DNA from: Terriglobus tenax
Lineage (GTDB): Bacteria > Acidobacteriota > Terriglobia > Terriglobales > Acidobacteriaceae
Assembly (NCBI RefSeq): GCF_025685395.1
Contig: NZ_JAGSYA010000003.1
Location: 496,001-560,000, forward strand
Length of the DNA stretch: 64,000 nucleotides
Direction of reading: 5' to 3'
Position 1 is the stretch's first letter, and every line of letters starts with the position of its first letter. The position numbers were made by a program, and so were the translations under genes. This document shows positions 1 through 64,000 of the stretch, piece after piece. The notes below the pieces were generated by a model that worked only from the letters and a program-made list of their open reading frames with translations, was not told the DNA's origin and ran no database searches.

Positions 1-587
1 CGGCACGCTTCAAAACTGCCGGTGTGCGGTGGATTACCGGCGGCGGCGCGGAGATTCTTACCGAGGAGTTCCGCAGGCGGCACAGCAAGTTCAAGTACAC
101 GGTCAGTGAATACTTTGAGGCACAGCGCGCGATTCTGCGGGCCGGGTTGAAAACAACCGCGACGATGGTCATCGGTTTTGACGAGACGATTGAAGAACGG
201 TTGGAGCACCTGGAGCGTGTACGCGCGTTTCAGGACGAGACCGGCGGTATTGCCAGCTTCCTGTGCTGGACCTTCAAGCCATACTTCACGCAGATTGGCG
301 GTATCGAGATCTCGACGCAGGAGTATCTGCGTCACCTGGCCCTGAGCCGCATCTTCCTCGACAATGTGCCTCGCATCCGCACCTCGGTATTGACGCAGAA
401 CGATCGCGCGCTGGAGGGGCTGACGTATGGAGCCGATGACTTCGATCTTCCGATTGAAGATGAGGTAACGCAGAAGGCCGGTGCAACCATAAGCCTGGAC
501 TTTGACCGCATCCTCAATGTTGCCCGGCAGCTTGGCTATCAGCCGGAGTACCGGCATGTGGCGACCGGGGCACGCGTCGCAGGTTGA
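1..587 (+). CDS. mqnC: Cyclic dehypoxanthinyl futalosine synthase-like radical SAM protein, C-terminal part
   Basis: The gene enters from the left edge in an open frame (first whole codon at base 3), so about 194 C-terminal residues are seen and the radical SAM CxxxCxxC motif is outside the window. The GGGAEIL motif near the start, then TTATMVIGFDET and DETGGIASFLCWTFKP, match the MqnC/MqnE/CofH group. The ETGG...WxF(K/Q)P pattern and the GADDFDLPIEDEV segment fit MqnC best. MqnC closes the futalosine-derived ring in the menaquinone pathway used by many Acidobacteriota. A GTG at 24 is only an internal codon. MqnE or a paralogue is the main alternative. It converges on glmS. Confidence 0.68.
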   Translation, partial: ARFKTAGVRWITGGGAEILTEEFRRRHSKFKYTVSEYFEAQRAILRAGLKTTATMVIGFDETIEERLEHLERVRAFQDETGGIASFLCWTFKPYFTQIGGIEISTQEYLRHLALSRIFLDNVPRIRTSVLTQNDRALEGLTYGADDFDLPIEDEVTQKAGATISLDFDRILNVARQLGYQPEYRHVATGARVAG

Positions 588-596
588 AGAAATCTC

Positions 597-632
597 CTCT
601 GCCGGGGCAGATGCAATATCCGCCCGGCAGAG
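597..632. terminator. Hairpin between convergent mqnC-like gene and glmS
   Basis: A perfect 10-bp inverted repeat (CTCTGCCGGG at 597-606, CCCGGCAGAG at 623-632) with a 16-base loop sits just after the plus-strand stop. There is no clear T tract on either side, so it may be a weak or Rho-assisted bidirectional terminator. The stem is seen directly; the role is inferred. Confidence 0.45.
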
Positions 633-658
633 ACCCGTTCATGGACGGGGTACGTCAC

Positions 659-2536
<1,878 letters not shown>

Positions 2537-2602
2537 AGGTTGTTTCACTCCAGGTAACGTGGTCGCGGCCGGTCAGGCGCAGCGATGCAGCAATAGCAAA
2601 GG

Positions 2603-3571
2603 TCAGGCGGTATGCCGTGTCATGGAAAGTGCTTCCTGTTCCAGGAACCACTGCACAGTTTTAGCGAGGCCATCTTTGAAGCTGCAGATGGGGTTGTACT
2701 TCAGAGCCTGCTTCGAAAGGGTCAGGTCGGCTTCAGAGTGCTGTACATCTCCCAGCCGTGGAGCGGTGTAGAGCGCTTTCTTCTTGAAACAGAGAAAGTG
2801 CGCCAGCAGGTCATAGGTTTGGTTCAGACTCTGGCTTTGACCGGTGCCGACATTGAATACCCTGCCGGAGACATCTGCCGCGGGCGCTTTGCAGGCGAGC
2901 AAATTGGCGGAGACGACGTTATCAATGAAGGTAAAGTCGCGGCTCTGGTTGCCGTCGCCAAAGATGAGCGGCGTTTCGCCTTTCAGCATATCGGCGGCGA
3001 ACTTGGCGATGACGCCTGAGTAGGGCGAGTCGGAGCCTTGCCGGGGACCGAAGACGTTGAAGTAGCGCAGGCATACACCTTCGAGGCCATATACATGCCA
3101 GAAGCTGCGAACGTAGAACTCGCCCGCGAGCTTTTGTGCTGCGTAAGGAGAAAGAGGATCCGGCAACATCTCTTCATGCTTGGGCTGTGCGGACTTATTG
3201 CCATAAGCAGAAGAGGAGGCGGCATAGACAACGCGGGAGACACCGGCGTCGCGTGCGGCCAGAAGCACACTGAGTGTGCCGTCCACGTTGGCGATATGCG
3301 TAGTGAGCGGGTCGCGCACCGAACGCGGGACGGAGGCGAGTGCCGCCTGGTGAAGCACAAAGTCGACGCCACGGCAGCACTCGCGAAGCCGGCTGGTCTC
3401 ATTGATATCCATCACGCGGAAGTCGAGGTCCCGGATGATGCCATCGAGATTATGGACATCTCCTCCAACAAGATTGTCCACGCCAATGACTTCGTGGCCC
3501 TGTTGCAGAAGTTCATGAGCGAGAGAGGAACCGATAAAACCGGCCACTCCAGTGATGAGATAGCGTGCCAT
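2603..3571 (-). CDS. NAD-dependent epimerase/dehydratase (UDP-sugar 4-epimerase, WbpP-like)
   Basis: A 322-aa extended short-chain dehydrogenase. The N-terminal Rossmann motif is GVAGFIGSSLA, the active-site SSS...YAAQK (YxxxK) is present, and the sugar-nucleotide region has RYFNVFGPRQ and FNVGTG. The PRSVRDPL and GDVQHSEADL motifs are typical of the WbpP/TviC branch, which interconverts UDP-GlcNAc and UDP-GalNAc or their uronic acids. AGGAG lies 8 bases before the ATG. It diverges from the aminotransferase gene across a 398-base regulatory region with a sigma-54-type promoter 48 bases upstream of the ATG. Likely supplies a galacto-configured precursor for the EPS; exact substrate unknown. 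Confidence 0.85.
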   Translation of the reverse strand: MARYLITGVAGFIGSSLAHELLQQGHEVIGVDNLVGGDVHNLDGIIRDLDFRVMDINETSRLRECCRGVDFVLHQAALASVPRSVRDPLTTHIANVDGTLSVLLAARDAGVSRVVYAASSSAYGNKSAQPKHEEMLPDPLSPYAAQKLAGEFYVRSFWHVYGLEGVCLRYFNVFGPRQGSDSPYSGVIAKFAADMLKGETPLIFGDGNQSRDFTFIDNVVSANLLACKAPAADVSGRVFNVGTGQSQSLNQTYDLLAHFLCFKKKALYTAPRLGDVQHSEADLTLSKQALKYNPICSFKDGLAKTVQWFLEQEALSMTRHTA

Positions 3572-3618
3572 CCTGGCGACTCCTAAGGCGTGATTCTGGT
3601 GATTCGAAACCTGTAGGG

Positions 3619-3634
3619 TGCATTTCGAATGCCA
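3619..3634 (-). promoter_or_regulatory. Candidate sigma-54 promoter for the 4-epimerase gene
   Basis: On the minus strand the sequence is TGGCATTCGAAATGCA, giving GG-N10-GC with TGGCA at -24 and TGCA at -12. The predicted start is near 3608, leaving a 37-base leader before the ATG. The shared palindrome at 3762-3779 lies about 163 bases upstream, a usual distance for an enhancer. Confidence 0.55.
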
Positions 3635-3761
3635 TCCGCAGTGCCGGGGAGCGGAAGCTGTGGGAGCCGCAATCTGTGCGATGAACTTACAGATACTGAG
3701 GATTTAGCACAGGTTCCTTGTATATGGCGGTAGCCGGCAACAAGGCACTGTTCTGTAAAAG

Positions 3762-3779
3762 TGTGCAAACCGTTGCACT
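3762..3779. promoter_or_regulatory. Enhancer-like palindrome TGTGCA-N6-TGCACT
   Basis: TGTGCAAACCGTTGCACT, 11 of 12 arm bases matching the palindrome TGTGCA-N6-TGCACA also found upstream of wza. It sits between two divergent -24/-12 candidates (centre about -163 and -120). Proposed binding site of the sigma-54 activator encoded at 44745-46193; inference. Confidence 0.5.
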
Positions 3780-3863
3780 GCAGATACGGTTGCGATTGCG
3801 TGAATCGCTGCATATTTGCTCGTGTTCTTTGCAAACTCCGGCGTTCCTGTAAAAGGGGAATTC

Positions 3864-3879
3864 TGGCCCTCGATGTGCA
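3864..3879 (+). promoter_or_regulatory. Candidate sigma-54 promoter for the aminotransferase/PGT operon
   Basis: TGGCCCTCGATGTGCA has the GG-N10-GC spacing with TGGC at -24 and TGCA at -12. Predicted transcription start near 3890, giving an 80-base leader before the ATG at 3970. Palindrome centre is about 120 bases upstream. Confidence 0.55.
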
Positions 3880-3969
3880 TTGAATCCGGAACGTGTGGCC
3901 ATACAAGGAAGTGCTGGTGAGGTTCTGCTGGTTACAGAACCACGAATGAGCCGCCGGGAGGAGATGTCA

Positions 3970-5118
3970 ATGCAGAAGGTTCGGATGCTCAATTTAGAAC
4001 GTCAGTATGTCTCGCTTCGTGACGAGATCAATGCGGCGATTGAAAAGGTACTGGCGAATCAACACTTCATCCTTGGTCCTGAAGTGGCTGCCCTGGAAAC
4101 TGAGGTTGCGAATTATTGTCAGGTGGGACACGCGGTGGGCGTTGCGTCCGGTACGGATGCGTTGCTGCTGGCATTGAAGGCGGCCGGAGTTGGCCCCGGG
4201 GATGAAGTGATTGTGCCTGCCTTCACCTTTGTTGCAACGGCGGATACGGTCAGCCTTCTGGGGGCAACGCCTGTTTTTGCGGACATCGATCCGGTGACCT
4301 ACACCATGGATGTGAATGGCCTGGAGAAGTTGGTGACGCCGGCGACAAAGGCAATCATCGCGGTCCATCTGTATGGGCAGGCTGCGGATATCTTCGCGAT
4401 TGCGAAGTTTGCGCGGGCGCATAATCTTGTCTTCCTGGGAGATACGGCGCAGGCGCTGGGAGCGACGTACGCGGGCGATCCGGTCTGCTCTTTTGGTGAC
4501 TTCGGATGCCTTTCCTTCTTCCCCAGCAAGAACCTGGGAGCGTATGGCGACGGCGGCATGATCGTTACCAAGGATGCGGAACAGGCAGCCTTCCTGCGCA
4601 TGGCGCGCGCCCACGGCAGCGCAAAGAAGTATCGCAGCGAGTTCCTGGGATGGAACAGCCGTCTGGATGAAATTCAGGCGGCGATTCTGCGGGTGAAGCT
4701 GCCGCACCTGGATCGTTGGAACCAGCAGCGGCGTGAATGTGCTGCCCTGTACCGCGAGGCGCTGCAGGAGATTGATGAGATTGTTCTGCCGGTGACGGCA
4801 GAAGGACGGTCGCATGTCTTCCACCAGTTCACTATCCGTGTTCCCAATCGCGATGCCGTGCAGGCCGCACTGAAGGATATGGGCGTAGAGACGGCGGTGC
4901 ATTATCCGGTTCCCCTGCATCTGCAGCCGATGTACCAGTACCTTGGCTATGAGAAGGGAAGTCTGCCGGAGGCGGAGAAGGCTGTGGCTGAGGTGGTCTC
5001 GCTGCCGATCTATCCGGACCTGCTGCCGGAAGAGATTGCGTATGTGGGCGAGGCTTTGAAACAGGTGATGGCAAAGCCGGAGATGCGTTCGAGGTCTCTG
5101 GCAACACAGGCTGGGTGA
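3970..5118 (+). CDS. DegT/DnrJ/EryC1/StrS-family aminotransferase (WbpE-like)
   Basis: A 382-aa PLP-dependent sugar aminotransferase. GGGAGGAG lies 6 bases before the ATG at 3970, and an upstream in-frame ATG at 3964 touches that site, so 3970 is preferred. Family features: GTDALLLAL, VPAFTFVATA, the GDTAQALGA segment, and FFPSKNLGAYGDGG holding the PLP lysine. WbpE homologues transfer an amino group from glutamate to the 3-keto group of UDP-GlcNAc-3-keto-uronic acid. The presence of WbpA-, WbpB-, WbpD- and WbpI-like genes at 38-44 kb supports that role here. Its stop is followed after 1 base by the phosphoglycosyltransferase ATG, so the two form an operon. Other keto-sugar substrates remain possible. 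Confidence 0.88.
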   Translation: MQKVRMLNLERQYVSLRDEINAAIEKVLANQHFILGPEVAALETEVANYCQVGHAVGVASGTDALLLALKAAGVGPGDEVIVPAFTFVATADTVSLLGATPVFADIDPVTYTMDVNGLEKLVTPATKAIIAVHLYGQAADIFAIAKFARAHNLVFLGDTAQALGATYAGDPVCSFGDFGCLSFFPSKNLGAYGDGGMIVTKDAEQAAFLRMARAHGSAKKYRSEFLGWNSRLDEIQAAILRVKLPHLDRWNQQRRECAALYREALQEIDEIVLPVTAEGRSHVFHQFTIRVPNRDAVQAALKDMGVETAVHYPVPLHLQPMYQYLGYEKGSLPEAEKAVAEVVSLPIYPDLLPEEIAYVGEALKQVMAKPEMRSRSLATQAG

Positions 5119-5119
5119 T

Positions 5120-6460
5120 ATGAAGATTTGCGGAAAAGCATTACCGCCGCGAGCGGCGCTACTGCTCTCACTGGACTTTGTTGTGCTGGTGATTGTAGCG
5201 CCGCTTCTTTTTATCCTTCCTCTGCTGGCGGAAGGAAGCGGCAGACCACTTGGCAGTATTATGCTGGGCCTGCTGCGCCTGATGCTGGCCGGCATTGCCT
5301 GCCAGGCTATCTTTTATTATCACGACCTGTACAACCTGCAAATTGTTCGTGTGCCGCGGGCAACGGTGATACAGGTGCTGCGCGCGTTCGCGGTGTTGTT
5401 CGTCCTGCTTGCCACGGGACTGCTTCTGCTGCCGGGCCTTACACCTGTGCTCTCGCGAGTGTTGCTGTTCTCGACCTTTCTGGCCATGGTTACCGTGGTA
5501 TCGCGCAGACTTGCCCTGCCGCGAGCGCGTGAGCGCGTGCTGGTGATTGGTTCAGGCAGTGAAGCGGCGGAGTTGCAGCAGATCGTTCTCTCGAGCCCAG
5601 AATGGAATATGGAGGTGGCGCAGATTGCTCCTCCTTCCGGGCTTACGAGTCTGTTGCAGCGGGAGAAGGTTTTTGGAGATGCCTTCGACCGGATCATTGT
5701 TACGAATGTGAAGGCGCAGTCGGACGAAAACCTGGAGACACTGTTGAACTGCAAGATGACCGGCTTGCAGATTGAGGATGCGCAGGCTTTTTTTGAGAAG
5801 GCGACCGGGCGCGTGCGCGTCGACCACCTGAGCGCGGAGCAGTGCATCTTCTCAGACCGCTACAGCAACAGGCTGGGGAAAAGGTTTGCCAAACGGGTCT
5901 TTGACCTTGTGGTGGCTGGCTTGCTGCTGGTTGCCGTCAGCCCGGTGATCCTGCTGGTGGCAGTGGTGATTCGTTTGCGGAACGATGGCCCCGTGTTCTT
6001 CCGGCAGCAGCGGATTGGCTTGTTTGGGCGTCAGTTCAGCATTCTGAAGTTCAGAACCATGTCTCCCGTTGCCGCAGGGGAGAAGACCGGCTGGGCGGGC
6101 AAAGAGACGCACCGGATTACTCCGCTGGGGAAACATCTGCGCAAGTACCGTATTGATGAGCTGCCGCAGTTGCTGAATGTGCTGCGCGGCGAGATGAGCC
6201 TGATTGGCCCAAGGCCAGAGCAGCCGCACCTGTGCGATGTGCTGGAGGAGCAGGTTCCGTTTTATAAACATCGCCACTCGGTGCCGCCCGGTCTGACGGG
6301 ATGGGCCCAGGTAAGGTACCACTATGGCTCAAGCATTGAAGAGTCAAAGCGCAAGCTGGAGTATGACCTTTTCTATGTGAAGCATCTGTCGTTGTGGCTG
6401 GACTGCGCGATTGCGCTGGAGACGGTGAAGGTGGTTCTGGTGGGCCGGGGAGCGGTGTAG
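5120..6460 (+). CDS. Polyprenyl-phosphate sugar-1-phosphate transferase (EPS initiating enzyme)
   Basis: A 446-aa membrane phosphoglycosyltransferase that loads the first sugar-1-phosphate onto undecaprenyl phosphate at the inner face of the cytoplasmic membrane. Four N-terminal hydrophobic segments (about residues 10-35, 45-70, 85-110, 115-135) precede a CoA-binding-like region (VLVIGSGSEAAELQ). The catalytic WbaP/PglC-type domain begins with KRVFDLVVAGLLL; it has PVFFRQQRIG, KFRTM, the YRIDELPQLLNVL segment and SLIGPRPEQP. The RYHYGSSIEESKRKLEYDL segment resembles the EpsB subfamily found at PEP-CTERM-type EPS loci, although no exosortase is seen here. It is translationally linked to the preceding aminotransferase gene. 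Confidence 0.92.
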   Translation: MKICGKALPPRAALLLSLDFVVLVIVAPLLFILPLLAEGSGRPLGSIMLGLLRLMLAGIACQAIFYYHDLYNLQIVRVPRATVIQVLRAFAVLFVLLATGLLLLPGLTPVLSRVLLFSTFLAMVTVVSRRLALPRARERVLVIGSGSEAAELQQIVLSSPEWNMEVAQIAPPSGLTSLLQREKVFGDAFDRIIVTNVKAQSDENLETLLNCKMTGLQIEDAQAFFEKATGRVRVDHLSAEQCIFSDRYSNRLGKRFAKRVFDLVVAGLLLVAVSPVILLVAVVIRLRNDGPVFFRQQRIGLFGRQFSILKFRTMSPVAAGEKTGWAGKETHRITPLGKHLRKYRIDELPQLLNVLRGEMSLIGPRPEQPHLCDVLEEQVPFYKHRHSVPPGLTGWAQVRYHYGSSIEESKRKLEYDLFYVKHLSLWLDCAIALETVKVVLVGRGAV

Positions 6461-6461
6461 C

Positions 6462-6497
6462 AAAAAAGAAAGGGGACGCAACGTGCGCGCCCCCTTG
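6462..6497 (-). terminator. Terminator between the convergent PGT and lipoprotein genes
   Basis: A G4/C4 stem (aggggacgca...cgccccc, about 6470-6496) has an inner CGCA/TGCG helix. Read on the minus strand it is followed by TTTCTTTTTT, so it should end the giant lipoprotein transcript. The plus side has only a short TTGTT. Confidence 0.6.
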
Positions 6498-6515
6498 TTC
6501 GCAGAGAGTTCTTAT

Positions 6516-9500
6516 TTACTGGTAAGCTCCCATCGACGGCTTGGAGCCTCGCGAGGTTCCTACGATATCGATGGTCGAGGTGTTGGAGGTTGTTCCCGCA
6601 GACTTTGCCGGTGAGCCTGACTGCAGGGAGAAGTTCGTGGTTGAAGTAAACAACGGATCGGCATTGATCGGGTTCGCGTCCCATGAAGGCGGCGCGCCTG
6701 CTCCATACCAGAGGTTGTACGATCCGCTAACATTGGTGGATCCCTTTTCAACGTAAGGCTGTGCGCTGGAAGGCTGCGAGCAGATGTTGTTGGTCAGATG
6801 CATGCCCGCGCCGCTGTAGACCACACCGAAACATCCGTTCTGATTGCCTTTGGTGTAAGCACCTGCGTCCACAACGGTGTTGTTGTAGACCTCGACGTTG
6901 CCGGTGGAAGTACCGGCAGCAGGATCGGAGTTGATGGCGATGCCTGCTTCGTTGGCAACTCCGTAGGGATTGTTGGCCAGGGCGGTATGCAGGACCAGGT
7001 TGTTGTAGATCTCTACCGTTCCCTGCGAAGGATTGACCGAGGCAAGCCCGATGCCGTCGCAGTAGCTGTTGGTCACGATGTTGTCGTGAATATGGAGATC
7101 GTACTGGTTGCTGCCCAGCGTGGCGTGGAACATGATGCCACGGCAGTAGCCCTTGAAATTCTGGCCGACGTTGTTCCAGCCGATGTCAGCGTGGTTGACG
7201 TTGCTGGAGAAGTAGACCGCGTGATAGGTCTTGTCGACGTTGCCACCGGTGTCGTGCACGTTGTTGCCGTGGAAGGCCCATGTCTCCGTGGGGTCCGTGG
7301 TTTCGCCGAGCACGCATGCGGTTCCACCCACGCCGGAAGGAGGCGCCGGGCAGGAGAGGCTGTTATTGATGATGCGGACGTTGCCTGCCTCGGCATCGAT
7401 GGCAGAGACCTGTCCAACGATGTTGAGATTGGCGACGGTGATGTACTTCCCCCACCCCTTGACGCCGTTCGTCACGGAAGTGCTGCCGACGTTGACCGTG
7501 CCCCCGGGATAGCCCACGATGTTGAGCTGGCTGGTGGCGGAGGTTCCTCCGATGTCTGTGGAGATAGCTGCTTTATAGCTGCGTCCATCGTCGAAGGAGA
7601 CGTCAGTCCCAGGCATCAGGTAGATGACGGTGTTTCGCACCGGCGAGGACGAGTCGCTGGAGGTGACGGAGTTGAAGGCGGCGCGCCATGTCTTGTAAGG
7701 CGAGGTGAAACTGCCCGTGTTGGTGTCCGCCCCGTTGGGCGATACGAAGACAATGTCCGTTGCCGTGACGGTGAAGGGCATGCCATTGGAAGAGAGACCG
7801 TTGACTGTAACGATGATGTTGCCGGTCTTCGCCGCGCTGCCAAGCTGCGCGATGATGACGGTATCGCTCCAGGAGCAGAGGCTGCAGTTGGTGACCAGCG
7901 ATCCACCAAGGCTGACGGTGCTGCTGCCCTGGGTCGCGCCGAAGTTGCTGCCGAAGATGCGAACGTAGACTCCGTTGCCGGTGTCACCGCCCGTACCGCT
8001 GCCGACGTTGATGTCGGTGTAGTTGATGTGCGGTCCGCCGGATGAGCCGGAGATCGGTGCAGCATTGATGGTCAGAGTCACTGTGCCGGTTTTGGATGCC
8101 GCAGGACTGCTGGAGTCAGTCGCCTGGATAGACAGTGTGGTTATTCCAGCAGCCGTTGGCGTACCGCTGAGCGAGCAGTTGCTCAGCGTAAGTCCAGCTG
8201 GAACCGTACCGCTGCTCAGGGAGCAGGTGTAAGGAGCCGTACCGCCGCTGACGCCAATGGTTCCGGTGTAAGCCGTGCCGACGGTTCCAGCCGACGGTGA
8301 GGAAAGTGTGAGCGTAACAGTCGGGGCGGCGTTGACGGTGACTGCAATCATGCCCGTGGTGGAGTTCACCGGGGTTGCTGCATCGGTCGCTTTCACTGAA
8401 AGTGAGTAGGTGCCTGCCGTGGTGGGTGTTCCGGTGAGTGTGCAATTGCTGAGGGTGAGCCCCGGTACCGATCCGCTTGTGAGGGCGCAGGTGTAGGGTG
8501 CTGTTCCACCAGCGACGCCAATGGTTCCAGTGTAGGCGGAGCCGACAGTGGCCGTCGCGGTTGGAGCAGTAAGCGTGAGGTTGACGGCTGCAGCTCTGAC
8601 GGTGACTGCAATGGTTCCTGTGGCGGAGTTCGCTGGGGTTGCGGCATCGGTCGCTCTGACGGAAAGTGAGTAGGTGCCTGCCGTGGTGGGTGTTCCGGTG
8701 AGTGTGCAATTGCTGAGGGCGAGCCCCGGTACCGATCCGCTCGCAAGGGCGCAGGCGTAGGGTGCTGTTCCACCAGCGACGCCAATGGTTCCGGTGTAAG
8801 CCGTACCGACAGTGGCTGTCGCGGTTGGAGCAGTAAGCGTGAGGTTGACGGCTGCAGCTCTGACGGTGACTGCAATGGTTCCTGTGGTGGAGTTTGCCGG
8901 AGTGGCCGCATCGGTCGCTCGCACGGAAAGCGAGTAGGTGCCAGCAGTCGTTGGTCTTCCGGTGAGTGTGCAATTGCTGAGCGAGAGCCCTGGTACCGAT
9001 CCGCTTGCAAGCGAGCAGGTGTAAGGAGCTGTTCCGCCGCTGACGCCGATGATGCCAGCGTAGGCGGAGCCGACGGTTCCGGCCGACGGCGAAGAGAGTG
9101 TGAGCGTGACAGCCGGGGCGGCGTTGACAGTGACTGCAACCGTGCTCGTGATCGAGTTCGCTGGGGTTGCCGCATCTGTCGCTCTGACTGAGAGCGAGTA
9201 GGTACCTGCCGTGGTGGGTGTTCCGGTCAGGGTGCAATTGCTGAGGGTGAGCCCTGGTACCGATCCGCTTGCAAGCGAGCAGGTGTATGGAGCTGTTCCG
9301 CCGCTGACGCCGATGATGCCAGCGTAGGCGGAGCCGACGGTGGCTGTTGTGGTTGGGGCGGTCAGCGTGAGAGTGACGGGGATAACCGGCGTGGCGGCGA
9401 TGGTGAACGGCACCGTTGCGATAGTTGTGTTTGCCGGGTTGGATGCGTCAGTCGCCTTGATGCTGAGATCGAAGGTTCCAGCGGCGACCGGTGTGCCGGT

Positions 9501-11915
9501 GATGACGCAGCCATTGAGCGTGAGGCCCGATGGCATGGCGCCGCTTGCGAGCGAGCAACTGTAGGGAGCGGTTCCTCCGCTGACCGCGATGGTTCCGGAG
9601 TAGATGGCGCCGGCTGTACCTGCTGGAGGGGCGGTCAGCGTCAAGGTGACGGGAGCCGCTGCAATGCTGAGCGTGACCGGGGCTGTGGTGGAGTTCGCCG
9701 GGCTGCTGGCGTCCGACGCACGGATGGCGAAGGTTGTATTGCCTGCGGCTGTTGGGGTTCCGCGCAGTGAGCAACCGGCGAGCGTCAGTCCGGCGGGTAC
9801 GCTTCCGTTTGCCAGGGCGCAGGTGTAGGGAGAGGTGCCTCCGCTTACGCTGATGGTGCCGTTATAGGCAGCGCCTACGGTTCCTGAGGGGGGTGAGCTG
9901 ATGGTCAGTGTGGCAGGTGGAGAGACTACGGTGAGTGTGACGGCCGAGGTGGCCGAGCCCGCTGGGCTGCTGGCATCCGTTGCCTTGATGACCAGGCTGC
10001 TGCTGCCGGTTACAGCAGTGACACCGGTGATGCCGCAGTTGTTCAGTGAGAGACCGGAGGGCAATGAGCCGCTGACGAGAGAGCAGGTATACGGAGCGCT
10101 GCCACCAGTGACTCCGATGGAGCCGTTGTATGCCTGGCCGGCGGTGACCGTTGCAGGCGAGGTGATGGAGAGCGTGGGTGCGACGTTTTCGACAACTACC
10201 GAGATTTTTCCGGAGCCCTTGCCTGCCGGTGTGGAGGAATCCGTTGCGCTTACGTCGAGAGCGAAGACGCCTGCAGTGGTGGGAGTTCCGCGAAGGGAGC
10301 AATTGCTAAGGCTGATGCCCTCGGGCAAGGAACCGCTGGTCAGGCTGCAGCTATAGGGAGCCGTGCCGCCGGTAACACCGATGGAGGCGGAGTAGCTGAC
10401 ACCTACGGTTGCAGAGGTGGGAGAGCTTACGGTGAGCGTGGGAGCCGCGTCCGCGATGGTGAGGCCAAGGCCGGCGCTGGAGACGGAGATACCGGCTGCG
10501 TCTGTTACACCCAGGACGAGTGTGGAGCTTCCGGCAGCGGTTGGTGTTCCAGCGATGTTGCAGCCGGAGAGAGCAAGACCGTTGGGGAGGGTGCCGGAAC
10601 GGATGGAGCAGGTGTAAGGCGATGTGCCGCCAGCGGCGGTGATGGCCTGCGTGTAGGCTTTGCCGACGGTTCCGGAAGAGAGAGAGGTTGTGGTGACGCG
10701 CAGGGAAGACGGAGCGATGGTAAGCGTGATGGAGCCCGAGGTTGAGGCTCCCGTGGCGTCAGTCACCGTGACGGTAAAGCTGAAGCTTCCGGATGCGGTG
10801 GGTGTGCCGTTGATGGTGCAGCCGTTCAGGGCGAGCCCCGCTGGCAATGAGCCTGAAGCAACCGCGCAACGATACGGAGCCGTTCCGCCAGAGGTATTGA
10901 TCGCGGAGGTGTATGCGACACCGACGGTGCCCGAGGCCAATGTGGTGGTGGTGATCTGCAGCGTGGGCTGGGCATTGGCGACTGTCATGGTGAGAGACGC
11001 CGTGGCCTGTGCGTTATTGCTGTCCGTGGCCTGTACCGAAACAGGGAAGGTTCCGGAGGCAGTGGGCATGCCGTGCAGAATGCCGGAGGAAGATACAACC
11101 GTGACGCCCGCAGGCAGCGAGCCGGAGACGATGCTCCAGGTGTAGGGAGCCGTTCCGCCCGTTGCCGTAAGCTGCGCAGCATAGGCGGATCCAACGGTCC
11201 CCTTGGGAAGTGAGGCTGTGACGACGCTCAGTTGCGTCGATGTGCCAGAGACGCGGATGCTCTTTTGCGTAAGAATGTTGGTCTTCGCATTGCTTGCGTC
11301 TGTGGTCTTGATCGTGAAGGTGAACATGCCGGCCGAGGAGGGGGTGCCGACTACCTTGCCGGCGGTGGAGTCAAAGGTAAGGCCAGTGGGAAGGCTGCCG
11401 GAAGCGACGGTCGACTGAACAGGATCAGAGCCGCCTGAAGTCGTGACAGCTCCTGTATACGGAACACCCACGGAGGCGGAATCGAGATTGGCCGCGACGG
11501 TCAACGCTGGATTTACAGTGACCGCGATCGACCCTGCATCGCCCGCGGTCACCATGCTGGCGTTGATGGTGGCGTGGAGCTGTGTGGCAACCGTTTGCGG
11601 CGCCGTGTACAGGATGGCGCCCGAACCTGGCGCAACGGAGCCGCAACTGCCGCTGGAGCAGCCTGTGCCGTTCACGCTCCAGGAGACATTCGCGACCGAG
11701 CTCGTCGGGATCTGGATGGATTGACCGGCGTTCAACGTGATGGCGGAGGTAGACGATGCCGCGCTGACCCTGGAACCCCAGCCACAACCGTTGAGGGGGA
11801 GAAGCAGGAGACTGATCGCTAAAAGTAAAAGCGGAAGTTCTACACGCTGTGAGCGGACGGAAATTGCGCCTGAGCGATCAGAGCAAATGAAGCAAATAGG
11901 GAATGCAAAACGCAC
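6516..11915 (-). CDS. Giant surface lipoprotein: 13 Ig-like repeats, IPT/TIG domain, right-handed beta-helix
   Basis: The open frame runs up to 12158, but the GTG at 11915 (AGGAG 12 bases upstream) is preferred. It puts the signal peptide LPLLLLAISLLLLPLNGC near the N terminus, with a lipobox Cys at about residue 44 (1799 aa). About residues 120-1290 hold 13 Ig-like putative-Ig (He_PIG type) repeats, recognisable by SGGTAPYTCSLASGS and GTPTTAGTYSL. Repeats 3-13 each carry two Cys. An IPT/TIG domain follows (about 1290-1390), then a pectate-lyase-like parallel beta-helix (about 1390-1799) with NNxx repeats and a final MGAYQ. The C-terminal part is paralogous to the gene at 14006-15613. Expected on the outer surface as an adhesin or EPS-acting enzyme; no catalytic residues could be assigned. 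Confidence 0.85.
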   Translation of the reverse strand: MRFAFPICFICSDRSGAISVRSQRVELPLLLLAISLLLLPLNGCGWGSRVSAASSTSAITLNAGQSIQIPTSSVANVSWSVNGTGCSSGSCGSVAPGSGAILYTAPQTVATQLHATINASMVTAGDAGSIAVTVNPALTVAANLDSASVGVPYTGAVTTSGGSDPVQSTVASGSLPTGLTFDSTAGKVVGTPSSAGMFTFTIKTTDASNAKTNILTQKSIRVSGTSTQLSVVTASLPKGTVGSAYAAQLTATGGTAPYTWSIVSGSLPAGVTVVSSSGILHGMPTASGTFPVSVQATDSNNAQATASLTMTVANAQPTLQITTTTLASGTVGVAYTSAINTSGGTAPYRCAVASGSLPAGLALNGCTINGTPTASGSFSFTVTVTDATGASTSGSITLTIAPSSLRVTTTSLSSGTVGKAYTQAITAAGGTSPYTCSIRSGTLPNGLALSGCNIAGTPTAAGSSTLVLGVTDAAGISVSSAGLGLTIADAAPTLTVSSPTSATVGVSYSASIGVTGGTAPYSCSLTSGSLPEGISLSNCSLRGTPTTAGVFALDVSATDSSTPAGKGSGKISVVVENVAPTLSITSPATVTAGQAYNGSIGVTGGSAPYTCSLVSGSLPSGLSLNNCGITGVTAVTGSSSLVIKATDASSPAGSATSAVTLTVVSPPATLTISSPPSGTVGAAYNGTISVSGGTSPYTCALANGSVPAGLTLAGCSLRGTPTAAGNTTFAIRASDASSPANSTTAPVTLSIAAAPVTLTLTAPPAGTAGAIYSGTIAVSGGTAPYSCSLASGAMPSGLTLNGCVITGTPVAAGTFDLSIKATDASNPANTTIATVPFTIAATPVIPVTLTLTAPTTTATVGSAYAGIIGVSGGTAPYTCSLASGSVPGLTLSNCTLTGTPTTAGTYSLSVRATDAATPANSITSTVAVTVNAAPAVTLTLSSPSAGTVGSAYAGIIGVSGGTAPYTCSLASGSVPGLSLSNCTLTGRPTTAGTYSLSVRATDAATPANSTTGTIAVTVRAAAVNLTLTAPTATATVGTAYTGTIGVAGGTAPYACALASGSVPGLALSNCTLTGTPTTAGTYSLSVRATDAATPANSATGTIAVTVRAAAVNLTLTAPTATATVGSAYTGTIGVAGGTAPYTCALTSGSVPGLTLSNCTLTGTPTTAGTYSLSVKATDAATPVNSTTGMIAVTVNAAPTVTLTLSSPSAGTVGTAYTGTIGVSGGTAPYTCSLSSGTVPAGLTLSNCSLSGTPTAAGITTLSIQATDSSSPAASKTGTVTLTINAAPISGSSGGPHINYTDINVGSGTGGDTGNGVYVRIFGSNFGATQGSSTVSLGGSLVTNCSLCSWSDTVIIAQLGSAAKTGNIIVTVNGLSSNGMPFTVTATDIVFVSPNGADTNTGSFTSPYKTWRAAFNSVTSSDSSSPVRNTVIYLMPGTDVSFDDGRSYKAAISTDIGGTSATSQLNIVGYPGGTVNVGSTSVTNGVKGWGKYITVANLNIVGQVSAIDAEAGNVRIINNSLSCPAPPSGVGGTACVLGETTDPTETWAFHGNNVHDTGGNVDKTYHAVYFSSNVNHADIGWNNVGQNFKGYCRGIMFHATLGSNQYDLHIHDNIVTNSYCDGIGLASVNPSQGTVEIYNNLVLHTALANNPYGVANEAGIAINSDPAAGTSTGNVEVYNNTVVDAGAYTKGNQNGCFGVVYSGAGMHLTNNICSQPSSAQPYVEKGSTNVSGSYNLWYGAGAPPSWDANPINADPLFTSTTNFSLQSGSPAKSAGTTSNTSTIDIVGTSRGSKPSMGAYQ
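8330..9400. repeat. 264-bp tandem repeats inside the lipoprotein gene
   Basis: Near-identical blocks recur with exact 264-base spacing. The word tgcaattgct, or its tgcaattg core, falls at 8441, 8705, 8969 and 9233. Each unit encodes one 88-residue Ig-like repeat. More diverged copies extend to about 11.4 kb. The frame is preserved, so copy-number change would keep the protein intact. Confidence 0.9.
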
Positions 11916-11982
11916 GTGGGTGCTGTCTCCTGAACAAGAAGGTGCGGTCGATGACACAAGCGGTACTCGACTGGGTGAACTG

Positions 11983-12000
11983 TGTGCAAAGGATTGCAAT
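11983..12000. promoter_or_regulatory. Enhancer-like palindrome TGTGCA-N6-TGCAAT
   Basis: TGTGCAAAGGATTGCAAT matches 10 of 12 arm bases of the shared motif. It lies between the lipoprotein gene and the acetyltransferase gene, about 151 bases upstream of the predicted start for the plus operon. It overlaps the minus-strand -12 element, so it may act only in the plus direction. Confidence 0.4.
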
Positions 12001-12010
12001 CTTCGAGCCG
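11995..12010 (-). promoter_or_regulatory. Candidate sigma-54 promoter for the giant lipoprotein gene
   Basis: Minus strand CGGCTCGAAGATTGCA: GG-N10-GC with a perfect TTGCA at -12 and GGC-CG at -24. Predicted start near 11984, 69 bases before the GTG at 11915. This placement also argues against translation from the far-upstream in-frame start at 12158. Confidence 0.45.
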
Positions 12011-12116
12011 CGGAGGGGGTAGCCGTAAATGCTTGATTCTTGGTTGAAGGTTTTGATGGAGGAGGAAGTTTTGTGGCCATAACAGGAAAAAATTTCCGAC
12101 TTGCATGACCCTTTAG

Positions 12117-12132
12117 TGGAACCTGAAATGCT
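12117..12132 (+). promoter_or_regulatory. Candidate sigma-54 promoter for the acetyltransferase-GT4 pair
   Basis: TGGAACCTGAAATGCT gives GG-N10-GC, with TGG at -24 and TGCT at -12, a weaker match than the others. Predicted start near 12143, 31 bases before the GTG start codon. Confidence 0.35.
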
Positions 12133-12173
12133 TCCTGACGAGGTGGAGGCCAGTTCACAGGCTGGGTTAGAAC

Positions 12174-12737
12174 GTGTTCGCAGAGTTCAAAGAAGACCTG
12201 AAGCGCTACCGTGAGTTTGGTGAGTCATACCGCCGTATTGCATTGAATCCGGCGGTATGGTGCATCTTCTGGTATCGTCTTGGGCGCTGGATTTATCGGC
12301 CTGGCAGGAACCTGCTGGTGAGGGGTTTAGGCAAGCCGCTTCACCTTGCCGTGGCGACGGTGATGGAAGCGCTGATGCAGATGCGGCTGAATGTGCGCGC
12401 GGAGATTGGTCCGGGCCTTCTGATTGCGCATTGCGGCGGAATTACGTTGCACCCGGAAGTGGTGATCGGCAAACACTGCGACCTGGCGCACCATGTCACG
12501 TTGGGCACGCGGGGCGTTGGTTCAGTGGGTGCGCCAAGACTTGGTGACAACGTGTACATTGGCACGAATGCCGTGCTGATTGGACCCATCCTGGTTGGCG
12601 ACGGCGCGCGCGTTGCAGCGAACTCGCTCGTGAACCGCGATGTGCCGGCCGGCGCGACGGTGATGGGGGTGCCTGCAGCGATTGTGAAGCGCCGCATGCA
12701 GCCGGAGGAGATGGCTGGCGCTGAGGTGAGCGTATGA
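12174..12737 (+). CDS. Serine acetyltransferase-like hexapeptide-repeat transferase
   Basis: A 187-aa left-handed beta-helix acyltransferase of the CysE/EPS-acetyltransferase type. An alpha-helical N-terminal part (about 1-75) precedes hexapeptide repeats (about 80-165), with AHCGGITLHPEVVIGKHC, the probable catalytic His in HHVTLGTRG, and a PAGATVMGVPA end loop. The start is GTG and its ribosome site is poor. The stop overlaps the next ATG (ATGA), coupling it to a glycosyltransferase, so O-acetylation of an EPS sugar is more likely than cysteine biosynthesis. The exact acceptor is unknown. Confidence 0.8.
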   Translation: MFAEFKEDLKRYREFGESYRRIALNPAVWCIFWYRLGRWIYRPGRNLLVRGLGKPLHLAVATVMEALMQMRLNVRAEIGPGLLIAHCGGITLHPEVVIGKHCDLAHHVTLGTRGVGSVGAPRLGDNVYIGTNAVLIGPILVGDGARVAANSLVNRDVPAGATVMGVPAAIVKRRMQPEEMAGAEVSV

Positions 12738-14026
12738 CGAGTGATGATCGACCTCTGATTCTGTTCGTTGCACCTTACTTCGCTCCGGCATGTCATGGCG
12801 GCGTAGTGCAGATTTACATGGGCCTGCTGACACGCCTGAAGCGTTACCGGGTTATCGTGGTGGCGGACATGGTGAATACCACCGAAGAAGCCGCGAAGGC
12901 GTGGGATGCGGCAGCCTGGCAACAACATGGCTTCACGGTCGAGCGTATAGGAGCTTTCGAATTTCACATGCGTGCGAAGGGCTGGCTCCACAGACTGGGC
13001 CCGATCGGCAACGCTCTTGGTCTGTTGCAGTTCCTGATGAAGGGGAGACGGCAGTGGGCAGAATTGCTGCGACGCTACAAGCCGGATGGTGTGATCTGCG
13101 GGGGAACATACTCGGCGGGTTGGCTCATGGACTCACTTCCAAGGCATACAGCTCTTATCAACTACATCCATGGGGAGGAGCTGACCATGCAGGTGAAACC
13201 CCGCATGTTGATGCCATGGATGCGGCGTTGGCAATTCCGGTGCCTTGAGCGCGCGGATATGAATCTGTCGGTCAGTAGCTATTCCGATCATCTGATACGG
13301 CAGTTGACACACGCTCCTGTAGAAACCTTGCGGATACTGCCAAACTTTATCGACCTGGAACGGTTTCATATTTCTGGCAGGCGGGAAGAGTTGCAGGCAA
13401 AGTATGGATGGACTGGAAGAACGGTTCTGCTCACCGTGGCCCGGCTTGAGAAGCGCAAGGGGATTGACCAGGTTTTACGGGCGCTTGCTTTGTTGAAGCA
13501 ACAGGAGAAGCTGCCGGAGTCCTGGAGATATGCTATTGGAGGCCGCGGCGCAGAACAAAAGAGGCTTGCTCAACTGGTGAGCGATCTAGATATTGCATCG
13601 AGCGTAGAGTTTCTCGGGTTTGTTCCAGAGGAAGACCTTGCCGGTTTGTATGAAGCTGCGGATGTATTCGTGCAGCCGAACCGCGAGATTGATGGAGATA
13701 CCGAGGGATTTGGCGTGGTCTTCCTGGAAGCGAATGCCTGCGGCTTACCGGTCATTGGTGGTGAAGCCGGCGGCACGGCAGACGCCATTGACAATGGCCG
13801 TACAGGATTTCGCGTCAATGGCGACTCGGTCCGCGAGATCGCCGATGCCATTGCAATTCTGATGGAGAATTGCGAACTGCGTCTGCGTCTGAGTCAGCAG
13901 GGAATGGAATGGGCTTCGAACTTCGATGTAAACCAGGCTGTGCTGCGGTTTGAGGATCTTCTGGATGAAGCCATGCATCATCATCGTTTGGCGGAAGCTC
14001 TTACCTCAGTAAGCGCCGATATCTGA
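12734..14026 (+). CDS. Glycosyltransferase family 4
   Basis: A 430-aa GT-B retaining glycosyltransferase. The N-terminal domain has the glycine-rich FAPACHGGVVQ loop. The C-terminal domain has LLTVARLEKRKGID, the IGGRGAE strand and EGFGVVFLEANACGLPVIGG, an intact E-x7-E motif. It should add one sugar to the lipid-linked EPS repeat unit at the cytoplasmic face. It overlaps the upstream acetyltransferase stop by 4 bases. At its 3' end it runs 21 bases into the end of the convergent beta-helix gene. Confidence 0.9.
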   Translation: MTSDDRPLILFVAPYFAPACHGGVVQIYMGLLTRLKRYRVIVVADMVNTTEEAAKAWDAAAWQQHGFTVERIGAFEFHMRAKGWLHRLGPIGNALGLLQFLMKGRRQWAELLRRYKPDGVICGGTYSAGWLMDSLPRHTALINYIHGEELTMQVKPRMLMPWMRRWQFRCLERADMNLSVSSYSDHLIRQLTHAPVETLRILPNFIDLERFHISGRREELQAKYGWTGRTVLLTVARLEKRKGIDQVLRALALLKQQEKLPESWRYAIGGRGAEQKRLAQLVSDLDIASSVEFLGFVPEEDLAGLYEAADVFVQPNREIDGDTEGFGVVFLEANACGLPVIGGEAGGTADAIDNGRTGFRVNGDSVREIADAIAILMENCELRLRLSQQGMEWASNFDVNQAVLRFEDLLDEAMHHHRLAEALTSVSADI

Positions 14027-15613
14027 CCGGCGTCGTTCGTGCCCGGCAAGATTCCACTTCAGGTTCAACGCCGCGCCATTTCCAAGGGCAGGACTTCCGG
14101 GCATCGGATGAAAGTCTTCGTGTGCGGGATCGCGGAGCATTGGGTCAGCCACGGTAAAGCCATTCGGAGTGTGTTGCGCTGCCTTGCCACTCAGCCACCA
14201 GACCAGATTCGACTCCGCCAGCAGAGGAGCCGAGGTGCTGTTGGGAGAGAGGAGCGTTGCTCCCTGATCCTGAACCAGTAGATTGTTTCGTAAGCGGACC
14301 TGCTGATTAGGCGAGCCTTTCGAGAAGGCGAATGCTCCAGAATCTGTGTTGCGACGGTCGCCACAGCGATACAGGGTATTGTTATAGATCTCCACCGTGC
14401 CACTGCCGGGATCGCCGAAGTTGGAGCCACCCTGTACATAGATACACGTATAGTTGGAGCTCCCATCGGGAGGGTCTGGACCGCGCCCTACGTTGTAGAA
14501 CAGATTGTTGTAGGCTTCGACGGGACCTTTGGATGGATCGACCGTGGCAAAGTTGATGCCGTCGCAGACAACGTCATGAATGACGTTGTCGTGAACATGC
14601 AGGTCGTACTGGTTACGGCCCGTGCCACGATCTGTGGGCGTGGAATGGAACTGGATTGCACGACATCCCAACACGTTGGAGATGGTGTTCCATCCAACCT
14701 CAATGTGATTGCTGTCAGTCGTGAAGTAAAGCGCGTGGTAGACCTTGGTCGTGCGCTGCGGCCCTACGTCATGAATAACATTGCCGAGGAAGGCGACCTG
14801 GGAGGTTTGCGAAAACTCGATGCACCCAGTGGGGCCGAAGCCATTCGGGCAGGTAAAGTCGTTGCCGACGATGCGCCAGTCGGTGGATGCGGTGACGTCA
14901 AGAGCCTCCTGGAAGCCAACGAAATGGATACCGCCGATGACCCAGTGATCGGAGGTTCGCTCGACGTTCGGTGTTCTGGCGGCAATACGAGGCGATCCGC
15001 TGGAGCCAATGCTTACATCAGCCCCGGGATAGGCCAGAAGTGCGATGGGACTGCCTGCCCGTCCACTGTTCATAAAATTGACGACAGCTTCGTATCGATC
15101 CAGCTCCATTGCATGGGTGCCGTCACGAAGATAAAGAATGTCGCCTGCCTTCAGATGTGAAAGTGTCTCGCTGAGCCTGTCGTGGGGCTTTGAGGGGAAG
15201 AAGAGGATTCGTCCGGGCCGAACGGTGAAGGGAATGGCATTGGAAGCCTGGCCGCCGGAACGATGCAGCACGATCTCACCCGAGCGGGTGCCCTGTCCAA
15301 GTTGAAACGTGACCTTGTGATCAGACCATAGGGGATACGCGGCCGCCTGCGCGTTACCGATAGTGATGTAGCCTGTGCTGTGGCTATCACCAAAGCTGCT
15401 GCCATAGAGGGTGACGAAGGCGCCCTGGTGATTCTCGCCTCCATCCGCAGGGCCGCTCTCCAGGTCGCTGAAAAAAATGCGCGGAGCAAGGGGCTGCGCG
15501 GAACCGTTGCCATGTTGCACCAGGGTAAAAAGAAGCAGGAGCGCAAGTGAAGGCTTAGTGCATGCCCGCGCGATAAGAGCGCCAATAGAGCGTATGTTCA
15601 AGGCTAATTTCAT
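14006..15613 (-). CDS. Secreted IPT/TIG plus right-handed beta-helix protein
   Basis: The start is placed at the ATG at 15613, which has a GGGA site close upstream and gives a signal peptide with the hydrophobic core SLALLLLFTL (535 aa). Residues about 45-130 resemble an IPT/TIG domain (VTLYGSSFGD...IPFTV). The rest is a parallel beta-helix with repeated NN/HDNVIHD rungs, ending DIGAY. It closely parallels the C-terminal third of the giant lipoprotein: both share QYDLHxHDN, CDGI and VEIYNNT. It is the last gene of the 32.3-14.0 kb EPS operon and overlaps the preceding deacetylase gene. Candidate EPS lyase or C5-epimerase, or a structural surface protein; the activity is unproven. Confidence 0.82.
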   Translation of the reverse strand: MKLALNIRSIGALIARACTKPSLALLLLFTLVQHGNGSAQPLAPRIFFSDLESGPADGGENHQGAFVTLYGSSFGDSHSTGYITIGNAQAAAYPLWSDHKVTFQLGQGTRSGEIVLHRSGGQASNAIPFTVRPGRILFFPSKPHDRLSETLSHLKAGDILYLRDGTHAMELDRYEAVVNFMNSGRAGSPIALLAYPGADVSIGSSGSPRIAARTPNVERTSDHWVIGGIHFVGFQEALDVTASTDWRIVGNDFTCPNGFGPTGCIEFSQTSQVAFLGNVIHDVGPQRTTKVYHALYFTTDSNHIEVGWNTISNVLGCRAIQFHSTPTDRGTGRNQYDLHVHDNVIHDVVCDGINFATVDPSKGPVEAYNNLFYNVGRGPDPPDGSSNYTCIYVQGGSNFGDPGSGTVEIYNNTLYRCGDRRNTDSGAFAFSKGSPNQQVRLRNNLLVQDQGATLLSPNSTSAPLLAESNLVWWLSGKAAQHTPNGFTVADPMLRDPAHEDFHPMPGSPALGNGAALNLKWNLAGHERRRSDIGAY

Positions 15614-16676
15614 CGAAATTCCCATCCGGTGAGAGCAGCGAGCCATCCCAAAGATTCATGCGAGGGATGGCAAGCGAAGAACCTTTGTTGCGCCAGACTC
15701 CAGGTGCTGTCGTGAATCCAAAGCGATAGCCAGCGTTGTAGGCAGCTGCCTGCACCGTCGTGTTCACATCGCCGTTTGGATACGAGATCCAGGAGGTGTT
15801 TGCTGACTGGAATCCGAGTTCGCTGGCCAAGTCAGTGCGCGAGTTTGCAAGTTCGGTTGCGGCACTGCGGCCGCTGATGCGCGTCAATAAGGCATGCGTG
15901 CAGGTATGCGATGCGATCATGTGGCCCTGCCGCACCAGGGAACGCATCTGTTCCCAGGTCATAAGGCGTTCCCTGGGATCTTCACTGACCGCGCGAAGGC
16001 CGGGCTCGAGCCTGGACATGGACGTTTCGACAGAGGCGGCGATTTGAGCCGGGCTGAACTGTTTGAGCCAGCACAGCAGAGACTCTTCGTTGGGTAAAGA
16101 GAGCAGAGGATCCCTGCTACTGCTGCCTGACATTTGCAGGGAGCGGAGGAACGCTTGAAATAAGTCCATGCGTCCAGATTCGCGGGATCGATGCATAAGG
16201 CCCAGCACACGTTCCGGCCAGAAGGGCTCAACGCAGCCGCTGTATGCGGTTACGACAAAAAAGCATGCTTTCATTTCGAAAGCGGCCAGGTGGGGAGAGG
16301 CGACTTCGTAGTTGTCGGCCCAGCCATCATCGAAGGTAAGCAATACCTGGGGCAACCCGTTTCGCTTCGTACGTGTTTGCAGATCGGCGGGAGAAAGTAC
16401 CTGCGTGTGTTCGCTGAGATATTTCAACAACGCGAGGAAGGCGCTTTCCCGCAGGACCATGCCGCGAGGCGACCGGCAAAGCTGCAGGTCACTATCCGGA
16501 ACGACACGGTGCAGCGTAAGGACGATAACACCCTGTTGCTCCGCAATCTGACGTTGCGCCGTGCTGATCCGTCCAGTGGCTTTCAGAGTGCTGAGTCTTG
16601 CGCGACGCAGCCTTGAACGGAAGCCATTGCCGTGGTCGTGGAGAGCGCGATTTCCTGCATCAGGATGAGTGAGCAT
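15555..16676 (-). CDS. Polysaccharide deacetylase (NodB domain)
   Basis: A 373-aa carbohydrate esterase family 4-like protein. The start at 16676 has GAGG 7 bases upstream and overlaps the stop of the previous gene by 17 bases. NodB motif 1 is LLTFDDGWADN and motif 2 is SHTCTH (the metal-binding HxxxH). A SYPNGDVN segment follows as motif 3. No clear signal peptide is visible, so it may act in the cytosol on a lipid-linked intermediate, or be exported another way. Probably removes N- or O-acetyl groups from the EPS. Confidence 0.85.
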   Translation of the reverse strand: MLTHPDAGNRALHDHGNGFRSRLRRARLSTLKATGRISTAQRQIAEQQGVIVLTLHRVVPDSDLQLCRSPRGMVLRESAFLALLKYLSEHTQVLSPADLQTRTKRNGLPQVLLTFDDGWADNYEVASPHLAAFEMKACFFVVTAYSGCVEPFWPERVLGLMHRSRESGRMDLFQAFLRSLQMSGSSSRDPLLSLPNEESLLCWLKQFSPAQIAASVETSMSRLEPGLRAVSEDPRERLMTWEQMRSLVRQGHMIASHTCTHALLTRISGRSAATELANSRTDLASELGFQSANTSWISYPNGDVNTTVQAAAYNAGYRFGFTTAPGVWRNKGSSLAIPRMNLWDGSLLSPDGNFDEISLEHTLYWRSYRAGMH

Positions 16677-17841
16677 GTGATGCCTCGCGTTCCGGCTTCC
16701 AGGAGACGTAACGTTGTCCGCGAATGAACTGCAGCATGCCGGCCAATGCTGCGGCATTCAAAATGCAGAAGTAGAGAGGAAGCCGTAAAGTTTTGACGAG
16801 CCTGTTAGAGGGAAGTATCGCGGCAAGCAGGGCTGCTCCATAGAGCAGGCATTGGGCCACGAAGAGACCCCGGTAAAAAGGAAGTTGAACGAGCATCAGG
16901 GAGGACAGGAAGATGCCCGCGAGAAAGAACGGAACGCTGTAGCGCAGTAGCTTGTGCGAAAAAATCTGCAGAGCTATCCACGGATGTTTCCAGGGATTGA
17001 GCAAGGTACGAACGCTGCTGATGCCATGAAGAGCGCGTGCGATGACACGGACACGCATGGAGAACTCTTTGCGGGAGGTGGTGGTCGAGCTTTCCGAGGC
17101 AATCGCGCGTGGTTCCAGTTTGACCTTTGCGCCCTTCAGCAGGACGTGCAATGGCTCTACCAGATCACTGATGATGTTGCTTGCAAGAGGCGTGTACAAG
17201 GAGCGCCGTACTGCGTAGATGCAGCCGCAGCACCCGGTAATGCTGTCAATTTGCGACTGCATCTGGCGGATACGGTTGTCGTAGCCCGCATACGCCTGTG
17301 CGCCTGCTCCAGTGGGAGAGGTGGTTTCGGGATCGAAATAGCAGTAACGGCCTGAAACCGCGCCGACGAGAGGGGCTGCGAAGTTTCCGGCGAGATATTG
17401 CAATGCATCTGGATGATACTGCGTCGTCGCATCAGAAAAGACGATGATCTCTCCAGTTGCCTGCTGAACGGCAATGTTCTGCGCGTTTGTTTTGCCACCT
17501 TGGCGGGGAATGACCACCAGCTGAACGCCGCTATTTGAGAATGAGCGAACAATCTCAACAGTCTCGTCGCTTGAACCGTCAGATGCGACAAGGATCTGCA
17601 GTTTGCGCGGGGGATAGTTGAGGGCGAGACTTTCCGAGAGTTTCCGACGAATGTTTTTTGCTTCGTTATGCGCGCAGATCAGCAGCGTAATCGTAGGAGC
17701 AGTTGAAGGAGAGGGGAGAGAGTGCCTGCGAACTTTCGCGATGATCCATAGCAGCAAAGGATAGCCTGCATAGGTGTAAGCAATGAAGGCTACGCATAGC
17801 CAGAACGATACAGTGAGCACACTAAGCGGAGAGAAGTGCAT
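16660..17841 (-). CDS. Membrane glycosyltransferase family 2
   Basis: A 393-aa GT-A transferase with an N-terminal membrane helix (about residues 8-35), the catalytic domain (ITLLICAHNEAKNIRRKL, ASDGSSDET, FSDATTQY) and three or so C-terminal hydrophobic segments. The ATG at 17841 has GGAGG 6 bases upstream. It overlaps both neighbours, so translation is coupled. The layout resembles processive or membrane-anchored EPS transferases (ExoU/IcaA-like), but the role in this chain cannot be set from sequence. Confidence 0.88.
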   Translation of the reverse strand: MHFSPLSVLTVSFWLCVAFIAYTYAGYPLLLWIIAKVRRHSLPSPSTAPTITLLICAHNEAKNIRRKLSESLALNYPPRKLQILVASDGSSDETVEIVRSFSNSGVQLVVIPRQGGKTNAQNIAVQQATGEIIVFSDATTQYHPDALQYLAGNFAAPLVGAVSGRYCYFDPETTSPTGAGAQAYAGYDNRIRQMQSQIDSITGCCGCIYAVRRSLYTPLASNIISDLVEPLHVLLKGAKVKLEPRAIASESSTTTSRKEFSMRVRVIARALHGISSVRTLLNPWKHPWIALQIFSHKLLRYSVPFFLAGIFLSSLMLVQLPFYRGLFVAQCLLYGAALLAAILPSNRLVKTLRLPLYFCILNAAALAGMLQFIRGQRYVSWKPEREASHAHSS

Positions 17842-19015
17842 CGTAAACCTCCGTGTGTTTCTTGGTCATCTGATCGATGGAAAATTCTTTCTCCACGCGC
17901 TGTCTTGCGGAGGTCGCGATGCGGTTTCGTTGCTCGGGATCGGAGAGCAACGTTGATATTCTGGCGGCCGCCTGGCTGTAGTCCTCGTTGGGCACAAGGT
18001 ATCCGGTCGCGCCGTCGATTACAGCTTCAGAAGTACCGCCGACATCGGTTGCGACGACGGGGATCCGCGCGGCCATTGCTTCAATGACGACATTGGGGAA
18101 CCCTTCCGTACGTGACAACAGGGCAAACACGTCGGACGCCAGCAAAAGAGAAGGAATTTCTTTTACACGTCCGAGGAAGAAGACGCAGGCTGACAAACCA
18201 AGAGCGTCCATACGCCGGCACAGATGGTTGTAATGCTCCAGGTCTGTCCAGTCGCCTGCAATCGCGAAGACAGTGTCTGGATATTCCCCGTGGACCAACG
18301 CTGCTGCCTCAAGGAAGATATCCAGGCCTTTCCATGGATTGATGTTCGAGATGGTTGTAACTAGAGGACCGTTTTCGGGGATGCCCAACATGCGGCGAAC
18401 CTGCTGCCTGTTGATGGGTCGATCGTACGCTTCAAGCCGTACACCGTTATAGATGACCTGCATTCGTTCAGGTCGAACGGAGTCCTGCTGCTGATGCCAG
18501 TGGGCTACCCGCTGTGACACCGCAAGCACGCGGCTGTAGAGCGGCGTGCACAGTCTGTACAGAAGGGCGTGCTTGGTGGTGCGTAGCAGGCCCATATCGC
18601 GCCGGCTGGAACAAATGTGCCGGATGCCGGAAAGCTTGCAGATCAGGGCACCGAAAAGATCAGCACTTTCAAAATAGGTTTGTGCGAGAGTGATCTTTCT
18701 TTCGCGGATGATAGACCGCATCTTCCAGGCCACGGAGATGGCGCGCAGGGAAAAGCAGGAGCGAAGAGGCAGGATGATCAATTCGTCCGCGAGGGTATAC
18801 GCCTCAGGACTGGGACTGTCACGAAAAGTGATCATAGTGATTCTGTAACCCTGCCGGGAGAGCTGACGTGCGAGTTCGAACATCATGCGCTCGGCCCCGC
18901 CCAACTCCGTGAGCTGGTCAATCACGAACAGAATGGAACGCGAGGAGCGTGCCACGGCAGATTCGTGTGGCGCCTCCAGGATGTCTTCCGGATACATGGT
19001 TGTCATTGAGGACAT
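17822..19015 (-). CDS. Glycosyltransferase family 4
   Basis: A 397-aa GT-B enzyme starting at the ATG at 19015, which has GGAGAGA about 8 bases upstream. The longer frame to 19486 lies inside the ligase gene and reads as Arg/Pro-rich noise. Visible motifs are FVIDQLTELGGAERMM, SNINPWKGLDIFL and SRTEGFPNVVIEAMAARIPV, an intact E-x7-E. It overlaps the Wzy-like gene by 13 bases. It should transfer a sugar to the EPS repeat unit; donor and linkage unknown. Confidence 0.9.
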   Translation of the reverse strand: MSSMTTMYPEDILEAPHESAVARSSRSILFVIDQLTELGGAERMMFELARQLSRQGYRITMITFRDSPSPEAYTLADELIILPLRSCFSLRAISVAWKMRSIIRERKITLAQTYFESADLFGALICKLSGIRHICSSRRDMGLLRTTKHALLYRLCTPLYSRVLAVSQRVAHWHQQQDSVRPERMQVIYNGVRLEAYDRPINRQQVRRMLGIPENGPLVTTISNINPWKGLDIFLEAAALVHGEYPDTVFAIAGDWTDLEHYNHLCRRMDALGLSACVFFLGRVKEIPSLLLASDVFALLSRTEGFPNVVIEAMAARIPVVATDVGGTSEAVIDGATGYLVPNEDYSQAAARISTLLSDPEQRNRIATSARQRVEKEFSIDQMTKKHTEVYDALLSA

Positions 19016-20421
19016 TGCGTCGTCTCTCCGCATGCAATGGCAGGTGTAACTCTGGCCCATGGAGCCACGCGTGGAGTCACGGCGGCCCGGGCATGCTGCG
19101 GCTGACGGCGGCTCTCCATCGCGAGAGAGGAGGCGCAAAACACGCAGCCAAGAAGTATCCAGAGGTTGGAGTCCACCTGGATAAACATCCATCGGTCTCC
19201 AAAGAAGTTGACGATAGCCGCAGTGAGAATCAGGCCAGCGTATCCAAGCCCCAGAAGTGAGAGGAAAGATTCCCGTCCGCGGGTGAAGAGTTGTAACCCT
19301 TCTTTGAAGAGGAGGAAGAGTTGCACGACGAAAAGAACGAGTCCGACCAGACCGGTCTCGACAAGCATCTTCAAATAGAAGTTGTGTGTGTCTTTGTAGG
19401 ACCCGACGCGGCTGAGTTCGGCATAGGTAAGGAAACCGGTGCCGATGACGGGGTTCTGTCTGAACAGGCCCATGGCATCGGTCCATAGCATCACGCGCTC
19501 CTGCGCGGATGCGTCCAGTTCTGCCGCCATGCCGTCATTTGGCTTTGAATAGGTCATGGCAATACGTTCCTGGACTGCTGCCGGGAGAATGGCCTGCCAA
19601 CATACCACTAGTAGAAGGATTGGAATGAAGAGCCATCGAACCTTCACTACAGCAAGAAAACATAGAGCCACGGCAAGGGCGAGGTAGGCTTCCCGCGAGT
19701 AAGAGAAGAGGATACAGATCGTGTTCGCAGCCGCAACAAGAAGTGCGAAGAGACGAAGCCACTGGTGCTTTCTGAGAGCGAGCATGGGCAGCACGAATGC
19801 GGTTGTCTCTACAAGGTACGAGGCAAGTCCGTTTTCGCCGGCGTAACCCAATGGACCTGCGTCGCGGGTTTCTTCAGAGTAGTGACCGAAGTCGCGGCCC
19901 AGAGAGCTCTTCAGATAGCTATAGTCGACAGCGAGCGCGGTAATGCCGCATAGAACCAGGATTGTCGCAATCTGCTTCCTGGTGCGAATGACACGGACCA
20001 CCGCAAACGCAAGCAGCGGCATGACGACGAAGTTTTTGTAGTCGACCAGCCGGGGATCGGAGATCCAGACTGGCAGGCTTCCGCCAAGGTAGAAGGCTCC
20101 ACGCCAAAGTGAGGCAAGGTAGAAAATCGATAGCAGTACGAGGAACCCTGCTGTCGCAGAACGATACGCGAGCTTACCGTTGGAGCGTATGACGCTGCCG
20201 GTCAGAACGCATAGGATGAGGATATCCACGATATTGGCGCCGAGCGGGAACGCATGCAGATGGTAGCGCGTGGTTTGCAGGGGCAGGAGAACCGCAAGCA
20301 GGTAGATGCCGATCTCTGAACGCCACGCGAGCGTAAGCATTGCTCCAACCGCGACAACGGCGTACAGGCCAATGGCACGGATACTGGTGGTGGCAACTGG
20401 TTCCAGTTGAGCGAGCATCAT
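19003..20421 (-). CDS. O-antigen ligase/polymerase-like membrane protein (Wzy family)
   Basis: A 472-aa polytopic membrane protein with about 10-12 hydrophobic segments and a large periplasmic loop (about 270-345). It has the Wzy_C-type region GTGFLTYAELSRVGSYKDTH, where NP-x-GTG...H is typical of the family. AAGGAG lies 7 bases before the first of two adjacent ATGs. It is flanked by the flippase and a GT4. It most likely polymerises flipped repeat units at the periplasmic face; ligase activity is an alternative. Confidence 0.85.
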   Translation of the reverse strand: MMLAQLEPVATTSIRAIGLYAVVAVGAMLTLAWRSEIGIYLLAVLLPLQTTRYHLHAFPLGANIVDILILCVLTGSVIRSNGKLAYRSATAGFLVLLSIFYLASLWRGAFYLGGSLPVWISDPRLVDYKNFVVMPLLAFAVVRVIRTRKQIATILVLCGITALAVDYSYLKSSLGRDFGHYSEETRDAGPLGYAGENGLASYLVETTAFVLPMLALRKHQWLRLFALLVAAANTICILFSYSREAYLALAVALCFLAVVKVRWLFIPILLLVVCWQAILPAAVQERIAMTYSKPNDGMAAELDASAQERVMLWTDAMGLFRQNPVIGTGFLTYAELSRVGSYKDTHNFYLKMLVETGLVGLVLFVVQLFLLFKEGLQLFTRGRESFLSLLGLGYAGLILTAAIVNFFGDRWMFIQVDSNLWILLGCVFCASSLAMESRRQPQHARAAVTPRVAPWARVTPAIACGETTQCPQ

Positions 20422-21962
20422 TGGGAGACTCCTTTGCTGACCGTGGATTCGTACTCATCGAGGGAGGCGATGCCTGGAACGGCGCTGTGCACCGGCCTCG
20501 TTTTTCCGATCCGCCGCCATGCAAGGTGAACGGCGGCGCGGAAATCTGAAGAGATGGCCGCCATGCCGAGGAAAAAGATGGTGGTGTATCCGGCGCTGCG
20601 TACCAGAAGAGAAGTAATCGGCAGCGCGGTGTGCAGCAGAGAGGGCAGAGGGTATGCGAGCAGCGTAGCAACCACTGCGCTGAGCACAAGAGAAAAACGT
20701 GGCGTGAGCGGAAGAATACGATGGTTGACTACGACGAGAGCGGCAACCATGACCGCATAGCTCAGAAGCGTGGCGAATGCGGCGCCAGTGAGCTGAAAGC
20801 GCGGAACCCAGTAAAGATTGGCGACAATGTTGATAGCCGCGGAAGCCACGGCAATGACGGCCAGCATGGCGGTCCGTTTTTCAAGAATGAGACCGACATT
20901 GAAGAAGATATGGAGCGCGTAGACCATCAGCGCCGGAATCAGGATGGAGAGCAGTCGCTCCGCTCCCGCGAATCGCATAGATGCCAGAACGATGAGTGCT
21001 TCGCGTGAGCAGAGTGCGGCTGCGCCTGAGAGGAACAAAGCTGCAACGATGAACCAGGATAGCGTTTTGGAGAGGAATCGCTGCGTCGCCTCGCGTCCTT
21101 CTTCATTCCACAAACGCATGTAGATCGGAAAGATAGCAAGATTCAGAGGCGTCATGACGGTGTCCTGCAGGTAGCCGGAGACGCCATAAGCGGCGGAGTA
21201 GAGGCCGAGCTGGTGATCGCCCAGGAACCGTTGCACGATGAGTCTGTCGCCGGAGTCGAGCGCCAGGCTGGAAAGTTCATAGACGATGAGTGGTGCGCCG
21301 AAGGTCAACGACTCACGGATCAGCGTCCAGTCAACGGCGGAGAGGCTAATCAATCCGCGCCGCAGGAATCCGAAGAGTTGCAGTGCAATGACGGCGCACT
21401 CGCTTACCAGGACGCCCAGAAGTACGGCGAAGGCCTGATGCAGCCCGGCGATTGCGAGATAGGCATAGGCAACGATCGTCGCTGACTTGGTCGCGACTTC
21501 GATGATGGTGTGGAAGCGGCTCTTGCCTTCGTTTCTAAGGAAGCTCAGAAGGATGGATTGCAGCGTGCGCAGAAAAACGACAACCGGTGCAACCAGCAGG
21601 CAGCGGTAGAGCAGGACATCGCCATGAAAGATCGGTGTGTACACGATCAAGAGGTAGTAAAGCAGCGACACAAGGATCGCGATGCAGGACGGACAGATGA
21701 GGAGCGTTGAATAGAAACGCTTTTGTTCCGGCTCACCGGCTGTGCCGCCCTTGAAGAATCGTGCCGCTGAATACTGCAGTCCGCATTTTGAGAGAACGAC
21801 CAGCAGAAGCGTGATGCGGAGGGTAAGCGAAAGCACTCCATACTCGCTTACCGAAAGCAGCCGCGTGAGCAGGGGAAAGGTGATGAATCCCAGCAGGATC
21901 AGTGATCCTCGACCGACCAGGTAGTTGGTCATGTCTTTGAACAGAGAAGGCCGTGAGTTCAT
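20418..21962 (-). CDS. Polysaccharide repeat-unit flippase (Wzx-like)
   Basis: A 514-aa protein of the MOP/oligosaccharide flippase superfamily with about 12-14 membrane segments. The N-terminal LLTRLLSVSEYGVLSLTL segment is typical of Wzx/PST transporters. The start at 21962 gives an ATGA overlap with the upstream gene and has AGGGGG just before it. It moves the undecaprenyl-linked repeat unit across the cytoplasmic membrane. Its neighbours, the Wzy-like gene and the glycosyltransferases, support this. Confidence 0.9.
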   Translation of the reverse strand: MNSRPSLFKDMTNYLVGRGSLILLGFITFPLLTRLLSVSEYGVLSLTLRITLLLVVLSKCGLQYSAARFFKGGTAGEPEQKRFYSTLLICPSCIAILVSLLYYLLIVYTPIFHGDVLLYRCLLVAPVVVFLRTLQSILLSFLRNEGKSRFHTIIEVATKSATIVAYAYLAIAGLHQAFAVLLGVLVSECAVIALQLFGFLRRGLISLSAVDWTLIRESLTFGAPLIVYELSSLALDSGDRLIVQRFLGDHQLGLYSAAYGVSGYLQDTVMTPLNLAIFPIYMRLWNEEGREATQRFLSKTLSWFIVAALFLSGAAALCSREALIVLASMRFAGAERLLSILIPALMVYALHIFFNVGLILEKRTAMLAVIAVASAAINIVANLYWVPRFQLTGAAFATLLSYAVMVAALVVVNHRILPLTPRFSLVLSAVVATLLAYPLPSLLHTALPITSLLVRSAGYTTIFFLGMAAISSDFRAAVHLAWRRIGKTRPVHSAVPGIASLDEYESTVSKGVSQ

Positions 21963-23863
21963 CGTACCCCCTGGGGAAAGCAACCCTGCTCGTGAACGCT
22001 TGCGTTTTGAAGCACGGTGAACTGCGATGTTTTGTAGATCGTATGAAAGGCAGGATCGGCGGGAGCGTTCAGAAGAAGATCTTCATAAGCGGACCGATAC
22101 TCTCCAGCGGCATTGATATGGGACCAGTCGTTGTCGAGGATCAGGTATTCATACACCGGGTGGTGGTACTGGGAAAGACGGTGCGTCTGGTAAAGGCAAT
22201 CGCGATTGGCCAATGCGGGCAGCAGATATCGGGGCGCGGCCACTGAAGCGTCGCCGGGAATCAGGCTGGCCACATGATAGGCCTCGCTGGTCCAGGGCTT
22301 ATTGCGCAGCTCTTCTGCCTGCTCCTTATCGGTAACAAACAGGAGACTGGCAACGCACAGCGCGATGTAGACGGCGGGGGCGGCGCGTTCGCTCCGAATA
22401 CCGAGACGCGAGAGACGTCCAAGCAGGCCGCGCGAATGTACGGAGGCCAGCAAAGCACTGACGAAGAGCAGGGTGGCCGGAATGACGGAGTACTGCGCGT
22501 AGATCACGGTCGTGATGCACTTGCCTGCGCCAGCCAGAAGATTGATTCCTAAAAATGGAAATGAAGTGACCGCCAATGCGCTGCCAAAGGGGAGAATCAG
22601 TGCGTTCGGCGTGAGGAGTTCTTTCAGGTACACGATGTTACCGTGGGCCAGAACCGTAGTTTGCGGGCTGGTGCAAACATGCACCAGCATCTCTGCAGGT
22701 GTTTTGCCCAGGTGGCTGAAGCAGGCATCGGTAACAAACGACGCTCCGTGCAATGCGTGGGGAAGCACGACGAAATAGGAAAAGAGAGCCCAGGCGGAAC
22801 CGGCAAGGAAGGGAAGAAGTATCCAGCGGAAGGTTTTTCTCTGCAGCAGAGCGACGATGGCGATGGAGACCGCGAACAGTGCTAGGTCCTCTCTTACAGC
22901 CAGCGTGAAAGCCAAGGCAACACAGAATGGGAGAAAGCGGGACTGAAGATAGTAATAGACCGTAAAAAGAAGCGGGAGTGCGACAAAGCTCAACGGGTAG
23001 AAATCAAAGGTTGATTGGTAAAAGATAGTTGGCACCAGAATGAAAGCGACGGACCAGAGACGGGCCGTGCCTTCATTGGTGTAGGTGCGGGCGATTTTGT
23101 ATGCAGGATACGCACAGGACAGCATGACGGCATTCCGCAGAACGATGAGTGTTACCGGACTGGGATGCAACGCGTAGAACGGAAGAAAGAGAAACATAAT
23201 GGGCGAGTTGTGCCCGGCAAAATCCGTGGTTACCGGATAGGAGTAAAGCAAGTCCTGCAGCAGCGATCCCCAGAAGAGATGACCGTGCAGAGTTGTGTGC
23301 ATGATCTGCGCGAAGTAAGCGAGATCCTGCCCCACATAACCGAAGACATAAAGCTTGCGAAGAGCGAGGGTGGTAAGAGCAACGAACAGGGAGACAGCCG
23401 TTATGACGGGCCACATGGTGCGTCGTGCCGACCAGCTGTGGCTGCCTGCTGCTTCACGCCGGCAGATGGAATAGAGTGCAAGCCACAGACCTGAGAGTGC
23501 GGCAAACAGAAGAAACGAGCGAAGCATGGGCGGCCGAAGGCGGGCCGTGTATTCCGGGAGAAACAGGAAGAGAAGAGCATATGCCAGGGAGCACTTTGCC
23601 AGTTCCTGCCGCAGAACACGGGATCCGCTGCCGTCTAGCATGGCAACCATGCGCGATGCGATGGAGAAGAAGGCCGAGGCGGCCACAAAAACGATGACTG
23701 CTATCGCCATGCCGCGAGCGCCCAGGGGACGGAAGAAGGCAAGCCAGCTCCACCCCGAGATTGCGGCGGCCCCCAGACCGATGGACACGCTGGCCCATCG
23801 GCCTTGGAGGTGCTTCGGGTTGTCCTGCCCATATCGAGCTGAAACAGGTACAAACGTTGACAT
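21959..23863 (-). CDS. DUF2079-family polytopic membrane protein
   Basis: A 634-aa integral membrane protein. It resembles the DUF2079 family (a GT-C-like fold) in the segments GYVGQDLAYFAQ, DFAGHNSPIMFLFLPFYAL and AFTLAVREDLALF, the last holding the RED motif. A periplasmic C-terminal part (about 500-634) follows. GAGG lies 8 bases before the ATG. Families of this fold include lipid-linked sugar transferases, so it may decorate the EPS with a polyprenyl-phosphate sugar in the periplasm; this is inference. Confidence 0.78.
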   Translation of the reverse strand: MSTFVPVSARYGQDNPKHLQGRWASVSIGLGAAAISGWSWLAFFRPLGARGMAIAVIVFVAASAFFSIASRMVAMLDGSGSRVLRQELAKCSLAYALLFLFLPEYTARLRPPMLRSFLLFAALSGLWLALYSICRREAAGSHSWSARRTMWPVITAVSLFVALTTLALRKLYVFGYVGQDLAYFAQIMHTTLHGHLFWGSLLQDLLYSYPVTTDFAGHNSPIMFLFLPFYALHPSPVTLIVLRNAVMLSCAYPAYKIARTYTNEGTARLWSVAFILVPTIFYQSTFDFYPLSFVALPLLFTVYYYLQSRFLPFCVALAFTLAVREDLALFAVSIAIVALLQRKTFRWILLPFLAGSAWALFSYFVVLPHALHGASFVTDACFSHLGKTPAEMLVHVCTSPQTTVLAHGNIVYLKELLTPNALILPFGSALAVTSFPFLGINLLAGAGKCITTVIYAQYSVIPATLLFVSALLASVHSRGLLGRLSRLGIRSERAAPAVYIALCVASLLFVTDKEQAEELRNKPWTSEAYHVASLIPGDASVAAPRYLLPALANRDCLYQTHRLSQYHHPVYEYLILDNDWSHINAAGEYRSAYEDLLLNAPADPAFHTIYKTSQFTVLQNASVHEQGCFPQGVR

Positions 23864-23883
23864 GTGACTCGCCTCTTGTTGTC

Positions 23884-26800
23884 TTACTGCTGCACGCTGA
23901 CGTTCGCGAAGCTGATGGGCTGCGACGAGACATCAAGGGCGATGGCGCCAGAGGTAAGTGCACTGTCAGAGGCTGAGATGATCAGCGTGCTGTCGTAGTA
24001 CACCATGATCTGGTTGCCGACAAACTGCAGGCGGACCGTATGCTTCGCGGTATCCAGCAGCAGGGTGGGCGACTGGCCCAGCAACGTCAGACCGGGGCTG
24101 TCAATAGCCCAGGCCGCGGTGCGGAACAGCTTGATGGCGTTGTCTGCCGGGTAGAGCCAGACAGCGTAGGAAGCTCCGGTGGTGAGATTGACGCGGCCAC
24201 GAAGGCCACCAGGGTAATTGGAGCGATTCGCCAGCGTGATGTCTGCCGAGACGGTGTAGTCCGTCCAGCTTCCGCTACCGGCGTACTGCTGCGTATGTCC
24301 TCCGCCGTTGTAGTTGAACGATCCTCCGGAAACAGTCCAGTTTGAAGCGAGACCGAGCGGAGAGGCTGTCCATTGCGATGAGCCCGATGCAAACTGGTCG
24401 CTGAAGAGCTGGCTGCCGAGATGTACCGTTACCGGGACTGTCAGAGAACTGGATGCATTGGTCGAACTTAGCGTGACGTTGGCCGCGATGTTACCCGCGG
24501 ACAGCGCAGCGGTTGATGGTGTGAGAGTGAGTGTTCCAGGAGCACTGGAAGATGCAGGGGAAGGAACCAGCCATGAACTGTTGCTGGTTGCTGTCCACGG
24601 CATGGATCCGGTTCCTGTGTTTGTGACCGAGACCGTTACCGGTGAAGGCGAAGATCCTGTCGGGCTGAAGAGATACAGGCTCGACGGAGTCGCGCTGATG
24701 GTTGCGGTTGGCAAGGATGTGACCGTGAGCGAGACCGGGATCAGGACGGGCGATCCGCTCGACGGAGTCAGTGTCAGAGTTCCGGAGTAGCTGCCGGCGG
24801 AGAGGCTGGCGGCGCTTGCCGTAACAGAGATCGTTGCCGGTGTGGAGGTCCCTTGTGTGGGGCTTGCCGTCAGCCATGCAGGGTTCGAGGAAGCGATCCA
24901 CGAGACGCTGCTGGGCGACGAGGTAAGTGCAACGGACTGGGCGGCGGCTGTTGCGCCAGGCGTGGTGCTGAAGCTGAGTGTGCTGGGCGAGGCCGAGACC
25001 GTTCCCTGCGGGGCGACTGCATTCGTGATGACGACGCTGTTGTAGTTGACGATCTGGTTGGATGGGTCAAGCGCGACCAGGCCAGAGGTATAGGTCGAGT
25101 CTGTAGAGGAGAACAGCTTCGTGCCATCGTAGTAGACCGAGATGGTGCTGCCACGGAACGAGAGCATGAAGGTGTGTGCATTCGCGTCAAACAGCAGGGA
25201 GTTATAGCTGCCGATCAGTGTGTAGCCGTTGGAGATGTTCCAGTTGACGACCTTGAACAGGTTGACGGTATGATCCGCTGGATAGAACCAGAGCGCATAG
25301 CCGGAACCATCGACCGGGTTGACGCGACCGCGAATGCCGCCAGGATAGTTAGAGACGGGCATGCTCATGTTGATCGACAGGTCGTAGTCGGTCCATCCGG
25401 CATTGCCAGCGTAGAGCGGTGCGATGCCGCCGCCGTTATAGCGCAGCGCGCTGCCCGTTGAAGACCAGTTGGACAATCCACCGAGAGGAGAGATCGTCCA
25501 TCCGCTCAGGCTCGCGGTGGAGAGGGTGACGGGAGGCGTCAGCACCTCAAAGGTGACCGGAACGGAAACCGAGAGTGCCGGGCTGGTAGAGCTTACAGTG
25601 ACTGTACCGCTGTAGATTCCCGCGGCAAGCGAACCGGCCTTGACTGAGACATTCAGTGTGCCCGGGGTTCCACCGGTTGCGGGAGAGACAGTCAGCCATG
25701 AAGCATTGCTGCTTGCGCTCCAGTTGACGTTGGTACCACTTGGATTTGTGATAGCAAGCGCCTGCGTTGTGGTAGTGGTCGTTCCCGCGTTCTGGCTGAA
25801 CGAGAGCGAGGCTGGGGTGGCGACCAGGGAGGGATTGCTGGGAGTGACGGTGAGGGAGACAGCCACTGTCTTCGGGCTTCCCGCAGCGGTGGTCGAGGTG
25901 AAGGTGAGTGTACCGCTATAGGATCCGGCGGCCAGGCTTGCACTGTTGACCGAGACCGTGACGGTGTTCGTGCCCGCGGCACCGCTGGCCGGAGAGGCAC
26001 TGAGCCATGCCGCATTGCTCGTGGCGGTCCAACTGTAGGTTCCGGAACCCAGGTTGGCCACGGTAACCGTTTTCGAGGCAGGCGACGATCCACTTGAGGT
26101 GGAGAAGCTCAGCGTAACCGGCGAGACCTGCATGGTGGCCGGTTGCGTGTTGGTGAAGGTGTAGGTTCCACCATTGCTGAAGCCTGGGACAGAGAGCAAT
26201 TGGCCTTCGTCGTCCCCGTAGAAGATATAGCTCTTCGTCGGCACCAGGGCCCCATCAGCCGTTGTTGCGGATCCTGTGAAGTTCAGTGTGATCGTCGACG
26301 CTGTGACTGTGCCGCTCTTCAACAGAGAGTGGTTGCGGGCACGCAGGTAGTCACCCATGCCGTCCATGTACTGGTGAGTACCCTTGTTGGTGCTGAACCA
26401 CTGCGACAGTTGCGAAATAAATGATTGGCGATCGGAGGTTGTGCTGAACTCGAGATTCCCGCCATCGTGGGTATAGATCTGGACAGGCATCATGCCCGAC
26501 CAGAAGTGCCACATGTAGTACTCCCACTGGTTCAGGCTTTGTGCGACAGTGTACCCGTTGTTGGTGCTTGGCCACGCTGCATCTACGCGCGAGAAGCGAC
26601 CGCCGGAGAGACCCACCTGCGATGCAAAGGCAAAGAATGTCTGGGCAGGCTTCCCGGCAACACTGTGAACCACCATGTCATCTGCATAGAAGAAAGGAAA
26701 AGTTTCTTCATAATCGACGGGATAGACCGGAGTCTGTTCGTAGATGCGGAATGGTCCGTAGGGAATACGTTGCGCGGTTGTCTTCGGATAGTCGAAATAG

Positions 26801-28098
26801 TAAGCGCCGGGATTCTGCGGCGTCGTAATGTAGCGGATTCCCAGGCTGTTCCACATTTCATAGCCGGAGTTGTCCGAGATGTCCCAGTAATGCGCCACCA
26901 TGGAACGTCCGAAGGCGGGGAAGGTGTCCGTCCCGCCCTGGCCCAGCTTCCATTGCAGTGCGGATGCGACATTGGCCTGCCATTGCGCATCGGTATTGGG
27001 AGTGGTCAGGTTCCAATACAGATCGCCGCCAGAGCCGTAGGCGAGTCCATGGGGCGTTGCATGCATGTTGCCCGCGTTGACCGCGGTGATCATCTGGGCG
27101 CGTTCTCCGCCAGCGGTCGCCAGCGAGCTGAGCTGCATGTTGAGCTGCAGCTTCCATGGTCCTCCGGTTCCGTCGGAGGCGGTCGTGCCGGTCAGGCTCG
27201 TATTCCAGGTGTCAGGAATGCGGGACATGATGCCCGGCTCGTTATCGTCCATTTGAATGGCGGCGATGCGCGGGTAACCTCTCAGTACGAACGGCTTGCG
27301 GGCTGCCCATACGATGCTGCGCCAGAACAGGTCATCCACGCCCTGAACGAAACCGAAGCGGTCCGCGTGCAGGTAGTCGTAGGTTGTGAAGTCGACGATG
27401 CGGCCCTGGCCATAGGTGCTGGTAAGGATCAGAGGATCGGTGCCAAGTTCCGCTACAACCGTTCCCGTGGCGCCTGTAAGAAGCGTCGCATTGGAAGGAA
27501 TCGTTGTTGTACCGTTGCCGTGGTAGTTGTACGTAATGTCACCGGCTGGATCGTTGAGCCAGTGACGCTGCAGCGCAGCGATATAGTGCGGCGTGGCTCC
27601 ACCCACCTGGACCGCCGCGGGAATTACAATGCTTGTCTGTCCCGCACCGAGCGTTGCGCCTGTGGCATGGAACATCGTAAGAATGTGGTTCTGCGTGCCA
27701 ATGGATTGGTCGCTATCAAGGTTCATAAATCCGGAGCCGTTGGCTACGGCCGTCATGATGGCACTTTGCCATGCGGCGCTCGGATTCAGACCGTTGTGGC
27801 CGGCGATGATCAGCTGCGACGCGGTCAGGTCAGTAGCCGATGTCTGGCTGATATCAATGACTTTGTACGGCACCTGCAGATGAACCAGATATCGTTCCGG
27901 CCCCATCTGGTACGAGCCGGGACTTGTGCTGCTGGTGTTATAGCCGGTTGAAACCGATGAATTGACCAGTACGACCACAGTAAGATCCTGGCTCTGCGCT
28001 TGCGCATACGGAGCCAGCATCCATGCAAAGGCAAAGATTATTCCGCAAATGACCAGGAGGCGGAGATAACGAGAAGGTGAGGTGTACATAGTTTTCAT
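23884..28098 (-). CDS. Large secreted modular protein: deacetylase-like N-terminal region, BACON-type and LamG-like domains
   Basis: A 1404-aa exported protein with a signal peptide ending near AQAQS (about residue 36). Residues about 40-680 form an unusual enzyme-like region. The IAAIQMDDNEPG segment and MHATPHGL (HxxxH) resemble NodB metal-site motifs 1 and 2, suggesting a distant carbohydrate deacetylase. Then come two BACON/Ig-like domains (SNAAWLSASPASG, SNASWLTVSPATG), a concanavalin-like domain (YNGGG...GGIRGRVN), two more BACON-like domains and a second concanavalin-like domain. AGGAA lies 6 bases before the ATG. Position inside the EPS operon points to extracellular EPS modification or binding. 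The enzyme assignment is tentative. Confidence 0.75.
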   Translation of the reverse strand: MKTMYTSPSRYLRLLVICGIIFAFAWMLAPYAQAQSQDLTVVVLVNSSVSTGYNTSSTSPGSYQMGPERYLVHLQVPYKVIDISQTSATDLTASQLIIAGHNGLNPSAAWQSAIMTAVANGSGFMNLDSDQSIGTQNHILTMFHATGATLGAGQTSIVIPAAVQVGGATPHYIAALQRHWLNDPAGDITYNYHGNGTTTIPSNATLLTGATGTVVAELGTDPLILTSTYGQGRIVDFTTYDYLHADRFGFVQGVDDLFWRSIVWAARKPFVLRGYPRIAAIQMDDNEPGIMSRIPDTWNTSLTGTTASDGTGGPWKLQLNMQLSSLATAGGERAQMITAVNAGNMHATPHGLAYGSGGDLYWNLTTPNTDAQWQANVASALQWKLGQGGTDTFPAFGRSMVAHYWDISDNSGYEMWNSLGIRYITTPQNPGAYYFDYPKTTAQRIPYGPFRIYEQTPVYPVDYEETFPFFYADDMVVHSVAGKPAQTFFAFASQVGLSGGRFSRVDAAWPSTNNGYTVAQSLNQWEYYMWHFWSGMMPVQIYTHDGGNLEFSTTSDRQSFISQLSQWFSTNKGTHQYMDGMGDYLRARNHSLLKSGTVTASTITLNFTGSATTADGALVPTKSYIFYGDDEGQLLSVPGFSNGGTYTFTNTQPATMQVSPVTLSFSTSSGSSPASKTVTVANLGSGTYSWTATSNAAWLSASPASGAAGTNTVTVSVNSASLAAGSYSGTLTFTSTTAAGSPKTVAVSLTVTPSNPSLVATPASLSFSQNAGTTTTTTQALAITNPSGTNVNWSASSNASWLTVSPATGGTPGTLNVSVKAGSLAAGIYSGTVTVSSTSPALSVSVPVTFEVLTPPVTLSTASLSGWTISPLGGLSNWSSTGSALRYNGGGIAPLYAGNAGWTDYDLSINMSMPVSNYPGGIRGRVNPVDGSGYALWFYPADHTVNLFKVVNWNISNGYTLIGSYNSLLFDANAHTFMLSFRGSTISVYYDGTKLFSSTDSTYTSGLVALDPSNQIVNYNSVVITNAVAPQGTVSASPSTLSFSTTPGATAAAQSVALTSSPSSVSWIASSNPAWLTASPTQGTSTPATISVTASAASLSAGSYSGTLTLTPSSGSPVLIPVSLTVTSLPTATISATPSSLYLFSPTGSSPSPVTVSVTNTGTGSMPWTATSNSSWLVPSPASSSAPGTLTLTPSTAALSAGNIAANVTLSSTNASSSLTVPVTVHLGSQLFSDQFASGSSQWTASPLGLASNWTVSGGSFNYNGGGHTQQYAGSGSWTDYTVSADITLANRSNYPGGLRGRVNLTTGASYAVWLYPADNAIKLFRTAAWAIDSPGLTLLGQSPTLLLDTAKHTVRLQFVGNQIMVYYDSTLIISASDSALTSGAIALDVSSQPISFANVSVQQ

Positions 28099-28150
28099 GT
28101 CGGTTCCTTAGCGTGGCGATTTCAAAAAGCAGTAACTTCGGTTCAACTCC

Positions 28151-28957
28151 TTAGCGGTAGCCGTAGCCATACTCGCTGGAAATTGAGACATCGTTGTAGA
28201 TCAGGAAGTTCAAACGTTCTCCCAGGTGGTCTACGGCGCGTTCCAGCATGGCGCGCGGTGTGCCTCGTTCGCGGACCACCATCAGGACCAGGTCAACCTG
28301 GGGTACCAGTTCTTCAACATCCGAGACAGCCAGCACGGGTGGTCCATCGATGACCACCCATGAAAAGGTCTGGCGGGCCCAGCACATCAGGTCCAGCAGG
28401 GCCTGAGAGCGCAGCAGTTTCACAGGCCTGGGAGCAGGCTTGTCGAGCCCGAGATAGAACATGGGAACATCGCCAAGACGCCGCACCGCCGAAAAGGCCG
28501 TGGCTTCTCCGGTAAGCACGTCGACCAGGCTTGAAGGCGGACGGCTGGGAATGTAGCGGCTCTGGCTGGGGCGGCGCATATCAAGCTCCAGCAGGAGCGT
28601 GCTGTTGCCTGCTTCAGCCAGAGCCCATGCCAGGTTGTGTGCATTCAGGCTTTTGCCATCTCCTGCTCCGGGGCTGGTCATCAACACCGCTCCACCATTC
28701 GGACGAAGGTTGCAAAGCCGGCGCTGCATCAGACGAAACTGCTCCGCCGCGACTCCGTACGGATCAGACTCAAAGATGGAGACTTCCTGCTTCTTATCGC
28801 CTGCCGGGCGGTCGAGCCTCGGGATGCCCTCGAGGCCAAAGGCGGAGCCGAACAGAGGATCGTCAATGCTCGCGCTGACAAGATCAGTTTTTGGAATAAG
28901 GGGATGTATGCCGCTGCTGCGCTGGTTGGTTTCGGCTTTGAGAGAGAGAGAAATCAT
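28151..28957 (-). CDS. Tyrosine-protein-kinase-like ATPase of EPS export (CpsD/CapB-like)
   Basis: A 268-aa cytosolic P-loop protein. Walker A is TSPGAGDGKSLNAHNLA, the BY-kinase Walker A' is LLLELDMRRPSQ, and Walker B is WVVIDGPPV. The tail ends EYGYGYR, a short Tyr cluster that could be autophosphorylated. It is transcribed just after the Wzz/GumC-like gene, the usual split arrangement in which the membrane partner activates the kinase. It should regulate polymerisation and chain length. There is no fused membrane domain. Confidence 0.9.
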   Translation of the reverse strand: MISLSLKAETNQRSSGIHPLIPKTDLVSASIDDPLFGSAFGLEGIPRLDRPAGDKKQEVSIFESDPYGVAAEQFRLMQRRLCNLRPNGGAVLMTSPGAGDGKSLNAHNLAWALAEAGNSTLLLELDMRRPSQSRYIPSRPPSSLVDVLTGEATAFSAVRRLGDVPMFYLGLDKPAPRPVKLLRSQALLDLMCWARQTFSWVVIDGPPVLAVSDVEELVPQVDLVLMVVRERGTPRAMLERAVDHLGERLNFLIYNDVSISSEYGYGYR

Positions 28958-28958
28958 C

Positions 28959-30434
28959 TTATTGGCCCCCGAGGAGGTAACGCGTTGGTGCTAAGGCGCG
29001 GCGTATGCCACTTGTTTGTGCCAGGCCTGGTGTAATGCCAAGCAGGGGAATTCCGGGAAGAGCGTCGCGTAGTTCCAGCTCGGACTTCACGGTGCTGTCC
29101 ATCAACTCGCTGACAAAAGCGACAGCGATACCTGCTGCCAGCGCCAGGAAGAATGCTCCGAGCAGCAGAGGCATTCGCTTCGGACCTACGGGTGCATCGG
29201 GGACACGGGCATAGTCCAGCATGGTGAAGCTGCCGCCCTGCTGGTCATGCTCCAGTTGTGCCGCCATTTGTGCGGAGTAGTTTTTCTCCAGCAGGGAACG
29301 GTAGTGGTCGCGTGCCGTATCGTAGTCACGCAATAGTTGCGAGATCTCCTGTTCACGTACCGGGGAGGAATCGACACGCGACTGGTAGCGGTTGATGGAT
29401 GCCTGGATGTTGCGTTGTTCATTGACCAGCCGCGCACGGTCGCGGCGAATCAACTGCAACTGGGGCGAGACGGAAGACTGGGAGTCAAGCGAGGCTGATG
29501 TAGATGCATCAATGTTTGGAAGTTTGCCGATCCGGTCGTCGAGCGACTGTATCTCGGTCTGTTTTTGTACAACGTCCGGAAAGCTTTCGGTGTAGTGCTT
29601 ACGAAGCTCAAGCAGGTCTGCCTGCGCGTTGGCTCTCTCCGTGACCAGCCTTTGGCGCAGTGATGCACCTGTTGCCGGCGCGCGCTGCGTCGCCGGTTCG
29701 GCAATGGAAGCTGCAAGCAGGGCTTCGTGATCCAGTCGGCTTTGAGCTTCTGTATTGGCCTGCAGTTCCACCTGGAGACGCGCCAGTGTCTGCATGTTGG
29801 CCTGCATTTGGTCTGGCAGTTCTCCAAGGTGTTTCATCTTGTAGCTGCGAAGCTGCTCTTCGAAGCCGTCGAGCTGTGACTTGGTTGAGCCAAGCTCGTT
29901 TGCCAGGAAGGCTGTTGTTCCCTGTGCTTCCTGTTCGCGATCGTGCAGGTTCCAGGTGATGAAGGAGTCGGCGAGCTTGTTGGTAACGGCTGCCACCTCT
30001 TCGGCGGAGTCGCCCGTGTAGCTCAGCGTGAAGGAGCTGAGTCCATCGGAGTTGTGCTTCAGCTCGATGGCGATGTTTTTCCGCATACGGTCAATCAGCT
30101 CTTCACGACTGATCTGTCCGCGAAGCTTCGGGAAGAGGTTGAACTCGTCGAGAATTTTTTCAAGCCGCGACGAACTGAGAATTTGCTGGCTCAATGTGTT
30201 CAGCCGTTCGTTTGCGCCCATGGAGACGGCGCTGCTGACGTACTTGTCCGAGACGCGCTGCGGGTTGACCAGAATCTGCGTTCTTGCGCGGTAGACATTG
30301 GGCATGCGCTCGACGTAGAGGGCGATTGCAGCGAAGACGACGGCGAAGACAATCAGGATGAGCCGCAGGCGGTACTTCAGCGCGCCAAACAGTGAATGGA
30401 GACGATCGGAGGCAGAGATGTGTTCACCGGCCAT
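28959..30434 (-). CDS. Polysaccharide co-polymerase / chain-length determinant (Wzz/GumC-like)
   Basis: A 491-aa inner-membrane protein with two membrane helices (about 25-45 and 430-450) around a long periplasmic coiled-coil region (about 150-390, rich in Gln, Glu and Leu). A proline-containing RVPDAPVGPKRMP segment precedes the second helix, as in the family. The start at 30434 has GGAGG 5 bases upstream; an earlier ATG at 30446 does not. It overlaps the barrel gene's stop. It works with the downstream kinase and the Wza-like exporter. The sequence style resembles PEP-CTERM-locus chain-length proteins. Confidence 0.9.
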   Translation of the reverse strand: MAGEHISASDRLHSLFGALKYRLRLILIVFAVVFAAIALYVERMPNVYRARTQILVNPQRVSDKYVSSAVSMGANERLNTLSQQILSSSRLEKILDEFNLFPKLRGQISREELIDRMRKNIAIELKHNSDGLSSFTLSYTGDSAEEVAAVTNKLADSFITWNLHDREQEAQGTTAFLANELGSTKSQLDGFEEQLRSYKMKHLGELPDQMQANMQTLARLQVELQANTEAQSRLDHEALLAASIAEPATQRAPATGASLRQRLVTERANAQADLLELRKHYTESFPDVVQKQTEIQSLDDRIGKLPNIDASTSASLDSQSSVSPQLQLIRRDRARLVNEQRNIQASINRYQSRVDSSPVREQEISQLLRDYDTARDHYRSLLEKNYSAQMAAQLEHDQQGGSFTMLDYARVPDAPVGPKRMPLLLGAFFLALAAGIAVAFVSELMDSTVKSELELRDALPGIPLLGITPGLAQTSGIRRALAPTRYLLGGQ

Positions 30435-31707
30435 ATGCGCCTCCATGCTGCTTGGACCAGGTAAAAGTCACGAAGAAGACCGTACGTGCTAGGTCAACCG
30501 AGGACACGGTTCGCTGAAAGTGACGTACGGTGAAATCCCATTCCAGGTACTGTGAGAGCCGCCGGCGATATTCACCAGAGACAAAGTAGCCGCTGACATC
30601 GGAGCTCGCGGCGGTCAGGGTCCCGCCGTGGTAGCTGGTATAGCCGCTGTTGACATCAACGGTGAAGCGGCGAGGATTGCCGAGCCGTACACCGCCGTAT
30701 CCGGAGGTCTCCCACAGAGATCCGGAGATGGCGCCGTTGCCGCGTTTGCGGCTGGTGCCAATGTAGACTCGGCTGCCGCGGACGCTTTGCGCGGAGAGCA
30801 CGCCCTGGTACTGATAGTTCCCCGTGCATTGCGCGGAACCGAAAACCGGACCCGCGGAGCCGTCTGCCCGCAGTGATTCGGTCAACTGAACGGTGGTGAA
30901 AGCGGTAACGGCAGCCGTGGTGCATTGCCCGATGCCGAAGTTCTGGCGAACTCCATCACCACGGATGCCAGCCAGTACATGTGGTCCGAAGTACTGGCGA
31001 ACCGCCATGTTCACGTTGTACTGCTGGGTGGAAGGCGCTGCTCCCAGAAAGTTATGAAAGCCGGCGTTCGCTCCGAAGGTGAACGCCCGTGTCTCTGAGA
31101 GTTCGTGGTCGACTACAAAGTTGACGTACTGCCGAAGCACGTTTCCGCTGATCAGGCCCGCCTGGACGGTGCCGTTATCAATCGGGGTGTTGCTGACGGA
31201 AGACAGGCTAAGGCTGCTGCTGGCGCGTGCCGAGTCGGCGCCGTAGGCATTGGCTCCCGTCAGTCCCCAGGTCGTACGCCGGCTTGCGATACCGTTGAGG
31301 CTGACCGTGGTCCAGTGATACTGCTGAAGATCAAGGTTGCTGCCGGGGAACTGAAGGATTGTGGCGTCGTGGCTGAATGCCGAGGAGAAGCGGCGGCCGA
31401 CCGAAGCGATGCCTATATGTCCCTGAAGATTGCTGAACTGCGAACTCAGGTTCGGAATGTTGTTGACCGCGCTGTCGCGTCCGTAGCTGGCCGAGAGCCC
31501 CGCATCGAAGTAGGACTGCTCCCGCGGGTTAACCGCGGCGTCTACCCACATGGGCTTCAAATCCTGCTGCGTTGTTGAGGCGGTAGAGCTGTCCATGGTT
31601 GTGTCGTTGGTGCGGGAATATGCGGGAGCCTGCTGCGCGATAGCGACTGTCGCAGTCAGGCCGATAGGGGCAAGGCAGAAAAGAAATGCAAAGGAGCGAG
31701 TCTTCAC
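30424..31707 (-). CDS. Outer-membrane beta-barrel protein of the EPS operon
   Basis: A 427-aa protein with a signal peptide (cleavage near AIAQQ, about residue 25) and a body of alternating polar/hydrophobic strands rich in Gly, Ser, Thr and aromatic residues. It ends with strands such as RTVFFVTFTWSK. This fits a barrel of about 16 strands. It lies between the wza-like and wzz-like genes and shares ATGA with the former. Unnamed barrels at this spot are known from PEP-CTERM-type EPS loci. It may be the outer-membrane channel completing a short Wza; this is inference. Confidence 0.75.
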   Translation of the reverse strand: MKTRSFAFLFCLAPIGLTATVAIAQQAPAYSRTNDTTMDSSTASTTQQDLKPMWVDAAVNPREQSYFDAGLSASYGRDSAVNNIPNLSSQFSNLQGHIGIASVGRRFSSAFSHDATILQFPGSNLDLQQYHWTTVSLNGIASRRTTWGLTGANAYGADSARASSSLSLSSVSNTPIDNGTVQAGLISGNVLRQYVNFVVDHELSETRAFTFGANAGFHNFLGAAPSTQQYNVNMAVRQYFGPHVLAGIRGDGVRQNFGIGQCTTAAVTAFTTVQLTESLRADGSAGPVFGSAQCTGNYQYQGVLSAQSVRGSRVYIGTSRKRGNGAISGSLWETSGYGGVRLGNPRRFTVDVNSGYTSYHGGTLTAASSDVSGYFVSGEYRRRLSQYLEWDFTVRHFQRTVSSVDLARTVFFVTFTWSKQHGGAYGR

Positions 31708-32342
31708 GGAATCACCACCGTGTCACCTGGATTGAGTTGCAGATTGCGATTTGGGTCGGATCCCTGGATCAGGGCTTTGTAGTTCAGCCAGATTTCACTG
31801 CCTGTGTTACTGGCGCGGACAACGTGGATCTTTTTCTTGGAAGCAAATTCGGTAAGACCGCCGGCCTGCGCGATCAGCTGCAGGACCGTGATGGGAGCAT
31901 TCAACGGATAAGCGCCCGGGCGGGAAACCTCGCCGGTGATGTAAACCATGCGGCTGTGAATTTCGAGCACGGTCACAGTCACGCGGGGTTGCACCACCAT
32001 GGATGCGAGACGTGTCTGGATCAGCTCTTCCAATTGCGAAGGTTCTTTGCCGATGACGGCAATCTCGCCCAGTAGAGGAAGGGAGACCTTGCCGTCGGGC
32101 CGGACAACGACCGTCTGGCTTAGTTCTTTCTCTTTCCAGACCTGGATGTTGAGGACGTCACCGCTGCCGATGGTGTACTGGGGTGTGATGGTGGGCGTGG
32201 AACGCGTGTCGGGCTTTACTCCAGCAGGAGCCGTCGCCTTGGCGACATCAACGACGCGCTGCTGTGCCTGGCAGATTCCCGAAAAGAGAAGGGCCGCTGA
32301 CGCAATGCGAACGGTCCACGGGTTGCGAGACCTGAGCTTCAT
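31704..32342 (-). CDS. Polysaccharide export protein (Wza-like, Poly_export/SLBB)
   Basis: A 212-aa periplasmic/outer-membrane export protein with a signal peptide ending SGICQAQQ. The polysaccharide-export domain has YTIGSGDVLNIQVWKE and VRPDGKVSLPLLGEI; an SLBB domain follows (VYITGEVSRPGAYPL). GGAAGG lies 9 bases before the ATG at 32342. An ATG at 32351 touches this site and is less likely. No lipobox Cys is evident, and it lacks the C-terminal amphipathic helix region of full Wza. It is the first gene of a 12-gene minus-strand operon with a sigma-54-type promoter immediately upstream. Confidence 0.92.
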   Translation of the reverse strand: MKLRSRNPWTVRIASAALLFSGICQAQQRVVDVAKATAPAGVKPDTRSTPTITPQYTIGSGDVLNIQVWKEKELSQTVVVRPDGKVSLPLLGEIAVIGKEPSQLEELIQTRLASMVVQPRVTVTVLEIHSRMVYITGEVSRPGAYPLNAPITVLQLIAQAGGLTEFASKKKIHVVRASNTGSEIWLNYKALIQGSDPNRNLQLNPGDTVVIP

Positions 32343-32371
32343 AGTTGCCATCCTTCCGATGCCAGATAGGA

Positions 32372-32387
32372 AGCAATCAATCAGCCA
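32372..32387 (-). promoter_or_regulatory. Candidate sigma-54 promoter of the main EPS operon
   Basis: Minus strand TGGCTGATTGATTGCT: GG-N10-GC with TGGC at -24 and a full TTGCT at -12. Predicted start near 32361, about 19 bases before the wza-like ATG. A perfect palindrome (32456-32473) is centred at about -104. Confidence 0.62.
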
Positions 32388-32423
32388 AATTAAGTACGCT
32401 GCGAAGGCCGTTTCCGGCCTATA

Positions 32424-33776
32424 TCAGCGGCTATTCGCGATAGCTTCCGGAAATGTGTGCATTGGCTTGCACACTTTCGGATATGCCTGTTTTCCGGCAT
32501 TAATCTGGTGATAAACAGCGATGGTGCGACGTGCAATTTCATCCCAGCCTGTATAGCGCTGGTTGTTGATGTGGGCGCCTGTCAGCAGCCGGTTATACAG
32601 GCTTGGGGAGCGTTCAACTCCGCACAGGCTTTCCATGACCTGGGTAAGTGCCGCGGACAGCTCAACCGCGTCTCCGGGAGCCACGAGCAGCGCATTTTCG
32701 TTGTGGCGAAGGTATTCCCGAAACGGAAGCAGGTCCGATGCGATGATGGGTTTGCGATAACTGAGGCCGGTGAGCAAGGCTCCACTGGTCGTAATTGCGC
32801 GATAGGGATAGACGAGCAGGTCCGCAGCCTCGTAATAGAGCGAGAGCTGGCTGGTGGGGATGTAGTGAAGGTCTGCCCGTATGTCATGAGGAAGCGCCTG
32901 CTCTGCCAATCGGGCTGCCATTTCCGTTTCATGCGCGCCCGTGCCTGCGATCACCAGCAGCGGCTGTATCGCCAGTGATCGTCTCCAGCGCAGAATTGAG
33001 AGCTGCCACGCTTTCAGCAAAAGGTCGACTCCTTTATAAGGAGCCATCACACCCTGCCATAAAACGACGGGGCGACCTTCCGGAAGGCCGAGGCTTTTGC
33101 GTGCCACTGCGGCGGTCTCCTCGTTGGCCGGCGGAGCCTCAAACAGCGGGCCGTGCGGTATGACGGAGATAGAGCCTGCGGGAACAGAGAATTGCCTGAC
33201 GAGAGATTCAGCGACGTCGCAGGAGTGACAGATCAGATGATCCACGGACTGGTAGAACCGGCGATAGGTTGTCAGGAGTTGTTTGCCGGTGTCATGCGGC
33301 AGCAGGTTGTGGACGGTATGCAGGACCGGGATGGAACGGCGTTGCGCCGCCGCGATCAGCTTGAAGTCGACTGTGAAGTCGTGGTTCAACAAGGGGAGCT
33401 GCTGCAGGTGAAGAATATCCGGCAGCGTTTCGCTGGAACGGTTAAGGACACGTGTCAGGGCCATGCAGTTTGAAACGGCCGCGGCACAGCGCAAGGCGCG
33501 CCGTGCAGAAGAGGGCCAACCGTTGGCCCAGTGATCAAAACGAAATGGGCCTGGATCGGGAGACAATCCAAACTGAGAAAAGTATTCTGGCTCGCGCGAG
33601 ATGCCTGCGCTGAGAAAGCGCAACGAGATATTTGCCGATAAAAGAGCCCTGGCCAGCGCCGCGCTATACCAGGGGGTAAAGCAAAGCGGATCGCTGAACC
33701 AGACCCGTAAGGCGGCATGCCCGTCTTCTGATTGCGCGCTGGACTGCACCGGATTGGTGATGGTAGACGTGCTCAT
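32424..33776 (-). CDS. Glycosyltransferase family 4
   Basis: A 450-aa GT-B protein. The N-terminal domain includes HTVHNLLPHD; the C-terminal domain includes LWQGVMAPYKGVDLLL, VIAGTGAHE and a PYRAITTSGALLTGLSYRKP segment. The usual first Glu of E-x7-E is replaced (TTSGALL), as in some GT4 subgroups. It is the last gene of the 39.2-32.4 kb operon. Its 3' coding end contains the palindrome proposed to control the next operon. Its start overlaps the upstream GT4 stop (ATGA). Confidence 0.87.
   Translation of the reverse strand: MSTSTITNPVQSSAQSEDGHAALRVWFSDPLCFTPWYSAALARALLSANISLRFLSAGISREPEYFSQFGLSPDPGPFRFDHWANGWPSSARRALRCAAAVSNCMALTRVLNRSSETLPDILHLQQLPLLNHDFTVDFKLIAAAQRRSIPVLHTVHNLLPHDTGKQLLTTYRRFYQSVDHLICHSCDVAESLVRQFSVPAGSISVIPHGPLFEAPPANEETAAVARKSLGLPEGRPVVLWQGVMAPYKGVDLLLKAWQLSILRWRRSLAIQPLLVIAGTGAHETEMAARLAEQALPHDIRADLHYIPTSQLSLYYEAADLLVYPYRAITTSGALLTGLSYRKPIIASDLLPFREYLRHNENALLVAPGDAVELSAALTQVMESLCGVERSPSLYNRLLTGAHINNQRYTGWDEIARRTIAVYHQINAGKQAYPKVCKPMHTFPEAIANSR
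32456..32473. promoter_or_regulatory. Perfect enhancer-like palindrome TGTGCA-N6-TGCACA
   Basis: TGTGCATTGGCTTGCACA, both arms perfect, lies 69 bases beyond the -24 element of the wza-like operon and inside the end of the upstream GT4 gene. The placement is that expected for a sigma-54 activator site. Reference copy of the motif. Confidence 0.55.
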
Positions 33777-34918
33777 GAATACATACCTGCTTCTTTGGAA
33801 CGAGTCAGACGGACGCCGGGCCTCCGCTTCGCAATCGCTTCCTGGTAAATGCGCAGGTACTCCCGGAGCATGACGGAGACATCGAAGTGACTCGCTGCCT
33901 TTTCGGCAGCGCGGTGTTCGAGAGCATGACGCTTGGCGGGATCCTGGAGAAGTGCCAGGATGGCATCGGCCAGGGCTTCGGGATTTTCCGGCGGCACCAG
34001 CAGGCCGGCGTTGCCATCTTCCAGCAGCCGCGGAAGCTCTCCTACCGCAGACGCGACAATTGCCTTGCCGGTGGCCATGGCTTCCAGCACCGCCAGCGGC
34101 ATGGCCTCTATCCTGGATGGCTGCACCATCAGCGTGCAGTGAGCCAGAAAGCGCGGCGTATCTTCACAAAAACCCGGAAGATGAAAGCTATGCGAGACGC
34201 CCAGTTCGGCGGCGAGAGCAAGCAGCCGATCCCGCTCCGGACCTTCGCCGGCGACGACGCATTGCAGCTCGGGATACGCCTTTAGTAGCCTGGGAAGCGC
34301 CCATACCAGCACATCGACGCCTTTTTCCTTGGAGAGACGGGAAAGGCATCCGATGGCAATATGGCGGGAGCGGTCTATATATTGTTGTGCTTGCTGGTAA
34401 AGCGCAACTTCGATTCCATTGGCGATCATGCGGATGCGGCGGCCTGGCACGCCGGCATGACGCAGTTCGGAGGTCAGCCTGTTGGAGACGGCAACGACGC
34501 GGTCGAAACGGCGCAGACACAGCCGGTCCATCACTGCATAATGACGCAGTGCCGCGGTGCGATTGGTCCAGTTGTGACAGGTTGCAACCACGGCGCAACC
34601 CGCCAGCCGAGCCGCCAGCAGCCCATAGATATTCGCCTTGTATCCGTGGGTATGCAATACATCAATGCGGTTGTTGCGCAGGTAGCGGGCCAGGTTACGG
34701 ACGGTGGCAAGATCCCATTTTCCTTTGCAGGAAAGATCCAGGACAGGAAGATCCTGACTTTGCGCCTCCTGGACAAAGCGAGCGCAGGAGGCGCCAGATC
34801 CGTTAAACACGCCTAAGCTGACCTCGGCTCCGGCGCGGCGGAGCGAGGTCGAAAGCAGGCAGATCATGCGCTCAGCGCCATAGAATCCGGTACTCGAGAT
34901 CAGCTGTAGAATCCGCAC
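33773..34918 (-). CDS. Glycosyltransferase family 4
   Basis: A 381-aa GT-B transferase. N-terminal STGFYGAERMICLL loop; C-terminal CLSRLSKEKGVDVLV, VVAGEGPERDRL and PSRIEAMPLAVLEAMATGKA (E-x7-E intact). It overlaps its downstream GT4 partner by 4 bases. Adds a sugar to the EPS unit; donor unknown. Confidence 0.9.
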   Translation of the reverse strand: MRILQLISSTGFYGAERMICLLSTSLRRAGAEVSLGVFNGSGASCARFVQEAQSQDLPVLDLSCKGKWDLATVRNLARYLRNNRIDVLHTHGYKANIYGLLAARLAGCAVVATCHNWTNRTAALRHYAVMDRLCLRRFDRVVAVSNRLTSELRHAGVPGRRIRMIANGIEVALYQQAQQYIDRSRHIAIGCLSRLSKEKGVDVLVWALPRLLKAYPELQCVVAGEGPERDRLLALAAELGVSHSFHLPGFCEDTPRFLAHCTLMVQPSRIEAMPLAVLEAMATGKAIVASAVGELPRLLEDGNAGLLVPPENPEALADAILALLQDPAKRHALEHRAAEKAASHFDVSVMLREYLRIYQEAIAKRRPGVRLTRSKEAGMYS

Positions 34919-34942
34919 ACATCGCTCCAGAAGAAAAGATTG

Positions 34943-35704
34943 TCAGCTTGGTATAGTCCGAAACAGTGAAGACCAGATCTGCTGGTAATTGCTGTCTCCA
35001 ATCAGTTGCTTCGTGCGCTGGCGCAGCAGGTACATGCCGCGCAGCCAGTTCACGGTGAAGAAGTCGCCTTCGACGTAGTTGGCCAGGATGCGTAACGACG
35101 TCTTGCGGCGGATGGCGAATCGGCCAATCACAGCCGGCATGCGAAGTCCATCCGCAACGCAGGCGGGCCGGTACATGCCGGGCTCCGAGGTGTAGACCTC
35201 TTCATATCCCGCGATCGCGCAGGCGCGGATCACATTCTCATTCCAGCGCCCCCCAGGCATGGAGATGGAGGTAACCGATGCGCCAATTTTGTCTTCCAGG
35301 GTCATGCGCGATCCGCGCACCTCTTCTTCCAGGCTTCCGGGGGTACAAGCCGAAAGAAAGACATGCGTCGCTCCGTGCGATCCGATGCGATGTCCATGTC
35401 CGGCAAGCAGGCGCAGGTCATCCCATCCGGCGTACTCGCTTCGCGCTTCCATCCACGCGGTGGGAATAAAGAAATGGCCGTGGATTCGCAGGCTGTTGAG
35501 GATCGGCATCACCCACCGGAGGTGCGAGCCATGGCCATCGTCAAAGGTGACGGACAACGGCTGCAGAGATCGTTCCGCAGCCAGGCGTGCCGTCCACATG
35601 TGAGCGGTGAAGGTCTCTGGTGTCATGCAATAGACATCTGTTGAGTGTTTTTCAGAAACCTCGTGATACGCCAGGACATGCGGGACGGGAGCATGCTTCG
35701 TCAT
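34943..35704 (-). CDS. Polysaccharide deacetylase (NodB domain)
   Basis: A compact 253-aa NodB-fold protein with motif 1 SVTFDDGHGSH and motif 2 GSHGATH (HxxxH). ISMPGGRWNE follows as the third motif region. No signal peptide is visible. It overlaps the upstream small membrane gene by 4 bases. Second NodB-domain protein of the locus, so the EPS or a lipid-linked intermediate is probably partly de-N-acetylated. Confidence 0.87.
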   Translation of the reverse strand: MTKHAPVPHVLAYHEVSEKHSTDVYCMTPETFTAHMWTARLAAERSLQPLSVTFDDGHGSHLRWVMPILNSLRIHGHFFIPTAWMEARSEYAGWDDLRLLAGHGHRIGSHGATHVFLSACTPGSLEEEVRGSRMTLEDKIGASVTSISMPGGRWNENVIRACAIAGYEEVYTSEPGMYRPACVADGLRMPAVIGRFAIRRKTSLRILANYVEGDFFTVNWLRGMYLLRQRTKQLIGDSNYQQIWSSLFRTIPS

Positions 35705-35904
35705 ACTGAGCCATCCTCCGCGCTGCGGTGCAGAACCGGCGGCTGAGTTGCGAGCGATGCCCGCGCTCTGCCCCAGCGCTGCAGAATGCCTGAGAGCACC
35801 ATCAGAGCTGCTGCAATCAGGAGTAACGAGACAACCGGACGGCCAAGGATCAGATGATCGATGGCATGCAGTAAAACCTGTACAGACAAAGCGGGGATGT
35901 GCAT
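35701..35904 (-). CDS. Small membrane protein of unknown function
   Basis: A 67-aa protein starting at the ATG at 35904 (AGG 7 bases upstream); a TTG at 35919 is less likely. It has one strong hydrophobic helix (PVVSLLLIAAALMVLSGIL) preceded by a weaker one, and a basic tail with GRARAS. It overlaps the deacetylase gene downstream and sits just after the FAD oxidoreductase gene. No family recognised; perhaps a membrane scaffold for the neighbouring enzymes. Confidence 0.6.
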   Translation of the reverse strand: MHIPALSVQVLLHAIDHLILGRPVVSLLLIAAALMVLSGILQRWGRARASLATQPPVLHRSAEDGSV

Positions 35905-35915
35905 TGCAATACCTA

Positions 35916-37325
35916 TCAAATTCCTGCGGAACTCAGGACGCGCTCCACTGGCTCACCGGCTGGAAGAAATACCGGCTGCTGCAGCGGGATGTCTTTCATG
36001 AGTTCGTTGCATGTGGCTTCTGCGATCGACGTCATCGCGTTGTTGTTGAGGGTGTTATTCAGAATCTGCGCCGTATTGGCGACATAGACTCCCGCGACCG
36101 GAGTTCGTGCCGGAGGCACAATCTCGGAGTAGCCGATGGTTGGGACCGGCTGCACGGTGCGCTCGCGGAAGACAAAGCGGCGCTCAATGTCCTGCTCGGA
36201 AAGGTCTGGATGCATGCGGGAAAGGTCGCTCCAGACATGCTGCCAGATGGCGTCATCGCTGGCGCCAAACAGAGCATCGTCCGGCGAGGTGTAACGTGGA
36301 AGATAGACCAGGTGGCGCCCGTTGGTTTCCACCGCGGGGTCAATGAGGTTGGTCATCTCGATGATGCCGGTGAAACCAATCTTCTCTGTCACGTTGGTGA
36401 CGTAAAAGGGACTCAACCGCCTCTTTAGAACGAGCACGACGCATAGGATGCCGAGATACATGACCTGTCCCAGGCGTTCCCGGTAGGCTGCATCCTGGGT
36501 GTCCAGCAGTTGTGCCACAACCTTATTGGGCACAGTGAGAACCACACCATCAAATACCAGCTCCTTATGGCAGGCCTTGATCCGGATGCTGCCATCCTGC
36601 GTTTCGGAGGTGTTGGGTGTGATGCTCCGGATCCTGACACCGGCGTTCGTCAATCCCTTCAGCTCCACCACAGACTGCTGCAGCCGGCGGAACACAGCAT
36701 CGTAGCCGCCATGCACATAACCAAGCTGCTCCTGCTGGCCGGGACCACGGTCGCGGGTTGAGGCAAGGCGAACGATCGTACCCCAGAGAAATGCCGCCGA
36801 GGCATACCGGCGCAGTTCGCCCAGCTTGCAACGGAACAACGGTTCCCACACCTGCTCATAGACTTTGCTGCCGAACAGGCGACGTGTCCAGCGGCACAGC
36901 GGCACGGATTCCAGCGCCAGGCCATTCTTGATCTTCGTAACGTAAAGCGTCACCAGAGCGAGGCGCATTTTCGAGAATAGGGAAAGATGCCGGTAGCGGA
37001 GCAGGTCAGCCGGACTGGTCATCTTGTGCAGTTCACCATGCGAGTAGAGACCGACCTCCGTCTTGTTCCATCGCAGCTCGCCGCTTAGACCAAGATCGTG
37101 CAGCAGATTCAGAAGTGCCGTGTCCGAGGTGAGAATGCAGTGATAAAACCTGTCCCAGCGGAACGAGCCGAAGTCCTGCGAGGTTGTCAGGCCACCAATC
37201 TCCGGCTGGCTTTCCAGGATGGTCACCTTGTAGCCGGCGCGCAGCAGGCGGAAGGCACAGACCATACCGGTAAAGCCGCCGCCGACAACCGCGATATGTG
37301 AGGGACGAGACGCAGCGTTCTGCAT
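35916..37325 (-). CDS. FAD-dependent amine-oxidase-like oxidoreductase
   Basis: A 469-aa flavoprotein starting at the ATG at 37325 (GGGGAG 8 bases upstream). Dinucleotide-binding motif VVGGGFTGMVCAFRLL and the following ESQPEIGGLTTS are typical of the amine oxidase/protoporphyrinogen oxidase/UDP-galactopyranose-mutase-like clan. The C-terminal FAD motif region is VPPARTPVAGVYVANTAQ. It follows a transporter pair in the operon. Homologues are common in EPS clusters, where they are thought to act on lipid-linked or nucleotide sugars; the substrate cannot be told. Confidence 0.82.
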   Translation of the reverse strand: MQNAASRPSHIAVVGGGFTGMVCAFRLLRAGYKVTILESQPEIGGLTTSQDFGSFRWDRFYHCILTSDTALLNLLHDLGLSGELRWNKTEVGLYSHGELHKMTSPADLLRYRHLSLFSKMRLALVTLYVTKIKNGLALESVPLCRWTRRLFGSKVYEQVWEPLFRCKLGELRRYASAAFLWGTIVRLASTRDRGPGQQEQLGYVHGGYDAVFRRLQQSVVELKGLTNAGVRIRSITPNTSETQDGSIRIKACHKELVFDGVVLTVPNKVVAQLLDTQDAAYRERLGQVMYLGILCVVLVLKRRLSPFYVTNVTEKIGFTGIIEMTNLIDPAVETNGRHLVYLPRYTSPDDALFGASDDAIWQHVWSDLSRMHPDLSEQDIERRFVFRERTVQPVPTIGYSEIVPPARTPVAGVYVANTAQILNNTLNNNAMTSIAEATCNELMKDIPLQQPVFLPAGEPVERVLSSAGI

Positions 37326-37326
37326 G

Positions 37327-37695
37327 TTAGATACTCCCCGCGACCAGTGCGGCGCCGCATGTGATAAGTCCAATAGCCATCCACCGGGGCCGGGAAACGT
37401 GTTCTCCAAGCAGCATGGCGGCAAGCGCCGTCACCAGGACATATCCGAGGCTGAGCATGGGGTAGGCATACGAGATATCGAGCTGCCGGAGCGCAAGAAT
37501 CCAGCAAAGTGTCGCCGTACCGAACAGAACCGTCCATAACCCCAGCCATGGAGCCGCCGCAAGACGCGCGGTATGTTGACTGCGGGCCATGGTGTTGGTC
37601 GTGTGTTTGAGCGTGATCTGCGCAAAAGAGCCGAGAGCAATGCTTGCTGCTAGGGCTCCCCAGGAGAGTGCAAGGGATGGTGTCGTGCCTGTCAT
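37327..37695 (-). CDS. EamA/SMR-type small transporter, subunit 1 (ArnE/ArnF-like)
   Basis: A 122-aa protein of four membrane helices. It has GSFAQITLKHT in helix 1 and SYAYPMLSLGYVLVTALAAMLLGE in helices 3-4, the EamA/SMR signature. It overlaps the next similar gene by 4 bases, as ArnE and ArnF do. Such pairs flip undecaprenyl-phosphate-linked sugars. The neighbouring GT2 and DUF2079 genes could supply or use such a donor. Confidence 0.78.
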   Translation of the reverse strand: MTGTTPSLALSWGALAASIALGSFAQITLKHTTNTMARSQHTARLAAAPWLGLWTVLFGTATLCWILALRQLDISYAYPMLSLGYVLVTALAAMLLGEHVSRPRWMAIGLITCGAALVAGSI

Positions 37696-38075
37696 CCGGT
37701 AACGCTCCTGTCTGTTTTTGAAAGCAGTGCGATGCCCACGGCCATGACGCTGATGCCTGCCCAGCGCACCAGGCCCATCTGCTCATGCAGCAGGAAATGT
37801 CCGGCAATGCCCAGCAGAACGTAGTTTGTTGCCGCAAGCGGATAAAGATAGCTGATGTTCTTCTGCGCTACGGCTGCGAACCAAAGCACGGTTCCCAGCC
37901 CGTAGACGCAGAGCCCGATGAGGACTCCCATCGGGAGGATCAGTGGCCAATGCAGAGCCGGCAGACCAAAGCGGCCCTTCCCCAAAAGGCCCAGCTTGAT
38001 GAGGATCTGCCCCGCTGCAGCCATGGCCACTGAGCCACCCACCAAAATCTCCGATTTGTAACGAGCGAATCGCAT
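37692..38075 (-). CDS. EamA/SMR-type small transporter, subunit 2 (ArnE/ArnF-like)
   Basis: A 127-aa four-helix protein. It has AAAGQILIKLGLL in helix 1 and SYLYPLAATNYVLLGIAGHFLLHE, parallel to the partner gene. Probably forms a heterodimeric flippase with the 37327-37695 product. Lies just after the Gfo/Idh gene in the operon. Confidence 0.78.
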   Translation of the reverse strand: MRFARYKSEILVGGSVAMAAAGQILIKLGLLGKGRFGLPALHWPLILPMGVLIGLCVYGLGTVLWFAAVAQKNISYLYPLAATNYVLLGIAGHFLLHEQMGLVRWAGISVMAVGIALLSKTDRSVTG

Positions 38076-38102
38076 GAGTCGTTCTGTGAAAGGTTCCAGT
38101 GG

Positions 38103-39224
38103 TTACTGCGCTGCTACGACCGGGATATTGTTGGGGATCATGGGAAGTCGTGGAGTCCACTGCCGGTTGATGGGGGGGGCTGGCGGCAGCTCCTTCTCCG
38201 GAGCATTCGGGTTCAGCGAGACCGGAAGTCCATCCATCTCGAGCGACTTCTGTGCGGCCTCCAGGATGCGGACCACGCGCAGGCCGTCCTGTGAATCGCT
38301 GCGCGGTGTAACGCGGTGCTCCACGCAGTAAAGGAAGTGCTGGAACTCCAGCTTCAGCGGCTCGGTCGTCGTCAGGCGCGGAATCTGGATATCTCCGAAG
38401 CGCACCTGAATGGCTTCGCCATAGGAGCTGGCAGGTGGCGCCTGCGCTCCACTGTCGTAAATGCGAAGCTTCTCCGTGGCGGCGGCGTCGTCAAAGACCA
38501 GCATCTTCTTGCTGCCAACCACCGTGGTGCTGCGCATCTTGTGCGGGTCAAGCCACGAGATATGGATGTGCGCCATGCGGCGGTTTTCGAAGAAAAGGCT
38601 CAGGAAGACGACATCTTCAATGCCGTCCTGAATAAAGGACTGGCCGCGAGCGCTTACATCCACCGGCTCTTCTCCCAGGATGTAAAGAATCTGCGAGATG
38701 TCGTGCGGCGCGAAGCTCCACAGGGCGTTTTCGTCGCCGCGGATACGGCCAAGGTTCACGCGCTGGGTATAGATGTAATAGATGTCGCCCAGGTCGCCGG
38801 ACTGCACGATCTCGCGAATGCGGTTGACGGCAGGGTGATACTCCAGAAGATGGCCCACCATCAGGATGCGGTTGCGGGCATCCGCCAGGGCCGCGAGCTC
38901 TTCGGCATCCCGGACATTCAGCGTGAAGGGCTTCTCCACAAAGACATCCTTATCCGCGAGCAGGGCTTTCTTGGCGAGGCTGTAGTGCGTAATCGCCGGA
39001 GAGCTGATGACGACCGCGTTAATCTCCGGGTAATGCGCGAGCATTTCATCAAGTGATGCAACCGTTTGCACACCCCAGTTCCGTTGCGCCATCGTCCGGC
39101 GGTTTTCACTCAGGTCACTGCAGACGACCAGGTCGCACTCTGGCATTTCGTACAGGCAGCGTGCAACATTGCATCCCCAGGCTCCAAGGCCTATGACTCC
39201 AACCTTCAATCGGGTTCCCATCAT
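38103..39224 (-). CDS. Gfo/Idh/MocA oxidoreductase (WbpB/WlbA-like)
   Basis: A 373-aa NAD-dependent sugar oxidoreductase. The N-terminal Rossmann motif is VGVIGLGAWGCNVARCL, followed by FVEKPFTLN with the catalytic Lys of EKP. GRIRGDENALWSFAPHDI is the segment typical of WbpB/WlbA, which oxidise C3 of UDP-GlcNAc-uronic acid. AAGGAG lies 9 bases before the first ATG. It heads the minus operon and diverges from the WbpA-like dehydrogenase gene that would make its substrate. The 3-keto product would go to the aminotransferase at 3970. Confidence 0.88.
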   Translation of the reverse strand: MMGTRLKVGVIGLGAWGCNVARCLYEMPECDLVVCSDLSENRRTMAQRNWGVQTVASLDEMLAHYPEINAVVISSPAITHYSLAKKALLADKDVFVEKPFTLNVRDAEELAALADARNRILMVGHLLEYHPAVNRIREIVQSGDLGDIYYIYTQRVNLGRIRGDENALWSFAPHDISQILYILGEEPVDVSARGQSFIQDGIEDVVFLSLFFENRRMAHIHISWLDPHKMRSTTVVGSKKMLVFDDAAATEKLRIYDSGAQAPPASSYGEAIQVRFGDIQIPRLTTTEPLKLEFQHFLYCVEHRVTPRSDSQDGLRVVRILEAAQKSLEMDGLPVSLNPNAPEKELPPAPPINRQWTPRLPMIPNNIPVVAAQ

Positions 39225-39264
39225 CGTCCGAATCTCCTTCTGTGAATCGTGTGCAACCTGTCAA

Positions 39265-39280
39265 TGCAATCGCAAGGCCA
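39265..39280 (-). promoter_or_regulatory. Candidate sigma-54 promoter of the WbpB-like operon
   Basis: Minus strand TGGCCTTGCGATTGCA: GG-N10-GC, TGGC at -24 and a perfect TTGCA at -12. Predicted start near 39254, 30 bases before the ATG. The palindrome at 39340-39357 is centred at about -94. Confidence 0.6.
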
Positions 39281-39339
39281 ACATATCCCCGTATATTCGG
39301 GGCGGAGTTGAGGACTGTTTCCGCATTGCAGGGGAGAAG

Positions 39340-39357
39340 GGCGCAAAGCTTTGCACA
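39340..39357. promoter_or_regulatory. Enhancer-like palindrome GGCGCA-N6-TGCACA
   Basis: GGCGCAAAGCTTTGCACA contains the perfect 12-base core GCAAAGCTTTGC. Read on the minus strand it is TGTGCA-N6-TGCGCC, matching 10 of 12 arm bases of the shared motif. It lies between the two divergent sugar-nucleotide operons. Confidence 0.48.
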
Positions 39358-39366
39358 CTTTTTGCA
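39351..39366 (+). promoter_or_regulatory. Alternative -24/-12-like element toward the WbpA-like gene
   Basis: TTGCACACTTTTTGCA has a perfect TTGCA at -12 but TG instead of GG at -24, and it overlaps the palindrome. Predicted start near 39377. A second candidate at 39471-39485 has a better -24. Confidence 0.25.
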
Positions 39367-39469
39367 GTGATCATGGTGATGGGCTACAGCACAGATAGAG
39401 AGACGAATCGCTCTCGATAGGCCGTGCAGATGCCGATATTTACAACGATGCGGCAGTACGGGAAGCGTT

Positions 39470-39485
39470 TGGCATATCCCGTGCA
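39470..39485 (+). promoter_or_regulatory. Candidate sigma-54 promoter of the WbpA-like operon
   Basis: TGGCATATCCCGTGCA gives GG-N10-GC with TGGCA at -24. The predicted start (about 39496) falls just 3 bases before the ATG chosen for the gene. Either the message is nearly leaderless, translation starts later, or the upstream alternative is used. Confidence 0.3.
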
Positions 39486-39498
39486 CTGTTTCGACGGC

Positions 39499-40866
39499 AT
39501 GAACACAGTAACTCTTTCCACCCACGCCCATCAGGCGGAGCGTCAACTCGACAAGCTCCAAGTGAAGACCGCGAAGGTCGGTGTCATTGGCCTTGGATAT
39601 GTCGGTCTGCCTCTGTCTCTTCTTCTGTCAGAAGCTGGCTTCACAGTGCAGGGCTTCGACATCGATGCCCGCAAGGTGGACCAGCTTGAGCAGGGGAAGA
39701 GTTACATTTTCCGAATCCCTTCCACTGAAATCGAGATGGCCCGCGAACAGGGCTTCCGCGCGACATGCGACTTCTCAAAGATCAGTGACCAGGACGCAGT
39801 CATCCTGTGCGTGCCAACTCCGCTGACGGAGCATCGCGACCCGGACCTGTCCTTCATTCAGAAGACGGCTGAATCTCTCGCACCCTGGCTTCGCCGTGGT
39901 CAGCTGGTTGTGCTTGAGAGCACAACCTATCCGGGAACAACCGAAGAGGTCCTTATCCCCATCCTTAACAAAGGCTGCCCAGAGGGATTGCAGGCCTTTG
40001 AAGAAGGCATGGACCCGGACGGCGACGTTTTCTACGTCGCGTTTTCTCCGGAGCGCGAAGATCCCGGTAACAATACCGTGGCGCGCCGCGACATTCCGAA
40101 GGTGATCGGCGGACACGGTGCCATTGCCGGCAAGCTTGCCGGCGCGTTGTACGGCAACATCTTTGGCCGCACCGTGGCCGTTTCCTCGACGCAGGCGGCA
40201 GAGATGACCAAGCTGCTTGAAAACATTTACCGCTGCGTCAACATCGCGCTGGTAAACGAACTCAAGATGCTTTCTATCCGGATGGGAATCGACATCTGGG
40301 AGGTCATCAATGCCGCCGCGACCAAGCCATTCGGTTTCCAGCCGTTCTATCCCGGCCCCGGACTGGGTGGCCATTGCATCCCGATCGATCCGTTTTACCT
40401 GAGCTGGAAGGCTCGCGAGTGGAACTTCCACACGCGCTTTATTGAGCTGGCCGGCGAGATTAATGAGGGCATGCCGCGTTACGTGGTGCAGTCCATCTCT
40501 GAAGCGCTGAACGCGCACCGAAAGTCGATGAACGGTTCGAAGATCCTGGTCCTCGGCCTCGCCTACAAAAAGGATATCGATGACCTGCGCGAGTCTCCCT
40601 CGCTTGAAATTATCGAAATGTTGCAGGAAGAGAAGGCGACCGTGGACTACAACGATCCGTACTTCGCCACGGTTGGCCGGGGCCGCCACTATGACCTGGG
40701 CATGACCTGCACTCCGCTGGAGCGTGTGTCGGAGTATGACTGCGTCGTAATCGCGACGGATCACTCCGACTACGACTACGAAGCGATTGTTCGCGATGCC
40801 CAACTGGTCGTGGATACGCGCAACGCAACAAGCGGCATCCTCTCCTCCAAGATCGTCCGCTGCTAA
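39499..40866 (+). CDS. UDP-N-acetylglucosamine 6-dehydrogenase (WbpA/WecC-like)
   Basis: A 455-aa nucleotide-sugar dehydrogenase oxidising the C6 of UDP-GlcNAc to the uronic acid with NAD. Motifs: VGVIGLGYVGLPLSLLL, ESTTYPGTTEE, FSPEREDPGN, and the catalytic-Cys region PGPGLGGHCIPIDPF; then VLGLAYKKDIDDLRESPS. The start is uncertain: the frame is open from GTG 39424, and the ATG at 39499 leaves 25 residues before the Rossmann motif. First gene of a plus operon. Its product would feed the divergent WbpB-like enzyme. Confidence 0.92.
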   Translation: MNTVTLSTHAHQAERQLDKLQVKTAKVGVIGLGYVGLPLSLLLSEAGFTVQGFDIDARKVDQLEQGKSYIFRIPSTEIEMAREQGFRATCDFSKISDQDAVILCVPTPLTEHRDPDLSFIQKTAESLAPWLRRGQLVVLESTTYPGTTEEVLIPILNKGCPEGLQAFEEGMDPDGDVFYVAFSPEREDPGNNTVARRDIPKVIGGHGAIAGKLAGALYGNIFGRTVAVSSTQAAEMTKLLENIYRCVNIALVNELKMLSIRMGIDIWEVINAAATKPFGFQPFYPGPGLGGHCIPIDPFYLSWKAREWNFHTRFIELAGEINEGMPRYVVQSISEALNAHRKSMNGSKILVLGLAYKKDIDDLRESPSLEIIEMLQEEKATVDYNDPYFATVGRGRHYDLGMTCTPLERVSEYDCVVIATDHSDYDYEAIVRDAQLVVDTRNATSGILSSKIVRC

Positions 40867-40898
40867 CAATGAAGGTCAGCCAGAGAAAGGAAGAACGA

Positions 40899-41738
40899 AT
40901 GGCGGTTCCACGGCACACTCCCACCCGTCCTCGCGTTGCTGTAGTGATTCCCGTTTGCAACGAGCAGGAGGCATTGCAGGTTCTCAGGATCAGGCTGGCC
41001 GAACTACAGCGCGGTCTTCAGGATCGCTACAGCCCTTTCTATCTTTTTGTCGATGACGGAAGTACGGACCGTACCGCGGCTTTGCTGCCGCGGACGGTAC
41101 CGGAGGGTGCACCCTACAAGATTATTGCTCACGGAGAAAACCGGGGCATCGGAGCTGCTTTCCAGTCAGGCTTCCAGGCGGCTGCTAGCGCTGACGTCGT
41201 CTGTACCCTGGATGCGGACTGCAGCTATCGCGCAGAACACCTCGTGCAGATGGTCCATCTGATTGCCGAAAGTAAGGCAGATGTCGTTGTTGCATCGCCG
41301 TACCATCCGCATGGAGCAGTGGAAGGCGTGCCGTCATGGCGGCTTGCTCTCAGCCGCAACTGCTCCCTGCTTTATCGCCTGGTGTCACCGGTCAAGCTTT
41401 ATACCTACACCAGCATGTTCCGGGCATATCGAGGGTCTTTTATCCGCCGTGCGCAGTTTCGCAGCAGCGGATTTGTTTCGACGGTCGAGATCCTGATGAG
41501 CGCATCGCATCTCGGTTACCGGATCCACGAGGTTCCGATGACGCTGCACCGCCGTGTTGCAGGCTGCAGCAAGATGCGCGTCCTCCGTACGATCCGTGAG
41601 CACCTGCGGCTGCTGAGCGACTGCCTCTTTGCCAAGAACAATGGGTACCCCTCTTTTTGTCACCTCCTTGGAGCCCAGCCAGAAAAAGAAGAAAGCAACA
41701 ACATCGAGAGGTTCATGAAATTTGTTGGAAGTCGTTAG
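40899..41738 (+). CDS. Glycosyltransferase family 2 (polyprenyl-phosphate sugar synthase-like)
   Basis: A 279-aa GT-A enzyme of the dolichol-phosphate mannose synthase type: VVIPVCNEQEAL, FVDDGSTDRT, HGENRGIGAAFQSGF, the DxD motif LDADCSY. The start at 40899 has AGGAAG about 7 bases upstream; the ATG at 40869 has none. No C-terminal membrane helices. It could make an undecaprenyl-phosphate sugar used by a GT-C enzyme and moved by the ArnE/F-like pair; this link is inference. Confidence 0.86.
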   Translation: MAVPRHTPTRPRVAVVIPVCNEQEALQVLRIRLAELQRGLQDRYSPFYLFVDDGSTDRTAALLPRTVPEGAPYKIIAHGENRGIGAAFQSGFQAAASADVVCTLDADCSYRAEHLVQMVHLIAESKADVVVASPYHPHGAVEGVPSWRLALSRNCSLLYRLVSPVKLYTYTSMFRAYRGSFIRRAQFRSSGFVSTVEILMSASHLGYRIHEVPMTLHRRVAGCSKMRVLRTIREHLRLLSDCLFAKNNGYPSFCHLLGAQPEKEESNNIERFMKFVGSR

Positions 41739-41749
41739 TTTACGCACGT

Positions 41750-41771
41750 CCAGTTCGCGTTTGCGAACTGG
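41750..41771. other. Intercistronic hairpin
   Basis: Perfect 9-bp stem CCAGTTCGC / GCGAACTGG with a GTTT loop, in the 49-base gap between the GT2 and acyltransferase genes, 16 bases before the ATG. No T tract, so it is not a classical terminator. May stabilise or partly attenuate the transcript. Confidence 0.5.
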
Positions 41772-41787
41772 AGAAACTGAAGGATAT

Positions 41788-42588
41788 ATGAGCTCGGAAT
41801 TTATTGCGTCAGAGAACGCTCTTCTGCTGGAGCAGGAGAGAAACCGACGTTACCCCAATGTACATTTTGGCCGGAATGTTGTGGTCGGCCAACATGTCAA
41901 CATTGGCGAAGGTACGGTGATCGGCAACCATGTTGTGCTGCACGACAACGCGTCCATTGGGAAAGATGTACGCATTGATGATGGTGTGATTATCGGCAAG
42001 AAACCCATGAAGTCGAAAGCCAGTGCTATGACCGGGACGAAAGATCACGGTCCTGCGTTTCTCGGCAACGGGTGCCTGGTCGGCAGCAACTCCATCATCT
42101 ACACAGGAGCGGTTATTGAAGACGGAGTACTGATCGCCGACTTTGCCAGTGTCCGCGAGGAGACCAGAATTGGCGAGCTTACGATCATCGGCCGGGGAGT
42201 GGCCATTGAGAACCAGGTAAGCATCGGCCGGTGTTGCAAGATCGAAACCGGCGCCTACATCACGGCGAAGTCCACCATCGGCGATCAGTGCTTCGTCGCT
42301 CCTGAAGTGACCTTTACCAATGACAACTTTGTTGGCCGCACCCAGGAACGCTTCAAGCACTTTGGTGGCGTGACGATGCAGAAAGGTGCACGGGTCGCTG
42401 CAAACTCCACTGTGTTACCAGGAATCCTCATCGGCGAAGACGCTCTTGTTGCCGCCGGTTCCATCGTGACGCGCGACGTTCCCGCGCGCATGGTTGTGAT
42501 GGGTTCGCCGGCACGTGTCATTCGTCCAGTCGATCTGGAACAGCTGTTGCCATATGACGGCGAGAAAAACTCAGGAGAGTCGCAGTGA
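41788..42588 (+). CDS. Hexapeptide-repeat N-acetyltransferase (WbpD-like)
   Basis: A 266-aa left-handed beta-helix acyltransferase. Hexapeptide repeats run from about residue 25 to 245 (VNIGEGTVIGNHVVLHDNA, FVAPEVTFTNDN, GARVAANSTVLPGILIGEDA). The CFVAPEVTFTND segment matches WbpD-type enzymes that acetylate the 3-amino group of UDP-GlcNAc3N-uronic acid, although this protein is longer than WbpD. The start MSSEF at 41788 has AAGGA close upstream. The WbpA- and WbpI-like neighbours support this role. Confidence 0.82.
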   Translation: MSSEFIASENALLLEQERNRRYPNVHFGRNVVVGQHVNIGEGTVIGNHVVLHDNASIGKDVRIDDGVIIGKKPMKSKASAMTGTKDHGPAFLGNGCLVGSNSIIYTGAVIEDGVLIADFASVREETRIGELTIIGRGVAIENQVSIGRCCKIETGAYITAKSTIGDQCFVAPEVTFTNDNFVGRTQERFKHFGGVTMQKGARVAANSTVLPGILIGEDALVAAGSIVTRDVPARMVVMGSPARVIRPVDLEQLLPYDGEKNSGESQ

Positions 42589-43700
42589 AGGTTCTTTCAG
42601 TTGGTGGTACCAGGCCCCAGTTCGTCAAGATGGCAGTGCTTGTCAAAGCAATTGATGAGTACAACCGTCTGCATCCCGGTTCGATTGAACATCGCCTCAT
42701 CCATACGGGGCAGCATAGCGACCCGATGATGTCGGCTGTCTTCTTTGAAGAGCTTGGCCTGCCGAAGCCGCGTCTGCTTGAGGCCGTTCGGACCGGAACG
42801 CCTGGAATACAGACGGCCGTGATGCTGGCTTCAATTGAAGCGGAACTGCTGGAGTGGCCGCCGGATGCACTGATTACCTATGGCGATACCAACTCAACCA
42901 TCGCATCCGCGCTTGCCGCCGCTAAACTGCATATCCCTGTCATTCACCTTGAGGCCGGTCTGCGCAGCTTCAACCGCATGATGCAGGAAGAGATCAATCG
43001 CGTTGTCACCGATCATGTCTCGGATCTGCTGCTTTGTCCTACGCATAACGCCGTGGAACAACTGAAGCGGGAAGGGCTTGGCCATCGCGCGGTATTTGTT
43101 GGCGACGTGATGCTGGATGCGATTGGCTGCTTCGGCGTTGTAGGGCAACTTTCGTCAGTACAACGCGATCTTGGTCTTGGCAGCCAGGAATACGCGCTGG
43201 TGACCATCCATCGTGCAGAGACAACCGATGATCCATCCCGACTTGCGGGAATCCTTGAAGCGCTGAAGAAGATCGATGTTCCCATCATCTTCCCGATGCA
43301 TCCACGTTTACGCAAGCAGCTTGCGATGACCAACAACGCCGGCCTGTTTTTAGGGGAGCATGTGCACATCGTGGAGCCGGTGGGTTACCTGGAGATGCTT
43401 GCCCTGCAGCAGAACGCACGTTTCATCATGACCGACTCCGGTGGCCTGCAAAAGGAGGCCTACTTCATGGGCGTTCCATGTCTGACTCTGCGGAATGAAA
43501 CCGAATGGATTGAGACGCTCCACGGTGGCTGGAATCTGCTGGTGGGCAATGAAACGCAAACGATTCTGGATGCGGCCAGGCGGCTGGTGCAGTATGGCCG
43601 CGGTTCTACCAGTGAGCCGCGCAAGCTGGTTGAGTTCGGCGAAGGAAAAGCCGGAGAGCGCAGTGTTGATCGAATTCTGGAAATGGTGAGGGCAGCATGA
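42585..43700 (+). CDS. Non-hydrolysing UDP-GlcNAc 2-epimerase family (WecB/WbpI-like)
   Basis: A 371-aa GT-B-fold epimerase. N-terminal VGGTRPQFVKMA, then HLEAGLRSFNRMMQEEINR, the active-site Asp/Glu region, and MTDSGGLQKEAYFMG. It inverts C2 of UDP-GlcNAc or, as WbpI, of UDP-GlcNAc3NAc-uronic acid to the manno form. The second is favoured because the other four WbpA/B/D/E homologues are present, but sequence alone does not separate them. ATGA overlaps on both sides. Confidence 0.9.
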   Translation: MKVLSVGGTRPQFVKMAVLVKAIDEYNRLHPGSIEHRLIHTGQHSDPMMSAVFFEELGLPKPRLLEAVRTGTPGIQTAVMLASIEAELLEWPPDALITYGDTNSTIASALAAAKLHIPVIHLEAGLRSFNRMMQEEINRVVTDHVSDLLLCPTHNAVEQLKREGLGHRAVFVGDVMLDAIGCFGVVGQLSSVQRDLGLGSQEYALVTIHRAETTDDPSRLAGILEALKKIDVPIIFPMHPRLRKQLAMTNNAGLFLGEHVHIVEPVGYLEMLALQQNARFIMTDSGGLQKEAYFMGVPCLTLRNETEWIETLHGGWNLLVGNETQTILDAARRLVQYGRGSTSEPRKLVEFGEGKAGERSVDRILEMVRAA

Positions 43701-44704
43701 CAAAGCGAGTACTTATTACGGGAGCCGCTGGCTTTCTTGGATCACACGTAACCGACCTGATGCTCGATAAGGGCTATGACGTTGTGGGGGTTGATGACAT
43801 GTCGCACGGCAATCCGGCGAACCTGGAATCGGCACGTCACCGGCCAGGGTTTGAGTTCCATGCCCTGGACGTCTGCGATTTTGACGCATTGCAGCAGGCT
43901 GCCGGCAGGGTGGATGTCATCCTTCATCTTGCCGCCTACAAGATTCCGCGCTATGAGAATGCGAAGAAAACTCTACTGGTGAACTTTCACGGCACGCACA
44001 ATGCCTTGCAACTCGCTGTGGAACAGAACGCCCGCTTTGTCATTACCTCTACCTCGGATGTCTACGGCAAGAACCCGACCGTTCCGTTCGCCGAGGACGG
44101 GGACTCGGTGCTTGGGCCGGCCACCGTTACGCGCTGGGCGTATGCCGCGTCGAAGATGTTTGATGAGCACCTGGTACTTGCCATTGCGGAGGACTCAGGG
44201 ATTGATGCGACGGTGCTCAGGATCTTCGGATCCTATGGTCCACGCCAGAACCTCAGCTGGTGGGGCGGCCCGCAGTCTGTCTTTATCAACGCCATCCTCA
44301 AGGACGAAGTTATCCCGATCCACGGCGATGGACTGCAGACGCGCTCCTTCACCTTTGTGGAAGATACGGCGCGCGGTATTGTTGCGGCGGCTGAGTCGAC
44401 CAGGGCAAATCGTGAGATCGTCAACATCGGCAACAACGCTGAGATCACGATCCTTGAGCTCGCGCAGCGCATTCATCGTTTGTGCGGAAAAGAGGGAGCA
44501 CCGCGTATCGACCTGATTCCGTATGACGAGATCGCTGGCCGCAAGTATGAAGATGTCCGCCGCCGGGTGCCGGATATCCGTAAGGCAGAGCGCCTTCTCG
44601 GATTCCGTGCCGAGGTCCCTCTGGAAGTTGGCTTGATGCGGACGATCGCCTGGCAAAAGAAGCAGTTGGAAGCTCAGGAAAGTATGAAACTCGCTCTCGT
44701 CTAA
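43697..44704 (+). CDS. NAD-dependent nucleotide-sugar epimerase/dehydratase
   Basis: A 335-aa extended SDR enzyme: ITGAAGFLGSHVTDLM, STSDVYGKN, the YAASK active site, FGSYGPRQN, and a C-terminal sugar-binding part. Resembles UDP-glucose 4-epimerases and UDP-glucuronate decarboxylases; product unknown. Last gene of the plus operon. Confidence 0.85.
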   Translation: MTKRVLITGAAGFLGSHVTDLMLDKGYDVVGVDDMSHGNPANLESARHRPGFEFHALDVCDFDALQQAAGRVDVILHLAAYKIPRYENAKKTLLVNFHGTHNALQLAVEQNARFVITSTSDVYGKNPTVPFAEDGDSVLGPATVTRWAYAASKMFDEHLVLAIAEDSGIDATVLRIFGSYGPRQNLSWWGGPQSVFINAILKDEVIPIHGDGLQTRSFTFVEDTARGIVAAAESTRANREIVNIGNNAEITILELAQRIHRLCGKEGAPRIDLIPYDEIAGRKYEDVRRRVPDIRKAERLLGFRAEVPLEVGLMRTIAWQKKQLEAQESMKLALV

Positions 44705-44724
44705 GTCAGTAAGTTACATCTCGT

Positions 44725-44756
44725 GTAAAAAGACGGGCGGATACTTATCCGCCCGT
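44725..44756 (-). terminator. Rho-independent terminator of the sigma-54 activator gene
   Basis: An 11-bp perfect stem (ACGGGCGGATA 44733-44743, TATCCGCCCGT 44746-44756) overlaps the activator's TAA. On the minus strand it is followed by CTTTTTACA. The plus side lacks a T tract, so it is mainly a minus-strand terminator. Confidence 0.8.
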
Positions 44757-46193
44757 TGACATGCGGAGCGGAGCTTTTGCTTCCTTCAGGTGGTACTGGT
44801 CGATCTTATAAAGCAGGGTCCGGTAGCTGATGCGAAGTGCTGCTGCAGCGTGACGACGATTCCAGCGTGCAGCCTCCAGTGCCTGTTGAATCAAACGGCT
44901 CTCGGTCTGGTCCTTGAAGTTACGTACGATCGAGCGCATGTGGTCAACATTGCCGTCAGGTCCGCTGATCTCAACCGGGCAGGCCTGTACCAGCGTCGGT
45001 TTACCGAGAACCTTGCTCTCGATGTCCGCAATGGAGGCTTCGTTGCCCTTGAGTATCTGAATGCGGATTACCGCGTTTGCCAACTCACGAAGGTTACCAG
45101 GCCAGTGGTACTCCTGCAGGACAGACATCATGTGCGGAGAGATGTACACCGGATCCTGGTGGAACTGGGCAGACTGGCGCTTGACCATCTGCTCCACAAG
45201 GAAGGGGATCTCTTCCCGGCGCTCGCGAAGCGGCGGAATATTGATCGTAAAGGCGCTGATGCGATAGTAAAGATCCTCGCGGAACAGCTTGTCGGAGATT
45301 GCATTTTCTATATTGACGTTCGTGGCGGCAATGACACGGACATCGGCTGTGGAGACAGTTCTGGCGCCCAAACGGGAATAACGGCCATCCTGCAGAACAT
45401 GGAGAAGCTTCGCCTGCATAGGGGCGCTCATCTCGCCAATTTCGTCCAGCAGAAGAGTCCCGCGGTCGGCTAACTCAAACTTACCCGGCTTAGCCTTGAC
45501 CGCTCCCGTGAATGCGCCGGCTTCATAGCCGAACAGCTCGCTTTCCAGAAGGTCAGGCGGCAGGGCAGCACAGTTCACCGAGCTGAAGGTATAGGGCGAG
45601 CGTCGAGAGTGTTTGTGCAGCAGGTTGGCGACAACGTCCTTGCCTACCCCGCTTTCGCCCAGGATCAGGACAGGGACGTCCACTGCGGCGAGCAGCAGGA
45701 TGTTCTCGTAGATCCTCATCATGGACGGGCTGGCGGCCAGGAAGTAGCGGTTGTGGGGGATGTCTTCCAGGTGGAAGGGCCTGGAAGGCGTCTCTGCCGC
45801 ACGTTCCCGATGGAGTTCGGCTGCTGGAGCTTCGGAGATCTGCGCGATCACCTCTTCCAGGTCGGTGCGCTGCATCGGCACCTTCAGGAAGTTCCGTATG
45901 GAGAGCTGTTCAGCATCGGTGGCCCATGGGCTTAGTCCCAGGGGGAGAGCCAGCCAGATACGGTGCTTGCCAAGCTGATCGGCAAGCGCTGCCAGGGAAG
46001 CCCGGTCACGTGGCGGACGGGAAGATACATCGATGATCACTCCGTCATAATGACCTTCCTTGGCGAGCGCAACTGCTTCCGGGAGTAGCTCAACTTTAAT
46101 AACTTCGTGACCTTCCGAGCTAAAGGTTGCATCAGCCAGGTCGATAAATGATTTTGATTTACTTAAGAGTATGATTCGTTTCGTCCGTAGCAT
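44745..46193 (-). CDS. Sigma-54-dependent enhancer-binding regulator with degenerate receiver
   Basis: A 482-aa NtrC-type activator. The N-terminal receiver-like domain (1-125) keeps a possible phospho-acceptor Asp (VIIDVSS), but the usual acidic pair after strand 1 is replaced (ILLSKSKSF), so normal phosphorylation is doubtful. The central AAA+ domain has GESGVGKD (Walker A), GAFTGA for sigma-54 contact, LLLDEIGEM (Walker B) and FREDLYYRIS. The C-terminal FIS-type helix-turn-helix is AARWNRRHAAAALRISYRTL. AGGAA lies 7 bases before the ATG. It closes the EPS locus and is the best candidate to bind the TGTGCA-N6-TGCACA palindromes. Distantly like PrsR of PEP-CTERM loci. Confidence 0.93.
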   Translation of the reverse strand: MLRTKRIILLSKSKSFIDLADATFSSEGHEVIKVELLPEAVALAKEGHYDGVIIDVSSRPPRDRASLAALADQLGKHRIWLALPLGLSPWATDAEQLSIRNFLKVPMQRTDLEEVIAQISEAPAAELHRERAAETPSRPFHLEDIPHNRYFLAASPSMMRIYENILLLAAVDVPVLILGESGVGKDVVANLLHKHSRRSPYTFSSVNCAALPPDLLESELFGYEAGAFTGAVKAKPGKFELADRGTLLLDEIGEMSAPMQAKLLHVLQDGRYSRLGARTVSTADVRVIAATNVNIENAISDKLFREDLYYRISAFTINIPPLRERREEIPFLVEQMVKRQSAQFHQDPVYISPHMMSVLQEYHWPGNLRELANAVIRIQILKGNEASIADIESKVLGKPTLVQACPVEISGPDGNVDHMRSIVRNFKDQTESRLIQQALEAARWNRRHAAAALRISYRTLLYKIDQYHLKEAKAPLRMSTGG

Positions 46194-46215
46194 CCAGGAT
46201 TCCTATCTGAGGCTT

Positions 46216-46233
46216 AAGTGACATAAATCACTT
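46216..46233. promoter_or_regulatory. CRP/FNR-like palindrome upstream of the sigma-54 activator
   Basis: AAGTGACATAAATCACTT is a perfect 6-6-6 inverted repeat centred about 32 bases before the activator's ATG. The half site GTGA-N6-TCAC is like CRP/FNR-family targets. The regulator is unknown, and the position would suit repression or autoregulation. Confidence 0.5.
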
Positions 46234-46261
46234 TCAAGTCAGGGGAAAGAAGCGTAAGGTT

Positions 46262-46281
46262 AGACGCGTATACACACGTCT
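46262..46281. promoter_or_regulatory. Second inverted repeat upstream of the activator
   Basis: AGACG-N10-CGTCT around a GTATAC core, about 28 bases beyond the CRP-like palindrome and between the small membrane gene and the activator. Possible operator; weak evidence. Confidence 0.3.
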
Positions 46282-46320
46282 GCACCTATGCCGTTAAGGT
46301 AGAGCTATCGTCCAGTGAGC

Positions 46321-46671
46321 TTAGTGTCTGCTGACGATTGGCAAGTTTTGTGTCTGCGGAGGTGAATCTGGCATAGGGTAGTCCGCTGCCGTAAAGATCT
46401 CCTTGCGAAGGACCAGGTAGGTATTCTGGATCCAGACTTCGGAGAGAGATACAAGCCACGCGACCTGGATAATGCTCATTGCAATGAACCAGGGAGCAGC
46501 CGGAGCGGAATCTACAAGGTGTACCCAACTGAGTGAGAGGGTGATGACACCAAGCAACGTTGTGAGGATGGAAGGGAAGTAGGAGCGCCAGAGGTGCGTC
46601 CGGCGAAGCAACTCAACCGTCGGATAGACATAGGAGCTGTGAACCGATAAAGGTAGACCAGCAGCAGGCAT
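46321..46671 (-). CDS. Small two-helix membrane protein, unknown function
   Basis: A 116-aa protein starting at the ATG at 46671 (GGGAG 8 bases upstream). It has two hydrophobic helices (about ILTTLLGVITLSLSWVHLV and FIAMSIIQVAWLVSLSEVW) and a Pro-rich polar tail. No family recognised. Transcribed toward the activator gene and separated from it by 127 bases holding two palindromes. Confidence 0.6.
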   Translation of the reverse strand: MPAAGLPLSVHSSYVYPTVELLRRTHLWRSYFPSILTTLLGVITLSLSWVHLVDSAPAAPWFIAMSIIQVAWLVSLSEVWIQNTYLVLRKEIFTAADYPMPDSPPQTQNLPIVSRH

Positions 46672-46891
46672 AAGAGAAACTCCCTTGGGAGAAAGTAAAC
46701 GCAAAAACAATCGAAGTGGGCGGAGAGAGATAGAAGACTCCCTAAGAGGCGTATCCCTTGATTCCGTGAAATCCCTTCAATTGCGATTGGGCGAACTGTA
46801 GTATTTGGCGGCGCACATTGTCCTCAAGTCCTTGGTTGATTGACGTCAAATCCATTTTGATTCCAGATTGATCCCATGTAGGTGCTGTGAA
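46672..46891. other. Divergent intergenic region without a clear promoter
   Basis: The 220 bases between the small membrane gene and the winged-helix regulator include the GGGAG site of the former. No convincing -35/-10, -24/-12 or long inverted repeat was seen. Confidence 0.4.
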
Positions 46892-49036
46892 ATGAACAAC
46901 ATAACGTTCTTCGGTGAATACACATTTGAGGCCTCACCGATGGTTGTCATGCGTGGACTTGAGATTATTAATCTTCCGTCCAAGCAGCTGGAAACCCTGG
47001 CAGTTCTGTTAAAAGCCAATGGAGAGATTGTCGAAAAGGAGACCTTCCTTACCGAAGTGTGGGGAGAAGTAGTTGTTGAGGAGCACAACTTAACGCAGAC
47101 AATTTTCCTGTTGCGTAAAGCCTTAGGGAAGTTACCAAATGGTCAGGAATACATAGAAACAGTACCCAAGCGTGGTTACCGGATTTCTATGGCGGCGTTG
47201 CATCCAGACCAGATACGGTTACCGCTCAACAAAGGTCTTCTGGATCAAACCCTCAGTGCTGAATTTACGGGGGCAGATACGATTTATGTCCCGCAGCTAA
47301 CATTGGGACACGCACGGGATAGGCCTGCGCGCAGTGGTATATCTCGCAGGTTCAGCCCGAATATTGCCGGGCTAGGAGTTGCGGTGCTGGCAGTCATTGC
47401 AATGTTATCCGTCAATGATCGGGCAAACCTGCTAAAAGCCCGGCAATTGACACGGGATGGTCTGAGAAAAGATGTAGAGGCGCCCCTGATCGTACGCGGG
47501 GAAGAGGTGCTGTTTACCGAATTGCAACATCTGCAGTCTGTGCTGGCGGATGTTTCCATTCATGGTGGCACGGTTGACCGCCAGATTTTGCCGTTCAAGA
47601 CAGCGCAGGCTACGGGAGATGATCCGAACAGGGATGAAATCCTGATTGCTTCGCCCGCCGATGATCAGTCTGTTGAGCGGGTCGCGGCCGTTTCGCTGAA
47701 AGGGGGGTACCACATTCTTGGAAGCCTTTCGGGGCACTCCGCCTCCTGGGCCCCTGACGGCAGCCACATTGCCTTTATTGAAGGGCGTCAGTTGGCCATG
47801 GCCGATGCAACAGGACAGAATCAGAGAATTCTTGCCACGCTTCCCGAAACTCCTTTTCGGCTTGCGTGGTCTCCGGACGGAGACCGGATTCGATTCTCAT
47901 TGCATGAATCCGGAGACCGGCAGACGATCCAGGAACTGGAGGTTGCTACCGGAGTGGTACGGCCCTTTCTTTCAGGCGATGCCAATGAGCACAGGGCCTG
48001 CTGTGGTTCCTGGAGTCCTGACGGCAACTATTTTGTCTATCTAGTGGGAGATTCCGTTTCGACCTCCATCTGGGTGCGTCGCGAACCCCGCCTGGCCTGG
48101 AAGGGATGGCCGCGATCCTGGGAGATCGCGTCGGGCCCCGTCGACTTCTGGCGTTCGCCTGTACTGGGAGAACACAAGGAGCACATCTACGCCCTGGGGG
48201 AGCAGACCAGAAGCCAGCTTGTCCAGCTTGACGCCGCGCGGAGCCCGGTCTTCTACGGTCTGTCGATCAGCTCTATCAGCTACTCCCACAACGGCGGCTG
48301 GATTGCGTATGTCCTGACGCCGGATCAGTCGCTCTGGAAGAGCCGCATCGATGGCTCAGAGCGGGTTCAACTGACTGCCCCAGGAGAAAAGGCGCGTTCG
48401 CCGCAGTGGTCTCCGGATGACAGCCGCCTGAGTTATCTGAGTACAAAGAAGAATGATGCCTGGAGAGCGATGCAGATTGATGCACAGGGAACCTCTCCGG
48501 AGCTGCTGGCCGATGGAGGAAGCGATCTGTTCGATCTCACCTATTCCGGGGGAGGCGACTTCGTTGCGTTTGACCGGATGCCGGATGAAGGGGCCCGGTC
48601 TGCGGAGGGAATCTCGATTCTGAATACCAGGGATAAGCACGTGGAGAAACTTCCGGAGTCGGAGGGAATGTGGTTCGCGCGGTGGTCTCCGGACGGCCGC
48701 TACCTCGCTGCTCTGAAGAAGGGGAGAGACGAACTGATGATCTTTGATTTCACCCAGAAGAAGTGGTCCTCTGCCGCAACCGGCATGAAGATCGATGGCA
48801 GTACATGGGACCGAAAGGGAGAGCATCTTTTCTTCACCGCGGTGAAGGGTGATACCTACGCCCTCTTCTCTTTTTCGCCTTCCAGGCATGCCCTGACTGA
48901 GGTGACTGTTCTTCCGGAGCGGTATGTGGGTGACCGCTCCACGCGGTTTCTAGGCGTCACCGATAAGAACGAAGTGATCACAGCATTCCAGGAAGGAACC
49001 GTGGAGGTGTATGACCTGGAGGTAGAGCTTCCCTGA
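46892..49036 (+). CDS. Winged-helix (CadC/ToxR-type) regulator with PD40/TolB-like beta-propeller
   Basis: A 714-aa one-component membrane regulator. An N-terminal OmpR-type winged helix (about 1-100: LPSKQLETLAVLLKANGEIV, EEHNLTQTIFLLRKALG, PKRGYRIS) is followed by a membrane segment (about 160-178, AGLGVAVLAVIAML). The periplasmic part has at least five PD40 repeats (SWAPDGSHIAF, AWSPDGDRIRF, WSPDGNYFVYL, QWSPDDSRLSYL, RWSPDGRYLAAL). The start MNNITFFGEY at 46892 is preferred over the ATG at 46868. This domain mix is common in Acidobacteriota. It may sense an extracellular or envelope ligand; its targets are unknown. Confidence 0.87.
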   Translation: MNNITFFGEYTFEASPMVVMRGLEIINLPSKQLETLAVLLKANGEIVEKETFLTEVWGEVVVEEHNLTQTIFLLRKALGKLPNGQEYIETVPKRGYRISMAALHPDQIRLPLNKGLLDQTLSAEFTGADTIYVPQLTLGHARDRPARSGISRRFSPNIAGLGVAVLAVIAMLSVNDRANLLKARQLTRDGLRKDVEAPLIVRGEEVLFTELQHLQSVLADVSIHGGTVDRQILPFKTAQATGDDPNRDEILIASPADDQSVERVAAVSLKGGYHILGSLSGHSASWAPDGSHIAFIEGRQLAMADATGQNQRILATLPETPFRLAWSPDGDRIRFSLHESGDRQTIQELEVATGVVRPFLSGDANEHRACCGSWSPDGNYFVYLVGDSVSTSIWVRREPRLAWKGWPRSWEIASGPVDFWRSPVLGEHKEHIYALGEQTRSQLVQLDAARSPVFYGLSISSISYSHNGGWIAYVLTPDQSLWKSRIDGSERVQLTAPGEKARSPQWSPDDSRLSYLSTKKNDAWRAMQIDAQGTSPELLADGGSDLFDLTYSGGGDFVAFDRMPDEGARSAEGISILNTRDKHVEKLPESEGMWFARWSPDGRYLAALKKGRDELMIFDFTQKKWSSAATGMKIDGSTWDRKGEHLFFTAVKGDTYALFSFSPSRHALTEVTVLPERYVGDRSTRFLGVTDKNEVITAFQEGTVEVYDLEVELP

Positions 49037-49126
49037 ACCGGCGTAAGAGCCATGCTCGTCAAGCCTGTCTTCGGCGCAGTACTATGCCAGCGGTTCCCGA
49101 AACTGTTTCTGGAAAGGACTGTACCC

Positions 49127-50017
49127 ATGGCATCTTTGCCTTCCCGCAAGGCTTTGTCGCTTCGTGGCCGCACCTCGGGCCTGCTGTCGCTCTCTCTGCT
49201 TCTGCTGTTTTCCGCCTCGGCCATTGCCCAGGCTCCCGCTGAGGCTGCCCGCCGGCCTCAGCTTGGGCCCGATGGCAAGCCTCTCCCGGGTATGCCGAAG
49301 TTCCATGAGCCCGATCCCTATGACATCAATGAACACACCGGCTTTAAGGAGATCTTTGACGGCAAGTCGTTTAACGGCTGGGATGCCGACGCCACCATCT
49401 GGCATGTAGACGATGGCGTGATGGTGGGTGAGACGCTGGAGACGGAGCGCAAAGGAAACAACTATATCGTCTACCGCGGCGCCACGACCCGGGACTTCGA
49501 CCTGAAGCTGCAGATCAAGGTGGAAAAGGGCGGCGGTGGCGGCATTCAGTATCGCAGCCAGACAGGTATTCCGTGGACGCGGGCCCAACCCGCCGGACAG
49601 CCGCCGTATGATCTGCGTTACATGATGACCGGTCCGCAGGCAGACTTCTGGTTTCCCGTGCGTCCGCAGGCTTTTACCTACACCGGCCAGTGGTATTCAG
49701 AGAACACGATGCAGGGCATCCAGGCATGGCGCGGGCAGGTGACGCAGAGTCTGCCCGGAAAGCCGAACCGCCTGGTGGCGGAGATCGGCGACCGGCAGGC
49801 GCTTGGCGGTTACGTCAAAATTAACGACTGGAACGACTATGAGGTCATTGCCCGCGGCGGCGTGATGATGCACATCATCAACGGCCACCTGATGGCCATC
49901 TACATTGACGATGATCCGAAGTCGGTGAACAATCAGCCGGGCCTGATCGGCTTTGAGATCGAAAGCCAGCCCTGCAAAATTTCGATCAAGAACATCTGGC
50001 TGCGCAAGCTGGACTAG
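49127..50017 (+). CDS. Secreted DUF1080 protein (3-keto-disaccharide hydrolase family)
   Basis: A 296-aa exported protein with a signal peptide ending SASAIAQAPA. The start at 49127 has GGAAAGGA about 9 bases upstream. The DUF1080 concanavalin-like domain (about 70-296) shows IFDGKSFNGWD, then TIWHVDDGVMVGE, GGGGGIQYRSQ and the last strand KISIKNIWLRKLD. Some members hydrolyse 3-keto-glycosides; others only bind glycans. The oxidoreductase and isomerase genes at 58-64 kb make the 3-keto route plausible. Confidence 0.85.
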   Translation: MASLPSRKALSLRGRTSGLLSLSLLLLFSASAIAQAPAEAARRPQLGPDGKPLPGMPKFHEPDPYDINEHTGFKEIFDGKSFNGWDADATIWHVDDGVMVGETLETERKGNNYIVYRGATTRDFDLKLQIKVEKGGGGGIQYRSQTGIPWTRAQPAGQPPYDLRYMMTGPQADFWFPVRPQAFTYTGQWYSENTMQGIQAWRGQVTQSLPGKPNRLVAEIGDRQALGGYVKINDWNDYEVIARGGVMMHIINGHLMAIYIDDDPKSVNNQPGLIGFEIESQPCKISIKNIWLRKLD

Positions 50018-50030
50018 GCAGGGAAGCAGG

Positions 50031-50057
50031 AAGGCCGGGGACACATCCCCGGCCTTT
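50031..50057. terminator. Hairpin between convergent DUF1080 and VWA genes
   Basis: AAGGCCGGGG-ACACAT-CCCCGGCCTT, a perfect 10-bp stem just after the DUF1080 stop. Only a short T run follows. Probably a bidirectional terminator. Confidence 0.65.
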
Positions 50058-50063
50058 ACCCTG

Positions 50064-51143
50064 TTATGGCTGCTGAGGGTGAGGCAGTGGTACGCCGGGC
50101 CATTCTCGTGCCGGTGGAGCTATGGGGGCAACCTGCGACGTCTGCTGCAGGCGATAGCCTTCGCGGGTGCGAATCCTGAACTTCTGCATGTTCTTTCCCG
50201 TCAGCCGCACGGTGATGGTGCGCCATCCCTGGTTAGGGTTAGGGGCCGGATAGTAACTCAGTGAGTAGAGATGGGCCAGGTCTTCGCGGATGGATTCAAA
50301 GGCGGCCTTTTCGTCCTTCCAGCTCTTGGAGAAGTAGGCCTTCCCACCGGTGGCCTTGCTGATGCGCTCAAACACCGTCATGGACGCTTCATCGTTCAAC
50401 GCGTCGCGCGTGCTGATCATGTAGATGATGGTGCCGGTGGACTGCGCTAACTCGGCCACATCTTCCGGCGGCACCATGCTGGCGTTATCCGGTCCGTTGG
50501 AGAAGACCACGATGGCCTTGCGTCCGCGCAACGGGGCGGCATCTTTCAGGGTGAGCAGCAGGCTGTTGTAAAGCGCTTCGTCGTCTCCGGCGACAGTATT
50601 GCGAACGCCCCGCAGCACAGCGCCACGGTCGCCTGTCAGCGGCGTAATCTTGGACAGGTTGCGGCTGTAGGAATAGAAGGCGACATTGCTGACGCCTTCC
50701 AGGGAGCGGATGAAATCGGCAATTGCATCCTGCGCAAACACAAAGCCGCGGTACATGTAGTTGCTGGTATCGAACAGGATGAAGACGTTCGCTCCCGTGG
50801 CTTGTGGCCCTGCAACAACCGTGGAGGCAGGCAGCGCCGCCTCTCCGAAGGTAGGCACAGGTGCCGGAGGACCCGTTGGTGCGGCTTCTTCCGTGGCGCG
50901 TGTCTGTGTCGTGACACCCTCTTCGAAGCCGGCCAGCCTCTCCGGAATCTTATCCTCGGTGACGACAAAGTCCTCTGGCTTCAAGCCGCCAATATAGTTT
51001 CCTTTCGCATCTGTAACGGTGACGCTGAGTTGTACCAGCACGACGTTGATGCGAATGCGGGAGTTCTCTTCCTGCGCGCTCAGACCTCCCTGGAGCAAGA
51101 CCACAAGACCTAAAGACGTTCCAGTCAGCAATTTCTTTAACAT
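50064..51143 (-). CDS. Acidobacterial VWA-domain protein
   Basis: A 359-aa secreted protein with a signal peptide ending GGLSAQEEN. A beta-rich segment (about 25-75, VLVQLSVTVTDAKGNYIGGL) precedes a VWA domain (about 120-300) with the MIDAS-like FILFDTSNYMY (DxSxx). This layout matches the VWFA-related family that is abundant in Acidobacteriota. Downstream of, and likely co-transcribed with, the large unknown secreted protein. Ligand unknown. Confidence 0.85.
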   Translation of the reverse strand: MLKKLLTGTSLGLVVLLQGGLSAQEENSRIRINVVLVQLSVTVTDAKGNYIGGLKPEDFVVTEDKIPERLAGFEEGVTTQTRATEEAAPTGPPAPVPTFGEAALPASTVVAGPQATGANVFILFDTSNYMYRGFVFAQDAIADFIRSLEGVSNVAFYSYSRNLSKITPLTGDRGAVLRGVRNTVAGDDEALYNSLLLTLKDAAPLRGRKAIVVFSNGPDNASMVPPEDVAELAQSTGTIIYMISTRDALNDEASMTVFERISKATGGKAYFSKSWKDEKAAFESIREDLAHLYSLSYYPAPNPNQGWRTITVRLTGKNMQKFRIRTREGYRLQQTSQVAPIAPPAREWPGVPLPHPQQP

Positions 51144-51170
51144 GACCCGTGTCCCATCGTTGTGTCGAAG

Positions 51171-54100
51171 TTATTGCGCATTGCGGGCGACTTCCGGCGC
51201 GGCCTGTTGCGCGGCGATGCTGCGGCGGAAGTCTTCCCCTGTTTCATGCATCGCGCGGCCCAGCGCCGACCAGTCCTCAATGTGCGATGCGAAGATCTTT
51301 GCTGTCATACGGCGTGTCAGCTCCGGTACCAGGCGATGCAGCATCACGGGCTGATAGCCCAGTTCGTCCGCGATCCTTGCCCAGTAAAGATTGTTCGAGT
51401 CCCAGCTCTCGCCAAACAGGCGGCTGGAGTATCCACCAAAGAAAGGGAAGGGTTTGATGGGCAAGAGCTCGCGTCCATAGTTGGCTGCCATGGCCGGATG
51501 CGGCGTTCCGAAGTCTCGTGCAATGCGCGCCGGCGCAGTCTGTTCCGGGTGTGCTTTCACCAGGATGTCCAGATCCTTTGCGGTTGCGCTCCATGGCTGC
51601 TCCTGCGGAAACCGGGCACGGTAAGCCGCAGCCAGGTAGAACAGGTCGCCGGGAGAGAGCTCCGGAGCCGGCATGGTCTTGCTGCTCCACGCATCTTCCA
51701 CGGTCAGCACCTGGGCAATCGTCAGGCGGTCGTCCAGAATGCCCATCACGCGCGTGCGTACGGTGTCATCCCTCTTCGCAAGCTTCAGCAAGTCCTCCGC
51801 CGAGCGTTGGTACAGCGCGGTCGCATGCATCTCTTCCGGCGTGATGGCCCACCAGCGTGGCAAGGTGGCTGAGACCAGAAGTTCCGGCACAAGCTCTCGC
51901 CACACTAGGGCCTGAACATTCTCCGGAACAATGAAGTCCTGTTCGGACTTGGCGAGAGCGAAGGGAAGGTCCGCCAGGGAGCCAGCCAGGTACGCCCCTC
52001 CACTTGCCGGCGATCCGGTGCCGAACAACTCCGCAATCATCCACGCGCGTTCAGGGCTTGAAACGGTCGTGCCGGTAAAGTCGTGCGCCCGCACAAAGAC
52101 CGGGTTATGGTGCAGCATCTGCGCGCCCGGCGGCTCATAGTAGGCATAATTCAGGCCTACAAGCGTGTCCCGCAGAAACGCAGACAGGGTTCCGCGCGCG
52201 CTGTCTGCCTGTTGCTTGTCTGGCTTCGACTTCAGCAGACGCGTCATGTCCGTGCGCGCCTGCAACTGTGCATGACGAATGGAGTAGCCGCGAGGCGCCC
52301 ATTCAACGCGCTCCATCGTGGTAAGAATGGCGCGTGGCATCTCAAACTCGCGCAGCTCCTCCGCCATGGGCAACAGCTTGTCCGCGGTGGTGGTGCCTTG
52401 CGAGAGTGCAGTCAGTCCATCGCTGAACGCAAACAGCGTGTCCAGCGAGACCAGCCGCTGGTCTGCCATGACGGTATGGATGCGGCCTGCCATCTCCTGC
52501 TGCATGGAGCGGGCCTCGCGGCCTTCCTGCGATGGTCCGCCCAGCAGGCTGATCCATTCGTCCTGCGTGCAGTTCGGCTTGCCGGTCGCTGACTGTGCAA
52601 TCTGCGACAGCGACTCGCGGGTGCGATCAAATAGATCCGTATCGTTCTGCACTTTTGCGAAGGGATCCAGCATCTGCTGCCACGCTGCATTCAGGGTGGC
52701 TGGTTGGATCTCGCCCTGCCGCGCCAGAATCTGCCAGATGCCAACGACGGCCTGGAACGATCCCAAAGCGTTGCCGCGCAACGTCTCATTGGAGATGCCG
52801 TTGACTGCCTGCGCGGTGTTGATAAAACGCTGAATAGAGGTGTCGTCCAACTCGGGGAACTCAGCAAACAAGGGAAGCCAGTTGGCATACTGCGAGAAGT
52901 GCGCGGCCATCAGCCGGATCGTTTCCGGCGTCAACAGTGTGGCTCCGCCGCGAGCACGGTCAATCGCATTGGTCTGCAGGAAGAGCTGCACCGGGCCGTT
53001 CTCGGCATCCACGCGGGAGATGGCAACCATGCCCTCAAACACCTGGTCCGGACGGTTCCAGTTCTTCGAACGCTTGATCCAGTCGCTCATGGAACGGCTG
53101 TGGCCAAGCTCCGGCAGCACCGACTTCCAGGTGTTGATGTCGCCAGGAATATGCGGTGATCCATCCGCATCCCAGTTCGCCCGGGAGAAGAGCACCAGCA
53201 TATCCGGCGCCTTGCGGAAGACGCCGCGCGTTGCGGCCATGTCGGAGTCCTTCGGACGGAAGGCTTCGTACATCTGCTTCAGCCGCGCAGGTTCGGTCAG
53301 ATGAGCCTGTTCCTCCATGCTGGCGCGGGAGATGGAGTCGAAGTAGGCGGCCATCCATCCGCGGTCCTTGGCCAGCAGATGCAGAATGAAATCGCCAGGT
53401 GACTGCGGGCTGGCGCCGACGATGTCCTTCCATGCGGCATCGCTCGCCGGGCCGCCCGGAACAACAACGCGGCCATTGCGCACGGCCAGTTGGCCGCCGT
53501 AAAAGTCCATCACGGCGCTTACCGGAGCAAGGCGTCGCAACCCCGGTTGACGCAGCAGAAGGATGCGCGTCTCGTTATCCAGCTTGCTCATCGCCCAGTA
53601 AAGACGTGCCACTGCGGGATCATCGACAAGGGCGTCTACCAGGCCGCTGATACCGCGCCGGCGGCTTGTACTGATGCCAAACCAGTCAGCCTCACGCAGC
53701 AGCCCTGGCACCTGTGAGTAGCCATATGGCATAGCAAAGGGTTTGCCCGATTGCAATGCCTCCTCCAGTTCTGGGAGAGGAAAGCCCGAATCGATGGTCA
53801 GAAAAGCGCGGTCAGGATCAGCCGTTGCCAGCAGTGTATTCTTTTGCCCGCAGCCGTTGCGAATGCGGTAGCCAAGCACCTGCAGAAGAGGAGCGGCATC
53901 CGCGCACCCGGTCACGCGCAACACGTTGTCATGGCCCGCAAGGGATTGCAGTTCCCGCGCCTGGGCAATGTAACGGTCCAGCAGGATCAGGTATTCGGAG
54001 GGACGTCCGCTGGAGTATCCGCGGATAAAAACACTGCGCGCAAACAGCGGCAGCACATCTTCCGGAGCGGCCTGCTGACTGACGCCCGCCATACGAAGAA

Positions 54101-54212
54101 ACGAGCGCAGAGGGCCGGGAATCAGCACAGTACTGGTTTGGGAGAACGCAACCGGCCCAAGGCCCAGAAGGCCTGCCGCAAAGATACCTAACCCACGCCG
54201 ACGGAACCGCAT
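51171..54212 (-). CDS. Large secreted protein of unknown function
   Basis: A 1013-aa protein with an N-terminal signal peptide (RRRGLGIFAAGLLGLGPVAFS). The start is taken at the ATG at 54212, as GAGG is 8 bases upstream and the GTG at 54215 is closer. The body is mostly alpha-helical by eye, without transmembrane segments, repeats or any motif I recognise. Some Cys lie in pairs (TGCADA, NGCGQK). The VWA gene starts 27 bases downstream, so the two are probably expressed together. Likely periplasmic; no function assigned. Confidence 0.75.
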   Translation of the reverse strand: MRFRRRGLGIFAAGLLGLGPVAFSQTSTVLIPGPLRSFLRMAGVSQQAAPEDVLPLFARSVFIRGYSSGRPSEYLILLDRYIAQARELQSLAGHDNVLRVTGCADAAPLLQVLGYRIRNGCGQKNTLLATADPDRAFLTIDSGFPLPELEEALQSGKPFAMPYGYSQVPGLLREADWFGISTSRRRGISGLVDALVDDPAVARLYWAMSKLDNETRILLLRQPGLRRLAPVSAVMDFYGGQLAVRNGRVVVPGGPASDAAWKDIVGASPQSPGDFILHLLAKDRGWMAAYFDSISRASMEEQAHLTEPARLKQMYEAFRPKDSDMAATRGVFRKAPDMLVLFSRANWDADGSPHIPGDINTWKSVLPELGHSRSMSDWIKRSKNWNRPDQVFEGMVAISRVDAENGPVQLFLQTNAIDRARGGATLLTPETIRLMAAHFSQYANWLPLFAEFPELDDTSIQRFINTAQAVNGISNETLRGNALGSFQAVVGIWQILARQGEIQPATLNAAWQQMLDPFAKVQNDTDLFDRTRESLSQIAQSATGKPNCTQDEWISLLGGPSQEGREARSMQQEMAGRIHTVMADQRLVSLDTLFAFSDGLTALSQGTTTADKLLPMAEELREFEMPRAILTTMERVEWAPRGYSIRHAQLQARTDMTRLLKSKPDKQQADSARGTLSAFLRDTLVGLNYAYYEPPGAQMLHHNPVFVRAHDFTGTTVSSPERAWMIAELFGTGSPASGGAYLAGSLADLPFALAKSEQDFIVPENVQALVWRELVPELLVSATLPRWWAITPEEMHATALYQRSAEDLLKLAKRDDTVRTRVMGILDDRLTIAQVLTVEDAWSSKTMPAPELSPGDLFYLAAAYRARFPQEQPWSATAKDLDILVKAHPEQTAPARIARDFGTPHPAMAANYGRELLPIKPFPFFGGYSSRLFGESWDSNNLYWARIADELGYQPVMLHRLVPELTRRMTAKIFASHIEDWSALGRAMHETGEDFRRSIAAQQAAPEVARNAQ

Positions 54213-54355
54213 CACGGATACCTCGTACCTGGTACAGCTTCTTTGATCTGAGTCCCAGGACAGAGCATGTGTTCTGGGTGCGAGTCAGACTACATCATCC
54301 CCTCGGTCCATACCAAGGGGTGAGTTGGAGTTTTTGCTGTGCCGAATGTCATTTG

Positions 54356-54371
54356 TTTGCCGGCAGGCAAA
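54356..54371. promoter_or_regulatory. Inverted repeat upstream of the TonB-receptor promoter
   Basis: TTTGCCGGCAGGCAAA, arms TTTGCC/GGCAAA around GGCA, about 75 bases before the -35 box. A second inverted repeat (TCACCCC...GGGGTGA, 54375-54391) follows at once. Candidate operators; the regulator is unknown. Confidence 0.35.
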
Positions 54372-54445
54372 GAATCACCCCAAGGGGGTGAGACGACTCA
54401 TTCATTCCAGGGCCTGATTTTCTTTCCCTCTCAAAAAATTTCCGG

Positions 54446-54474
54446 TTGACAGTCGTTTGTCTCTTGCCTATATA
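54446..54474 (+). promoter_or_regulatory. Sigma-70-type promoter of the TonB-dependent receptor
   Basis: TTGACA (54446-54451), a 17-base spacer and TATATA (54469-54474). A perfect -35 and near-consensus -10 give a start near 54481 and a leader of about 118 bases. Confidence 0.75.
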
Positions 54475-54598
54475 TTTTTGCCCGCGTAATAAAGCCGTCA
54501 AAAGACGGATTCAAAAAAACAGGCTGCACCTGCAGCGCAGGGAAGTACAACTTCCACGCAGGCCAGTCGCAGGACGTTGTTTTAAGAGGGGGCAAACC

Positions 54599-57500
54599 AT
54601 GAAGCGAAGACTTATCGTGCTCTTCGTTCTACTTATTTCGTCGTTAGGAATTTCCATCGCGCAGGCCGTGGACAGCCAGCAGATCACTGGCACTGTCACC
54701 GATCCCTCGGGCGCGGCGGTTCCGCAGGCGGAAATCACCGTTACCAATGACGCGACCGGCAACAGTCGCTCGGTGAAGTCCAACGAAGACGGCAACTACG
54801 TTGTTCTGAACCTGCCTGTCGGCAAGTACACCCTGACCACAACCGTTTCCGGTTTCAAGAAGTCGGTGATCGCGGGGGTCCAGGTGGACGTGGGCGGAAA
54901 GCCCTCGGTTCCTGTCACGCTTGAGCTTGGCCAGGCCACGGAAACCGTGGAGGTGCAGGCCGGCGTTGTCATGATCCAGACGACAACCGCTGAAATTGGT
55001 GGGGTTGTTACCAGCCAGGAGGCCACTCAGATTCAGTTGAATGGGCGTAACTACGTCCAGCTGCTGACACTGCAGCCCGGCGTTTCTACAACAGTAGCCA
55101 GCGGCTTCAATATCTTTGGAACCTACGGCGTTAACGGCAACTCGCAATCGGTCAACGGTATCCGTACCGATTCGGCCAACTATTTCATCGACGGTGTCGA
55201 CAACAAGGACAACGGCGGTGGCGGTAATAACTTCGTCAACATCTCGCCGGACTCTCTGCAGCAGTTCCGCAACGTCGCTTCCAGCTACGACGCCAGCTAC
55301 GGCGGCACCTCGGGTGCGACTGTCTCCGTGGCTATCAAGAGCGGCGGCCGTGACTTCCACGGCAGCGCGTACGAGCACATCCGCAATGACGCGATCCAGG
55401 CTTACCCGTATCGCTTCCTGAGCCAGCAGTTGGCCAATCAAACCCCGGTCAAAGCTCCGCTTCGTTACAACGATTTCGGCTGGACACTCGGTGGTCCGGT
55501 CTGGATCCCTGGCGTCTTCAACCAGAACCGCGAAAAGCTCTTCTTCTTCGCCGCGCAGGAGTTCAAGCGGCTGCGTAACTCCACGGCGACCGTTATCGCT
55601 GTGCCGACGCCGGCAGCGATCCAGACTGCCATTACCAATGGCTCGACCGCGACCGGACGCGCGCTTGCTTCCACCGTGCTGACGGACCCTTCGGGCAGCT
55701 ACAGCTATCTCAGCCTGAACAACAACAACCAGTCTGAATGGCTCATCAAGATGGACTACAACCTGAATGAGAAGAACCAGATCAGCGGGCGCTTTGTCCA
55801 TGACAACGTCATGAACGTCGGCAACCCGACCAACTTCGTGATCTATGACCGTACGATTCCGGGCCTGACCTCGTCGTTGTCCTGGACTCACACCTTCAAT
55901 TCAAAGATCGTGAATGTTCTTACCGGTTCGTATTCGGGCAACATCATCAATGAAGGCGGCAACATCCGGGCCAATCCGCAGTTCAGAGGAGCAAAGATTC
56001 TTCGCTCTGACTACGGACTGACCTATCAGACGCTTTACAGCGCGTCCAACATCATTCCGCAGATCACCATCTCCGGATACAGCAACCCCGGTGTTACTCC
56101 GCGGCAATTTGATAACTCCCAGCGCATCTACGCCATCAAGGATGATCTCTCGATGGTCTTTGGCAACCACTCGCTGAAGACTGGCGGGTACTTCTGGCGC
56201 GCTCGTAAGAACCAGACAGCTCCTCCGGCACTCAATGGCCAGTTCACCTTTACCTCGCTGGCCAACCTGGTGAATGGCAACTTCGCAAGCTACACGGAGG
56301 GCAGCAACATTCCTCAGGTGCAGGCACGCTTCCCGCAGTTTGAAACCTATGTACAGGACGACTGGACCGTCAACCGTCGTTTGACCGTGAACCTGGGACT
56401 TCGCTGGCAGCTGATGCCTCCCATCTCCAGTTGGCCGAACAACACCGCTTTCTTTGATCCCACGCTGTTCGATCAGACCAAGGCAGCGACCATCGGATCG
56501 AACGGAAGCATTACCTCCAACCCGTCGCCGTACAACGGCCTTGTGCTGCCCGGGACCGGTTTCTCTGACAAGGCAAAGCAGGTTGTATCGCCGACTGTTT
56601 ACAACAATCCGGCGGTACAGGCGTTGTTCCGTGGCCGGCCTGGTGGCATTGTCAACACGAAGTACAACACCTTCGCGCCTCGCGTGGGCTTTGCGTATGA
56701 CCTTACCGGCAAGCAGTCAACCGTGCTCCATGGCGGCTATGGCATGTCGTATGAGCGCGTTGAGGGGAACTACATCTATGGCGCGGCATCGCAACTTCCG
56801 TTCACCGCGGTGGCTTCGCTGGCAAGCGCCGGTAACGCCGATAACCTCGGCAGCATCGGAACCGCGGCGACACCGACCAACATCTCTAACTCGGCCGATA
56901 TGAACCTTGCGCCGCCGCGGATTCACAACTATAGCCTCGGCATCCAGCACAAGCTGTTCAACAACACATCCCTGGAACTGAACTATGTTGGTTCGCGTTC
57001 CACCAACCTGACGTATCGCAAGAACCTGAACCAGGCTGCTGCCGGCACGGAGCAGGCGAATCCGGGAGTACAGCGTAACGCGCTTCGCCCCTACCGTGGC
57101 TATGGTGAGATCTACCAGTACACCAACGGGGCGCGCGCGAACTACAATTCGCTGCAGTTCCGCATGCAGACTCGCTTTAAGCAGGGTGGACTTGCAACCA
57201 TCTCCTATACCTGGTCCAAGGCCCTGACGATGGGTTCAACCTTCGACTACCAGCCGCAGGACAGCAATAACCTGGCAGCGGACTACGGCCCGGCAAACTT
57301 CAACCAGCCGAAGATCTTTGTCGCCAGCTATGTCTACCCCATTCCGTTCTGGCGGAACGGGAAGGAATGGTACAAGCGTGTGATCGGAGATTGGCAGATT
57401 TCCGGTGTGACTCGTATTGCGAATGGCCTGCCGATCAACGTCGTTCAGGCCTCCGGTCAGTCGGTTGCCGGCAACCTGGTCACCACGGCCAACGTTGCAC

Positions 57501-57841
57501 AGCGCCCGAACCTGGTGGGAAATCCGTATGCCAAGAATGGTAAGCAGTATCTGAACGCTGCTGCATTCGCCACTCCGGCAGCCGGAACCTACGGCAACCT
57601 GGGTTATGACGCTATCAAGGGACCACTGTTCAACAACTGGGATGCCGCTCTGCAAAAGAACATCAGGATCCATGAGCAGGTTAGCGCGGAGTTCCGTGCT
57701 GAGATGTTCAATGTGCCCAATCACATGTCCATGTTCACGATTTCCAACACGCTGGGTGCTACGACCTTCGGGCAGGTAACCAGCTCCACGGGCGCAACCG
57801 ACCCGCGGACGATGGAGTTCGTTTTCCGGCTGAACTTCTAA
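54599..57841 (+). CDS. TonB-dependent receptor with carboxypeptidase-regulatory domain (Oar-like)
   Basis: A 1080-aa outer-membrane protein. The ATG at 54599 has GAGGGGG 7 bases upstream; the longer frame to 54446 runs through the promoter. Signal peptide LIVLFVLLISSLGISIAQA. An N-terminal CarboxypepD_reg/SusC-type beta-sandwich (about 25-110: TGTVTDPSGAAVPQAEITV) is followed by a plug domain (NGRNYVQLLTLQPGV, DGVDNKDN) and a long barrel. It ends EFVFRLNF with the typical C-terminal Phe. This class is expanded in Acidobacteriota and probably imports oligosaccharides. Located just before the sugar-oxidation genes, which have their own promoter. Confidence 0.93.
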   Translation: MKRRLIVLFVLLISSLGISIAQAVDSQQITGTVTDPSGAAVPQAEITVTNDATGNSRSVKSNEDGNYVVLNLPVGKYTLTTTVSGFKKSVIAGVQVDVGGKPSVPVTLELGQATETVEVQAGVVMIQTTTAEIGGVVTSQEATQIQLNGRNYVQLLTLQPGVSTTVASGFNIFGTYGVNGNSQSVNGIRTDSANYFIDGVDNKDNGGGGNNFVNISPDSLQQFRNVASSYDASYGGTSGATVSVAIKSGGRDFHGSAYEHIRNDAIQAYPYRFLSQQLANQTPVKAPLRYNDFGWTLGGPVWIPGVFNQNREKLFFFAAQEFKRLRNSTATVIAVPTPAAIQTAITNGSTATGRALASTVLTDPSGSYSYLSLNNNNQSEWLIKMDYNLNEKNQISGRFVHDNVMNVGNPTNFVIYDRTIPGLTSSLSWTHTFNSKIVNVLTGSYSGNIINEGGNIRANPQFRGAKILRSDYGLTYQTLYSASNIIPQITISGYSNPGVTPRQFDNSQRIYAIKDDLSMVFGNHSLKTGGYFWRARKNQTAPPALNGQFTFTSLANLVNGNFASYTEGSNIPQVQARFPQFETYVQDDWTVNRRLTVNLGLRWQLMPPISSWPNNTAFFDPTLFDQTKAATIGSNGSITSNPSPYNGLVLPGTGFSDKAKQVVSPTVYNNPAVQALFRGRPGGIVNTKYNTFAPRVGFAYDLTGKQSTVLHGGYGMSYERVEGNYIYGAASQLPFTAVASLASAGNADNLGSIGTAATPTNISNSADMNLAPPRIHNYSLGIQHKLFNNTSLELNYVGSRSTNLTYRKNLNQAAAGTEQANPGVQRNALRPYRGYGEIYQYTNGARANYNSLQFRMQTRFKQGGLATISYTWSKALTMGSTFDYQPQDSNNLAADYGPANFNQPKIFVASYVYPIPFWRNGKEWYKRVIGDWQISGVTRIANGLPINVVQASGQSVAGNLVTTANVAQRPNLVGNPYAKNGKQYLNAAAFATPAAGTYGNLGYDAIKGPLFNNWDAALQKNIRIHEQVSAEFRAEMFNVPNHMSMFTISNTLGATTFGQVTSSTGATDPRTMEFVFRLNF

Positions 57842-57849
57842 CCTCCACT

Positions 57850-57883
57850 GGCCCCGGGAGACACACCCCGGGGCCATATTTTT
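57850..57883 (+). terminator. Rho-independent terminator of the TonB-dependent receptor
   Basis: GGCCCCGGG (57850-57858) pairs with CCCGGGGCC (57867-57875), followed by ATATTTTT. A 9-bp GC stem and T run 9 bases past the stop. Confidence 0.85.
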
Positions 57884-57901
57884 CTGTGGACCGATCCTGG
57901 C

Positions 57902-57931
57902 TTGACACCCGGTTTAAGCCGCTCTTATATT
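57902..57931 (+). promoter_or_regulatory. Sigma-70-type promoter of the cytochrome/PQQ-dehydrogenase operon
   Basis: TTGACA (57902-57907), an 18-base spacer and TATATT (57926-57931). Predicted start near 57938, about 75 bases before the cytochrome ATG. It resembles the receptor promoter, so both may use the housekeeping sigma factor. Confidence 0.68.
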
Positions 57932-58012
57932 CGAGTCGGAAAATAAATCAATCATTTACCCGCCGCTATCTCCTTTAACAGGGAACAGCGCGGCACAAGA
58001 AGCGAAGGTTCG

Positions 58013-58867
58013 ATGAGGCTCCGTTCCCGAGAAATTCTGCTGGTTGCCGCTATAGCAGCCCCGGCGATGCTGTTTACCATGAGCCGCGTGACGGCCCAGG
58101 CTCCCGCGGCGGCCCCGCAAACACCGCCACGTGCTGCCTGGACTGTCGGTTCGCAAGGCCCCCTGCCAGAGCACGCCAAGTTCACCAGGGAGCAGGCGGA
58201 AAGCGGCGCTGCGCTGTTTGTACAGAACTGCGCCTTCTGCCATGGCAAGGATGCGATGGGCGGTGAGACCGGTCCGGACCTGACACGTTCCAAGCTGGTA
58301 ACGGCAGACAAGAACGGCGAAGGTATCGGTGCGGTTGTCCGTAACGGCCGCCTGGACAAGGGCATGCCGCGCTTCAGCCTGTCGGATGCCGACATCCTGA
58401 ATCTTGTCGCGTTTATCCATACCCAGCAGGACAATGCTCTTTCGCAGTCCGGTAATCGCCGTGGTGTGGAGGAGTCTGACCTGCACACCGGCAATGCCGA
58501 GGCCGGAAAGAAGTATTTTGAGACGACCGGCGGATGCGTGAAGTGCCATGCGGCTACAGGTGACCTGGCCGGTATCGCGTCCAAATACAGTGGCCTGAAG
58601 CTCGAGATGCAGATGCTCTATCCTCGCGACGTAAAGCCCAAGGCCACCGTGAAGACGAAGTCCGGCCAGACGATAACCGGCATTGTTGAGTACGAGGACG
58701 AGTTCACCCTCGGCGTGCGCGATTCCGTCGGGATTTACCGCTCCTGGCTGCGCAGTTCCATCACGGCCAAGGTTGACCGTCCGTTGGATGCCCACGTAGA
58801 CGCCATGAGCAAGTACAGCGACGACGACGTGCATAACGTTCTCGCGTATATCCAAACCCTTAAATAA
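58013..58867 (+). CDS. Periplasmic diheme cytochrome c
   Basis: A 284-aa exported protein with a signal peptide (about 1-28, ILLVAAIAAPAMLF). Two heme c motifs are seen: CAFCHG (near residue 75) in a cytochrome-c class I-like domain, and CVKCHA (near 178). The C-terminal part (about 215-265, VKTKSGQTITGIVEYEDEF) is a small beta-rich domain often seen with such cytochromes. The PQQ-type dehydrogenase gene starts 17 bases downstream, so it probably takes electrons from that enzyme. Confidence 0.88.
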   Translation: MRLRSREILLVAAIAAPAMLFTMSRVTAQAPAAAPQTPPRAAWTVGSQGPLPEHAKFTREQAESGAALFVQNCAFCHGKDAMGGETGPDLTRSKLVTADKNGEGIGAVVRNGRLDKGMPRFSLSDADILNLVAFIHTQQDNALSQSGNRRGVEESDLHTGNAEAGKKYFETTGGCVKCHAATGDLAGIASKYSGLKLEMQMLYPRDVKPKATVKTKSGQTITGIVEYEDEFTLGVRDSVGIYRSWLRSSITAKVDRPLDAHVDAMSKYSDDDVHNVLAYIQTLK

Positions 58868-58884
58868 GGAAAGAGAGCGCAACG

Positions 58885-60480
58885 TTGGAACTGGTTCGCA
58901 CGAATTGGAAGAAGAGTGTACGGGCAATGGCCCTGGCCGCGGTGGCTGTGACCACCGTCGGCCTGCATGCCCAGAACGTTGACAGCACCATGCTGAAGAA
59001 CCCGCCCAAGGACAGCTGGCCGGGCTACCATGGCGATTACTCCGGCCGCCGCAACAGCGCCCTGACGGAGATCAACACCACGAACGTCAGCAAGCTCACG
59101 CTGGGCTGGGCTTTTCAGACGCAGCAAAACGGACAGATCAAGGCCACCCCGATTCTGGTGGACGGCATCCTGTACTTCACCCTGCCGGATAACGTGTGGG
59201 CCATCGATGCACGCAACGGCCACCAGCTGTGGCACTACGCTGCGCCGCCAACCAAGGCCTTTCACATCGGCCAGCGCGGCGTCTCTATCCTGAAAGACAA
59301 GCTCTACTACATGACCTCGGACGCACACCTGCAGGCACTGGATGCGAAGACCGGTAAAGTGCTGTGGGATGTGGAGGTGGCGGACTCAAAGAAGGGTCAG
59401 TGGGCCACCATGTCTCCGCTGATCGTCGGCAACCATGTGCTGGTTGGCGCTTCGGGTGACTTCGACAACCTGCAGGGCTTCCTGCGTTCTGTCGATCCTG
59501 AAACCGGCAAGACACAGTGGACCTTCTTCTCCACGCCGACCGTGGATACGCCCCGCGTAGCCTACAGCGGCAATATGTGGATGACCGGAACCTATGATCC
59601 GGAGCTGAACCTGATCTACTTCGGCACAGGGAATCCGTCGCCCGTTCTGAACGGTAAGGTGCGTCCCGGCGACAACCTGTATACCTGCACCATCCTCGCG
59701 CTCGATCCTGAGACGGGCAAGCTGGTGTGGCACTTCCAGCCCTCGCCGCATGACACGCATGACTGGGATGCGGTCGAGATCCCTGTCCTCGCCGACGGTC
59801 TTTTCGACGGCAAGCCGCGCAAGATGCTGATGCAGGCCTCGCGTAACGGCTACTTCTTCGTGATTGACCGCGCCACGGGTAAGAACCTGCTGACGACGAC
59901 CTTCGGTCCGGTGAACTGGAGCAAAGGGGTCGACAAGGACGGTCGCCCCATTCCGAACCCGGACAAGGAACCGGCTCCCGATGGCCGCCTGATCGCTCCC
60001 GACGAGAGCGGCATGACCAACTACCGTTCGCCCAGCTTCGATCCGAAGACCGGCCTGTTTATCGTCAGCGCTTCTCCCAGCTACAGCCTTTACTTCAATA
60101 AGCCGGCAGACGGCGCCTATGGCTGGGCCGGAGCTGACTATGGCCTGTGGAGCAAGGGAGTGCTGGAAGCTATCGACTACAAGACCGGAAAGATCCGCTG
60201 GTCGCATGAACTGGGTGACCGTGGTGGGTCTGGTGTATTGACGACGGCTGGCGGTCTCACCTTCTCGGGCGACTCGAAGGGCAACTTCCTGGCGCTGGAT
60301 ACGGCAAACGGCAAGACGCTGTGGCATGCTGGTGCGGGTGGCGGTATCGCCTCCTCGCCTATCTCCTATGAGCTCGATGGCCATCAGTATGTCCTGATGA
60401 GTGGCGGCAACGTTCTGTTCGCGTGGCGCCTTCCGGAGACCCCGGTGGCCAAGGCGGCTCCTGCTGCAGCAAAGAAGTAG
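58885..60480 (+). CDS. PQQ-dependent dehydrogenase (eight-bladed quinoprotein, type I-like)
   Basis: A 531-aa periplasmic beta-propeller enzyme with a signal peptide (MALAAVAVTTVGLHA). TTG start with AGGAAAGAGA upstream. PQQ-repeat motifs such as VWAIDARNGHQLWHYA, LQALDAKTGKVLWD, LDPETGKLVWHF and the HDTHDWDAVEIPVL segment are typical of quinoprotein alcohol/glucose dehydrogenases. Only one Cys (YTCTILAL) remains, so the vicinal disulfide that normally covers PQQ is absent. No fused heme domain; the cytochrome gene upstream is the likely acceptor. The substrate, probably a sugar or alcohol, is unknown. Confidence 0.87.
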   Translation: MELVRTNWKKSVRAMALAAVAVTTVGLHAQNVDSTMLKNPPKDSWPGYHGDYSGRRNSALTEINTTNVSKLTLGWAFQTQQNGQIKATPILVDGILYFTLPDNVWAIDARNGHQLWHYAAPPTKAFHIGQRGVSILKDKLYYMTSDAHLQALDAKTGKVLWDVEVADSKKGQWATMSPLIVGNHVLVGASGDFDNLQGFLRSVDPETGKTQWTFFSTPTVDTPRVAYSGNMWMTGTYDPELNLIYFGTGNPSPVLNGKVRPGDNLYTCTILALDPETGKLVWHFQPSPHDTHDWDAVEIPVLADGLFDGKPRKMLMQASRNGYFFVIDRATGKNLLTTTFGPVNWSKGVDKDGRPIPNPDKEPAPDGRLIAPDESGMTNYRSPSFDPKTGLFIVSASPSYSLYFNKPADGAYGWAGADYGLWSKGVLEAIDYKTGKIRWSHELGDRGGSGVLTTAGGLTFSGDSKGNFLALDTANGKTLWHAGAGGGIASSPISYELDGHQYVLMSGGNVLFAWRLPETPVAKAAPAAAKK

Positions 60481-60496
60481 AGAAGAGGATTCTGCT

Positions 60497-61480
60497 ATGA
60501 AGAAGTGCCTGCTTGCGCTTGCAATCGGTCTGGTATCGCTGACACCGGCAGCCTTGGCTGCGACCAAGATCCACGTTCTTATTCTTGACGGCGAAAGCGC
60601 CGCCCCGTATCACAACTGGGCTGCGCAGACGCCGGTAATCAAGCAGGAACTGGAAGAGACCGGTCTCTTTGACGTGGACGTTCTCACCGCCCCGCCGAAA
60701 GACGGCGACTTCTCGCAGTTTCACCCCGAGTGGTCCAGGTACAAGGCTGTGCTCTTCAACTACGACGCTCCTGACGAGCGCTGGTCGGCTGAGGTGAAGG
60801 AGTCCTTCGAGAAGTACATGAAGGCTGGTGGAGGTCTCGTGACCCTGCATGCCGCCGACAATGCCTTCCCTAACTGGGTCGCGTTCAGCCAAATGATCGG
60901 CACGGGCGGTTGGCGCGGACGCACCGAGAAGAACGGACCGCACTGGATCTACAAGGATGGCAAACTGACGGCGGATGACAAGCCCGGCCGCGCCGGGTCG
61001 CACGGTCTGCGCCTGCCCTTCCAGATGGCTCTGCGTGACCCGAACCACCCCATCATGAAGGGGCTCCCGAAGCTGTGGATGCACCAGGGCGATGAGCTGT
61101 ATGCCAACCTGCGCGGTCCTGGCGGGATGACGGTGCTGGCCACCGCCTACTCTGACCCAGCCAACCATGGCACCGGCTATGACGAGCCCATGCTGATGGT
61201 CTCCAGCTTCGGTAAAGGACGCGTCTTCCACACCACGCTGGGTCACGATGTCATCGCGCTGAGCTCGGTGGACTACGTCGTCACGCTGCAGCGTGGCGTG
61301 GAGTGGGCGGCCACCGGCAAGGTGACGCAGGCACTGCCTTCAACCTTTCCCAGCGCCAACACCGTGAGCTATCGGACCGACCTGGCCGCCAAAGACCCAA
61401 ACTACCATAAGGGGCTGAATGTCTATGACGCGCCCCCGCCTCCGCGCCCCGGCGCGCCAGCACCCCCATCGCAGAAGTAA
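60497..61480 (+). CDS. Secreted ThuA-like protein
   Basis: A 327-aa exported protein. The start at 60497 has GAGGA 7 bases upstream; the upstream in-frame ATG at 60401 lies inside the previous gene. Signal peptide LLALAIGLVSLTPAALAA. The ThuA/glutamine-amidotransferase-like domain (about 22-275) contains VLFNYDAPDERW, GGGLVTLHAADNAF, HPIMKGLPKLW and GKGRVFHTTLGHD. Ends in a Pro-rich tail. ThuA proteins accompany 3-keto-disaccharide metabolism. In the operon with the PQQ enzyme. Confidence 0.88.
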   Translation: MKKCLLALAIGLVSLTPAALAATKIHVLILDGESAAPYHNWAAQTPVIKQELEETGLFDVDVLTAPPKDGDFSQFHPEWSRYKAVLFNYDAPDERWSAEVKESFEKYMKAGGGLVTLHAADNAFPNWVAFSQMIGTGGWRGRTEKNGPHWIYKDGKLTADDKPGRAGSHGLRLPFQMALRDPNHPIMKGLPKLWMHQGDELYANLRGPGGMTVLATAYSDPANHGTGYDEPMLMVSSFGKGRVFHTTLGHDVIALSSVDYVVTLQRGVEWAATGKVTQALPSTFPSANTVSYRTDLAAKDPNYHKGLNVYDAPPPPRPGAPAPPSQK

Positions 61481-61507
61481 GATGGGGCGGGAGACAACAT
61501 CGCATTT

Positions 61508-62575
61508 ATGAAGACGATCAAGGGACCCGCTATTTTCCTCGCACAGTTCGCTGGTGATGAGGCCCCCTTCAACTCCTTCAACGAGATCTGCAAATGGGCC
61601 GCCGGAATCGGCTTCAAAGGCGTGCAGATTCCCACCTGGGACGGACGTCTGTTCGATCTGAAAAAAGCTGCCGAGAGCCCAGCCTACTGCGATGAGATCA
61701 AGGGCGTCGCAGCCTCGCACGGCCTTGCGATTACTGAGCTTTCCACGCACCTGCAGGGGCAGCTCGTAGCCGTGCATCCGGCTTATGATGCACTGTTTGA
61801 CAGTTTTGCCCCGGCATCGGTCCATGGCAAGCCGACGGCCCGTACCGAGTGGGCCATTGAACAGCTCCACTTTGCGGCGAAGGCTTCCCGAAACCTCGGC
61901 CTCGACCGCCATGCCACCTTCTCCGGAGCCCTGGCATGGCCGTATCTCTATCCCTGGCCGCAGCGTCCTGCCGGTCTGGTAGAAACCGCCTTTGGCGAGT
62001 TGGCCAAGCGCTGGACGCCGATCCTGAACTTCTTCGATGAACAGGGCGTCGACGTTTGCTACGAGATCCACCCTGGCGAAGATCTACACGACGGTTCGTC
62101 GTTCGAGATGTTCCTCGACCTGGTCAAGGGCCACAAGCGCTGCAACCTGCTCTATGACCCCAGCCACTTCATCCTGCAGGGACTCGATTACCTGGAATAC
62201 ATTGATCTGTACCACGACCGCATCAAGATGTTCCATGTGAAGGATGCCGAGTTCCGTCCCAGCGGACGGCAGGGTGTCTACGGGGGCTTCCAGTCCTGGG
62301 TAAACCGTGCTGGACGTTTCCGCTCGCTGGGTGATGGCCAGGTGGACTTCAAAGCCATCTTCTCGAAGCTGACGCAGTATGGCTTCGACGGCTGGGCCGT
62401 GATGGAGTGGGAGTGCTGCATCAAGAGCTCCGAGCAGGGTGCGCGCGAAGGCGCACCCTTCATCCAGAGCTGCATTATCCAGGCTGTCGAAAAGGCGTTT
62501 GACGACTTCGCCGGGGCTGCCACCGACCAGCAGATGCTCGACAACCTGCTGGGCCTTGGAAAGAAGGACGCATGA
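61508..62575 (+). CDS. Xylose-isomerase-like TIM-barrel sugar isomerase/epimerase
   Basis: A 355-aa AP-endonuclease-2-type barrel. Metal-site residues are visible in EIHPGEDLHDG, DPSHFILQGLD, FHVKDAEF and WAVMEWEC. No signal peptide, so cytosolic. Overlaps the following oxidoreductase gene by 4 bases (ATGA). Pairs of this type with Gfo/Idh enzymes process keto-sugars and inositol-like compounds; substrate unknown. Confidence 0.9.
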   Translation: MKTIKGPAIFLAQFAGDEAPFNSFNEICKWAAGIGFKGVQIPTWDGRLFDLKKAAESPAYCDEIKGVAASHGLAITELSTHLQGQLVAVHPAYDALFDSFAPASVHGKPTARTEWAIEQLHFAAKASRNLGLDRHATFSGALAWPYLYPWPQRPAGLVETAFGELAKRWTPILNFFDEQGVDVCYEIHPGEDLHDGSSFEMFLDLVKGHKRCNLLYDPSHFILQGLDYLEYIDLYHDRIKMFHVKDAEFRPSGRQGVYGGFQSWVNRAGRFRSLGDGQVDFKAIFSKLTQYGFDGWAVMEWECCIKSSEQGAREGAPFIQSCIIQAVEKAFDDFAGAATDQQMLDNLLGLGKKDA

Positions 62576-63720
62576 CGAAGAAGCTCGGACGGAAGCTGCG
62601 CCTGGGCATGGTCGGTGGAGGCCCGGGGGCCTTCATCGGCGGAGTCCACCGTATTGCCGCGCGTTTTGACGGCAAGTTCGACCTGGTCGCCGCGGCTCTT
62701 TCTTCCAACGCGGAGAAGTCCACCAGTTATGCTGCGGAGCTTGGTATCCCTCGCTCCTACGGCAGCTATGCGGAAATGGCCGAAGCAGAAGCGAAACGCG
62801 AGGACGGCATTGACGTTGTCGCGATTGTTACGCCGAACGATACGCACTACGCCATCGCGAAGGCCTTTCTTGCCGCTGGCATACACGTGATGTGCGACAA
62901 GCCGATGACCACCACGCTGGAAGATGCAGTGAAGCTGGCCGACGATGTAGAGCGTTCGGGGCTGATCTTCGGCCTGACGCACACCTACTCCGGTTACCCG
63001 GTCGTGCGCCAGATGCGCAGCATCGTGGAGAGCGGCCTTCTCGGCAAGCTTCGCATGATCAACGTCGAGTATGTGCAGGGCTGGCTGGCCACACCGCTGG
63101 AGACGACCGGAGCGAACAAGCAGGCCGAGTGGCGTACCGACCCCAAGCGCAGCGGTCCGGCCGGCTGCCTGGGCGACATCGCAACCCATGCTTATCACCT
63201 GGCATACTTCGTCAGCGGCCTCGACGCAGAGTTTCTCTCCTGTGACCTGAGCACCTTTGTCGAAGGCCGCAGGCTGGATGACAACGTGCAGGCGATGATC
63301 CGCTACGAAGGCGGAGCGAAGGCCAGCCTGTGGTCCTCGCAGATTGCCATCGGGAATGAGAACAATCTGAACCTTCGCCTTTATGGCGAAAAGGGCTCGC
63401 TGGAGTGGAACCAGGAGAACCCGAACTACGCCCGCTACACCCCGCTGGGTGAGGCCACGCAGATTCTGAGCCGTGGCGGTGGACAGTTGAATGCCGCGGC
63501 GGCGCGTCTGCCTGCCGGACATCCTGAAGGCTACTTTGAGGCCTTCGCGCAGCTTTACGATGACCTGGCCGAGCAGATCACCGCGCGCCTGGAAGAGCGT
63601 GAACCGTCGGTGACCGCCAAGCTGCTGCCTACCTGCCAGGATGGTGTAAAGGGGCTGCGATTTATTGAGGCGGCGCTCGCGTCCTCCTCAAAACAGTCGG
63701 CATGGACGCCGCTCAAGTAG
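62572..63720 (+). CDS. Gfo/Idh/MocA-family oxidoreductase
   Basis: A 382-aa NAD(P)-dependent sugar dehydrogenase. Rossmann start [18 protein letters not shown] and the catalytic [15 protein letters not shown] segment (DKP Lys); [17 protein letters not shown] gives the active-site His region. Cytosolic. It probably reduces or oxidises the C3 keto group of a sugar handled with the isomerase gene just upstream. Confidence 0.92.
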
Positions 63721-63774
63721 CTATCAGTTCCCTGGGCGGCTGTCGTACCATGATTGCGGTACCCAAACGGTTTA

Positions 63775-64000
63775 ATGAGTTCGCTGAAGTCGAAGAAACC
63801 TCACGCACGGCAGACACACGGAGTACGCCAGATCGATCTGGCGTCCTTTCAGCCTGCCTCCAGCGAGATGGCGCGCGACATCAATCGCGACATCATCCTG
63901 GAACTCATCCGATTCAAGCAGCCACTGGCTCGCGCTGACCTGTCGCGTTTTTCGGGTCTGCGTCCAAGCACCGTTTCAGCCATTGTCGAGCAGTTGATCC
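63775..64000 (+). CDS. ROK-family transcriptional regulator, N-terminal part
   Basis: A frame opens at the ATG at 63775 and runs without a stop to the right edge (75 codons). It encodes a winged helix: MARDINRDIILELIRF, ARADLSRFSGLRPSTVSAI. This is the usual N-terminal DNA-binding part of ROK regulators; the sugar-kinase-like domain lies outside the window. No strong ribosome site. It may control the sugar operon just upstream. Confidence 0.75.
   Translation, partial: MSSLKSKKPHARQTHGVRQIDLASFQPASSEMARDINRDIILELIRFKQPLARADLSRFSGLRPSTVSAIVEQLI

Follow-up and report, generated by a model that had tools for sequence, protein, structure and literature searches.

A recurrent palindrome and a candidate sigma-54 regulon in an exopolysaccharide locus of Terriglobus tenax

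Acidobacteria are abundant producers of exopolysaccharide (EPS) in soil, and a sigma-54 regulator of acidobacterial EPS loci was not described among the matches listed in the literature searched. A 40-kb EPS (slime) cluster in a 64,000-nucleotide window of the Terriglobus tenax genome (contig NZ_JAGSYA010000003.1, 496,001–560,000; window positions are used below) raises the question of how its operons might be controlled together. Judged from the DNA sequence, one repeated site for one activator would, it appears, switch on much of this cluster together. The sites, a set of palindromes, are probably upstream activating sequences (UAS, enhancers) of one sigma-54 regulon covering the locus, with a locally encoded sigma-54 activator (bEBP) as the most likely binder.

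The first-pass annotation had described an 18-bp palindrome, TGTGCA-N6-TGCACA, at 3762–3779, 11983–12000, 32456–32473 and 39340–39357, matching 11, 10, 12 and 10 of the 12 arm bases, and all four copies were recovered with these scores (1, 2, 0 and 2 arm mismatches). Its statement that no copies occurred elsewhere in the window was incorrect, as four further matches at ≥10/12 were found at 18535, 39055, 45131 and 48469. Those at 18535, 45131 and 48469 lay within the GT4b, bEBP and wHTH_TolB genes, and that at 39055 was the fifth site (palindrome F) of a better, 16-bp pattern. At three mismatches the 18-bp form was at chance level in the window (37 found versus 36.3 expected), and it was dropped as a search tool for the discriminating 16-bp form, GTGCAA-N4-TTGCAC, which is the inner part of a ~24-bp operator, AAGTRTGCAA-N4-TTGCAYACTT.

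Five GTGCAA-N4-TTGCAC sites with ≤1 mismatch were present in the window, whereas 60 Markov simulations averaged 0.27 and never gave more than 2. These were also the only sites at this threshold in the whole genome (4,359,123 bp), all within 35.6 kb of EPS locus, and a profile search of the genome returned the same five as its matches at E ≤ 10 (best 150 of 995 candidate places scored). Equally good copies in unrelated genes, named earlier as evidence that would speak against shared control, were seen at neither of these thresholds. A backwards-read control pattern was more frequent in the genome, with 9 versus 5 copies at ≤1 mismatch and 219 versus 136 at 2 mismatches, indicating that the signal was the clustering and not the number. 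The probability of five sites falling within 35.6 kb under uniform placement was ~2 × 10−8, an optimistic estimate because the pattern was refined on the very sites tested. With the window excluded from training, its five sites ranked top at 21.8–25.6 bits and the next scored 11.9; the reversed control reached 6.6 bits here, and its scores of 12.7 bits in G095 and 20.4 bits in G031 were counted against a regulon. Short inverted repeats arising by chance in AT-richer intergenic DNA would be in keeping with the chance-level frequency of the 18-bp form, with a genome-wide 16-bp count not above that of the control, and with 23 perfect 6-4-6 dyads in the window versus 15.6 by flat expectation. Such an origin is highly improbable, since all ≤1-mismatch copies of this genome were inside the locus, held-out scoring placed the window sites top, and the cross-species conservation and fixed spacing described below speak strongly against it.

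Palindrome A (3763–3778, GTGCAAACCGTTGCAC, no mismatches) was located between epim1, encoding an NAD-dependent epimerase/dehydratase (2603–3571, minus strand), and the degT aminotransferase and sugar transferase genes (3970–6460, plus strand). Palindrome B (11984–11999) was between the gene for HePIG, a large protein with Ig-like repeats and a lipoprotein-like N-terminus (6516–11915, minus strand), and the hexapeptide transferase and glycosyltransferase genes (hexaT-GT4a, 12174–14026, plus strand), and palindrome D (39341–39356) between gfo, encoding a Gfo/Idh/MocA oxidoreductase (38103–39224, minus strand), and the ugd-GT2-hexapeptide transferase-wecB-epimerase genes (39499–44704, plus strand; inferred ATG at 39499). 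The epim1, degT, hexaT-GT4a, gfo and ugd genes are predicted targets. Sites A, B and D were thus between divergent genes, for B only given the inferred HePIG start (GTG at 11915). Palindrome C (32457–32472) was just upstream of the wza-like exporter gene (31704–32351, minus strand; start at 32351 or 32342), the first gene of an export/assembly operon. It also covered the final codons of the glycosyltransferase gene before it (ORF 32424–33776), a correction to the earlier description of all copies as lying at the upstream sides of EPS operons. Palindrome F (39056–39071), missed in that description, was inside the coding sequence of gfo, in its 5′ part.

The same EPS locus, with sites at equivalent places, was found in six other genomes of the genus (seven including this one). 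Palindromes A and C had ≤2 mismatches in all seven; B and F each had 1 mismatch in six, B being degenerate (4 mismatches) and F lost in T. roseus (G123). Palindrome D had ≤2 mismatches in three genomes and was degenerate, with 3–4 mismatches, in four. The degenerate D sites and the loss of B and F in T. roseus were counted against a regulon. All four gfo codons fixed by palindrome F were identical across six genomes and its spacer codon was variable; identical codons made up 47 of the 268 same-residue gfo codons in six genomes. Conservation of F beyond mere codon conservation was only suggested by this sequence comparison, because codons near the site were also conserved (8 of 11 printed, F's own included). 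Among 19 genomes of the genus, the palindrome profile gave E < 0.005 in nine, comprising the seven with a bEBP at E ≤ 1e-120 and two fragmented assemblies carrying EPS genes; the remaining ten had a best E of ≥0.05 or no match. GTGCAA-N4-TTGCAC at ≤1 mismatch occurred 4–17 times in each of the 19, and in 17 of them the backwards control was the more frequent. In the relatives this simple pattern was not confined to the EPS locus, and full confinement was seen only in this genome.

The consensus sigma-54 scan alone was unspecific, so cross-species conservation was needed to single out −24/−12 elements. Eight GG-N10-GC elements were conserved in 7/7 genomes, seven of them intergenic and one inside gfo, versus a mean of 0.3 and a maximum of 3 in a shuffled-column control (300 shuffles). 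Distances to the palindromes were taken from the aligned column and so also cover the degenerate D of four genomes and the degenerate B of G123. In six of the seven intergenic promoters, the palindrome centre was ~93–166 bp upstream, inside the ~80–200 bp expected of a dyad UAS in a sigma-54 regulon, and at a nearly constant distance across genomes: degT (3864–3879, plus strand, TGGCCCTCGATGTGCA; −116.5 to −121.5), epim1 (3619–3634, minus strand, TGGCATTCGAAATGCA; −161.5 to −165.5), hexaT-GT4a (12117–12132, plus strand, TGGAACCTGAAATGCT; −151.5 to −154.5), the wza operon (32372–32387, minus strand, TGGCTGATTGATTGCT; −103.5 to −105.5), gfo (39265–39280, minus strand, TGGCCTTGCGATTGCA; palindrome D at −93.5 to −97.5) and the ugd operon (39470–39485, plus strand, TGGCATATCCCGTGCA; palindrome D at −141.5 to −147.5 in 6/7). 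The single exception to the near-fixed spacing was ugd in G120, where an insertion placed palindrome D at −259.5. The −24/−12 elements reported earlier near the palindromes were conserved in 7/7 genomes, and the comparison with the intergenic regions of relatives, proposed at the same time, gave sites at equivalent positions next to such elements.

The seventh promoter, that of HePIG (11995–12010, minus strand, CGGCTCGAAGATTGCA), had its −12 half within palindrome B, the centre of which was at −7.5, covering about −15 to +1. This position is unsuited to activation and was counted against a regulon. The HePIG promoter had the top window score by the consensus scan, yet scored <15 bits by a trained sigma-54 matrix; only 4/7 window promoters reached ≥15 bits by this matrix, which was also counted against. 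A site resembling the IHF consensus (12026–12038, minus strand, WATCAANNNNTTR), situated between the hexaT promoter and palindrome B, was present in 7/7 genomes, IHF-like matches numbering 1–3 per 54–64-kb region across genomes. Upstream of the bEBP gene (region E), no palindrome was marked in the alignment and GG-N10-GC was absent in 6/7.

The annotated sigma-54 activator in the locus (44745–46193, minus strand) was verified as an intact-looking bEBP, with Sigma54_activat, lid and HTH_8 domains, a GAFTGA motif in its AAA+ domain and a Fis-type HTH; one RpoN-domain match was found in the genome. Its N-terminus resembled a degenerate receiver and had no Pfam match; of the N-termini of five relatives, one matched the Pfam receiver above cut-off, three below, and one had no match. 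The bEBP profile aligned with the NtrC-family chain 4l4u_A over positions 6–425 of 480. D55 was nearly invariant, and the acidic pair, a feature of receiver domains, was absent. No histidine kinase was matched among the window genes scanned, which ran up to 54215 and included the bEBP neighbours; g28151 resembled a tyrosine autokinase, below cut-off. A receiver-like domain lacking the acidic pair, with no histidine kinase among the scanned genes, makes it likely that the signal input is something other than an ordinary phosphorelay.

Linkage of this bEBP to the EPS locus in 7/7 syntenic genomes, and the presence of bEBP relatives beside EPS genes outside the genus (L108, L109, L117, L119 and L120), argue against the sites being those of a sigma-54 regulon bound by a bEBP encoded elsewhere, with the local one having other targets. 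We regard that alternative as unlikely, even though at least five matches at E ≤ 1e-60 are present in the genome when the bEBP's own is counted, with 13 of the 21 candidates scored, and three relatives have paralogues of 67–69% identity away from the EPS locus. In ~55-kb stretches around these paralogues (lopsided, with ~4–6 kb on one side), no palindrome of ≥13 bits was found, which was counted against the regulon. A different binder could be wHTH_TolB (46868–49036), a winged-helix/beta-propeller regulator encoded next to the bEBP in 7/7 loci, a point also counted against; the palindromes would then be its operators, alongside a further sigma-54 activator. A 34% homologue likewise adjoins the bEBP in L108, but the 14-kb contig L109 and the stretches from L117, L119 and L120, which all have palindromes with sigma-54-like sites, yielded no homologue, and dyads 93–166 bp upstream of −24/−12 elements fit bEBP sites. 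This second alternative is decidedly unlikely, and the local bEBP is preferred as the binder.

A palindrome of ≥14 bits was present in 9 of 15 non-genus loci in a scan made without a control, and in the same scan a sigma-54-like site of ≥11 bits faced such a palindrome at no more than 200 bp in 7/15. These pairs included epim1/degT in L108 and L109, ugd in L109, and wza-linked bEBPs in L117, L119 and L120. Of 120 genomes of the family, 17 non-genus ones had a profile match at E ≤ 0.03 (~3.6 matches expected by chance), and only one or two of these matches were near a bEBP among the bEBPs listed, which was counted against the regulon. Tying the motif to bEBPs outside the genus in these 120 genomes, by exact match and by profile, was given up because the signal was too diffuse. 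A three-site cluster in G122 (2857354–2889634), a genome without a bEBP at E ≤ 1e-120, was rejected as a regulon and judged to be chance: one site scored 14.3 bits and had no sigma-54 site nearer than 250 bp, and the others scored <13 bits.

The annotation's proposal of enhancer sites of one regulon across ~40 kb was thus supported by the clustering here, the conservation in six relatives and the near-constant spacing to −24/−12 elements found in 7/7. It is refined by the overlap of a palindrome with the HePIG promoter core in place of an upstream position, by the fifth site inside gfo and by the unconfined simple pattern in relatives. The ~24-bp operator ~93–166 bp upstream of the −24/−12 promoters would be bound by a dimeric Fis-type activator, for which the local bEBP is the most likely candidate. 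DNA would loop between palindrome and promoter, helped in region B by the IHF-like bend, and the GAFTGA-bearing AAA+ domain would use ATP to open RNA polymerase-sigma-54, activating the degT, epim1, hexaT, wza, gfo and ugd promoters. In regions A and D, a single palindrome would serve both divergent promoters. Tentatively, palindrome B may be a two-way switch and, jointly, site F an auxiliary enhancer backing the often-degenerate site D. The activator at palindrome B, an enhancer at about −152 for hexaT-GT4a, would in that case also block the divergent HePIG promoter (−12/+1), and EPS synthesis and the giant adhesin-like Ig-repeat HePIG would be expressed reciprocally. For acidobacterial EPS, this supplies a defined operator, a candidate activator and seven predicted promoters, all of them testable in named strains (e.g. 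T. roseus DSM 18391 and T. albidus DSM 26559). Near-fixed spacing, enhancers common to divergent promoters and a promoter-overlapping site make the locus a good natural system for studying sigma-54 enhancer geometry.

The arrangement is known in kind from other bacteria, and by analogy the locus most likely works like SypG- or BerB-type EPS control. Genes for EPS and the cell surface are associated with sigma-54 and bEBPs in PMC3162934 and in the D. vulgaris regulome paper (PMC4641369); none of four acidobacterial names looked for by a word search occurs in the main text of the former. SypG, as described in part of PMC10162802, is a bEBP encoded in the Vibrio fischeri syp EPS locus that activates sigma-54 transcription of that locus, with a UAS quoted as TTCTCANNNTGMDWN. 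The bEBP gene inside an EPS locus and the sigma-54 control (predicted here) are alike, whereas the motif differs, and SypG is phosphorylated via SypF and RscS, in contrast to the degenerate receiver and lack of a histidine kinase among the genes scanned here. In sections of PMC5552954, BerB and RpoN control Bep EPS production in Burkholderia cenocepacia, BerB acting through berA and being a reported c-di-GMP binder without an N-terminal input domain, and most bEBP sites are placed ~80–150 bp upstream. BerB thus resembles the local bEBP in (predicted) bEBP/sigma-54 control of EPS and differs from it in that the latter has a receiver-like N-terminus.

The PrsK/PrsR/PrsT system of Proteobacteria with PEP-CTERM genes also has an NtrC-like bEBP near EPS genes, and a 17-nt motif ending in TTTACA precedes PEP-CTERM genes ~63 nt before −24/−12, according to portions of Haft 2006 (PMC1569441). 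The bEBP near EPS genes and the motif ahead of −24/−12 are shared features. The system was ruled out here by a sub-cut-off PrsR score (bEBP, TIGR02915, 272.2 versus 502.6), by PrsK (TIGR02916) giving 26 partial matches with a best score of 106.9 versus a cut-off of 300, and by 0 matches to exosortase (EpsH, PF09721) in the 98.41% complete genome. Three EPS proteins here nevertheless resembled those of PEP-CTERM systems, each scoring below cut-off: wza (TIGR03027) 155.2 versus 180, g28151 (TIGR03018) 79 versus 230.65 and wzy (TIGR03097) 62.7 versus 188.1. The LuxO UAS, given in part of PMC10162802 as TTGCAWWWTGCAA, has the same TTGCA/TGCAA half-site letters as the palindromes, with half-site order and spacing opposite: TTGCA-N3-TGCAA in LuxO and TGCAA-N4-TTGCA here.

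A locus for extracellular polysaccharide (EPS) runs from the epimerase gene epim1 (2603–3571) to a sigma-54 activator gene (bEBP, 44745–46193, minus strand). Its products are sugar-nucleotide enzymes, glycosyltransferases, Wzx/Wzy/Wzz/Wza-like proteins, polysaccharide deacetylases and large Ig-like/BACON proteins. The same locus with the same gene order was found in six other genus genomes (G120, T. albidus; G121; G095; G126; G031; G123, T. roseus); deacA had no match in the T. roseus locus.

The four TGTGCA-N6-TGCACA palindromes that the first-pass annotation had placed in this locus were present with the scores it gave. It had noticed none elsewhere in the window, where four further matches at ≥10/12 arm bases occur (18535, 39055, 45131 and 48469). 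At 3 mismatches this pattern was not discriminating (37 in the window vs 36.3 expected). Alignment of the copies gave a constant core, GTGCAA-N4-TTGCAC, and the motif scan that had been proposed, run with this core at ≤1 mismatch, detected five copies in the 4,359,123-bp genome, all within the window: 3763 (site A), 11984 (B), 32457 (C), 39056 (F) and 39341 (D). Site F, in the 5′ part of the oxidoreductase gene gfo, had been overlooked. Genome counts of the 16-bp pattern were not above those of a backwards control, either at ≤1 mismatch (5 vs 9) or at 2 mismatches (136 vs 219); the clustering of the palindrome is raised and its number is not. Markov simulations of the window gave a mean of 0.27 copies and a maximum of 2 (n=60). 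The uniform-chance probability of five sites within 35.6 kb was ~2e-8, an optimistic figure because the pattern was refined on the same sites. Flanking bases widened the operator to AAGTRTGCAA-N4-TTGCAYACTT. A second -24/-12-like string, TTGCACACTTTTTGCA (39351–39366), overlaps palindrome D; the GG is missing from it, and relatives do not keep it as GG-N10-GC.

Comparison with relatives, by intergenic-region alignment and site extraction in seven genomes including our own, recovered the sites at aligned positions in the same locus of the six others. Sites A (between epim1 and the aminotransferase gene degT) and C (before the exporter gene wza) had ≤2 mismatches in 7/7. Site B, between HePIG (large Ig-repeat protein) and hexaT (hexapeptide transferase), had 1 mismatch in 6/7 and 4 in T. 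roseus; site F had 1 mismatch in 6/7 and was lost in T. roseus. Site D (gfo/ugd) had ≤2 mismatches in three genomes and 3–4 in the remaining four. When a matrix was trained without the window, on 25 sites taken at aligned positions, the window's five sites ranked top at 21.8–25.6 bits, followed by a sixth match at 11.9; the reversed-sequence maximum was 6.6 bits in the window, and the reversed control elsewhere reached 12.7 bits in G095 and 20.4 in G031.

Sigma-54 promoter (-24/-12) elements had also been noticed nearby. When GG-N10-GC was required in six or more of the seven aligned rows, eight were identified, all in 7/7 rows; column shuffles gave a mean of 0.3 and a maximum of 3 (n=300; columns with >1 gap dropped). 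Seven were intergenic, one each before epim1, degT, HePIG, hexaT, wza, gfo and ugd, and the eighth lay within the conserved gfo coding sequence. With a matrix trained on all 49 elements, 4/7 window promoters reached 15 bits. Spacing was measured from palindrome centre to predicted start, degenerate copies being taken at the aligned column. The centre lay at −116.5 to −121.5 for degT, −161.5 to −165.5 for epim1, −151.5 to −154.5 for hexaT, −103.5 to −105.5 for wza, −93.5 to −97.5 for gfo, −141.5 to −147.5 for ugd in six genomes, and −7.5 for HePIG in all genomes. Most bEBP sites lie ~80–150 bp upstream, according to PMC5552954. For ugd in T. albidus, a ~112-bp insertion between palindrome D and the -24/-12 element (L072, near 11200–11400) puts the enhancer at −259.5 instead of about −147 and so makes a naturally occurring variant of the spacing. 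The ugd element and the inferred ATG (39470–39499) are closely spaced in 7/7 genomes, so the predicted leader is only ~2–3 nt and the transcript would be near-leaderless. Between palindrome B and the hexaT promoter, all seven genomes match the IHF consensus; such matches number 1–3 in each 54–64 kb region.

The protein encoded at 44745–46193 has the domains of a sigma-54 activator (Sigma54_activat, an AAA lid and a Fis-type HTH) together with GAFTGA. Its recognition region, ISYRxLLYKI, was invariant in 15 aligned sequences, its own included, and the bEBP profile aligned with NtrC-family chain 4l4u_A over positions 6–425 of 480. By sequence, the N-terminus is a predicted degenerate receiver. 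It had no Pfam match in the window protein, and receiver Pfam models on five relatives' N-termini gave one match over cut-off, three below and one none. Asp55 is present and nearly invariant; the acidic pair carried by ordinary receivers is absent. The scanned genes of the window, up to 54215, included no recognisable histidine kinase, and g28151 resembled a tyrosine autokinase below cut-off. The sigma-54 DNA-binding domain is encoded once in the genome. A winged-helix regulator with a TolB-like beta-propeller (wHTH_TolB, 46868–49036) adjoins bEBP in 7/7 syntenic loci; at 40–46% identity across these loci, its conservation is below that of most of their EPS enzymes.

The best reading is that this one bEBP would bind the operators and activate six sigma-54 promoters, presumably by looping, in which IHF may play a role, and in response to a signal; sites A and D would each be common to two divergent promoters. 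Of this reading, the sites, their spacing and conservation and the protein domains were observed directly. HePIG departs from the scheme: its -12 lay within palindrome B in all six genomes retaining that palindrome, and no other window palindrome of ≥13 bits was found near this promoter. On the boldest reading, activator bound at palindrome B may occlude the HePIG promoter, making a reciprocal switch.

In its proposed working the Terriglobus system is like SypG/syp in V. fischeri and BerB/Bep in B. cenocepacia, and PEP-CTERM PrsR has a similar design. The PrsR/PrsK system itself was rejected, as matches fell below the PrsR and PrsK cut-offs and no exosortase was found in the genome; three EPS proteins matched PEP-CTERM-associated models, all below cut-off. 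A partial literature search, its coverage leaving out most subscription journals, turned up no description of an acidobacterial EPS regulon under sigma-54, which does not prove novelty.

An operator profile was built from 30 sites of the seven bEBP-carrying genomes, with scoring in each genome confined to its top 150 candidates. bEBP was detected at E≤1e-120 in 7/19 genus genomes and the profile at E<0.005 in nine: these seven plus G127 and G129, fragmented assemblies outside the training set whose contigs carry degT...HePIG. Among their best 150 places, the other ten had a best E≥0.05 or no match, and in our own genome the matches at E≤10 were the window's five sites. The simple pattern was less clean across the 19 genomes (4–17 matches per genome at ≤1 mismatch), with counts below control in 17.

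In an uncontrolled scan of 15 non-genus loci, nine had a palindrome of ≥14 bits, and in seven a sigma-54-like site no more than 200 bp away faced such a palindrome. L108 (Granulicella mallensis) and L109 have the pair in the epim1–degT interval, L109 also has one ahead of ugd, and in L117, L119 and L120 it adjoins bEBP–wza genes; L110 and L114 complete the seven. L112, L113, L115, L118, L126 and L142 had weaker palindromes only. L117 (9692–14023), L119 (6094–11131) and L120 (6072–11128) contain bEBP pairs, in the order longer bEBP, palindrome with sigma-54-like site, second bEBP (~300–360 aa), then wza and wzz genes. Profile matches at E≤0.03 occurred in 20/120 family genomes; in the 17 non-genus ones they were mostly away from any bEBP among the matches listed. 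No palindrome of ≥13 bits was found in ~55-kb stretches around bEBP paralogues in G031, G095 and G126.

Outside the locus, perfect 24-bp dyads precede the gene of a ~720-aa uncharacterised protein in G120, G121 and G129 (L216:6689, L217:6869 and L220:764). These proteins are 87–92% identical among the three relatives, with a signal-like N-terminus and no Pfam match. A sigma-54 site scoring ≥12 was detected next to only one of the three dyads (L217), and the protein is perhaps an extra regulon member. Other off-locus palindromes were a 24-bp copy in T. roseus (L219:6314), with a single mismatch in its arms and close to a GDSL-lipase gene, a 23.6-bit copy near DUF1152 and phage-integrase-family genes in G121 (2075570; L218:6576), and, in G126, a copy free of mismatches that lies between glmS and g54446.
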